From Morinoia aosen (lineage: Eukaryota > Arthropoda > Malacostraca > Amphipoda > Talitridae): a stretch of 64,000 bases of DNA. The DNA lies in contig CM059560.1 in assembly GCA_030386875.1 (NCBI GenBank), positions 25,324,683-25,388,682 of the forward strand, in the 5' to 3' direction. The position numbers and the translations under genes were made by a program. Under the pieces are notes generated by a model. It did no database searches and was not told the DNA's origin. It was given only the letters and a program-made list of their open reading frames with translations. Position 1 is the first letter of the stretch; each line of letters starts with the position of its first letter. Positions 1 to 64,000 of the stretch are shown piece by piece.

Positions 1-122
1 GAAGTTTCCTGCTGTCGAAAGGAGTTGGTGTTGGAAGAACTGAGGTTGCGTCACATCTATTTCACACTGTGCGACCTGCGAGACGTTACCTCCGACCTTC
101 AAAAGTCTTCACCAAAATCCTG
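1..122 (+). CDS. Dynein exon 1 of window: linker end before AAA1
   Basis: Frame 1 is open from base 1 and ends at a donor GTATTG, leaving two bases that join in phase with the next exon at 5575. The segment LRHIYFTLCDLRDV lies where canonical heavy chains have the conserved linker helix before the AAA1 entry. The exon probably begins upstream of the window. A second open frame exists here, but only frame 1 gives the correct phase and a family-like continuation. Confidence 0.7.
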
Positions 123-3100
123 GTATTGATTTGAATTTACTATAATTATGTAAATGTTTCTTTATCGTTGTAGTATCGTGGTATTTCAGCACGATATGAG
201 ATTTATTGAACAGAACCTGTAGCTTCTGTTCGCCTAGCCGAATATCAGGCAGAAGGAAAGGAAACGCACTGTAGGACTTCTAGTATTGTACTGGTCTCTG
301 TAGTTCACACAGCTTGCTCTCAAGTCTAGTGCGTAACTAAGAAGTTCCGCCTCTTGTCTTCCGGCGCCGGCGGTAGGGGCGCTTCCGACCCATCCGAACC
401 CAAGCACGATAAGGACATCCTGTGAGCCTGCCATGTGAGGCGTACAACAAAGATCTTCCTGGACTCGTATATCTCAGCCATCGGAACTCTTACTCACATA
501 ACTAGGGTCACATTATAACGATGCACATTTTAAGATATATCAATCGTTGAACTTCCTCTTCATTTCTCCTCTATCTGCTTATATAATTTATTTCCACAGG
601 TATGTATAGCAAATTCCCTTTGGTTCCAATTACAACACTATGCCGGATTTAAACATCAGGTATTAAAAATGAGTACTCTTCATTTCACTATAGGCTAAAA
701 TGGAAGTTATTACTTTTCGTAATTCTTCAGCTAGATTTTAAAAGGAATACTTCAGTGTACTTAAATATGAATAATTTGCACTTAGTACTTCTTCGGCATA
801 CGATCTCATCGGCGATATCATCCAAATATATATTTTTTTACAATTATCTTTTATACCGGGAGATTGTTTTTATTTTTATATTATCATAGTTGAACTAGTG
901 TGTCAAAAGCAATTTCACTTTTATTATATTCATTTATTGAATAAGTATCATTTAAAGCAAAAAACGGTTATGACTGATTTTCCACATTTTCCTCTAATAG
1001 AAATATTATCGTCGTATATCCTAGCGTTGAATATCATATGGCAATGAAGACTGGTGCCCTCAGGGAGTATAATGTTAGGTTACCTCAGCTATGGGCACGC
1101 TTTCGAAACTTCAGTCTCACAAGCGCACTTTGCTTTTTTTTAGTCTTCGTCATTTTCGCTATTGAGTGAGTGGAGTGTGGGGAGGTGCAAAAAAGAGGAG
1201 TGGAAGGGAGGTGTTAAATGTAAACAAGCTGCATGAATCTGAGAGTGAATGCGAGTATCAGGAGAAGAAGAACACAGGAGGGTGAAGGTAAGAGAGGCTG
1301 GTGAAGTGAAAGGGAAATGGAAGTTATTTAAAGATGCAGTGATATAGAGTGCAAGGGAAATGTGTGGGGTAAGAAAGGTTGGAGGGGGGATTAGAAAGCG
1401 GAGTGAATGGGGGAAAGGAGCTGTAGGAGCGGCTGTGAGAAAAAGCGGGGGCGTTCGAAAGATGGCTGTAAAGCGGCAGCCAGCAATATTTCGAAGAATA
1501 TAGGGAAAGGATACAAGAAGTGAGAAGAATGATGAGGAGAGCAAAGGGGGCGTCGGATGATGAGCGGGGGTGGAAGTAAGGAGAGGACTTCATTAAGAAA
1601 AGGACGGTTTTTGGAAGGAAGTGATGGGAATTAAGAAAGAACAGGTGGAGAGTGAGGCAAGAGTGAAGGATGCTAATGGTAGGCTGCTAGTGGAGGGATG
1701 TGATGTGCAGAGTATTTTGCGGAGCTGCTGAACGTGAAGGATGATAGGGTTGCGAGAGGGGTAGCTGCTGGAAGTGATGTTAGAATGCCTGTGTTTGGAG
1801 AAGTAAATAAAAGTGAATCAGAAGTGAAGAAGTGAAAGGTGCGTTGAATATGATGAGAAATGGAAAAGCACCTGGTATGGATGGCTCCATGGTTGAATGT
1901 CTAAAGAAAAGGATGGTGTACTAGCTGAAGAACAATGTAGTTTTAGAAGTGGTAGATGTTGTGTGGATCAAATGTTTGCTGTGAGGCAGGGGAATGAGAA
2001 ATACTTGGTGAAAGGAAAAGATGTTTATTAGGCATTTATGGATCTGGAGAAAGCGTATGACAAGGTGGACCGTGAGGCATTATGGCAGGTTGTAGGCTTG
2101 TATATGGAGTGGGTGGGAGACTGTTGAATGCGATCAAAAGTTTCTACATTGATAGCAGAGCATGAGTGAGAGTAATTTAAGGCCCTATTACACGGGGCAA
2201 CAATTGCTCTAAAAAGCAGCGACGGATGCTTTTGAGAGCAACGGACTGCAGTTGCTGGGCGAGTTTTGGTTTTCACGCTTCATCAAAAACTTCGTGCACC
2301 TCAGAGCGACGGAGCAGTGCTCGACTGAGCGTCGTAGTGTGAGGATGTTTGCGACACCGTCTTCGACTGGTTCACCATGGTCTCGATCCGCTATACAATT
2401 GATAATAGAAGGCTCTCATCAATGTCCTATGCTATGGGACACCGCCTCCCACTGAGCCAATATAAACTCGGTCTGCCATTCAATAGGAATTCGAAGGATT
2501 TAACACTTTGACTGCTGCAACTAGGTATTAAGTTCAACACCAAACTCAAATTTTAAGTCAATTGTAGTAAACTATCTTGAAAATACCAAACATGAACTGG
2601 ATCGTGCCTGTTTTCAGCTTTGATTAAATATTTATGAAAATTGAGATTGCGACAGCAATATGAAAGTTACCTCCATGTACCACCTGTGGTGTACGTCACA
2701 GGAAAAATGTTAATAAATGCCCTACAATATGGAATGCTATTAGGTGTTAATATATATATATGCAATTAAGTACCATTTTAGGCACATAATTAGCCGTAAT
2801 TTCTGTACAAAATAAAGCGGAATATTACCATTTACCATACATTCGTGACGTTTCATCTACAAATGCTGTCACTTTTCCATATATTTGAATGTTTATCATG
2901 TAGTATTTTATGATAAATAAAGTGGTCAGAAATTTAAAAATAATAAACCATTGGTTTATAAGTTTAAACAGTTTAGCTGAATATGATGAAACTATCGAAG
3001 CCATCAAACCAAATAGAAAAAACATTACTAACTGCCACAAAAGGGACAGGGAAAAGAAGATTGACTCTATGAAGTCAGGGCATTCATTTCAATTTTCTAT

Positions 3101-6100
3101 CTTAGGTAACGGGTAGAAAATAGGCAATACTTTATTCAGCTTCTAATGATCAAACCATTTATTGTGCTTTTTAGACTTGAACCTAACTACTTGAACCTCG
3201 TATATCAATATAGGAAATGAATGTGCTTAATTAAGTAATTTATTGTGTTTTTTGTTTATTTCTGTGCGGTATAAAAACCAATTATTATATGGATATGCGA
3301 ATATTAGCTGTAAAAAAGATGTTAAAAATTTATTACAATATTATGATGTTCATATTACTGCATTTTTTATTGATTCTCACAAATTAAATATTTTCCTAGA
3401 AGTCAATAATACATCAAAATAATTATATTGAATCAATAGTCGTATGACCCTTCAATCTCATCCATTGTTAGAGAATAAAGACAATAAATAATGCAAGGAC
3501 ATTTAAAAGCGCAAAACAGGAACTAAGTATTGTATACGTTCTTAATGCTTTTCATTTAATGATGAAATGAAGATGTCAAATGCCGCAGTCACTGCGAGCT
3601 TCAACCTCCCTCTGCAATTGGCAACGCCACACTGGTTGCCTATTGTGATAGCGCACCCACAAGTTGCGTCATTTCAGTTGCTGTAACCGAGGCAAAGTGT
3701 TGCCCCGTGTAATAGGGCCTGAAATTCGGAATGAAGTGAGTGATTGGTTCCCAGTTGTGATAGGCGTGAGACAGGGATGTGTGATGATGCCGTGGTTGTT
3801 CAATTTGTTTATGGATGGTGTAGTGAAAGAAGTGAATGCGAGAGTGTTGGGAAAAGGTGCGCAGTTGGTGGGACAAAATGGTATGAAGTTGGAAGTGTGT
3901 CAGTTGTTTTTTGCAGATGATACAGCGTTTGTGGCGGATTCAGAGGAAAAACTACGGAGACTGGTTGCAGAGTTTGGTAGAGTGTGCGAGAGGCGCAAGT
4001 TGAGAGTGAATGTAAACAAAGGCAAGGTTATAAGATGTTCAAGAGATGGAGTGTTTAGAACATTGGATGTGAGAATGACTGCATGGTGTAGTGTTAAAGG
4101 AGGTAGAGCATTTCAGGTACCTCGGGTCGGACGTGGCTGGGAATGATGGTAAGTAATTAGAAGTGAGACATCGAGTGAGTGAAGGCTGCAAGACGTTGGG
4201 TGCAATGAGGAAAGTTTTTGAATGCAGGAGTATGGGTGTGTGTGCTAAAAGGAGATTTTAAAAGCTTAATCGTGCCCGTTTTGCTGTTTGAAGCAGAGTC
4301 TTGGGGTTTGAGAGCAGCTGAGAGGAAGAAGCGGGATGTGTTTGAGATGAAGGGGTTTAGGAGCATATTTGGAGTAACAAGAAGATATAGGATTACGAAT
4401 GAGTTGGTTAAGGAGCAGACGGCTGATGTCAAAAGGATGAGTAGGCGGGCGGATGAATGAGTGCTTCGATGGTTTGGGCATGTTGAAAGAATGAATGTTG
4501 AGCGACTGGGGAAAAATTATTTATGCGTCGGAGGTTAGTGGTATTAGAGCGCTAGGAAGACGACGGGCAAGTTGGCTAGATGGGGTGAAACATGCATTGC
4601 ATGAGAGGGGTCTGCTGTGGACGTGGCGAAAGACACAACTGCGGACAGAAGTGAGTGGAAGCGGTGCATGAGGATGTAATTATTTGATGCACTCACTGGG
4701 TGATAGGGTATATGTTTGAGTCCTGTCATGTTCGAGGGTAAGCTGCACACAAATGAAGTGGTCGGGGTAAACCAGCAATGGCGGTCGGGCCTGACTGTGA
4801 AAAAGGGTTGTGCTCGGCTGCTATTGATCCGGGCAGTTCTGGTGCGGCCTGTGCTACCTCGCTCGCCTACTAGTCACTAGCTACTAATGATGAATGATTG
4901 TGGCTTGCTGTCAGCTACCCTCCTGTAAGGAGGAAAAGCCAGGTATATGTATGTATTTTCGTTATTATCTTTTTGTCTTTTATTCTCCTTCCATCCTAAC
5001 CTGTTTTCATCTCTAGCGTAACCTGTGTGGGGACACATCTCGTGCATTGTTCCCTACTTTTCATAGTTCATTCAAGTGATCCCTACTCTACGTTCCATTG
5101 ATATCGTTGTTGTGACAAGGGAATTGAACTAACTTAAATAACAATAAAAATAATTCTTCACAAGGATATGATGCTATGTTTTACTTTTAATCCAATCGTC
5201 CATTACTTGTAAGAAAACCAATTGTTTACTCTTCATTTTTAATCATTTGTAGAACTGTTAAAGTTAACAATTTAAGGAGTTTTTTGATGGAAAGAGTTTA
5301 ACGCATCTAGTAAAATTCAATGTTACAAACCCATCGAACGGTATTCACGAGATCGCATACTAAAGCAGCACTCATTTTTGTGCAAAGTAGTTTTTGGATT
5401 TATAAATTATAGTTGATGAAAAAGTTTTCTCATCATAGGCTGCGTGGAAAACCCTATTACCGATGAAAACAAAATTACCAGCAGTATAGTAATAAAAATT
5501 AAATATTACAGCAGATAGTGCACAAATTAGTAATTTCTCAGTTTTCTAAAGTTGATTGAGTTCTCTTTCTGAAGCTTGAGCTGGCAGTGGTTGCGTCATG
5601 GGCACCACAGCGTCGCCGGCACCGGCCGCTCAGCTGGAGTGTTTTGGAACATGGCTGGAATGTCTTTCCAGTACGGCTTAGAATTTTTGGGGATTCCGAG
5701 GTCTGTTAGCCGAAGTCCGTCGACTGACCGAGCTTTATTTAATCTAACCGTCGCTGCACATTCAAACCGCTGTGAGTTTTATTTTTTCATACGTGGTCAG
5801 GGTATGCACATAGTTTTTAACGTGCTTCTTTGGTATGTTTGTTGAGTTTGATGTACTTCATTACGTTTCTTAAAGTGCTCTAAAACACTTTTTAAAGTGC
5901 ACTGATTATTTTTTATGGTAATTTTGAGATTAGTTATTTCAATGCAAAATACGATGAATGAATATCCATTTCAATCTGGACTTCTTTTCTTGGCAAAACT
6001 TCCTTTTAACATATATATAGCATTCCATTTTTATCCCTCCGTGTCGTACCTTGTGCTTGTTTAGCCCTAGCGAGAGTGGCTACACCAACTTTGATGAAAA

Positions 6101-9100
6101 AATGTACCAACATTGGTCGTTGAACATGGCTAGTTTCTAGGCAGAGTTTTTGAAAGTAAATATTTCCAAATTTTTATATATTTTATTAGCGAATTAAAAG
6201 TTCGTAAGCGATAATTGCGTTCGGAATTGATGATGATGATGATGATGATTGTGCAAATTCAAATTACCGCTTTATCATTCAAAATAATAGGTGCATTTTT
6301 GTACATTGCAACAGAAAGGATACTGTGAAGTGTTATTAAATTTAATCTGTCTTTTCAAAATTGCATGCATTTTTTTGTTTAATTTCCATGTTAATTTTGT
6401 AATATATTTTTCATAAAATTTTTCTTATAAATTTTTCTGATAAATTTTTATAGGCGGCGTGACCGTAGGTGGGATCGGCGCAGGAAAATCGGAAGCTGTG
6501 AAGACACTGGCCGGCTACTGCGGCAGACATGTTGTGGAACTGCCCGGGTTTTCTTGTGGGAAGGTGATTTATTGAGTGCAATAACTCCAACCATAATAAT
6601 ACACAATTTCAAGCTCAAAAGGAACTTGGCGTTAGCCAAAATCAAAGCATTTATATTGAACCTCAACTGAAATGCGTATTGTGCTTTATTTTCATATCTT
6701 TGGGAAAATTGGGTTTTAGTTGGTGAATGTTTATCTCAATTGAAGAATTTGAGGTGTCAGAGCAATATTATGGTCTGGAACTTTTAATTTTTCCACGCCC
6801 CAATTGCAGCAACACCTTTGCTGCGTCTCCGTTCGCGGCTCTCCGTGCGCAAATATTGAAATTAAAATTAAAGAAACTGGTAAATAACTATCTTGTTGCC
6901 AAACTATTTTCGAAAGAAATGGATTTGCAGTTTAACCCTTGAACACAAACCCTCTGCCAGGCCTAATCGAAATAATTTAAAATAACTTCACACCTAAGTC
7001 GAGATTTTGAGCATTTTTAATTTTTTAGTCTTAAGATACGTCGTGTGAGGAAAAATAAGAGCCAGGCAGTGTTTCTCTTTATCGGTTTCTACTTCAATGC
7101 GTCTGTTCTACAGCTATTTTTCTATTTGTCGAAAATAATGGTTATGGTTACTTAGGTTTGTGATGATGTCACACCGACCATATGATTTGCGTTCTAAGAC
7201 TGCTTTCATGTTGCTGCCAAGGTAATAAAATGAATTCTTTTTCTTTATCTGTTGGACTTACGTCGTCAACGACAGAGACTCGCTTAATTCGACTTTCAGG
7301 TCAGCCACAGGCTGAACTTTTTTCCTTCATCCCGTCCAGAGTCTGGACCACGCAGTGACGGGGTGTGCGGGAGGAGGGCTGTGGCTGCTCGTCACAGACG
7401 CCGCCTTGTTGGGCTACGATGCCCTCAGCAGACTTTCACTCCTGTCTAGGGAAGTGGCAAGGGTCAGGCAGAGCGGCTTCAAAAGGTACCTTCAATTGCT
7501 TTTCAAAGTGCAAATTTTTCCCAGTGTAGTTATTTTATTGATGACGTGTTTGGTTTTCACATAGTTTGAAGTCCTAATTGCGGAATCCGTCAGTAAGAGT
7601 AATCAGCTAACAAATTGGATTTTACCTAATATTGGATTAAAATTTTTGTCTTTTGCAGTTGCATTATCGACCACACCGAGGTGAAGCTTCATGACCACTT
7701 TGCAATCTTCATGACCATGACAACTCCAATATTACCCTGTGTAGTACCAGATGTTGAGGACTATTGTACTTCACCGAAAAAGCTAAAGCAGAGCAAAAAT
7801 TTGGCTTGGGAGTTCGGTTCTATCATCGGACCTACACTGAGGATTGTACCGGTCGTGCTACCCTCTTCTGGTATGTGCGACACGTCTTTGACATCCTTGG
7901 TCACTACCATATTTATAATATACCAATCAACAATACTTAAGGATTGGTATAAAATTTTAAAGTCAGCCCAAGTTTGGGTGTTGCAATATGCAACACAATA
8001 TTCTCACTGCATTGCTCGGTTGATCAAGGTACGTTTTCATCTCTTAAGTATATTTTGATTGTGTTTGAGGTGGGAATCATTCGAGGCCCCTAAGGCTCGA
8101 TGGGCCGTTTTTTTATAAAGGATCCTTACGTGATGGGCTACTGTGCCCTAAAACTTTATGGGGCTACGGGCATTAGATCCCCCCTCCCAAAGGGGGGGGC
8201 CCCCAGTGAAGGGACCAAAAATCATGAGTATTTGACCCCATATAATAAGAAAACAAAACAAAGAATGAGAATTCTAAAACTATCAGTTTGTTTGCAATGT
8301 TACGAGGATTTCAAAACTGTCTTTGAATTTATTTTTAGCATAAAACTCAATGATTTCTATTCTTTTAAAATATCGATACAAATGAACTAAATAACTAAAA
8401 TTTCGAATTTTTTCAAAAAACTAAGGTCTAAATCAAAAAATAAATGAAACAAAATGTGTTTCTTTTTAAAAATTACATACAGAGGTCAAATTTCAGAAGA
8501 ATCAGACCAAAAAATAACAATTCACCATTCATCAAGAAACGAATAATTTTTTCATCTATACTTTATTTTTATTTTTTGACTTGTAGTTTACATTTCACAG
8601 TGTAAATATGAAATTATGCATGGAGATTATCAAAAAAACATGAAAACAGCATTCGAGTTTAAAAATTGTTCATTATATTTGCTCCAGCAAAGAATTTGCT
8701 CTAGCATAAAAACTCAATGACTTCTATTCTTTTGAAATCTATACTATAATAAGAGCCGCGTCCGTCGGTCGGTCAGTCTGTCCAAAGCCAGCCGAAAGTG
8801 TGTGATGAGCGTATCTGTGATACAAGTTCCAGCCCAATATATTTTGACGGGCCGTGTGCTCGCGGCCTCATCAACTCGCGAGACTCGAGAGATTGTATTT
8901 TTTGATTATTTCCTAAGACCTTTCTCTCGTTTCGCCCTCTTTTTATTTCAAATAAAGGGGGGTGGACTAGTTTCCATAAAAATGAACTAAAAAACCAGTT
9001 CTTCCGATTTTTTTCAAAAACTAAGGCATAAATCGAAAAAGTTTCTTGAGTAAAATATGTTTTATTTTCAAACATACATACACTGGCCAAATTTCAGACG

Positions 9101-12100
9101 AATCGAATCAAAATTTAAAAATCAAAGGATGACCCCATTATTAAGGAGTCGTAGAATAACTTCTAAGGGGGCCCTCCCGTCAAAATTGAATTTTGATCCA
9201 ATTAGTCTGAAATTTAGCAACTATATTTATTTTTGCAAGAAAAACATATTTTATTCGGGAAGTTTTTTTGATTTAGGCCTTAGTTTTATTTTTATTTCTG
9301 AAAAACTAGTTTTTTGGTTCATTTTTGGGATGTTTTCAAAAGAATAGAAGTCAATGAATTTTTATGTTAGAACAAATACAAAGACAGTTTTAAAATCCTC
9401 GTAACAATGTAAATAAACTGACATTCCTGAATTTTCTATTTGAATTTTTTTTAAATATGTGATATTTGATCAATACTTTAAATATACCGAATTTTTAGGT
9501 TTTGAACTAGCAGAAAAAAAAGACAACGTACAAATTGGGAAATCGAGGAATGTCAGTTTGTTAGGAATGTCCCAAGAATTCTAGAACTGTCTTTGTTTTC
9601 TTCCTAGCATAAAAACTCAATGACTTCTATTCTTTTGAATTTTGAAAATAAGTGACTTTACAGTAAAGGCCATAAACAAAAATTTTTGTTGAAGTGTAAT
9701 ATAATGAAGAATTTATTTAATTGAATGCTGTTTTCATTTTCATTTCGATAATCTCCGTGCATAACATCATATTCACACTGTGAATTTTAATTTACAAAAA
9801 AAAGAAATATTAAAAATTTTTTTACTTATTTCATAAAATTATGAAATTTTTTGTTTTCAGTTTGATTCTTATGAAATTTGACTATTTTTCAGGGTGTTTT
9901 TTTTACTTTGAACAAACTTCGAACTTAGGTACAAAAACTCAAAATAAATCGATTTTCATGAATGACAAATTGTCCAAAACTCTTTAGTTTTCGAGTTATA
10001 GTTACTTGAAGAATATTAGAACTTCAAGTAGGATTGCACGCGCGCACCATTTTTAGCGCTACCTTTGATAGTTAAAGAGGTTTTTGGGCCCCACTAATGT
10101 AGTATTTTTGTAATTCCACAATGAAATTTGCGTGTACACGTTTTACAAATAAGAATAAATTGTCCTAAATGAGTAATTATCAATTATTATCATGTAAGCT
10201 AACCATTAATCAGTAAGCATTGCAGGACACAGGTAAAAAAACATAATCAATACAAACTTTAATGTAAGAACTTTAACGCAAGAACAAACTTGAATACAGT
10301 TTTATTACAACAGTTACTCAAAATGGCCTCCATGAACTTCAACACATTTACGATATCTAACAGCCAGTGAGCGCCTTACAGATTGAAACACGCCAGGCAT
10401 TTCCGTAATACGGCCAGCTGAGTCCACAATGCGTCCAACCAGATCCTGTTCCGATTCAACAGGAGTGGCATACACGAGGTCCTTCATGGTTCCCCACAAG
10501 AAGAAATCCAGTGGCGTCAAACCAGGCGACCTAGCTGGCCATGCTACAGGAGCACCTCTGCCAATCCATCGGTTTTGAAATTGGTTATTCAGGAACAAGC
10601 GTGTTTCACGAAAGTAATGTGCTGGTGCTCCGTCATGCTGGAACCACATTCGCCTACGTGTCTCCAAGGGCACGTCCTCCAGTAGTCCAGGCTAAACTTC
10701 GCGTAGGAAGATGGTGTACGCAGGTCCCATGAGAGGAGAAGGTAATAGGTACGGACCAAATAAATTATTGCCAATAATGACTGCCCACACGTTGACACTA
10801 AATCTGTGCTGGCGACTATTAGGCTGAATAACATGAGGGTTATTTCCAGCCCAGTAATGATTATTGTGACGGTTGGAAACTCCATCACGACAGAAATAAG
10901 CTTCATCTGTGAAGAGAATAAGTTTTGAGAAACCGCGATTCATTCTTTCCTGTTGCATTAACCACTGGCAAAACACCATACGAGGTTCAAAATCACCTGG
11001 CATGAGCCCTTGCACTCTTTGGAAATGGTACGGATGTAATTGCTGACGATGTAGTGCCCTCCACACAGTAGTATGGTTTCGCAAGCCAAGACGTTGAGCA
11101 GCTGCACGATTGCTGGTTCGTGGATGTTGCTCAAAGTATTCCACAATTCTATCCTCCTGTGGATGATGGCCGCGCCCAGCATTCCCTCTGTTAACGTTGA
11201 AGCTGCCGGTGTCACGCAATCTCGTATGCAGAGTAGCAAAATACCGGAAATCAGGCACTTCGCGCCTAGGAAACCTTTCTCTGTACATCCTCAGAGCGAG
11301 CCTACCATTTCCGCCTGCAGCTCCATAAATCAAATGCATGTCTGCCTTCTCAGCATTGGTAAATCTTTCCATGGTCACAGTGCAACGGCATGTCAACAAA
11401 TGGCGAACTGATACTGCAACACGTGCGCTCCAGTAATGTAGATTGTTAATAATAAATTTCATTTCATTATTTCAGTTTCACATTGCATCTTGAAATCTTG
11501 TCGTTGATTACATGGAATGGATAACCCATAATGAAATGAGAAAAAATGCTTTAATTGTATTCGACAATCTCGAAAACTAACAACTTTAAATAACAATTGG
11601 TGTGCGGCCCAGTTATAACATGCACTTCTAAACATGCTTTGCGACGCCATAACTCGAAAACTAAAGAGTTTTGGACATTTTGTCATTCATAAAAATCGAT
11701 TTATTTTGAGTTTTTGTACCTAAGTTCGAAGTTTGTTCAAAGTAAAAAAACACACCCTGTATGTAACCTTTGAAAAGAAACACAATTTCATCTACACATT
11801 TTTTTTATTCAGGCCTTAGTTTTTGAAAAAATTTGACATATTGGTTTTTAGTCCACTGGTTTTGATATTTCAAACAAATAGAACTCATTGAGTTTTTATG
11901 ATAGAACTTGGAACATATCTAACAAAAGTACATTCACAAATTTTCCTTTTCTTCTTTTGTTTTCTTTTCAAATGGGGTCGAAATGGGATCGAAAATTTAA
12001 GATTTTGGTCCCCTTACCTCCCCCCCCTTGGGGGGGATCTATTGTTCGTAGCGCTATAAAATTTTAGGACCGAATAGTCAACCACCTAAGGGGCCTTTTC

Positions 12101-15100
12101 TAACAAAAACATGAAAAATGACCATCGGAGAGAAAAGGGGCCTCGGAGGGCCCCCTTAATCTATCTTTAAGGTACGTTTCCGTTTTTCGCATCATCATTT
12201 CGACTTGTTCCTACGCAGTATAAGATGTTTTCGTAATCGCCAAACCTGATATTCGTCCATTTGATAGAAATGGTGTGTGATATCACAGAGGTGCTGCTGC
12301 AGGCAGCGCTGGCTAGCCGAGCCCTGCTGGTGTCCGCTTCCACGCTGGCTGACGTGACCCTCATGGTGACCACCTGCACCAAACGCGGCCTTTGCGCACC
12401 CAGGTATGCAGTACAGCCGTGTACTTGGCATCACTTAGTTCTATAGATTCTTTACTCTTTAATGGTGGATTCTTTTGTGTGCGGTGCAATTTGTACAATT
12501 TTCAGTGGAAAAGTTCTATAAAAAAGGGCAAAAAAGAAGTTCAACCGACATTCAAGCTTTACTCCGGAAAGAGATTAGGAACGAACGCACGTCGTAAACA
12601 GCCGTAACGGACACAGGAACAGGGAACAGGGAACAGGACGAGCTGTTGGAACCTTTAGCAGTTCAATACCATGTCCGATCTCCCGCCTGGCATCGTCCAT
12701 CCTGCAAAGGCATGAAAACGCGAACTGTCAACGTAATCTCCAGAGAACACCCGAAGTACAATTGAAATAGTTTCAACCCCAAAGTTTATAGTTTACTAGT
12801 TTTTAAACGCTTACCACCAAAGTTTATAGTAGCAAGTCGAACGACAAAGTTCTAAGTTTTCAAGTTTATATAAGTCGAACGACAAAGTTTAAGTTAATAT
12901 AAATCAAACGACAAAGTTTAAGTTTATAAGTCGAACGACAAAGTCTAAGTTTATAAGTCGAACGACAGAGTTTAAGTTTATAAGTCGAACGACAGAGTTT
13001 AAGGTTATAAGTCGAACGACAGAGTTTAAGTTTATGGTTGATAGTTTATCAAGCGGATGTATAATGAATCGTGGGAAGCAGTCACCAACAAAATCACACC
13101 GTCCCCGAACAGCCCATCTGCAACGATGCACTAGACCAACCTCCGAGCGACGTCTGGATGTTGCTGTCCGCTCCGTGATCTCGGCTGCCGGTCCGTCCGC
13201 CTCTCTAGCGCAGATTTTTATTTATACATTGTCATGAAAGATGAATTTACGGTCCTGAAGTTTGTAGCGGAGTTTACACCTTGGTCGATTGGACTCCACC
13301 CGGCACGCGTAGACACAGTTGAGATCCAGCCGCAGTTCCAGAGGAAGGGGTAATCTTTTCCGATCAAAATATACCTGGCACATTCGGCTCCAACTGAGAT
13401 CCAGTGGCTCAGCGAAGTATCGACCATTTAATCGGAAGTAGTGTTGATTCCGGGAAAAGCAGATGAGATGGATTCTTTGCGGGATCTGATGAAGAACTGC
13501 GGGAATAGGAGGAGCTTCCACACAAGTTAGTAGTGGAAAGGGAAAGTTGGTTCTAGTACGCTACAACTGTGATAATCAGAGCAGCGGTTTTACTTTAATA
13601 TTTTCTCCCAAATTGGTTTATTTTAATTCCTTTCAATTCGGTTAATTTGATGAATTAAATTTTACAAATTAATGTAGCTGTCGCTTGAATCCTATTTCCT
13701 TTAAAGTTACCTTAATTCTAGTACTTAGAGCTATAATGCAGGTATTCTGCACACAATTTCATTCTATTACCTGTTTAATCCATCAATGAAATTTTGTCGC
13801 ATCTCAATAAGTTAGACAGAAGAGTTCATTCTATGTCTAAGCTTAAAAGTATAACGTGGGTTTTCTCATGATGAATGTTTTCTGTACAGAATAATAGGTT
13901 GTATTGGAGAAGCTGCAGCGTCTATGAGACGTTCCTTGCTGCAGCAGCATTCACCGGTGAGTGAAGAACGAATATGGCCTAGTAAAATCTCGAATACTGA
14001 ATCTAAATTTCAATAGAACTCATTCAACGCATCTTATAAAATTTAAAATTACCATAGAATCGATCTTGAACAGAAAAAAATGTAGCAAGCCTCCAATGAT
14101 GTTGAAAGTTGTGAGGAAGAATATGAATATCCAGAGTGTTTTCTCTGCGAAAGTGGATGCTTGGAAAAAATTTGTGGATTGAGCGATTCTGATTTAAGCC
14201 TTGCTTCGGTAATCAATGTTGCTCAAGAAAATTATCTCAGAGCCAGTGAGTGAGACGTAAAGGAAAGAAATCTTTCCGTTTACAGAAGCGTTTTGTGCTT
14301 CATGTCTCATATTTCAACGTTTCGTGCCTCATGTCTCATGTTTCAACCTTTCGTGTCTCATGTCTCATATTTCAACCTTTCGTGTCTCATGTCTCATATT
14401 TCAACCTTTCGTGTCTCATGTCTCATATTTCAACCTTTCGTGTCTCATGTCTCATATTTCAACCTTTCGTGTCGCATGTCTCATATTTCAACCTTTCGTG
14501 TCTCATGTCTTATATATCAATCTTTCGTGTCTCATGTCTCATATTTCAATCTTTCGTGTTTCATGTCTCATATTTCAATCTTTCGTGTCTCATGTCTCAA
14601 ATTTCAATCTTTTGTGTCTCATGTCTCATATTTCAAACTTTCGTGTCTCACGTCTCATATTTCAACCTTTCGTGTCTCATGTCTCATATTTCAATCTTTC
14701 GTGTCTCATGTCTCAAATTTCAACCTTTCGTGTCTCATGTCTCATATTTCAATCTTTCGTGTCTCATGTCTCAAATTTCAATCTTTCGTGTCTCATGTCT
14801 CATATTTCAATCTTTCGTGTTTCATGTCTCATATATCAATCTTTCGTGTCTCATGTCTCAAATTTCAATCTTTCGTGTCTCATGTCTCATATTTCAAACT
14901 TTCGTGTCTCATGTCTCATATTTCAACCTTTCGTGTCTCATGTCTCATATTTCAATCTTTCGTGTCTCATGTCTCAAATTTCAATCTTTCGTGTCTCATG
15001 TCTCATATTTCAACCTTTCGTGTCTCATGTCTCATATTTCAACCTTTCGTGTCTCATGTCTCATATATCAACCTTTCGTGTCTCATGTCTCATATTTCAA

Positions 15101-18100
15101 CCTTTCGTGTCTCATGTCTCATATTTCAACCTTTCGTGTCTCATGTCTCATATTTCAACCTTTCGTGTCTCATGTGTGTATATAACTTATGTCTATGACG
15201 CTTTGCACCTTCCTCCACCGAAGAACACAAGCACACAAGCTGCTGTCGTGTTAATTATGCCAAAAAAGCGACGATTCAACATGAATAAACTATAATAACA
15301 TGCGTTGACATACATACGTAAACATAAAATTACTATGATTGAAAACCTAGGCTGCTCAGTTTGTTTTTGAATATTCTAAGTTTTATGCTAACTTGTTTTG
15401 AAAAAAACCTGCTTGCTATCTAATTTTAGATTTATACTTAGTAATTGTGTCGTGCTTTCGAGTATTGCTCATTGAGAGAAAATTTACGCTCTATAAGTTT
15501 TTGCAATAGCCCTCTCCCAGTTTCTATTTTAGTTACTGGTTAATCTGGTTGCTGAACTTCCAGTCACTACTCCTTGTACTTGTGACTTGAACTTGAGCTT
15601 GAATTTGAACTTAAATTTGAAGTTGAGGGCCGACAGCGTCGGGGCTTTTGTAACGGCCTACAATTCCCTTCGCGATACTCACTATATTCAAACAAAAAAG
15701 TTCAGCGCCTGTGTACCAGACTTGTCCAATAAACTACTCAGGATCCACCAATCCTTGTCACAATCTGTCATTGGATGGCATCACTGGGATAACTTGTACG
15801 TCAAAACACCATCCCTAGACATAATGGGTCATTACAGCCCACTCTTCATGACTGGCTCATTCCAGTCACTGTCTGTTACTCCAGGCACGTACAAGAAAAA
15901 TTTTCATAGCTTCAATGATACTCAAATTACACTCCTGATCCAATCCAGCAAGACAGCTCATACCACAATCATCTTCAGCACATCTGGTATACTTATATAC
16001 CACTCATTCTCTCCATACTGCTCAAACACCACATTCATTAAACTCTCTCTCTCTCTCTTGCTCAAACATACTACATTACAGCACAAAATGTTTAATTGTT
16101 TCCTCCACTGCTCCATCACACTGCCGACATAATCTATTATTATTTTCATTCCACCTCCATGTACGTCTATTCACGTTCAATGCCTTACCCCTCACAGCAA
16201 ACAAAAGTTGGCTTCCAAAACTGCCCTCATAGAACACCTCTCACTTAGGCACTTCCTTTTGCATATCCCAGGTTAGTATAGGGTTTCGCGTCATGCTGAG
16301 CCTTCACTTATTCAATCCATACTCTTTTGTTCGCCTCTCAATCTCATTTTTCCACCTTTTGCAGTACCATTCTGGTCCTTCACCTCCAACATTCATTAGA
16401 AGCCGGTCATCCACCTGTCTCCCAATTCTAACACAAATAATCTTTTGCATACTTAATTCGTTCTGAAATTGGGTAATAGATTCTATAGCTGTCCATTTTG
16501 GAGCACCCAATGCTAGACGTCCTGGTCACATCCAGCCTCTCAAAATCACTCCCATTCCAGGCTAGAGCACTCTAACCATACATGACACTAGGTACAGCAA
16601 CGTACTTCCCCATTCCTCTCACACATTCATACTTGTTTGCTCTGTATCTGGCCACACTACTTAACCGTCCACTCCACTGTATTGCTTTTGTCACTTTCTC
16701 ATCCTTAGTTTTAGTGCATCCATCTTTACTTATCATACAACCTAGATATTTGGATTCTTTAGTTCTACCTATTGTGATTTCTCCACAATCTACATTTGTA
16801 TCACCTGTGGTAAATAAATTGTTTATATTGTTTAAATTGTTTCAATATTCCACAGTCTGTCTCTGTCATTCTCATCACTATTTATAACCATAACCTTATT
16901 TTTATCCGCGCCAAAGTTCATCTTGAAATCTGTACTATATCCATTCACAATGTCAAGCATCATTTGTAGTTCATGCCCAGATTCACTAACCACAACCACA
17001 TCATCAGTATACAACAGACAACTCAATTTCTCCTTACCAACTTTCAGTCCTAAGCCACTCATTCTCAGTCGAACTGCTAATTCTTCTGTGTACAATCCAA
17101 ACAACAGGGGAGACAGAGTACAGCCCTGTCTCACTTCTCTAACACTCCTCACTTGCCCCGTTTCCAAATTTCCAAACCTGTAGGTAGCGCTTGTGTTCTC
17201 ATACAGACCATGCACAATGTTTACTATCTTTCTACTAAATCCAACTTTTCTCAAAATTTCAAACTGCCTAAAACGATCTACTCTGTCATACGGCTTTTCA
17301 ATATCCAGGAATGCTATATATACCTTCTTATCATCCTTCCTCATTCGCTCAATAATTCCACTCACTACAAACAGAATATCCTCACCACGTCTATCTTGCC
17401 TAAAACCATTCTGTTCTTCTCCCAGAACTCCTATATAGCTCTTCAACTAAATATTTCATTCTATCATTCAAAATACCACAAAAAATCTTACATACAGTAT
17501 CAGCAAATTCAATTTGTCTGCAATTTTTAAGCTCATTCATACTCTTGTGCCCACCCTTATGCAATAGAACTACATTACACTTGTTCCAGTCTCCCGGTAC
17601 TCATTCACTCTTCCATATCTCATCAAATAAACCCTGCAATATAACAACTACACTCTCCTCCGCATTTATAGAACTCATATGGGATCCTATCAGGACCACA
17701 TGCCTTTCCATTTTACCCTTTCATACTTCTCATCACAAGCAGGCCTTCTTAGGACACTCGGCACAGCAACTCTTACATTCTTCTTCTCCCGTGCACTTTC
17801 AACCACTTTCATAATTGCATTCACTGTACATTCTTTCCCACATTCAGGCAATCGATTTCCACTTCCTTGCAATACAATCATACTCTCATCCATGCCATCT
17901 ATCACACTATCAGCATACTTACAAATCTCTTCCACTCCTTTCCCTCTCATGCTTGTGCATCCACAACTATCACTCATCCTTACAAACCTGTCCACTTTCT
18001 TTACCATACTATCTCCACAGCCATCAGAACTGTCAACCTCTTCTTTCAACTTCTCTCTCTCATCAGTCAAGCATTTCCAGCATGTATACTTATACTTCCT

Positions 18101-21100
18101 CGGCTCTTTCTTACTCATTCTTCTCAAGCCCTTGCACGCATCCATATTCATCCAGTCTGAACAGGTCTCACACTGAATCAACTCCTTCATCCCATCTATA
18201 CCTCCAACACTAAAACTACTTCCCTCATTATATGCCATCCTCAACCACAAACTTCTATCTCAGCACAGACTTACAGGCAAATACAAGACTACCAGTCAAA
18301 ACACCCTCGTCAAAAGTTGCAAGTCACGATATAAACGCTGAGTTTCAGGCAGCACAAGCACTACTCTCACTAGCACTCCATACGGTGTCACACACTATAC
18401 TCACGTGAAATACAAACTATACCAGTTTTCAGCAACTTCACTTTAATCCATCACAGTTTTAGTCAGAGGTTCAGTAGCACACAAGCACAAACCAAGAAGT
18501 CACAAGTCACTATCACCTTATGATACTCGTATACGCCAGGAAAGAGGCTTCTGTTAGGTTACATCAGCTATAAATCGATCTTAGGAACTTCTATCTTTCA
18601 TGCCCACTTGTATCTTCCAGTTTTCATTCCTCCTTTACTATCTCTTCTTAGCATTTTCTTGCACTTCCTTCCTAAATTGCCGTTTTTATGCGCAGGGTGT
18701 TACTTTGTGCGAACACACCTTGTGCTTAAATTCCCTTTTTCTTAAATCAAAATGGTCTCATTTCACTCGTATATTTTGATCGTGTCCAGTACTTTCGTTC
18801 ATTTTCTTTAATTCAAGAAACCTGATGGTTAGGTCAAAAATACGCACTTTTACTTTATGAAAGTCTACTGTGTATTTCAGAAATAAAAATTATCTTCCCG
18901 GTCCTCTTTTTCCTCAGGAAGTTATATCGGACGACACTATTGTGAGAGATGCAGCCATGATTATTTGTTCAAATGAAGGAAACCATATCGCGAGAACAGC
19001 ACCAGTTTTCGAAACTTATGAAAAAAACAAGAGCCTGGACAACACCGTCCTTCCAGACTCGCCTTCTCCCCACTGCCTTCTACCCGAAATCCTCATCAAT
19101 GACGTCGCATCCGCTGGTCTAGTGGACAGCACATCTGAAATTGCACAGACGGCAAAAACGTTTGACAATTCTGGGAAAGATGGCTTGCAAAACTCTAATT
19201 TTGAATCCTCTAAAGGGTCTTTAGCTGAAACCTCTGTCATTTTCAAAACTTTTCAGAAAAAATTACTGAGAGAAGCGCTAGAGAAGATATTGACTGAATT
19301 CTTTCTAGAAAGTTCTTCAAGTTATGGTGAGTTCAAATTGTTGAAATAATTTCATTCTGTATTTCTCTCGCATGGTATGACAATAGTATCTAGGGATAAT
19401 GCTTTATGGTTAAATAAATCAGATCAAATCAACGCTTCTAAAAGTATTTTAAACTCAAAGACCTTTGTACATTGTTTCGTGTCGGATCTAAGTTTCTATT
19501 GAAGGTCGTACAATTGGAATAATCTTAGCTACAACCCTTATGATTAATTAACTTGCTCTCTTTAAAGCGTAATTTGTGTTGAGAACCAAATTTTCATTGG
19601 CAGGAACCTTGGTTGATGCAGCGATAAGTTTGCACTCCCACTTATCTCTGTACGACAGCTGCGCAATGGTTCACAGTCGGTCTATCTCTATTACCATGGT
19701 GAGTGTGACATTTTTGACAGGAACGAACAAAAATGAAAAATACTCTCCTCCTAAACAGATCAAAGGTAACACAATGCTTAATATACTATTGTTTAATAAT
19801 AGATACCAACAAACAGTAAAACTAAGGCGGGTAAAAACATCTTTCACAAAATCTCACGATGTATTTTAAAAATAGAGCTTTCGAGCATATCCATACTCAT
19901 ACTAGAGCTCGAAAGCTCTATTTTTAAAATACATCGTGAGATTTTGTGAAAGATGTTTTTACCCGCCTTAGTTTTACTATTTATATGTAAATTACGCTTT
20001 CCCAAGAATAAACCAACAAACAGTTCACATGAATTTTCGATATCACTTTCTTTCGATATTTGATAAACTTTCGATACATGAAATCACCGAACAATTCGCA
20101 TACATCAACATAAACATCAACAACAAGATTATTAGGTTATATGTTAGTTTAAGCCTCCCTAATCGCTAAAAAAAAGCGTTCCGAAGAGAGGAAGGAGGAA
20201 GGCGCCATTTAGTATGGAGATAAGGGAACGCGGAAGCTATGCAGAAGGGGCATAGAAACATCAAGTTGAGGAAGAAGTTTGTGACTAAAGATGAAAGTTG
20301 AAGAAGAAAGTAGTAGGTGCTGAAAAATAGGATAGCAGTGGACCGAAAAAAGGTGGTCCTTAACTCAACAAAAACATTTTATTTTAACAAAATGAAGGCC
20401 TACCTAACTCTCTGCTCGGGCTCCCACACATTTTCCCCCTGGAAGTGCTAACACCCATAGATACCATGGTTGTATCCCCCTGAGGGGACATCTAGAACAA
20501 ACAATTCGCAACAAACATGCAGGGAGTAACGGCTTTTTAAATGATTAGTTCGTCATCCATTTTCTTATTCTAGTACGATGCAAGTTTTTATCACACATGA
20601 ATTAGTTCACTATCATCTGCGCTTTTTGTCTAACACATTATAACGATTGATTTTATTCAATTTTATGTGCAGTTAAGTAACTGCCTCCGTTGATTCTACC
20701 CAAAATGAGATATTTTTTCATCTTTTCTCTAATTATTGGGCGCATTTTTCGCTCCTCAGTAATATTATTTCTGCTCACTTGAGACCGAAAATCTCATCAG
20801 TTATAGTGACAGCTATTTTTGTGTTGCAAGTGTATCTCCTAGCCTTTGAAGTACACGTGCGGAAAGATACCGGTCTTCTTAAATTAACAATAAAATGTTC
20901 TTCGTAAGAATGCATAATTAGAACAATGCTCAACCGTAGCTGTCCTTCAATAAAATAATTGATCTGCTATGCTATTTTGGTAGTGTTACTAATTATTTTC
21001 CCAGATAAAGATTGTTTGTATAGTTTAATTAAGATGATATATTTAAAGCTCAGTTACCGGAAATGAATGGTACCGTGCTGGGTACTCTGCTTTAAAATGA

Positions 21101-22549
21101 TTTTACTTCAGTTGACGGTACTCACTATTTGTCTTTCCATTCATTAATTGTTTAAGTCTCTCAAATGTATCTTGATTAGCGATCCTTGGAAATGTAAGAT
21201 TCTAAGTTTGTTTATTTTGCTAATATTTTGCAGATTTTGTGCGGTGCGTTAGAGGCACTACGAAGAGGTCCAGGCTCTGGTCTAAAAAACGAAGAAATTT
21301 CTCTTATAGAAATCTACTGTTCTGCTTGTGAAGACGAGAGTGAAGTAACGCGAAGGATCGAACGAGAGGTGCATTGTTTTTTAATTATTTATACGACGCA
21401 CTAGATGAAATTTACTTAATTCTTCAATTACCATTGTTTCTCAAATAGACCACCATCCAACAAATATTTATGCCAATGTTATCAAAGCCGCTTAATTCTT
21501 GCCAAATTGAGGTAAATTATTTCTAACTTCCCTCCAAGTAGGTGCGGGTTTCCATAAATAAAGCTTTCCTTACCGACAAACTGCCACATCGCAGAGGCAT
21601 GAATCTTACGTTCCCAAGTTACATTTCCACCCATGGCTTCCTTCAATCACCGCAGCTGGAGTGCCGGGAAGGCGAAGCGGTGGAGACGTGGCTGCTGCTG
21701 CGACTGCCCTGGACACCATGCTCTCTCCTCCGCTCCGCTCTACGCATCAGTGACTACGTTCGTCGTGCTGGTGTCGCACCGAACAAGATGAAGCTGGTCT
21801 TAGAGGCTGCTCCTGGAGATACACTGTGTGGCCACTTAACTAGCAGGTGAAGCTGTAGCATACCTTTGCTCGAGCTCGTGCACTCGGGGAGGGTGAGGTC
21901 TAAAGCTGAAGGTTAAGTAGGTTTCTCTTTGGTTGAGATAAAATAGGTTTCTTGTTTTGTTACAGACCATTTTTTTGAGGGGGGTTACTGCTGCCCTGTT
22001 TTCCAGTATATATTACTTTCTTCAACTTTCTTTCATGTTTTATGATCTTCCTTCTTATTTTAATATTTCTTTGCGCGGAAGATTTTCTGTAGGAACACAC
22101 TTTGTAGACAGACACCCCGTTCTGTTAACTCCACGTCAAATTAGGCTTTTCTCCTTTCTTTCGAGCGCTGTTGTTGCGAATAGCGAGGCTTAAACTAGCT
22201 TATTTAATCTAATTATTTAATCTCGAGCTAATGCTTTTGCAATTCATTCGTTTTACTTTCCCTGTTGTCAGTTATTTTGTTTTCCTATGTTAGGAATCGT
22301 TCCATTGACAATCGGTCATAATTTCAAATTTTTACCAGTTCTATATTGTTTCATTCAAAATTTTATTTGAATGGATGGTTTCAAATAGAGGCAGGGAAGT
22401 CTAGGACACATTTGGTCATTTCATCTTGCTTCCCATAATAGTTCCGTTACGTTTTTATTATTTCATTTGTAATATTTCACTTAAGATACACAAACACCAT
22501 AACGAAGTTAGCTCTTCAGGTAGTGACTTCTCCAAATCCGTAGATGCCT

Positions 22550-22588
<39 letters not shown>

Positions 22589-25500
22589 GTGAAGTTAGCG
22601 CTGCTGAAAATGCAAATGAACATGAGAACCCCTCTTTTTGCACGACATGAACATTTATTTTCAAAAGGAAGGAGACAAGAAAGAAGAGCTAATGAGTTTA
22701 ACTGAATTTACCAGAGCAAACAGGTGTAAACTGCAAGACTGGTACCATTAAGCGTTTTGTATTTGAGCGCTCTCAAAGTGTTGCACGCAGCAACACACAA
22801 AAACATTATAGTAGTAAGTGCAGATACGTCTTCCTGTTTTCTAAATAATATTAAATGTTCTTTTAACACGATAGTAAAGCTGGATTTGCATCACATTATG
22901 CTATACAAATTAAATTTAAAATTACAATTGAAAAACATACATCTGATGTCGAAAACATTGACCAGAATATCAAACTATACTTTCTCTCCGCTTAATATTT
23001 GCATATTTGTCTTCAATGTTGGATTCATTCTTAGTTAGAGAGGAAAGTACACTAAGCTATTTACCATAATTTTCCACAGAATTTGTTCATCTAATGACAG
23101 GTGGCCAAAGAAGCTTATTAGCATATTTGTTCTTCATTGCTATTATTTTTCTCTGCTAGATGCTTTATTTTCACACGAAATCAGACAACGTAACAATGTA
23201 CAGTCTTGTGGTAAATATATCTCTCAAATCTTTCAAATCCCAAAATATTTCAGAGCAGCTAGACCATAAATAATCTCTCTAAGACGCTAATCTACCTCTC
23301 CATTTTTTCAGGATTCCGTTAATTGACGTTCCAGGAAAATTTGATGCAGGACCACCGTCTTCTTCTTCGTCGGCAACAAAATACTGCAGTGCAGTTGATG
23401 CTAACACGAGCAGTGCTGTCGCAGTGGACCAACTCCTGTCCACCAAATTGGAAGAAAACAACATAGACATGATTCAAAGGGTGAATAATGGGGCTATAGA
23501 TTTTCAACACATGCCTATAGAGTACCAAAAGTAGCTTTTACACATATTTGTAGCTTTTTGAAATTTTAGTGGGTTGAAGTTGGTGTTAAAATTTATTTCT
23601 AACATGTAAACACATTTATTTCTCAACAATTCTGCACTCGCTGCCTCCTACTGCATAATAAACAAGTTCACGCATCAGGAAACGCTAATGCAACAATATA
23701 CCAATGTATAAATAAACCTTTATGCTCTAATAGAGGTCTGCATTTGCTTACTCTTAGCAGGGCAATTTTGTGACAATTGAGTACAGGTTTTAAAACGCCT
23801 ATTTCTCTTCATAATATTAACGCTTTCCTATCTCCATTTTGCAGAAATTATTGAAAGCTCAATTTTTTATAAGATTTCACTACTATTGCATTTTGCATCT
23901 CAAATTTATCGTCGGCCCACGCTTCTAATCTTTACAGGAGGCATTAGTTGAGCTCAGTACTCGTCTCCTTCAAGAAGAAAAGGAGCTGTCGGAATGCGAG
24001 ACAAACTCCAAACAATTTGTGGATAAATTATTCTCGTTGTTGAGTCCGAAAACGGACAACCAAAGTAATTTCTTTCCTGACACTACTCTCGTCAAAGAGC
24101 CTGAGGAGACAAAGAATGACTTGAATGTTAACAGCATCTATGGAGATTGTCAGCACGTGGATGCAAGTTCCTGCTCGTCAAATGACACAAAACCAAATAA
24201 AAGCAACAGCAAGAATGGGTTGGAAGACATCATGGAAGAAAATTCCGCGGAGAAGCCAGACGAGCAAGAAGCCCCAGACGCTGAAACTTCAGAGGTTAAC
24301 TCTAAGCCCGGAAGAGCTAGTCCACGAAAGAGGCGCATCAAGCTCATCCGAGCCCTTGCTGGACTACTTAGATGGTAATTCTCTTATATTTTTTCCGCTA
24401 TTCCAAAGTTTCCTTATTTGAAATTATTAAATATTTTGTATGAGTTATGCTATTTGTCCTACTATATTGGTAGTCGACAGCTTCCTAGATTATTACACGG
24501 TATGTGCAAGGTGACCATGTTGTGTAACTGCTAGATGAGTTGTTCTTATGTGAATTTTGACCAAAATTTTGGCATGACTAAAGACTTGTTAACACAAATG
24601 AAACATTCAGGATAAAATCGAAGAAAACCGCTGGCAACGCCGCCAAAGGCTCGGTCCCCTATGCAGTGCAGTTGACAGCGGAATTCACGGCATTTTTTGA
24701 AGCCCTCCAAGTTTTGCTTCACGCTCACCCACCCCTGGCGCTCGTCGCTGCTCACGGTTAGTGCACAGCTTTTGTCATTTGGTTTGGTGTCCAGTTTCGC
24801 GCTTCTCAAATATTTACGTATGTACCCTTTCTAATTAAATTATTTACGCATGCTTGGACTGTTATTTTAAAGGAGTTTCACACTTTTCGGACAATAATTG
24901 TCCACATTTTCAGTTCGACCATCATTTTCTCTATCGAAACCAGAGCAGAAGAGGATGGTATTTCTGCGTGCTTCAAGAGTTTGGCGTTTTTGTAGGAAGG
25001 TAGCTAGGGTGCTGGCTAAGTAGGACTTCGAAACGTTTTTGTTTGTGAGCACTCTCCGAAGATTCGGTGTTCTTCTAATGTATTCTAGGCTAAATACCGT
25101 CACCGTGTTTATTAGCACTTCTATGAGACATATTGTGGGACATGGGTCGTACTAAGTTATTCTATTTTTATTTCTTAATGAAGTGTTAAGGCAAATTTCT
25201 CAAGCAGGATCATGTGTACTCACTATGTCTGCTCGTCTTACGTTCATATAATGTTCGAATTTCGTTTTAGACGTTCCGAGCGTGAGTTACTTCACACAGA
25301 GATCTAGGAATTAAGTTCTAAAAAAAATGACTCGTACTTTGAAAATTTTAGAGCTCTAATCAGTGTCCAGATAAACTATCGTATACTGTATCTTATCAGA
25401 TGGGTTCTACATAATTGATAATACTCCATCTGGTATCTAAGATTTGTGTCAACTGCACAAAATAATTCGTACCAATTTTGTTCAATTGAGTACTTCCGTC

Positions 25501-28500
25501 AGTTTTAATTTGTTTAGGCCACGGGATGTCAACGTTCTGGGATTTGCTAGAAGGAGTGTCGGATGCTGGCCTGCACGTGGTGCGTTTCAAGTGTACGGCC
25601 GATGTCACTCCGGAGGATCTCCAAGAAACCTTAACTGAGCAGCTTCAGAAAGTAACAAGAGAAGCAGACACTGACCCAGATTCTAAAGAGCTTCTTTCAG
25701 ATGAGTTACACTCTTCGAGTTCCCGTAATGAAATTTGCTCTGAAACTAAACATTTACGAAGGACTATTGAGAAGTCAGAAGCTTCAACGCCACCAAGGGA
25801 AGTTCTAAGTAGCTCCGGTCCAGAAATTAGTACTGATGATATTACAATTCCTGAAGCAACCTCAGTGAAATTGACCTCTACAGCTTCAAACGTTCATGAC
25901 GGCGAAAAAAATAGTCAAATGACCGCACAAAACACATTTGTGGAAGAAAATAATCATGAAAACGGAGCTGGAGGATGGTCGCCGACCCAACAGAACGATG
26001 AAATTGCACTCAGAACTGCACGGGACGATGATCTGTTTCTGCTTCTCGAAGACGTTCATTTACTGAACAATGGCCACGATAAAGGAAGAGCGATGTGGCA
26101 ATGTATAAGGTGAGAATTGCACGTCTGATACTTAATTAATTTTTTCTTCGACATGAATATATCTTCAGTTTAACGAAAGATGGAAGGATGCTAATGTATT
26201 GGTAAAATGTGGAAAAGAAATTTTACATCTATACTTATCATATGTACTTGTTCCAAAATAATTATTTTATGCGATGATACGCTAGTTTATATCATGGTTG
26301 ACTGCACTTATATTATTTCTGTTTTAGTGCCGGTCTAACCGTCCAGCTGTTGCTCAAAGACCTCTGTCATTGTTACGACAGTAAGATCTGACCCTATTTC
26401 AAAACTCTTCATATAAGTAAATACAAATAAAAAGTTAAGTGCCTATTCATTTCCAGAAGTATCGTGGAAAACAAAAACTTCTACGCGTATAAATCAGGCA
26501 AGAAAATAGCGCTGGAGCGAGTCATTCCAGTCTTGACTGTCGCGTGCAGCCGCCACACCAAAGTGGTCGCCATGGCCAGGCACATTCGACGTCATTTTGT
26601 GTTCGTTAATTTTCCTTCTCCATCCTCAGTCCGCGTTCACCACATCATCCAGGTGTGGGGTGACTCTAAGAGTTAAGATTTAGTGTTTTTATCGGGGGAA
26701 GGAAAAATAAAATTTTTGTGTATTCATTTTGGCGTGGAACGATGCATTTAAGGGGAATGTTCTACGCATAACAATAATTTCTAATACGATTATAATGGGT
26801 GTTAATGTTATCTCCCTGCCTTCAAACGCATGTTGTATTAAATTAGAAAGGTCGTTTGATGTTTAACAGTAATTGAACTCAGTGCACGGGGTGACTATGA
26901 ACATTGAGCTTGCTGTTGAACGACGCTATACCTTTAAAAAATATAAATAGTGTTATACTTTCTTCAAATTACGATTACGACCATGAAACAGACGTCTTTT
27001 TTGAAGAATGTTAGAACTAAAAAAAATTATTATTTGCGTTTGCCTTGTCCCGGTGTGCAGTGGAGAAAGGTAGTTATCAGTTTTAATATATTCCCTACAT
27101 GGTAGACATTGAACATTTAAAATTAAAACTAATGGTGATATTATCTCTGTATTCGGCATAATATTTCAAATGTTGTTCCTAGGTACAATGATTGAGAAGA
27201 ATAATTCCATCACTTAAGAGGACCTGATCCCCTAATTTATTGAGTGTTTGCTCATCAACAGAAGCATTTGGAGGATGTCGATGCTTCCATCAAGGACAGA
27301 GATGACTTGTCAAGTAAACTTCATATAATTATCAACGCTCTACATTCCAAATTTGACGAGCTCGTGGACGGAGATCTGCCTGCACAAAATAAAATTTATC
27401 CAACATTTGAAGATCTCGAGTCTCTTGGGAATGTTCACCCTCGCGAGACGAGCAGCGACGGTAGTATTAATTCTGATGAGAATTTCGCATCGAGTGACAA
27501 CACAAAGTTCAAAAATGCCAGGACTGTCACGCCAAAAGACGATACGAAGCACGGATGTGACCCGAACCTTCACCACCTCATAAGGCTAACCCAACGCTTG
27601 GGCCGAAGCTTCCCTAGAGTCAGTTCCTCATCTCCTGACGCTGCTCAGAATCTAATAGTGAGGCAGTGCATGCAAGTGTACCAAGCAACGAAAATTTGTG
27701 GACCGCAGCTCTCTGAAGAAGTCAAAGGCGTGCTGCAGTCGCATTTTGACAGGCCAGCTGCCTCTGATGAGCGTGTCTGGTGGATGGACTGCACGCGTCC
27801 AGGCAATCCGATTCTACGAATTTCGAAAAACTTTAAAGATTTCGAAGCTAAACTTCAGGTTTGGATCTCGATTTTTATTCAAAGTTTTGAAAATTAATTT
27901 AATTTTAAACCTTTCAGTATTTGTAGCTAAAATTTTCTTTCGTTTTGAACGATGTTCCAATTTGAAATATATTTCAATAGCAAAATAGGTTTGTGGGATT
28001 ACAGGGATGGACTAAGATAAACTTCAAGTGTCTATAAGTTTAAGGGCATACTTGAAACTGGGAGCCCCTTTTGAACTCGAGGGAGTCATTGAACCTTGAA
28101 ATATTTCTTTCAACTTAACGTAGCACCCGCAGTGTTTTGAGGCAAAGAGCCTTAAAGAAAAGTTTCCAATAGAACTTAGATTTCTTTCTTAAGAGAAAAT
28201 AGTCTTCAGATTTTGATGGAATACCGTCAATGGCTTTATAAAAATATAAAATTTAGCATATATCTCAAGATTTCTATCTCGTCACCACGTGCAGATCAGC
28301 AAGTTTATCAGGGCAATTTGACCGATTAAATCCCAAATTGAACAATCTTTGTCAATAATGGTATTTCCTGCAGCCACACATCGAGCACACTCGATTCATT
28401 ACGACTAGAGGTCACCTGGGCACCGTGCAGCGCATGCTGGAGGCCCTACACGACTGTACCCAGGCTCAACTCATTGTGTCGGGTAGCCCCGGCAGTGGCA

Positions 28501-31500
28501 GGAGGACGATGCTGCTCTCAGCTCTGCGGTATTCTAACTACCGGTCAGTCATTCTTTTCGGCCCTGCTGCACGAGCTCATTCACTTTGCTCTGTACGGGC
28601 ATTTGGTATTATTTTCTGACTAAAATTCATCTTAATTCTATTGAAATTCTGTTGTCTTCTGTTGGAATTTCGCATTTACTATTTGAAAATTCCTGCAGAA
28701 GTTTTTGAAAATTCCTCGTGACTCATGAGAATTTGCTGCGCACTACTTGAAAAGTCGTTGTGCCCTATATGTGAAATTCGTGCCTTGAAGAAAAATTTGT
28801 TCTTAAATTAAGATTTGTTGCGTCTTGCCTGAAATTTTGTCGTGTCCTGTTGAAATCTTGTGTCTTGCGTGAAAACTTGTCGTACCTTGCGTGAAAACTT
28901 GTCATGCCTTGCGTGAAAACTTGTCATGCCTTGCGTGAAAACTTGTCATGCCTTGCATGAAAACTTGTCATGCCTTGCGTGAAAAATTGTCATGCCTTGC
29001 ATGAAAACTTGTCATGCCTTGCGTGAAAACTTGTCATACCTTGCATGAAAACTTGTCATGCCTTGCGTGAAAACTTGTCATGCCTTGCGTGAAAACTTGT
29101 CATGCCTTGCATGAAAACTTGTCATGCCTTGCATGAAAACTTGTCATGCCTTGCGTGAAAACTTGTCATGCCTTGCATGAAAACTTGTCATGCCTTGCGT
29201 GAAAAATTGTCATGCCTTGCATGAAAACTTGTCATGCCTTGCGTGAAAACTTGTCATGCCTTGCGTGAAAACTTGTCATGCCTTGCGTGAAAACTTGTCA
29301 TACCTTGCTTGAAAACTTGTCGTACCTTGCGTGAAAACTTGTCATGCCTTGCGTGAAAACTTGTCATGCCTTGCGTGAAAACTTGTCATGCCTTGCGTGA
29401 AAACTTGTCATGCCTTGCGTGAAAACTTGTCATACCTTGCATGAAAACTTGTCATGCCTTGCGTGAAAACTTGTCATGCCTTGCATGAAAACTTGTCATG
29501 CCTTGCGTGAAAAATTGTCATGCCTTGCATGAAAACTTGTCATGCCTTGCGTGAAAACTTGTCATGCCTTGCGTGAAAAATTGTCATGCCTTGCATGAAA
29601 ACTTGTCATGCCTTGCTTGAAAACTTGTCGTACCTTGCGTGAAAACTTGTCATGCCTTGCGTGAAAACTTGTCATGCCTTGCGTGAAAACTTGTCATGCC
29701 TTGCGTGAAAACTTGTCATGCCTTGCGTGAAAACTTGTCATACCTTGCGTGAAAACTTGTCATACCTTGCATGAAAACTTGTCGTACCTTGCGTGAAAAC
29801 TTGTCATGCCTTGCGTGAAAACTTGTCATGCCTTGCGGGAAAACTTGTCATGCCTTGCGTGAAAACTTGTCATGCCTTGCGTGAAAACTTGTCATGCCTT
29901 GCGGGAAAACTTGTCATGCCTTGCGTGAAAACTTGTCATGCCTTGTGTGAAAACTTGTCATACCTTGCATGAAAACTTGTCATGCCTTGCGTGAAAACTT
30001 GTCATGCCTTGCATGAAAACATGTCATGCCTTGCGTGAAAACTTGTCATGCCTTGCATGAAAACTTGTCATGCCTTGCGTGAAAAATTGTCATGCCTTGC
30101 ATGAAAACTTGTCATGCCTTGCGTGAAAACTTGTCATGCCTTGCGTGAAAACTTGTCATGCCTTGCGTGAAAACTTGTCATGCCTTGCGTGAAAACTTGT
30201 CATACCTTGCTTGAAAACTTGTCGTACCTTGCGTGAAAACTTGTCATGCCTTGCGTGAAAACTTGTCATGCCTTGCGTGAAAATTTGTCATGCCTTGCGT
30301 GAAAACTTGTCATGCCTTGCGTGAAAACTTGTCATACCTTGCATGAAAACTTGTCATGCCTTGCGTGAAAACTTGTCATGCCTTGCATGAAAACTTGTCA
30401 TGCCTTACGTGAAAAATTGTCATGCCTTGCATGAAAACTTGTCATGCCTTGCGTGAAAACTTGTCATGCCTTGCGTGAAAACTTGTCATGCCTTGCGTGA
30501 AAACTTGTCATGCCTTGCATGAAAACTTGTCATGCCTTGCGTGAAAAATTGTCATGCCTTGCGTGAAAAATTGTCATGCCTTGCATGAAAACTTGTCATG
30601 CCTTGCGTGAAAAATTGTCATGCCTTGCATGAAAACTTGTCATGCCTTGCGTGAAAACTTGTCATGCCTTGCGTGAAAACTTGTCATGCCTTGCGTGAAA
30701 ACTTGTCATGCCTTGCGTGAAAACTTGTCATACCTTGCTTGAAAACTTGTCGTACCTTGCGTGAAAACTTGTCATGCCTTGCGTGAAAACTTGTCATGCC
30801 TTGCGTGAAAACTTGTCATGCCTTGCGTGAAAACTTGTCATGCCTTGCGTGAAAACTTGTCATACCTTGCATGAAAACTTGTCATGCCTTGCGTGAAAAC
30901 TTGTCATGCCTTGCATGAAAACTTGTCATGCCTTGCGTGAAAAATTGTCATGCCCTGCATGAAAACTTGTCATGCCTTGCGTGAAAACTTGTCATGCCTT
31001 GCGTGAAAAATTGTCATGCCTTGCATGAAAACTTGTCATGCCTTGCTTGAAAACTTGTCGTACCTTGCGTGAAAACTTGTCATGCCTTGCGTGAAAACTT
31101 GTCATGCCTTGCGTGAAAACTTGTCATGCCTTGCGTGAAAACTTGTCATGCCTTGCGTGAAAACTTGTCATGCCTTGCGTGAAAACTTGTCATACCTTGC
31201 GTGAAAACTTGTCATACCTTGCATGAAAACTTTTCGTACCTTGCGTGAAAACTTGTCATGCCTTGCGTGAAAACTTGTCATGCCTTGCGGGAAAACTTGT
31301 CATGCCTTGCGTGAAAACTTGTCATGCCTTGCGTGAAAACTTGTCATGCCTTGCGTGAAAACTTGTCATGCCTTGCGGGAAAACTTGTCATGCCTTGCGT
31401 GAAAACTTGTCATGCCTTGTGTGAAAACTTGTCATACCTTGCATGAAAACTTGTCATGCCTTGCGTGAAAACTTGTCATGCTTGCATGAAAACTTGTCAT

Positions 31501-34500
31501 GCCTTGCGTGAAAACTTGTCATGCCTTGCATGAAAACTTGTCATGCCTTGCGTGAAAAATTGTCATGCCTTGCATGAAAACTTGTCATGCCTTGCGTGAA
31601 AACTTGTCATGCCTTGCGTGAAAACTTGTCATGCCTTGCGTGAAAACTTGTCATACCTTGCTTGAAAACTTGTCGTACCTTGCGTGAAAACTTGTCATGC
31701 CTTGCGTGAAAACTTGTCATGCCTTGCGTGAAAATTTGTCATGCCTTGCGTGAAAACTTGTCATGCCTTGCGTGAAAACTTGTCATACCTTGCATGAAAA
31801 CTTGTCATGCCTTGCGTGAAAACTTGTCATGCCTTGCATGAAAACTTGTCATGCCTTGCGTGAAAAATTGTCATGCCTTGCATGAAAACTTGTCATGCCT
31901 TGCGTGAAAACTTGTCATGCCTTGCGTGAAAACTTGTCATGCCTTGCGTGAAAACTTGTCATGCCTTGCATGAAAACTTGTCATGCCTTGCGTGAAAAAT
32001 TGTCATGCCTTGCGTGAAAAATTGTCATGCCTTGCATGAAAACTTGTCATGCCTTGCGTGAAAACTTGTCATGCCTTGCGTGAAAACTTGTCATGCCTTG
32101 CATGAAAACTTGTCATGCCTTGCGTGAAAAATTGTCATGCCTTGCATGAAAACTTGTCATGCCTAGCGTGAAAACTTGTCATGCCTTGCGTGAAAACTTG
32201 TCATGCCTTGCATGAAAACTTGTCATGCCTTGCGTGAAAACTTGTCATGCCTTGCGTGAAAACTTGTCATGCCTTGCGTGAAAAATTGTCTTGCCTTGCG
32301 TGAAAAATTGTCTTGCCTTGCGTGAAAAATTGTCATACCTTGCATGAAAACTTGTCATACCTTGCATGAAAACTTGTCATGCCTTGCGTGAAAACTTGTC
32401 ATGCCTTGCGTGAAAACTTGTCATGCCTTGCGTGAAAAATTGTAATGCCTTGCGTGAAAAATTGTCGTGTCTTGCGTGAAAAATTGTTGTGTCTTGCGTG
32501 AAAACTTGTAATGCTTTGCGTGAAAACTTGTCATGCCTTGCATGAAAAATTGTCGTGCCCAATGTAAAAATTGTCGTGCCCTATGTAAAAATTTGTCGGG
32601 GCCCCATAAAAATATTGGTCTAGCGCTATGTGAAAAGTGGGTTGCTCTGTGGAGACAAATTTGTTGTGCCCCTTTTCAAAATGCGTCGAACAGCCCTACA
32701 TGTTGTTGCGTTGTACATAGAATGAAAATTGCTTTAATTATAACTAAATAGGTTTAGCCCTTTGAAACTATATTTGACCTTGTGAAAATTGTTTTGACCG
32801 TGTGAAAGTTGTTTTGAAAGTGTGAAAATGGTTTTGACCGTATGAAAATGGTTTTGACCGTGTGAAAATGGTTTTGGCCTCGTGAAAATTGTTTTAACAG
32901 TGTGAAAATTGTTTTGACTGTGTGAAAATTGTTTTGGCCGAGTGAAAATTGTTTTGGCCGTGTGAAAGTTGTTTTGACCGTGTGAAAGTTGTTTTGACCG
33001 TGTGAAAGTTGTTTTGACCTTGTGAAAGTTGTTTTGACCGTGTGAAAGTTGTTTTGACCGTGTGAAAGTTGTTTTGACCGTGTGAAAGTTGTTTTGACTG
33101 TGTGAAAGTTGTTTTGACTGTGTAAAAGTTGTTTTGACCGTGTGAAAATTCTCTTGACCATGTTAAAATTTTCTTGACCATGTTAAAATTTTCTTGACCA
33201 TGATAAAATTTTCTTGACCATGATAAAATTTTCTTGACTCTTTGAGTATTGGTATAGCCCTGTGAATGGAAGTGCATTTGACCACGTTGAAATTGGTTTG
33301 GCCATTTTAAAATAACTGGTACAGCTATTTAAAAATAATTGGTTGACCATTTGAATAAATGGGTTTGACCCTTTGAAAATAGCAAGTTTGACCATTTGAA
33401 AATAACAAGTTAGACCATTCGAAATATTTTGGTTTGGCTATTTGTGAAAAACTTGTATGGCCTTTTGAAAATGATTAATTTGGGCATGAAGATATTTTTT
33501 CTGTCATTGGGAAAATAATTAAAAATAAATAAAATAAAATAAAATCTTCTTACCGGGAAAGTGCTCTTTAGAAGTTGCTAAATTGATTGGAAAAATCCTC
33601 ATAGTTCATAAAATGGCTCAGAGCGTTCCATATAGTGCAAATTGTTTTCCGACTGTAGAATTGAGCATCACAGAAAGGAAGGACAAACTGTCTCACTTTC
33701 TTGGTTTATTTTCAAATTCTTTGTCTTGCACTTCTTCGTAGGAGTGTAATCACGATCAGATTACAGGGTATGAGAGAAGATATTGAACTGTTAGTAGTTA
33801 AACGGGACTCTCACCATTTTTTTCTCTCTTTCGATATGCTTGTGTGATGTACGCATGAAAGCGTTGTTTGTTATTGCAGAGTGTTCGAGGTGCTACCTTC
33901 GACCTGCGAACCACAAGGTGACGGAAGCGAGGACTGGTTGCACACTCTCCGTCTTGCGCTCAGGGAACTTCTGAAGGAAAGCAACCACTGCGCCGTCGTG
34001 GTGCGGCCTAGGCTTTTACCTCAGCACATTTTGTACAAGCTCGTCGCTCTTGCAGTTGACGGTGAGGAATGAATTTGATACCTTCACGTCGACCAGTTTA
34101 TTATGCAGGAGTCATTATCATGGGATTTCAGCATATGTTAGCAGATTAAAATAATTTATGGATTTTGTGCGTGTGTTGTAAGTCCTATTGTTAGCTTAGA
34201 ATCTAACATTAAAATTCAGTTGTCATTATTGCATGGTTTCTGCCTTTTCATTACACTCTATTCATTTTTTTAAACTAGTTTGACGTTGAGGAGATACTGC
34301 AAGAAAAGTGTGTGTGTTTTAATAGTGAAAAGAGGTAAGAGAAATTTGAATAACATAAAGGAAGGTGCCGAGAAGAATTCTAACCAGCTACTTTTACTGG
34401 ATCTATCATTTCACAGTCAAATAGCATGCATTATAGCTGAATTATCTCCCACGCTTGTCTTGGTCGCACCTGCTTGAAAAATTCCTGCAGTGATGAAGCT

Positions 34501-37500
34501 GTGTACCTTCAGCCAAATGTGTTAGTGAAATCAATGGAGGTGGATCATGCACCGTCAGTTTGATAACCGCTGAAGAAGTATATTTCTGATTTCGTTATTT
34601 AGGCGTTTTATAGCTCTTTTCAATCAGTGAAATTTCAATGCGTGATACGTGTAATATTGTCCGAATTTACAGTTTTATCTTCCTTTCAAGGTTAAGAGAA
34701 CAAAACACAAAACCTCTAAATTTGCCACATGATAGAAAATAAGCACCCTGAACGGCGTTGCTTGACTATGTAATATTAACTTATCTAACCAAATAATATT
34801 CATTTAATTGACCAGATAAAGTTCGCTTGCCTGACTAGATGAAATTTGCTTGCCTGACCAAATAACTTCGTCAGGCTGGGCGCGTGGGGTATTCACTACA
34901 GAGGAAGAAGAGGAGCTGCTACGTCATGAGCGAGCTGCTGAAAATCTGGGCAAGGCTGGGAACGCTCCTGCCCACCTGGTCCATCTTCTTCCGGAAGAAC
35001 TGTTCAAGTACCGCAATGTCTTGAAATGCAAGCTGCGGTCTAAGCTTCATGTTTGCTTCATTGTCGATTCCCCTGATGTGAGAATACTCAAATATTGTTC
35101 CGCATTTTTCTGTTTATAGTTCTTAACTTCTTTGCTAGATGGCATTGGAAAGCATTGGTTCACAGTCTCAACGGTTAAGTCAATTTCTGGCCAGAACAGT
35201 ATCAGTTTATTTATCGTTGAACAGCAACCGAGTTCGATTTAGCGCCATTTGTTGTATTTATGTGGGAAGCATGTCTGATTTCAAATCAGAAAAAGCGAAG
35301 GAAACGGTGTATGAAATTTTGCTTTCTTGGCTTAAAAGAAAGTTTGCCCGTATCTGTAAGGGACTGGAGACAAAAAATGGATCTGCTTTTAGAATCTAAA
35401 CTGTAAAAAGTCAAGGGCTGACCCAGGATAACAATCAACACCGACCGCAAAACCGAAACACTTCGGAAAGAAAACAGTGTTGTGCCTTTCGTTTGAATCA
35501 TAAGGGTGTGTTGCACCATATAGCTCCTAAAACAGGGTAAAATATTGAATACCGTTTGCCAACGATAACAATTGGTCAATTCGAAATTTACATTGATCAA
35601 AAAAAACGTTCAGATGAGGCTGCAAGACAAAAGATCACACGTATCTCAAGGCAACAGCTCATCTCACATACAGTAAGACAACGACATGTCACAAACAACG
35701 TATAACACCAGTTCTGCACTCTGCAACGGGAAATCTTGCATTGCTTGTCGTACTCATCAGACTTTCGCTTTGGACTACCACTTGTTTCTATGGCTGCCTT
35801 TTTCATTTTCCCAGCAACGCCTGAAGATATAAAAAATGACTTGTTGACTGGATTACCTAAAAATCGGAATGATTTGGTGGGACGGCATCCACGATTTAAA
35901 GAAGAGATTGGCACAATGTGGAACTAGCAATGGTTCATTCGTTGAATTAAACGTGTTTTATTTCTCGTGAGATAAAATAATTGTTATAATTGACAAAAAA
36001 TTATGATTTTTAACTGGCACACCGGGTAAATGTTTGTTAATAATTGTAGTTTGGACATTTTGATGAATTGTACCGTATTTAATCTTAGATTGTCGATTTG
36101 ATATGATTATAGGTTCCAAATATCGTTTCCAAATGAATTTTCTCAGCATAATCAATATGAAGTAGGAATAGCAGCAGTTTGTGCCTTCAATGTACACTGA
36201 CTTTCACGTTTTAATATGACAGTTCTATTTCATTTCTATTCATGCGTGCATTTCTGCAAATATTGTTGTAACATTTCTGCAGATCTTTATTTATGCAAAT
36301 GCAATGGATTACGAACAGATGAACGATTGTATTATAAGCTGCATTACGCCAGTGCAATGCACTCGAGTTTTTATCAATATGTTTTTCTTGTCTTGAGGCT
36401 TGAGCTACTGGTCACCTTGAGGAACTATGTAAAAAATTACTTCATTTTTTCATGTGTGTTCGTCTCTGTTATTTCAGATTTCTTAATGATTCAAGCAATT
36501 TTTTACTTCAATGTTTATCACAGATAAGACGCGCGTTCGTTCTCTCAAGACACGAAATGATGCAATCAGGCAGGATTTCTAACGTGGATCACCGAGTCCT
36601 ACACCCACACAGGGGGTGGACGTGCTGATACGTGTGAACGAGGCGGTGCTGTGGAGTTGCGTCTCCGTGCCAGTCGAGCGCTGGTCGAGGGCAGACTTGT
36701 ACCACATGGCCAGTGTCCTGCTAGAGCCTCTTGCTCTGCCCGAACCCTTCAGTGGCCAACTGTTGGCATGTCTCGTCAAGCTCTATGAGGTATTATTACA
36801 CACTTCTGCATTACAAAATGTATTCGTCCTGAGTTGAATGCGTTAGATTTTTATTGACCTCTCACTTTTAGACTTTCGATGCTTTTCATCTGTAGCGTTG
36901 TTATATGCGACGTGAACAAACGGGAATGGGTAAATAAATATATTTATGCATGCATTTTTGAATATTTGGACATTTTATTCATTTTGCACAGTTTCCTCAA
37001 TTGTTTACTGTCCTACCAGTAATTCACACTGACTGCATAATTGGCTCTCCATGAGTGCAATATGATTGTTCAATCGTGTTTCCACTATGAAAGTGTTATC
37101 AAATTATTTAAAAAGTGGTGACCTAGAAAATAGATGTACATTTGGGGCTTACAGCTGTATTTGGAACAATATTCTTTGAAATTTAATTCTTCAGCATTGT
37201 GCCTTCTGAAATGCCGAACATTATCGTAAAATTCTAAGGAGATTTTCCAACCCAGTCTACACGGCTCACTTCCGAATTTCAGAGCCATTCTGTCAAGTCT
37301 TCGAAAGCCAACACCGGTGATCTCGTGGAGTTCTGCCTCATGCTTCGGCGATTCGTCTTCGTACGCCGTCTTAACTTACGGAACGCGATGTCTCTATTAC
37401 AAGATGGACTGCAGGTGTGTTATTTTTCATTGTGTGTGATTGTCTGCCCTCAGATTTGGAAAAATTAAATTACAATTACCAAAATTGGGTTGGATATCAT

Positions 37501-40500
37501 CAGTTGTGTATACATGGGAATTAGAACTCCCGAGGGAAAATGTGAGGGCCTAAGCTAAGAGATAGGTAGGCCTTTTTTTTGTTGATATAAAACGTTTTTG
37601 TTGTGTTAAGGACCATCTTTTTTCGGTTCGCTGCTGTCCTATTTTTCAGCACCGACTTCTTTCTTCTTCGAGTTTGATCTTGTTTCATACTCTTCTTTCT
37701 CAACTTACTGTTTCTTTGCCCTTTCTGCATTGATTCCGCGTTCCCTTCACTTCATTCTAAATGGTGCCTTCCTCCTTCCTCTCTTTGGATCACCTTAGTG
37801 GCGGATAGGGATGACAAAACTAACTAATGATCTAATCTTTATCATTTGTGATTTTTCTATTGATAATGAAGATCACAGCGCTCTCTTTTCCGAATATCCT
37901 CCACAGAGGCGAAGATGAAGTGAGTGATCTATTTGCGATACCCATTCAAATACAATAAACGTATGAATCGCTTAAATATTTCTTGTTTAAGTTGATTTTT
38001 TTCAGTTTTGATGAGGCGTAACACTAAATTGAGTGACAGTTATACCTCTCATGTGTTATGAAAAGAAATCCAGCCTCCAGTATGTAGTAAAATTTGTCTA
38101 CAGCGTCAAAGGAGAAATACAAGTTTTTCATTTTAATGTTTTCAGAAGTACTAATGAATGAGCTATTTTAAACAGTGAATCTGGGTTTAATTCAGATTTA
38201 AGGGAAATGATTCGGTAAATAAATATTTTTGTCGTTAAAGTTCAATATACTTGACAGAGATTGGCGGAGTCTAGTAAAAACGTGGACGACCTGCGAGGAG
38301 AGCTGGCGGGACTGGAGCCTGCGCTGAAGAAAACCTTCGAGAAGTGCGCGAGCTACACCACCGAGCTGGGCGAGCAGCGAGAGGTGGTGGCGCAACTCAG
38401 GGACCGTCTCGCGCAGCACCAGGAGAAAGTGAAGGTGGCGTAGTAGAAAACATCATAATCTTTGCATCACTGAAAAAATGTTAACTCTTTTTCGTTTTCT
38501 CTGCCTTTTTCCCTCGTTTTCATCAGTCTTTTCCCCTTGTTTTCACCGTCTTTTTTCCTTGTTTTTACCGTCTTTTTCCCTTGTTTTCGCTGTCTTTTTC
38601 CCTTGTTTTTACTGTCTCTCTCCCTTGTTTTCTCTGTCTTCTTCCTTGTTTTCTCTTTCTCTTTCCCTTCTTTTCTCTGTCTCTTTCCTTTCTTTTCTCT
38701 GTCTCTCTCTATCGGTAAGAGTGATGTTTCATTTTTCACCGTGTATAGAAGAAGGTAGTAAGAAGAAAATCAGTTCGAAAAAAAAATACTCGTCAAATTT
38801 TTATCATAAAATACAGTGAAGAATTGGGAGTTAATGCGCTATAAATTGCAATATTTTGCTTTATTTCATGACAAATCATGAAATTGAAATACGAAACAGA
38901 ATGTGCGCGTCTCATAATAAAAATTCTAACATCATGCTCTGTCGCTGTAACTCTGTAATTGCAACACAAGGCTGCAACAGTGAAAGGGGTATAGGAAGCT
39001 GTTCTTTTTAAGGCAGAGAGGAGGTCTTCGAGACACTCAAGAGAAGAAGGGAAAAGCAGGCATAATGCATGGGTGCACTCCTCAGCCTCTAAACTAGAAG
39101 ATTTTCTGACTATTTAAACGTGGAATATCATTAATTACGGTACCCGATTTTCAAATTTAGAACGGTGTTTACTAACGACTGGTCAGCATTTCATCTTGGA
39201 TATGTTGTGATGATAATTTAAAATGTAAGACTGTAAATATCAAAGAAATTGATTAATTTTAAATAAATTGTATAGCGTAAAATATTTGAAAACATCAAGA
39301 AAAGTAGTTTCTCCCATTTCCTTTACATTTGGATTTGAGTATTAAATTTTGAAGTATTTGAAGCATCAATCTACTGTACATGGTGATATTTAGAGTTAAG
39401 ATACAATTTTTAGCGCATCAACTATACATACCAGGACATTACTTGAACTTAAAGTTGAAAGCATTTTTGTAATATAAACCGTGAGGCATTGAATTGAAAT
39501 AAATTATTTGTGTTAATTATTCGTGTTAATTCTTTATTTAAAAAAATAAATCAGGAAGTCTCAGAGTGTAATGTGTCATCATTCACTCATGTTCCAATAC
39601 TCAATGAGAACACAGATTTTACCAATATGAAAACAACGGCCAAGACAACGTCAATAACGAAATTAATTTTTGCGCTCATCCACATGTGATGCACTGTTCA
39701 TCAGTTCAAAGTGAATGCTGAATTAAGGTGACATTGAAGTACAGTTTTTCTAAATATCACAGGACCAAGAGGAAATTGTATCGAAACAAACAGCAGAGGT
39801 GGCTGCCGACTTGAAGGCGGCCCTCGCAGTGGTGGAGGCCTCAGAAAAGGGCCTCAAAGGTCTTGATAAGAAAGACTTGAACGAGGTGCGGGCTCTGAGC
39901 AAGCCTCCCGAGCTGGTCGTCACCTGCCTCGAGCCTGTGTGCCTTCTTCTGGGTGTCAGGTGAGAGGCATTGCGACACCTGCCGACTGTGCGACCATCAT
40001 CACAGTTTTGAAAGTCTCAAAGTCTGGGTGTCAGGTCTAGGTTTCAGGTGAGATGCATTGCGATGCCCGTCGTGAAAGGGTTGCTGGAGCGCAAAAGAAA
40101 TCAATTGAGACAAGCTGTCAGCTCAGAAGCGGACTCAATTTGATGCATTTTTTCTAGTACAATACATTCCATGTCATCAATAAATCAGGTTATTAATTCA
40201 TAAATTGAATCATCTACCCTCGAAAGAACAAGTAGCCGAAGAAAATTCGTGAGTACGAAGACTAAAAGTATTATTCTAATAAAAGTATTATTCTAAGTAT
40301 TAATCTAATCCCAATTTTTAATGTTAATATCTTAGTAAATAGCAGAATACCCATCTCGTGAGGTGTTCATCCTGTCTTTGTCTCTCCGGATCTACAACTC
40401 TTGAAGTGTTGGCTGGCACCATTCTTACGTATGCATTCAAGTTTAGTTTTCTTTGCGCTCGTGTGATTTTGTTATCTATCAAAATACTATCTGTTTACTG

Positions 40501-43500
40501 CAAGGAATTAAAATTCGTTCGTAAGTAGGATATGTAAGGACCTTCAGTACTGTAGTTCACTTGCATTGGCAGGAGCCTAAATTTAACTCAAGAACAGCTT
40601 GTTTATAGGAAACTGTAACGTAAATAATACAGTTGATAATAGCAACACTCACGAATGTGGATAAAATATAATATACCTGACATGTATTAGATACATACTG
40701 GAAGAAGCATGGTATCGGTGCTTTAAAAGTCTTCTTCATAGCCTTAAAAAGCTTTATTGGATATCTAACGGCTAACAGCTCTAATGTGTTTTATTTTTTG
40801 TTTAATTTGTACCCTGATGTTTCTCCAAAGTTCACTTCCGAACGGCTGTTGCTTCCTCATTCTGATGTGTATGAAAAGCAGGTGCCAGTGCTTATCTAAT
40901 AAAGGTGAGGTATAGACACTGATCTGAGCAAAAACTTTCGAATGCCAAAAAAGTAAATTAAGCTCCGTATCTGGTAGGGAATCAGGGAAGCGGATAAACG
41001 TATTAACTTATAAGTATACATAACGTAATTGCTAAAGGTGGGCGTGTATTTCCCATTTTGATCAATAATTCTCTTAAGAATGAATTATTTTCAGACTTGA
41101 TTGGTCCTCAATGAAGACACTGCTCGGAGATGCATCCATGATAAAGCGGCTACTCGATATTGACAAGAATAACATCAACGATGCGCTGCTTCGCAAGCTT
41201 AAAAAATATTTAGAAATGCCCAAGTTTACGCCAGATGAGGTAAGTCTGTAGGGGTATGTATGAAGAAGCAATGTTTAACACTCCATAGTAATTTTTCGAT
41301 GCCTAAAAATATATTGTATCACATTATTTAATTACATCAACACCGCTGTTGGAAGATTTTAACGCGGATTGTTTTACGTTTGAAGCTCACATCGGCGAAC
41401 GACTTGCAGAGCGAGCGTTCCACACCTATGTTCTGCCGCTAATTTTTTAAAGCAAGCCTTTACCAAATGCTTATAGCAATATTTTCAGCCTGCTAAATTC
41501 ATTCTCAATTCATGTTTAGTAGCTTGCAAGAATGATAGAGTATATGGCAGTTACGAATCATCTCACATTTTAATTTCATTATTTTCATTACTTATGTCGT
41601 GACCCTCTTTATTTTATCTCGCTGAGGTCACGGTCTTCATTTTTCTCTGCCGTCATTCTTTGTTGCGATGCATGATATTTTCCATGTGATATTATTAGTC
41701 GTGACATTAAGATTATTCGTTACAATTCATATATTTTCTACTTGGTAATATCAAGGTAGCTGCCACCAATACATGGTTTCTGTATAAATATTTAATTCAA
41801 TCTTCGGTAAGCGTTACGAGCGGCTTAAGGCCATAAATTAACCGTGCATTCTAGCCGTGTTTCCTGGCTTCAAACATTATTACTTTCCTTCTGAATCATC
41901 ATGTCCTCTCCTCCTATTTATCTGAAGGTTATTAAAGACACAGGAACATCAAAGAAATTCGATATTGAACAAAGGAAATTATCAAGACATTAATCATCGA
42001 AAGTACGCAAGCTAATTGAACGCACGCGATCTGCGCATTCACATCCTAATATACTTAGAAGCGTGAGAGGGAACTGGGATTTGACATGAAATCAGAGGGA
42101 AACTTATCTTGAGATTTGGAGATCGGTCTCGCAGTCTGAATGTCGCCTGGCTGGCGCGCTGGAGCAAGGTCGCCATGTTTGGTTGAGGGCAGAGAGACCA
42201 GGTTGATGGCTGGGGCTATGCCGACAGTTAGCAGTCTAGGTTGACAATCTCTAATTTACGTTATTGGCACTGCAGTTGAGTATTTTTGAAGTTAATCACT
42301 TTCGAGCGAATGAGGGCACAGATATTCTAGGATTGCTTTGAGTAGTGAATTTAAGAGGCAAGCCTCGGCCCAACTGGACCAAGGTAGAGGAACAAACTCG
42401 TATGCGGCTGCTTGTGATCGTGTTCTCGCCTCAACTGCCGCTCTCCCTCCGGCAACCGCGTCTGGCGTCCCCTTGAGGTGCCAAGTTTGAATAACGACCT
42501 AACAAGGTTACCAATAAGAACGTGATACATCCCTACTATCAAATAGAAAACATACATCATTAACCTTACCCTCATTACTATATAAAAATCCCCACAAAAC
42601 AATGTTAAACATATTAATTAAAGCAAATGAAGACATCCGTTGAGGTTCTTAGCATCTTCCGTTAGCGTCTTCGTTCATTACGCGTATCGACGACGTCTGG
42701 GCGTTGTTCTTGACGAGTCGACTGTTCTAGGACGTAACGTTGCAATGTTTTCTCGCAGAAATCAGGCTTAATATTTGGTCTTTTGAATCATTTATGAATA
42801 AGTCGTTGGCCGGACGATTATTCAGATCCTTAGCGATATTCCTTACACAGTTATGCGGAGAAGCATGACACTTATGTAAACGAACAATTTCGAAAAAAAA
42901 CAATATTGCTTACTACAAAGTAACTGGACCTAATAAACTGTTTAATACTATAATGCTTATTTTTAAAACCTCTCAAACAATTACCAAAATGAAATTTGAA
43001 TGAAAGGAAAACTTACTAATATTTAACAGCTTGAGAATAAATATTTAGGCGTTGAAATTCTCACGAAATAGCTTTCGTAAAATAGCAATGGCTTCCTTTT
43101 ACCTTCTCTAGTTTATTTTTATCAAAAGTACTTTTGCCCCTCTAGATGGGAAAAGTGTCGCGGCCTTGCCGGGTGCTCTGCGTGTGGCTGTTCGCTTTGG
43201 ACCGCTACTCACACGCCCTTGTCTTGCTCCAGCCCAAGAAACTGAGGTAATGCTGATGCTTATGTAAACCTGTGCTCTAGATCAATCGTGTCTCTGCTGT
43301 GGAGTGTTTCGCTCCAATTTACTTGCAGGACATGAAGCGTAGTATGCGGTCTACTGAAAAAAGATTAACGTAGTTTACATTGACGTTCCCCCGCAGTTTT
43401 TCTGCGGGGAAATATTCTAACAGCAACGACAAATCTGGAAAGAAATATGGTTCATTGAGGATTGAAGTCATGATTTCTGCTCCTTTTATTATGTATTTCA

Positions 43501-46500
43501 AAGAGACTTATATATACTTGAATAGTAACTTTTATTTCAGCCGACATTGGTCTTGTGTTCGCTATAAGCCCTAAAACTCAATTTATGTGAATAAGGGGAA
43601 CATTTACGACCATATTTGTTAGAGTTCTCAAGTATTTGCCAAATGCCATTTTAGTTATGAGTCCCTCCAGCAAGTCATTAGTTGCAAATGAAGATGAAAC
43701 AGGTTTTTTATTCATATCATGATTTTATTTAACCCTTATCTTCTCCGTTGCTCAACTCGATAGCAAGAGAACTACTGTGAGCTACCAATACTGATAAAAG
43801 GACCTGAATTGTGAACTGGCTGCCCAAGCTGAGAGTTAGGTAGGCTTTCTTTTTGTTCAAATAAAATGTCTTTTTGTCATGCTTAGGACCACCTTTTTCG
43901 GTTCACTGCTGGCCTGTCTTTCAGTTTACCTAATACTTTTTTCTTTGACTTTTATCTTGTTTTATAAATTTCTTTCTCGACTTACTGTTTTTATGCAACT
44001 TCTGCAATGGTTCCGAGTCCAATACTAAATTATCTCCATACTAAATGATGCTTTCTTCCTTCCTCTCGTGGTAACTTTTTTTTGCGATTAGGGGAGCCCA
44101 ACTAATATCTAATCTAATCTAATCTGCAGACTGGCTGAGGCGGAGCGAGATCTCAGCGCACTTCTGCTGCAGCAGCGCCAGCTTCAACAACAGCTGGGTG
44201 AGGCTCCCGGTGTCATCCGTCAACTCCGTCAGCTTTATTCACCGCAATAGATTTCAGAATCATTTGACCTTTATATCCGAATATTTTGGTAAGATAGTTT
44301 TAAGAATTTGTTTATTTTTACCTGAAGCCCTTGAGGCTTCACTTAAAATAATATTAGTTTTTAAGCAATAATGTAACTTTCTCATGACTTCCACACCTTA
44401 ACTCCCGATACTTTTGAAAATATCGTTGTAGGTTGACTAGGTCTCACTTTGATCAATCTTCTAGCTTTATAATAATATCAAAGCTTAATAAAATTTGAAG
44501 CTATTAGGATGGTTGTGCATACATTTAGTATAGACAATCGAAAGAGCTTCAATCACAGTTCTTAAGAACAATTACAGTTCATTTGACAAGTCCAATTTTG
44601 TTTTCACATTCGGTTCCATTAAGCCCGTATAACGTGACTACACCCTGTTCCATGAACCAGGAGAAGGGGAGCGTCAGCTGGGAGAGCTGCAGTCGCACTA
44701 TGAAGAGAGCGTCAGCACCCGGCAGCAGCTGGAGGCAGGGATCAGGTCGGCGACGGCGCGGCTGCAGCGCTGCACGCGCCTCACCACCGTCCTGGCCGAC
44801 GAGGAGGCGAGGTGGCGTCGGGAGCTGGCCGTGAGTCTAGCCTGCCTCCGCTCTCGACGTCCTATTTGTCGTGGTGGTTCATGTAAGGTAGTTGAGCGAA
44901 ATGGGAGTGCCTTTCAGTATGGTTTTTCTGATGAAATTCGCGAATTAAATAGAGGTACGAAGAGAAATGGAAACAAGTCTAATTTAGTGACTGTTGGGAT
45001 GAGTCAGTGGTTCAAGAGAATGTAGTTTGGCCACTTATATTAATATATTTGCATTATATATAATAGCATTCTGAGATATTTGAGAAAGCTGAAATTTTCC
45101 ACCTGACGTTCTGGTACTCTTCCATTTTTCACATTCTTATATAAAAATCGAACTTCGCCAGTATTCCCACTCATACGACTGTTCTTACATAATGAATTGT
45201 AATCTATTTTGGTTAATTAAAATGCATGAGCGTTATAGTGATAAGTTGACATGAGTGATAGTGTACCACACATTGTGGATTGATCGTCCGAGAAATTGAA
45301 TTGGGATGGAATGAAAGTTAATCCCATGGAGGTGCGGCAAGGGTGGAGGCAAGAGCACAATCGTGGGTCCGTTTAGTTTGAAACTCCACCGAGTTCATAG
45401 CGATGTTGGCTGTAATTGAGTGGAAGTGAATGAACCATAAATGTGAAAATTAGCAAGTAAGGTTAAGATAAACTAGTGTAGGGCAGGTACGTTATAGAAT
45501 TAGAGGAGTTGTTTGGTAGAGAATTTATGATTGTTGTAAATTACGGCACTATTTGTAGCAATGTTGAAGTCCTACTACGATGGGAGTTTGATATGCTATT
45601 TCAATTTCTCTGAGTCATAAAGTGTCTTTCTGTATCTACACACTTTTCCTTGTGCATATTATCAGGAATACTGATTTAAACACATAAGTGGTGTTTAAAC
45701 CATGATGTTTCAGTGTACTTTGATCGTCTTTATGAAATGCTTTTCGTTGCGTTATGATACGTTGAAGATCAGAAGAAGAAGAAGAAAACGGACCAATGAC
45801 ATGCGTTTTGCCTCGTGGGGTCTTTTCCATTGCCAGTTTCGCCTTTTTTTGAATAACATCATTCCTTTTTCGCCCATGTTTGCCATAGTCATTTGATCCC
45901 GTTGATATTGTGGCGCCATTGATTTCGTTTTTTCATTTAATTTTTTCAACATTCCTGAATGAGCTGAATCGTATTATTTCTCAATTCAACAGGCCCTTAT
46001 ACAATGACATATTAAAATGCGGTGACTTCAATTATGATCTACTGAAACATGAAAGCTATGAACCAATCTCTAATTTCCTAACTACCTTTCAGTCTCAATC
46101 CTTCCTTCCGATCATTACAAAGCCTACACGAATAACCTCAGAGTGTGCTACGCTGCTTGACAATATTTTTACGACAGACCCAAGTGATTTTCTTGCTGGA
46201 ATAATTACTTCTGACTCATCAGATCACTTCCCAGTTTTTCTTATTAAGAAAAATGTCTATATTGCTTGCACCAAGGCACGGGCTGAAGCTTACTCATATC
46301 GTAAAATAAACGAATCAAATCTTGAAGAAATGCGCACCGTTCTATAAGAATCAATGCATACATTGCACATCTTTCAACAAAAAAATAATGCTACGAGCAT
46401 TGATGAAGCAGTAGTAAAGTTAACTGAAACTATAATGACCGCATACAATCAGTGTTGCCCAATTGTAACTCGTACAGTTACCCCTAAAAATAAACAAAAG

Positions 46501-49500
46501 CCCTGGATCACTAGAGACATCGTGATAAATATAAAGAAACGTCAAGCGTACCTAGCCCTCCTTTACGAAGGGCGAATATCTAGAGAAACATATAACCGAT
46601 TCAGAAACTATGTAGCAAACCAGATAAAAACATCAAAAAAGAACTACTTTACGCTCAAGTTTACTCAATTCAAAACTGACGTTAAAAGACTTGGCATCTC
46701 CTTAACTCTTGCTGTAAATCGAATAATGCTATAAAAAGAAAATTGAATATATTATTCAAGATAATGTAAAATACCATGAGAAGAAAGAAATTGCTAATCT
46801 CTTTAACAACTTCTTCGTAAACGTAGGGAAAACTATAGCTGATGGTATTCCAAGTGAACCTACTGATCACATTGAATTTATGGATCATATCCGAGAACCC
46901 AACTCCTTTTTCTTTACGCCTACAAACTCCTCCGATGTAATTACGTGCATAAACAACATGAAAAATAAATCGAGTGGGTTACAAACGTTTCCGACTAAAG
47001 TATTTGAAGTTATTGCTGACATTGTAGCCCCGCTGATTTCAAATATTATTAACCAGTCTCTCTCACTAGGCACTTTCCCGAACTCCCTCAAAGTTGCTAG
47101 AGTAACCCCTATCTTCAAGAGTGGTGAAAAAACCTGTGTAAACAATTATCGACCTATCTCCGTACTACCAATTATTAGCAAAGTATTCGAAAAGATTGTG
47201 TATAAAAAAGTGTACTCTTATTTTGAACAAAAATCATTTCTTTACGATAAACAATACGGCTTTCGCTCTAAAAAATCATCAACACAGGCTATATTAAATC
47301 ATTTACAATTCCTCTATTCTAATATAGATGAAGAAAAGCCTGTCATCTCTGTATTTCTTGACTTTCGAAAAGCATTTGATTGTGTGGACCATAAAATACT
47401 ACTCTCGAAACTACATTGTTATGGCATTCGAGGGAGTGGAAATTTCACTGTTCCCTTTACCAATTTTACTGGCATCGAAATTAGTGAAAAGATTATCATA
47501 GGTTTTTCGAGTATATCTTTCTTTTTTCGTGTATTGGGAACAAATAAGTCGAGACAAGGATTTGATACAGGTTACTCGTGCCTAGGTGCGGGTATCCAGC
47601 CCACCCGCACCTTCCCGTGGTGATGCTGTTATTATACCCGCTTGACAACTCTTGTTGGTCGTCACTTGTATTTGGATAGTGAATTGGTTATTGTAAGTGT
47701 TATCAAAACTCACTATCGCGGGTAGAACCAACGCGGGGGGCGCTTAGGGCACCACGGTGCTCTAGGTCAATATATTTATTCATATCAGTTTGTGCGTTCT
47801 GAATCTAAAATTAAGGTTGTAGGTTTGTAACCTACGTGTTTTGTTGCCTATTGGTGTTCGAGTTGTGTTCTGTTTGTGTGCGTAAATCTTATTCTTGTGA
47901 GCAACATTATAAATACACGTCCCGGTCCTAGAGGCCTCCAGCCTCTAAGACCGGTGACCATGGGAGGGGTAGTAGGGGTTCGCGGTCGGCAACTAACCGA
48001 GGCCGCCCTGTGAACAACATAAAACTAACAAATACCAACAACGATGAAACTTCCTCGCAGCAAGCTGGTGTCAAAACCATCAGGACGCCAATCAGCAGAA
48101 CAAATCAGCGCCAAGTGAGTGGCAGCTTCGCGACTTCATCGGTGCCTTCTGGGGCAGTGGTGGGGAGTGCGGCGAGTGGCGACGCGTCGCGGGGAGCGGT
48201 TGCAGAGCGAGTGGGAAGATTGGAGGAGAGGGTCAGCGAGCTGACACAATGCCTGAGCAATGTGAGCCACGATGGAGGTGCTACCGGAACACTAACATTT
48301 AACAAGGAGCCCTCTACAGCCACAGTGGAAGAAAGGATCGAAAAGTTGGAACAAGCCATCGGCAGATTGGTCGAGGTGGCGTCAGCTGCGTCTTCCCCAG
48401 AGAAGCCAAAGAATCTCGGACGTCCTGCAAGACCTCCGAAACAGAAATATGTTCCACTTGATATGATGAATCTTCCGCCCCCAACTACGTTTACTCGATT
48501 TTACACCATGAAATTTACACCCGAGACAAAACGCGCAATCGATCCGTATACTGTAAAAGCAGTAATCTCAAATACAACCAATTTCCCCCCCAAATCTATC
48601 ACAACGAGCGAAAGGGAAAGCTTCACAGTCGAGGCGAAAGATGGCGTACAAGGACAGCGCCTGCTATCCATCACTAACATAAATGGCACGCCGTGTGAAG
48701 TTTTCCCCCATCCAAAACTAAATACATCAAAAGGGATCATCTACATTAATGAATATAATGTTGATAATTTTGAAGAATTTGCCTCAGGGCTCAAAGAGAA
48801 CTATGACATTAAAGATGTCATAGATGCCACCTTTATCAAAACAAAACGCGAACAAACCAGCGCGCTAATTTGGAGTTCAACTCTGAGAAGCCCCCGGAAT
48901 ATATTTACATACCAGGCGAACGATCTGACACCCGTGTTTATCCATACCTAGATAAACCAATGCACTGTTCAAATTGCCAGCAGTACGGACACACAAAAAA
49001 ACGCTGCAGCAAACCAACCACATGCGCCAGATGCGGAACAACCGGACACACCTTGGATCAGTGCATCGAGACGCAGGCCGTATGCCTTCACTGCCAGGGG
49101 CCGCACTTTGTTAAAAGCAAAACTTGACCTAAACAAATTGAAGAAGAACAAATCTTAGCCATACAAAACAACCAAAAAGTAGGCAAACGCCGGGCTAGGC
49201 AGCTGTTCCATAACCCTCAGGACAACGCCGTTCAACCCGCCAGGACTTTTGTCTCACACTACCAGTGCATCATGGATCCAAATAAGAAGCGGAAACTTTC
49301 GCCTTGGATATTGGAAAGAAGCTTAGAACGCGAGCTTGGACAAAAGCCGACAAAGATAACCACCCAAGGCCCAAACACATTTGTAATAGAAATAACGGAT
49401 AAAAGCCCAAACAACAATACCTGCAACGTGACATCCCTCAATGGCATCCCAGTCACCATCTCAGAACACCCTCATTTCAACGCAGCTAAAGGGCTAGTGT

Positions 49501-52500
49501 TTCTGTATGAGTTTGACTTAGCATCCTTCGATACCTTCCGCGCAGGAATCATGGCGGACCACGGACTAAAAGATGCAGTTAAAGCTTCCTGGATCAAACC
49601 AAAAAATCCATTTGCACAACCGCTTCTGCTCACATTCCGACAAGATCTCCCCGACTTCCTGACCATACCTGGGGAGCAAGCAAAAACTAAAGTCTACCCC
49701 TACATCCCACGCCCAATGCTCTGAAAAAAGTGCCTCACATATGGCCATACTAAGAAACGGTGTACAAGCGAAGTTGCAACCTGCGCCAGATGCAACACTA
49801 CCAACCACAGTTCCGAGGACTGCACAAGCGTCCAAATCGAATGCCACCATTGCAATCAAGACCATTACAGCGGTTCATACAAGTGCCCTGAATTCAAATA
49901 CCAACAAGAAATCATCACCACTCAACATAAAGACAAACTCAGCAGAGCCCAGGCCAAGCAAAAAGTAGATTCTTCATTCCCTAGGCTCCAATATACGTTC
50001 GCTGACGCTGTACGCCGCGAGACCCCGCAGCCTTCACCTGATCCCGCGCCCACAGCGGACCTTTTGGAGAGCGTGGATGATCATGCCATCGTACCTACAG
50101 CACCGGATAACAACGTGCGGAGAAAACGTAAAAACTCAGATGAACTAGAACAACCAACCGAAAAGAAACAACTCTCCGAGGCAGTGTGCGCGGACCCAGC
50201 TGGTGGCGGGGGGCTTCCTGCACACGTACAAGTGGTCTCAGACTACGACTCGGCCATGAGTGACAGCGAAATCACCAGTGAAAACAACCCGGCTGTCAGA
50301 AGTGAAACAAAGAAGACCTACGAACAGTATCAACAATATAACCAATCTCCACATCCTTAAACGGACATGACTCACATTTTACAGTGGAACTGTCAAGGCA
50401 TACGGGCAAAGAAGGATGAACTGCTAGATCTCATACAACGCTATAACCCTACCGTCATAGCGCTATAGGAGACTAAACTCTGGCATAATTCTACGTTCTC
50501 CATTCCGCATTACACTTTGATTGCAAAACACGGCCACTACAATTTCACCCCTCATGGAGGAGTAGGATTATTAGTCCACGAGTCCATACCTTTCCAGCAA
50601 GTTGTAGTAACATCAGACCTCCAAGTGATCGCTGCCACCGTGCAACTATCCAGACCAGTCACAGTGGTCTCTCTTTACTCATCGAGAAGCCATAACCTGA
50701 CAATCACCGCTCTACGCGATTTGCTCACACAACACAGCTGCCCTCGCCAGTACTCCTGATGGGAGACTTCAATGCCTACAGCGTTGCGTGGGGATGCAGA
50801 AGGAGCGATGCTCGAGGCCAAATAGTAGAAGAATTCATAAACGAGCACAACCTTTCACTTCTGAATACCGGATCTCCAACTCGAATATCCTACAGTTCTG
50901 AGCCCGCAATAGACTTAACGTTTGCCTCCCCCCGTTTGAGTGCTGATTTGGTGTGGGCTACTTGCGACTCTCCAGAGGACAGTGACCACTGCCCCATCAT
51001 CACGAAAATAATGGGCCAACAACTGTATGAACCGAACCGAACGATATGGAATATAAAGAAGGCAGACTGGTCGTATTATGAGAACCACCCTCAATGGGAT
51101 GAAATGCTAATTCCCGAGCAGGCAACGTGCGAGGAAGCTCTCGACCTATTCTCAAACAAAATTATGGCTATTGCTTCCGATTGTATCCCCACCATAGTAC
51201 TCTCCACTGCCCGCTTCCCAAAGCCGTACTGGAGCGCAAAACTCACCCAAACACGCCTTATTCGAGAGCAATTTTACCAAAAATATCGCCAACTGAAAAC
51301 CCCGCAGAACGCTTTGCGCTGGAAGAGAGCCAGAGCGATACACCGGAATCTTCCAAGAGATGAAAAGCGAAAGGCGTGGATTACCTTCGCCAACAAATTT
51401 TCCCAGCGCACACCTCTCTCTACGGTCTATGAAAATATACGAAAAATAAAAGGTCGGTCGCAGCGAAATATAGCAATCCTCCGCGAAAATAATTCGATAT
51501 ATTCGACGATCCCTGACATAGCAAATAAGCTTGCAGAAACCTTTAGCAATACTAGCAGTGCCGCAAACTACAGCGCCGACTTCAGGCATGAAAAACAAAA
51601 GGCAGAACTTGCCAGACTCGACTTCTCATCAATGAACGACGAGGACTACAACCAACCTTTCTCTTTAGCCGAACTCAAAACTGCCCTGTGTGCCACCAAA
51701 GATACCTCACCCGGTAAAGATAAAATACTCTACAAAATGCTGAAGCACCTCCCTGAAAAAAGCAAACTTGATTTATTATCCGTATACAACAAGTTCTGGC
51801 TGCATGGATACTTTCCTCAGATCTGGCGGGAGGCAATCATTATACCTTTCCCAAAACCTGGTAAAACTCCGCACTCACCCCAGAACTATAGACCAATTGC
51901 ATTGACCAGCTGCGTTTGCAAAACCCTTGAACGCCTAATCAACAATAGACTCTACGATTACTGCGACATGCACGGCCTGCTCAACAACATCCAGTGTGGC
52001 GGTCGTCGAAATCGGTCAACAACCGACCACCTCATCCGCCTAGAAACAACAATTAGAAGAGCTTTTGCTCACGAAGAACACTTTGTAAGCGTTTTCTTCG
52101 ATTTACAAAAAGCCTACGACACCACCTGGAGACATGGAATCATCAGGGATCTCCATAACATGGGCCTACGAGGTAGGCTCCCGCTATACATTCAACAATT
52201 TCTTCGCAATCGTACTTTTAGAGTGTCACTTAACAATCACCTGTCAGACCCTTTCCCTCAAGAAGAAGGAGTCCCAAAAGGTTCGGTTCTCTCGGTCACC
52301 CTATTTATAATAAAAATGAACAACATCCTCAACCACATCCCCAGCGGCTCCAGATACCATGTATCTCTTTTTGTGGATGACCTTCAGGTGGGATATAGGC
52401 ATCGGGACCTCAACGTCATCCAACTCAAGCTACAGCACTGCATCGATCGTGTCGTCACGTGGGCCCAACTAAATGGATTTACCTTCTCAAAAGAAAAATC

Positions 52501-55500
52501 TAAAGCCATGCATTTCACCTTCCTTCCTGGCATTCACTTATCCCCAATTCTAAAAATCCACACCGAATACTTAACCTTCACTAACGAAATCAAATTTTTA
52601 GGCCTTACCTGGGATCGCAAACTCTCATGGAAAACACATGTAAATAATATCAAATCCAACTGCAAAAGAGGCATAAATATGATGAAATCCATATCGTCCC
52701 ACGACTGGGGAGCTGACCAACACATCCTACTCCATATGTACAGGCTCTTCATCAGATCCAAACTCGATTATGGCAGTGTCGTTTATGGATCTGCCCCTGC
52801 ATCTACACTGAAAATTTTAGACTCCATAGCTAACGATTGCCTACGATTAGCAACTGGAGCGTTTCGGTCGACTCCCGTTGCCAGCCTGCAGGTCTTGGCG
52901 AACGAAATGCCCCTCGGCCTACGAAGGCAACATCTCTCCTTGAGATATTATTATAAGACAAAGAGCCATATTTCCAGCCCTGCATTTAATTTCGCTATCC
53001 CACCTACCGACAGAAGACTCTTCGCCAATAAAAATATGACGCCCACTTTTGCAATACGCACTTACAACCTTATCAACTCCCTGCGTATGGAGTGCCGCTT
53101 GGTGAAACCCTCCTTTTCCTATCGGCTCCTAAACTTGACCACACCAACTTGGAAGACCTGCACAGCAGACATAAATACAGACCTGGCCGCGATGAAAAAG
53201 AGCGAGACTCACCCGACCCTGTACGTTCAGGAGTACAGGCGTTTGAAGCGCGAGGTGTTCGGTGGTTTTACGCCAGTTTACACTGATGGCTCCAAGAGCA
53301 GTGATGGAGTGGGTGCCGCTGCGTTGTGTAGCGGCACCCATAAACAAATTTCGCTCCCGCATATATCATCGATATTTACTGCAGAACTCTGCGCAATAGA
53401 CCTGGCATTTCAAATAATAGGCGAACACTCTAACCTCCGCTTCGTTATATTCTCAGACTCTTTGAACGCATTGATTATTCTACAAAACAAACTCACTCCC
53501 CATCCAGTAGCACGAATTCTCCAACACCAGTTAAACGATTTATCAAATAATAAAACCATACGCTTTTGTTGGATACCGAGCCACGTGGGCATAAGTGGCA
53601 ATGAAGCAGTCGACGGGCTCGCAAAGGACGCAGCCGCACGCCCTGCCAGCCAAGTGGCAGTGTTTTATAAAGACTGGTTTCCCGTGCTGGAGAGCAAGAT
53701 ATATGGTAAATGGAAGACGGACTGGCTCTGCACGACGAGCTTCGTACGTGGAATTAAGCCTGAACCAGGTCCGTGGAAAGAGAGAAAGCAAACGAGAAAA
53801 ACGGAAGTCGTGTTGAATCGCCTCAGAGCAGGACACACCCATCTCACACACGGCTACCTCATGAATAACGAAGTGCATGAGCCCCCTCCGGGCTGCCCCC
53901 TTTGCCTGCGTGCTCGCCTAACAGTGCAACACATCATCATGGACTGCCCAGCCCTGCAAGCCGCAAGACGCCAACACATCGCTGTATTTGCGGATAACTC
54001 ACTGCTGCCCTCCGTGGGAGACGTTCTGGGTGACAACGCACCGATCGGCCAGCTCGTGGCCTTCCTTAGCGCAATAAATGCGTTCGACCTCATATAACTA
54101 CATGTGAGGTTGAGTGACTATCGCGATAACATTGTGAATAATGTGTAGAACCTGTCAACCTATCGCCACTTCTAGATCCCTGCTGACACAGTGGTGATTA
54201 AAACGAAAGTAATCCATGTGACCCTAGGGGCGATATAGTCCGGGTTACTAAAGCACTAGTAAGCCTGCGCTGCTACCACTACTGCCGATAATCAATTTTT
54301 CAAGCATCCATAAATACACGTCACTCCCGCGGCGTTGTAACTTTGCTGGTTTGTTTTAAGCCGACTGTGTGCTCCGTTTTCCAAGACCATCTCTCCTACT
54401 TTCCCAATGCTTGTTGGGGGGTCCGCAGTTGCATTTTGCTGGTGACCCTGGTGGAAAGTTATCCATAAAATTCTTCTTCTTCCTCTTCGAGGGATTGCCC
54501 ATGATTGGTTCAGGTCATACCTAACCAATCGCAAGCAATACGTTGTCATTGACGACGCAAAATCAGACCCACAGACAATTAGCCATGGAGTTCCACAAGG
54601 ATCTGTTCTTGGGCCTCTCATGTTTCTGATTTTTATCAATGATATTGTAAAATCTACATCATTCTTCAAATTCATACTTTTCGCCGACGACAGTACGCTT
54701 TCTGCGGTCCTTCCGAACAAAAATCCTGCTATTTAAACAATTTAAACAATTTTAAACAATTTATTTACCACAGGTGATACAGAGGTAGAATTTTACTTAA
54801 GTCTAGTACAATGGTCAAATTTGAGTATAGCTACCTGTGGGCCCGAATAAGTTCAGCGACTTCTAGGGCATCCTAACATCACGTTATTCTAGGGTGTACA
54901 AAAAAGTTTAACCTAGTTCACTTAACCTAGTTTCGCATTAGACTGATCATTGAGATAATTAACTCGATATTTTATGCTGTATTTTACAATATAGGTCAAG
55001 TCAGCTATATTTAACAGTATGTTCGATAAAACGATTCAAGAGCAGAGAGAAGATTGGTTATGGTACACAAGGCAAGTTACATTATGACATTATCATTAGT
55101 TACATGTAGGAGGCAAGATTTCGACACGGTGATCTTACACGACTAGTATTCTGATAGGAAGTGAGACTCAAGATGTCTTTTGAATACTTTGTACGAATTA
55201 CATTCACGGATCTCTGCAGGTATAGAGTTCCAAGTTTTGGTTCCAACGAAGAGAATACTGTGTTGCGACCTGGCCTTTGAATAATAAGGAAGCATGAATT
55301 TACTTCTATTTCGGGTTAAATGGTCGTGATGACCAGTTTGCGCAGTCAATAATTGTCTTAGGCTATTGTCGCCATCATTTCTTAATGTTTTGTAAATGAA
55401 ATTACAGATGGAGATTTTGTAGAGATCCGAAAGTTTAAGTATTTGTAAATTTTTGAAAGAATCATTTGTGTGAGCATTATATTCTAGGTTCTTTACCGCT

Positions 55501-58500
55501 CTGACAGCCCTTTTCTGCAGAGTAAAAATTTTGTTGGTTTTATTTTTATCAGTTCCGTGCCATGCTTCTATTCCGTATTGCAAGTATGGAGAAATGAGGG
55601 TTCGGTAGAGCATTTGTAAAGCTGTTTCAGGCAGAAAATTTTTAACTTTATTTAGGATTCCGATGGATTTTGATAATTTAGAACTAATATGAGTGATGTG
55701 CTCTTTGAAGGTCAGATGTTTATCTATTATGATGCCCAGAAACTTACATGAGTTGGTTTCTTCGATTTCACCTTCGCCAATTTTAATGCATGGGAGAGAT
55801 ACATCTTTCTTGTATGAGAAAGTAATATAATTTGTTTTATCGATATTTAGGCTTATTTTATTAGCTTTGAGCCACGATGAAACCTTGTGAAGTTCAGTAT
55901 TTATACTCTCCACAATCATAGCAGGATTTTGGTTCGGAAGGACCGCAGAAAGCGTACTGTCATCGGCAAAAAGTATGAATTTGAAGAATGATGTAGATTT
56001 TACAATATCATTGATAAAAATCAGAAACATGAGACTGAAATACTGAACTTCACAAGGTTTCATCGTGGCTCAAAGCTAATAAAATAAGCCTTAATATTGA
56101 TAAAACAAATTATATTACATTCTCATACAAGAAAGATATATCTCTCCCATGCATTAAAATTGGCGAAGGTGAAATCGAAGAAACCAACTCATGTAAGTTT
56201 CTGGGCATCATAATAGATAAACATCTGACCTTCAAAGAGCACATCACTCATATTAGTTCTAAATTATCAAAATCCATCGGAATCCTAAATAAAGTTGAAA
56301 ATTTTCTGTCTGAAACAGCTTTACAAATGCTCTACCGAACGCTCATTTCTCCATACTTGCAATACGGAATAGAAGCATGGCACGGAACTGATAAAAATAA
56401 AACCAACAAAATTTTTACTCTGCAGAAAAGAGCTGTCAGAGCGGTAAAGAACCTAGAATATAATACTCACACAAATGATTCTTTCAAAAATTTAAAAATA
56501 CTTAAACTTTCGGATCTGTACAAAATCTCCATCTGTAATTTCATTTACAAAACATTAAGAAATGATGGCGACAATAGCCTAAGACAATTATTGACTGCGC
56601 AAACTGGTCATCACGACCATTTAACCCGAAATAGAAGTAAATTCCTGCTTCCTTATTATTCAAAGGCCCGGTCGCAACACAGTATCCTCTTCATTGGAAC
56701 CAAAACTTGGAACTCTATACCTGCAGAGATCCGTGAATGTAATTCGTACAAAGTATTCAGAAGACATCTTGAGTCTCACTTCCTATCAGAATACTAGTCG
56801 TGTAAGACCACCGTGTCAAAATCTTGCCTCCTACATGTAACTAATGATAATGTCATAATGTAACTTGCCTTGGGCACCATAACCAACCTTCTGTCTGTTC
56901 TTGAATCGTTTTATCAAACACACTGTTAAATATAGCCGATTTGACCTATATTGTGAAATACAGCATAAAATATCGAGTTAATTATCTCAATGATCAGTCT
57001 AATGCGAAACTAGGTTAAGTGAACTAGGTTAAACATTTTGTACACCCTAGAATAACGTGATGATAGGATGCCCTAGAAGTCGCTGAACTTGTTCGGGCCC
57101 ATAGGTAGCTATACTCAAATTTGACTATTGTACTAGCCTTTAAGAAAAATTCTACCTCTGTATCACCTGTGGCAAATAAATTGTTTAAAATTGTTTAAAT
57201 TGTTTAAACATTTGATGAGCAAAGAAAGCAACGCTGGTTGAAAATGAGAATTTAGCTAGTAAAAATTTATTGATTTAGACTAAAGAATGATTGAAAAACA
57301 TGCATAAGAAATTCGAAGAGTCTATCCTGAATAACTTTAAAAACAACACATGAGCTCAGTTGTGTATAATGAGACTTATTTAAACGCACATGCAGGCAGT
57401 TTGCAGCACGTCTGTGTAGCAGAGTTTCTGCAATGGTCACTGAGAACGCTGAAGGCAAAATGTAGAAATCTCTTTCCTTTGTTCACACGGGAGTGTCGGT
57501 CAGCGACTACGATATTTCTAATGTTCCGTACAACAGGTTATCTCGTTTTATGCGTTTTGATGGCAAGCCAGGGCGTAGTTTGTTTTTAAATGCACCAATT
57601 GTCAGTTCTACAGGCCAATTTCTGAAATATGTTAGCTGACCTTAATTTTCTTTACAAATTTTTTATCATCGTGGCGACGTTTATCGGTTCTACTCGTCAG
57701 TCCGATTTAACAATTATATTTTAGCAGTTTTGCATTTATTTTCTTTCTTATTTGGTAACCCCTCAGGGGGATACAACTATTGTATCTATGGGAATTAGCG
57801 CTCCCAGGGGAAAAATGTGAGGGCCCGAGCTGAGAGTTAGGTAGGCTTTCTTTTCGTTGAAATAAAATGTTTTTTGTTATGTTAAGGACCACCTTTTTCG
57901 GTTCACTACTGTCCTGTTTTTCAGCATCTCTGACTTTCTTCTTCAACTTTTATCTTATTTCATGAATTTCTTTCTCATCTTACTGTTTCTATGCCCCTTC
58001 AGCATAGATTCCTCATTTTCTTATCTCCATACTAAATGGTGCCTTCCTCCTTCCTCTCTTCGATACGCTCTATTTTGTAGCGGTTAGGGAGGCCTAAACT
58101 AACTTATAATCTTAATCTTAATCTTCTTATTTGGTATTATTGATTGTATGAACATTTCATTTTTTAAAAGCTATTACGGTTGTAAGTAGGTCATTAGTTT
58201 TGTAACGCTTCAATTTCCACGTTTGAAGGAAGAAGAGTTCATTTGTACATATTTGTAGAAGGCTTCATTTACAAAATTTTCAATAAAGTGAGATGTGTAC
58301 GTTAGAACTTATGTGAGCCTTTTTGAAGAAGTATTTTCATTGTTACCTATCACTTGAAATCTCACTTTTCCGGCCCCATGAAGAATTCATTATGTATGGT
58401 AAGAATATTTAGCTATAATGTTCTTAGTGTTTAGCTTTAAAAATAAAATGAAGCATGAAGCGTTTCAAGAATTATTAAGAGTATGTAAATTTGTTGGTTG

Positions 58501-61500
58501 TCTTGTTACACGAGCGGGAAGACCTCCACAAGCAACGGGAGCAGCTGAGGGCGTCCATTCAAAAGGACGAGGAGACGATCTCCTCCCTAGACCGAACTCT
58601 GCTCAGCAACACATGTCCTCTATGGGAATTAGCGCTCCCAGGGGAAAAATGTGAGGGCCCGAGCTGAGAGTTAGGTAGGCTTTCTTTTCGTTGAAATAAA
58701 ATGTTTTTTGTTATGTTAAGGACCACCTTTTTCGGTTCACTACTGTCCTGTTTTTCAGCATCTCTGACTTTCTTCTTCAACTTTTATCTTATTTCATGAA
58801 TTTCTTTCTCATCTTACTGTTTCTATGCCCCTTCAGCATAGATTCCTCATTTTCTTATCTCCATACTAAATGGTGCCTTCCTCCTTCCTCTCTTCGATAC
58901 GCTCTATTTTGTAGCGGTTAGGGAGGCCTAAACTAACTTATAATCTTAATCTTAATCTTCTTATTTGGTATTATTGATTGTATGAACATTTCATTTTTTA
59001 AAAGCTATTACGGTTGTAAGTAGGTCATTAGTTTTGTAACGCTTCAATTTCCACGTTTGAAGGAAGAAGAGTTCATTTGTACATATTTGTAGAAGGCTTC
59101 ATTTACAAAATTTTCAATAAAGTGAGATGTGTACGTTAGAACTTATGTGAGCCTTTTTGAAGAAGTATTTTCATTGTTACCTATCACTTGAAATCTCACT
59201 TTTCCGGCCCCATGAAGAATTCATTATGTATGGTAAGAATATTTAGCTATAATGTTCTTAGTGTTTAGCTTTAAAAATAAAATGAAGCATGAAGCGTTTC
59301 AAGAATTATTAAGAGTATGTAAATTATAATTCAAACCATAGTACAATTTACTAAGACAAACCGGGGTGCCCAAGTAAACAAATGAATGAACTTTCTAACA
59401 TTTTGGTAATGGGAGTTAAATATAAAACGTAATTGCCAGAGCCTGGACACCGAAGCGGAGACGATGATCGGAGATTGTGTCCTCGGTGCCCTGGCGTCGG
59501 CGTACTTCGCTCATTTGAAGCCCTCCGAAATTGCAGCGCAACTCACAGACTGCTCCAAAATATTAGAAGAGGAAACAATAACAGTAAACAAGGACTTGAG
59601 GTACAAATGTGGAAAAAAATTACCCGTTCATTTTTTTCGAATTCTAACTCGTTGAATTTTGTTTCTCGAATGGTGAAGGGGAGTTGTGACGTCAGGACTG
59701 GAATGGCCTGCTGTCCTACTAAATAGATATGGTGTGGGTAAGAGTTATATTGGGAAGTAAAACCAGACGCCTGAGTCATTAGAATTTTTCAAAATTTCAA
59801 ACAAGCCTCTTTCAACAAAAGTTTATGATAACGTACGGCAGAGCAGCCTTTACGGCAGGTCCGAAGTTTCAAGCTATTCATCATGCCTTCTCTGTTTTTA
59901 CCTTGGAACAGAAAGAAAATGTTTTCGCTCGCTTTATTTCATTCTGACATGTAACAACTTTGTTGTTTCGAGAGGCCAGGAAGTGTCATTGACATTCTGT
60001 GGCATGCTCAACAATTAATTAATAATTCTCTAACGAGTAATTTATTTTTTCTTCGCTACTCGGTGAATAAAACACGATATTAACGTAATGATATTCGCCT
60101 AATACGATATTAGCAAATTTTGAGAGTCTGTGTCCCAGTTCAGGCTCGTTTAACAGGCAAGTCTACTTTCTTACCGAGGGAAGGTTTGAGGTTTACTTAA
60201 AATTTCCGAACCGCCTTCATAAGAATTCTTATTCTCTCATTAAAGAAGAACTGTGTAGATCCAAGAAAATTGAATGGCATGTACAATGAATAAGAAATTG
60301 TTATTTTTTAATTTGGTGTTGCCTAAACTTGCTTCGTTTTCTTGCATGAAAAATATTTATTTTGTCTTGTACTTCGGGATAAATGAAATGCACTTTGAAC
60401 TTCAGAAGGATCGATCCACAGAAGAACCTCGAGTTGTGATCTTGAGTAATTTTTTCCTTGAACGGGCTGTGTCACCCTTATATCTCAATTTTCAAATTTG
60501 AACCTAAAATACCATAGTGACGGGTCGAGAAATGTGCGCTTCTATCTGTAACTAAGAAAACGTATATAGCTAAATTATCTTTTGTATAATTACAAACATC
60601 GTTTGGTACTGATGTGGGGCTCAAAATAGTAGGGTACATTTCTCCATAAGAATATAACGTAATTATTCTCATAATTCTTTCTTAAAAGATAAAACAACGG
60701 GTTGACTAAACACAATTGTATTCTCAAAGCTACTTAAGGAGAGACAACTATTGTAATTATGGACAATCAGCGTTCCAACGAGGGAGATGTGAGGTCTTGA
60801 GCTGAAAGTTAGGGAGGTATTCTTTTCATTTCTGAGTCTGTTTTTTGCTTTGTTACTTACCATCTTTTCGGTCCAGTGATGTCCGCTTTTTATAGTACCA
60901 ATTGCATTCTTCTCCAACGCTTATCTCGTTTCAAAAACTTTTTCAATCTTATTGTTTCTCAGCGCAGGGCGTGGTGACACACCTGGTACTTTGATTCCCC
61001 ATTCCTTTGATTTCATTCTGAATAATTGTTTTTTCCTTCCTCTTACGCCTTTCTCAAATCCACCTTTTGTTGTGATTTTGGAGGCTTAAACTAACTTATA
61101 ATCTAACATTGTATTTTCAAAGGTGCAACAACTGAGATCTGTTTCTATGAAGGCAATCAAATTACGTACTATATCTCATCTGAATCTCGATCGAATTATA
61201 CCGAGTATCTAACTTAGATCACACTATCCCATTTCTTATAAATTGGTCACATCTTTTAAAACTTGAAATTATCCTCGCCATTCTTATCGATGACCAATTG
61301 TACGGATCCCCACGCACAACCTAATTTCTAAAGTTTTTTTCAGCGAACTGAGCAGGTCAGTGAGCAGCCGAGCCGAGCAAGAGGCCTGGGCCCGAGCAGG
61401 GCTGGACGCGCACCGCTCCTGCCGCTGTCAGGCTGCCGTGCTGCTCGCCTCTAGCCGGCCTCTCCTCGTCGCCGACCCTGACCAGCTGGTCTGCACTCCC

Positions 61501-63624: not shown

Positions 63625-64000
63625 GTAACTTCTCAGACTGACGAGATGAACTTCAATTTTGTTGACATAACATTTAAATTAATCACGATAATCAGCCTTA
63701 ATTGTTACCGCTGAGGAAAGGACGTTTATTTTTAAATTAAAATATAAAAATTTTGAACTACTTCCAAGATTCACTAATACTGAACGTTTATGTGTTCACC
63801 TGTTTCAAGTACAACCTAGCAAAAAAATGAATTTTTATGAGAACAAGTCTGTTGTACGACGTAGAGATCATAATCATACGTTACATTCATAGCAATTATC
63901 AAGTTCGTAACTCTGGTAATGTTTCGATATCAGAAACCTATTTTTTAGCCCGTAGGATATTGAAACATTGATTTATGGTACATTGATGATAATAATCCAT
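63625..64000. other. Intron DNA after exon 34
   Basis: AT-rich sequence with nothing recognised. The gene must continue downstream, because AAA6 and the C-terminal domain are missing. Confidence 0.5.

Follow-up and report, generated by a model that had tools for sequence, protein, structure and literature searches.

Degenerate ATPase sites and a better conserved stalk suggest a non-moving microtubule binder in a probably DNAH6-type dynein family of crustaceans

The window, the whole 64,000-nucleotide stretch of Morinoia aosen DNA that was analysed, carries dynein exons on its forward strand from position 1 to 63624 (Table 1). Our gene model comprises 32 complete exons between 5575 and 63624 with 2,229 codons and no stop, and spans the dynein motor, with the linker end as its first part and AAA5 as its last; the model is cut at both window ends, and the tail, most of the linker, AAA6 and the C-terminus fall outside. 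All 31 junctions have AG/GT borders, and none shows a phase mismatch. In 2,229 random codons one would expect about 102 stops at the composition of the coding sequence and 138 at that of the window, and the other two frames of the model contain 102 and 124. Because open frames and borders, and in part phase, guided the choice of exons, these stop and phase counts are not independent tests. Independent of the exon choice, the stretches homologous to decapod proteins in tblastn contain neither a stop nor a frameshift between the chosen borders. Five decapod homologues used as tblastn queries gave forward-strand matches spanning 5582-63633, mostly in gene order. The exceptions were a match at 58500, where part of the last exon occurs as an extra copy, and some weak ones, for example residues 1564-1633 of the Scylla homologue P0059 at 25571 (E 0.5), and no minus-strand match at E<0.01 was found with these queries in the window.

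Table 1. Exons of the dynein heavy chain gene, with the domain or motif that each encodes and the evidence for its placement.
Feature	Position	Strand	Evidence
Partial exon, linker end, cut by window start	1..122	+	tblastn to P0002 573-597, E 0.045 (6-kb search), weak homology
Donor of partial exon 1..122	GT after 122, phase 2	+	fits exon 1
Exon 1: linker end / AAA1 start (FQYGLEFLG..TDRA)	5575..5771	+	tblastn, model; AAA_6 match E 3.6e-13 on AAA1 segment
Exon 2: AAA1 Walker A GGIGAGKS, intact	6454..6563	+	tblastn E 0.055, model, motif
Exon 3: AAA1 Walker B position WLLVTDAAL, lost	7340..7485	+	tblastn E 0.004, model, motif
Exon 4: AAA1 sensor region TMTTP, Asn lost	7659..7870	+	tblastn E 0.003, model, motif
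Exon 5: AAA1 small domain	12268..12403	+	phase and splice sites; no tblastn match
Exon 6: AAA1 end	13890..13956	+	phase and splice sites; no tblastn match
Exon 7: AAA1-AAA2 linker with low-complexity insert	18918..19326	+	model; no tblastn match
Exon 8: AAA2 P-loop position HSRSISIT, no P-loop	19604..19698	+	placed by alignment; no tblastn match
Exon 9: AAA2 (weak donor)	21234..21368	+	model
Exon 10: AAA2 Walker B position WLLLRLP, Asp lost	21542..21846	+	model, motif
Exon 11: AAA2 end	23312..23480	+	model
Exon 12: AAA2-AAA3 linker, charged low-complexity insert	23938..24374	+	model
Exon 13: AAA3 start (weak acceptor)	24611..24756	+	model
Exon 14: AAA3 P-loop position HGHGMST (Lys lost), Walker B position LLLEDVH	25518..26109	+	tblastn E down to 3e-5, motif
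Exon 15: AAA3 end	26457..26659	+	tblastn E 0.001-0.011
Exon 16: AAA3 lid / linker with insert (weak acceptor)	27245..27858	+	tblastn E down to 7e-7
Exon 17: AAA4 Walker A position GSPGSGRR, Arg for Lys	28374..28543	+	model, motif
Exon 18: AAA4 Walker B position VVVRPR, Asp lost	33880..34061	+	model, motif
Exon 19: AAA4	34839..35077	+	tblastn E 0.06-0.4, model
Exon 20: AAA4 end	36613..36789	+	tblastn E 0.03, model
Exon 21: AAA4 to stalk base (acceptor uncertain)	37283..37414	+	tblastn E 0.2-0.6, model
Exon 22: stalk CC1	38258..38434	+	tblastn E down to 1e-9
Exon 23: CC1 end, MTBD start including helix H1 with fixed Pro (residue 1741)	39763..39959	+	tblastn, alignment
Exon 24: MTBD core	41095..41239	+	tblastn E about 1e-15
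Exon 25: MTBD end / H6 with fixed Pro (residue 1804)	43146..43246	+	tblastn, alignment
Exon 26: CC2	44130..44197	+	tblastn, model
Exon 27: CC2 base (RLQRCTRLTTVLADE)	44661..44830	+	tblastn E about 1e-16
Exon 28: AAA5	59440..59600	+	tblastn E 0.02-0.3, model
Exon 29: AAA5 (weak donor)	61344..61488	+	tblastn E down to 3e-4, model
Exon 30: AAA5	62140..62340	+	model
Exon 31: AAA5 with insert	62921..63192	+	tblastn E down to 0.001
Exon 32: AAA5 coiled-coil extension, last in window	63447..63624	+	tblastn 42-51% identity to 5 decapods; AAA_9 match

The dynein order AAA1-4, CC1-MTBD-CC2, AAA5 is present both in the order of the tblastn matches and in the exon model. Three Pfam families matched the window gene above their gathering cut-offs: AAA_6 (AAA1, E 3.6e-13), MT (stalk, E 1.4e-26) and AAA_9 (AAA5, E 2.4e-14); AAA_8 (AAA4) was not detected in it. 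A Pfam scan of two 15-kb frames with stops read as X returned no dynein and was too insensitive for the purpose, the exons being found by eye and by tblastn. Splice borders are weak at the donors of exons 9 and 29 and the acceptors of exons 13, 16 and 21. Exons 5-13, 17, 18 and 30, which have no tblastn match above 26 bits, rest on phase, splice sites and alignment. An exon of an early model, 35761-35926, was dropped, as joining its neighbours preserves phase and residue spacing.

Satellites and fragments of LINE-type reverse transcriptases occur in the introns. A satellite of 168 copies of a 22-bp unit (28864-32559, 94% matches) lies in the intron that separates the AAA4 exons 17 and 18, and an array of 30 copies of 29 bp occupies 14300-15175. 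The large intron between CC2 and AAA5 holds a 1,133-residue LINE-type retrotransposon frame with endonuclease, reverse transcriptase and RNase H (50696-54094); further reverse transcriptase fragments are found at 3652-4143 and 46727-47620, and one at 55146-56069 on the minus strand falls below the Pfam cut-off. Around the intron before exon 7, the pyrimidine-rich stretch 16001-20000 has a strong negative GC skew (-0.36). Part of exon 32 (63451-63560) recurs as an exact 110-bp copy on the same strand 4,951 bp upstream (58500-58609), at an 834-bp tandem duplication in which 57785-58084 and 58619-58918 are identical over 300 bp; the partial copy is either a recent duplication or an assembly error.

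Decapod proteins ranked top in each of three protein searches, which together yielded a family of seven poorly annotated relatives: P0001 (Palaemon carinicauda), P0002 (Petrolisthes cinctipes), P0003 (Penaeus vannamei), P0008 (Macrobrachium rosenbergii), P0059 (Scylla paramamosain), P0104 (Penaeus chinensis) and P0105 (Petrolisthes manimaculis). Their database names are 'DNAH6-like', 'uncharacterized' or 'hypothetical'. The searches scored only candidates sharing most words, and absence of the family elsewhere cannot be read from them. In the first search, three decapods led, followed by four DNAH6 proteins (sponge, snail and two aquatic fungi; E 3e-52 to 4e-40) and, in eighth place behind these, the damaged Macrobrachium protein; DNHD1 matched far more weakly (E 5e-9 and 2.5e-7). 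In the second, the decapods were followed by a green alga protein labelled DNAH7 and then a DNAH6-like one. When the window stalk was compared with PDB sequences, the best three matches were DNAH6 (168-174 bits), and the next named class was DNAH2 at 116 bits. A literature search of titles and the starts of abstracts, with most subscription journals outside its range, found no paper on the decapod family; PMC8697902 concerns, in the part available, the cytoplasmic dynein of a crab, and in the accessible part of a 2009 survey of arthropod motor proteins (PMC2674883) dynein heavy chains were not yet analysed or classified.

From 116 proteins we calculated two trees, one of AAA4-AAA5 (41 rows) and one of the stalk (40 rows); P0008 and P0105 were omitted from both, P0104 from the stalk tree for a missing piece, and both are without any insect Dhc16F sequence. 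The window gene and the decapods joined at 100% support inside the DNAH6 group in both trees, with the window gene branching outside the decapods (100; 94/82). In the AAA4-AAA5 tree, SH-aLRT support was 91 for joining the snail and sponge DNAH6 and 97 for that group with the chytrid DNAH6; in the stalk tree the family fell with the snail and sponge DNAH6 at 88/78, within a group at 82/96. The sequence-only reading had asked for a phylogeny that includes DNHD1. Kinship with DNHD1 as the nearest relative is not supported: both best trees, in which DNHD1 was included, and the PDB sequence search favour DNAH6. A joint clade of the family and DNHD1 occurs in neither best tree and is not formally rejected by AU tests (p 0.0586, and 0.347 for the stalk alone); for the family outside DNAH6 and DNAH14 the AU tests gave p 0.187 and 0.106. 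The family is thus best placed with DNAH6, with which it groups in both best trees, though the AU tests exclude no alternative.

We compared the motifs of the AAA sites across 34 rows. The comparison bore out the original observation that AAA1, AAA3 and AAA4 of the window gene are eroded and that AAA2 has no P-loop, with the Walker A motif of AAA1 intact including its Lys (GGIGAGKS). At AAA1, the Walker B position reads WLLVTDAAL against the canonical WCCFDEFNR (VTD for FDE), and sensor I reads TMTTP against TMNP, with loss of the Asn. AAA2 (HSRSISIT) has no P-loop, AAA3 (HGHGMST) lacks the P-loop Lys, and AAA4 (GSPGSGRR) has Arg in place of the Lys found in DNAH6 rows. Since several canonical axonemal rows of the DNAH2, DNAH3 and DNAH7 types also carry this Arg, it is by itself weak evidence of erosion. 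The decapod relatives are less eroded, so that erosion is graded and has gone furthest in the window gene. Petrolisthes retains both Walker A (GAVGEGKT) and Walker B (FDE) at AAA1, and the AAA1 P-loop is kept in both family members that cover it. The AAA2 Lys is kept in three of three covering decapod rows (GSSGAGKS in Petrolisthes; APSGSGKS in Penaeus and APPATGKT in Scylla, with Ala for the first Gly), as is the AAA4 Lys in five of five. Lost throughout the family rows covering the respective site are the sensor-I Asn (3/3, window included), the AAA2 Walker B Asp (4/4) and the AAA3 P-loop Lys (4/4). Penaeus vannamei keeps the AAA4 Walker B Asp, which the window gene, Palaemon, Petrolisthes and Scylla have lost; the Macrobrachium protein, whose annotation is damaged there, was not counted. 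The sequence-only reading had proposed a non-motor that perhaps binds nucleotide at AAA1. The kept P-loop and the lost sensor-I Asn fit this proposal in the family members that cover these sites, and the Walker B motif is degenerate in the window gene and still FDE in Petrolisthes. From these motifs, nucleotide binding at AAA1 of the window gene is possible and hydrolysis unlikely, and the decapod members, in which more sites survive, may have kept nucleotide binding or even turnover.

The stalk presents a different picture from the ring. Identity between the window gene and the decapods was 32% in the AAA1 core and 18-26% in the rest of AAA1, 16-24% in AAA2, 27-28% in AAA3, 20-23% in AAA4 and 20-22% in AAA5 (too low, since MAFFT misaligns the last exon), and 16-32% for the ring overall; it was 34-42% in CC1, 57-62% in the MTBD and 64-65% in CC2. 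These ranges exclude P0104, in which part of the stalk is missing (CC2 40%). Because of the misalignment, conservation of the last exon was taken from tblastn: this coiled-coil extension of AAA5, which we take to be in the buttress position, is 42-51% identical against about 21% for the rest of AAA5. For four decapods, identity was 61-63% over MTBD and CC2 and 21-23% over AAA4 (Fisher p 6e-17 to 4e-20), in agreement with the early remark that the stalk exons follow the family closely; the exons then numbered 25-27 correspond to exons 22-27 of our model. Canonical DNAH6 of snail and chytrid runs the opposite way, with 55% over MTBD and CC2 and 65% over AAA4 (p 0.03; by domain, AAA1 80%, AAA4 64%, MTBD 60% and CC2 46%). 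For DNHD1, shark compared with alligator gave 37% in AAA1, 35% in AAA4, 38% in the MTBD and 15% in CC2; shark with skate gave 56% in AAA4, 69% in the MTBD and 47% in CC2; and shark with sole gave 26%, 41% and 21%, respectively. The DNHD1 MTBD is thus somewhat better kept than AAA4 in all three pairs, and the coiled coil is not (CC2 15-47%).

To compare branch lengths, we simplified the AAA4-AAA5 tree by hand to 19 rows and kept this topology fixed. On the family branches examined, the ring evolved faster than the stalk, with AAA4:MTBD ratios of 4.7 for the window gene, 3.0 for the family stem, 13.1 for the decapod stem and 3.0 for the decapod tips, against 0.6-1.1 in five of five canonical DNAH6 tips. 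Values of at least 2 were also found outside the family, which is therefore not alone in its raised ratio: Schistocerca DNAH3 had 2.0, Harmonia DNAH3 4.1, the short tip of a Scylla DNAH7-like chain 4.1 and the stem of the crab DNAH7-like chains 3.5. Since the split from the snail and sponge DNAH6, the family has evolved 3.2-4.6 times faster than canonical lineages in the MTBD and 3.4-4.2 times in the whole stalk, and 7.4-9.5 times faster in AAA4 and 10.3-12.8 times in AAA5; ring branches, at 2.8-4.4 changes per site, approach saturation, and alignment and branch lengths in the window gene's very divergent ring are unsure. Because the stalk itself is faster than in canonical DNAH6, its constraint is relatively rather than absolutely strong. 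The stalk matches DNAH6 exactly in length: it has 286 residues in the window gene, in four of five family rows examined (the fifth, P0104, is incomplete) and in five of five DNAH6-clade rows. The corresponding length is 275-315 in DNHD1 and 300-315 in eight of nine DNAH1/3/7-type rows; a 286-residue stalk without flap is not exclusive to DNAH6, as DNAH2-type and DNAH14 rows also have 286. The earlier suggestion of selection on the stalk and not on the ATPase therefore holds in part: constraint on the stalk is far stronger, the frame is open and seven decapod relatives share this pattern, which argues against a pseudogene or an accident particular to the window, but the stalk is not simply canonical, being 3-5 times faster than in DNAH6 and only 34-42% identical in CC1.

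Within the stalk, the family is invariant at 107 of 286 columns; 19 count as family-specific, with a residue found in fewer than 6% of the other rows. Two of these 19 residues are prolines. At residue 1741, which lies in the helix that follows the KPP turn, six of six family rows and none of 35 others have Pro, and at residue 1804, where SKAC has become SKPC, five of five family rows have Pro and 35 of 35 others Ala; P0105, outside this alignment, carries both. Structure models were built on P0105 rather than on the window gene. A first model from 9 sequences had a mean pLDDT of 45.8, and a second from 25 sequences reached 62, with AAA4 and the stalk mostly at 70-92. The second model places the proline at 1741 within a helix and that at 1804 immediately ahead of the long H6/CC2 helix; pLDDT in this region is 63-84. 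Judged by their titles, all 50 Foldseek matches listed for the P0105 model come from entries of dyneins or doublet microtubules; their TM-scores, normalised to the query, were 0.25-0.37, values from which we make no claim about the fold beyond its class. The available part of PMC6629372 gives H1, H3 and H6 as microtubule contacts and a shift of H1 as the main change upon binding. The prolines could weaken microtubule binding; that they lock the MTBD in one binding state is speculation.

Of the parts beyond the window, the C-terminal domain is mostly absent in five of five family members examined, with 90-93 of the last 281 reference residues aligned, and P0002, the one long model, has no N-terminal tail; since P0002 is the only one of the seven relatives to reach the linker, the absence of the tail rests on one gene model. 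If the tail, like most of the C-terminal domain, is gone, the family may no longer dock as an inner arm.

These observations suggest a motor turned into a non-moving microtubule binder, in which the power-generating sites appear to be lost and the microtubule-gripping stalk is much better conserved. The reading we favour, at slightly better than even odds (roughly 55%), is that a DNAH6-derived inner-arm dynein was kept as a non-hydrolysing microtubule binder after flagellar motility was lost. To judge from its sequence, the window gene product would be unable to run a motor cycle driven by AAA1 and would still fold its stalk and bind microtubules, probably as a static or slowly switched tether or cross-linker. 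Once beating was lost, selection on the ring ATPase would have lapsed, with the stalk, the MTBD and, less strongly, the AAA5 coiled-coil extension retained, and binding by the stalk would still be needed for tethering or cross-linking in sensory cilia or non-flagellate sperm. Decapod sperm are non-flagellate, and our literature search found nothing on such sperm together with dynein. Ciliated mechanosensory neurons, which express and need the insect orthologue Dhc16F, would be the likely site; the microtubules of non-flagellate sperm are the other candidate. Dhc16F, the insect DNAH6, is described in the available part of PMC6367277 as expressed in chordotonal neurons and testis, with knockdown impairing fertility and climbing. 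The parts available of two further papers state that Vericrustacea except Notostraca and Thecostraca are without motile cilia or flagella (PMC4415241) and that motility genes are lost in part in Daphnia (PMC10425847). Any switching that remains would operate through nucleotide binding at AAA1 without hydrolysis, for which the kept P-loop leaves room. A more detailed version, that the inner-arm dynein became a cross-linker independent of ATP hydrolysis, its ring only a scaffold, its stalk selected, its H1/H6 prolines locking one affinity state and its nucleotide cycle uncoupled, is tentative and less likely than not.

If the protein were instead a nucleotide-gated microtubule binder, AAA1 would bind ATP without turnover, and a signal through ring, buttress and stalk would set affinity. 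The AAA1 P-loop kept in both members covering it, the exact stalk length, the strongly conserved CC2 base and the better conserved AAA5 coiled-coil extension are as this idea predicts, but the sensor-I Asn is gone, Walker B is gone in the window gene and AAA2-AAA4 are eroded; the proline in H1 may hinder the very shift that sets affinity, and the structural models do not reach AAA1. We consider such a gate rather unlikely. Unlikely, too, is a slowly decaying relic, an axonemal dynein that was no longer needed after motility loss and is becoming a pseudogene with residual stalk conservation. Ring identity of 16-32%, with more sites lost in the window gene than in the decapods, looks like progressive decay, the rate of the stalk is also 3-5 times that of canonical DNAH6, and DNHD1 is described as possibly turning into a pseudogene in the accessible part of PMC8754002. 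Decay should, however, hit stalk and ring alike, yet on the family branches the rate of AAA4 is 3-13 times that of the MTBD; the exact stalk length was kept while new residues became fixed in the stalk, and the 32-exon open frame, whose homologous stretches have no stop or frameshift although the ring at about 20% identity marks an old gene, is hard to square with decay. That the window gene is an invertebrate DNHD1 orthologue is highly improbable: DNHD1 likewise shows erosion of AAA1 and AAA4, its MTBD is more conserved than its AAA4 and the AU tests leave a joint clade standing, but the search matches and best trees separate the two, DNHD1 stalk length and CC2 drift, three of three DNHD1 rows covering the site keep the AAA3 P-loop Lys, and the family's MTBD prolines are absent from DNHD1.

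Dynein stalk and ring are normally parts of one allosteric machine. A retained DNAH6-derived microtubule binder, as a natural family that largely keeps the stalk and releases the ring, would show the use of a dynein without a power stroke, and the decapods with their graded intermediates would provide a test system for uncoupling microtubule binding from ATP. It also bears on why animals without beating cilia retain axonemal dynein genes.

Among known dyneins, DNAH6/Dhc16F (the single-headed inner-arm dynein g) matches the family best in stalk and trees, and shares the 286-residue stalk without a flap insert and the domain order. The family differs from it in its eroded AAA sites, low-complexity inserts and two MTBD prolines and in the absence of most of the C-terminal domain and, in P0002, of the tail. 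DNHD1, the vertebrate 'orphan' heavy chain, implicated in sperm flagellum morphology in the available part of PMC9916431, resembles the family in its degenerate AAA1 and AAA4, but forms a separate clade in both best trees, with poorly kept coiled coils and a drifting stalk length. Two crab DNAH7-like chains (P0018 of Eriocheir, P0025 of Scylla) share with the family a stem on which the ring is faster than the MTBD (ratio 3.5) and a lost AAA3 P-loop (GEGESGRK), but their AAA1 Walker A, Walker B and TMNP are canonical and they group with DNAH3/7 types; loss of the AAA3 P-loop thus co-occurs with a canonical AAA1 in both rows. These chains are a second decapod axonemal dynein whose ring is faster than its stalk. 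Uncharacterised molluscan chains (P0098 of Biomphalaria, P0101 of Ostrea, P0103 of Crassostrea) likewise combine an eroded AAA1 with a kept stalk, which is 72-77% identical between P0098 and P0101 against 52-60% for AAA1, but they form a separate deep lineage of 5.7-6.0 thousand residues with AAA2-AAA4 64-69% identical and, in both rows examined, P-loops retained at AAA2 and AAA3. In P0098 the eroded AAA1 reads GPREGNKF and CFNDVSH.
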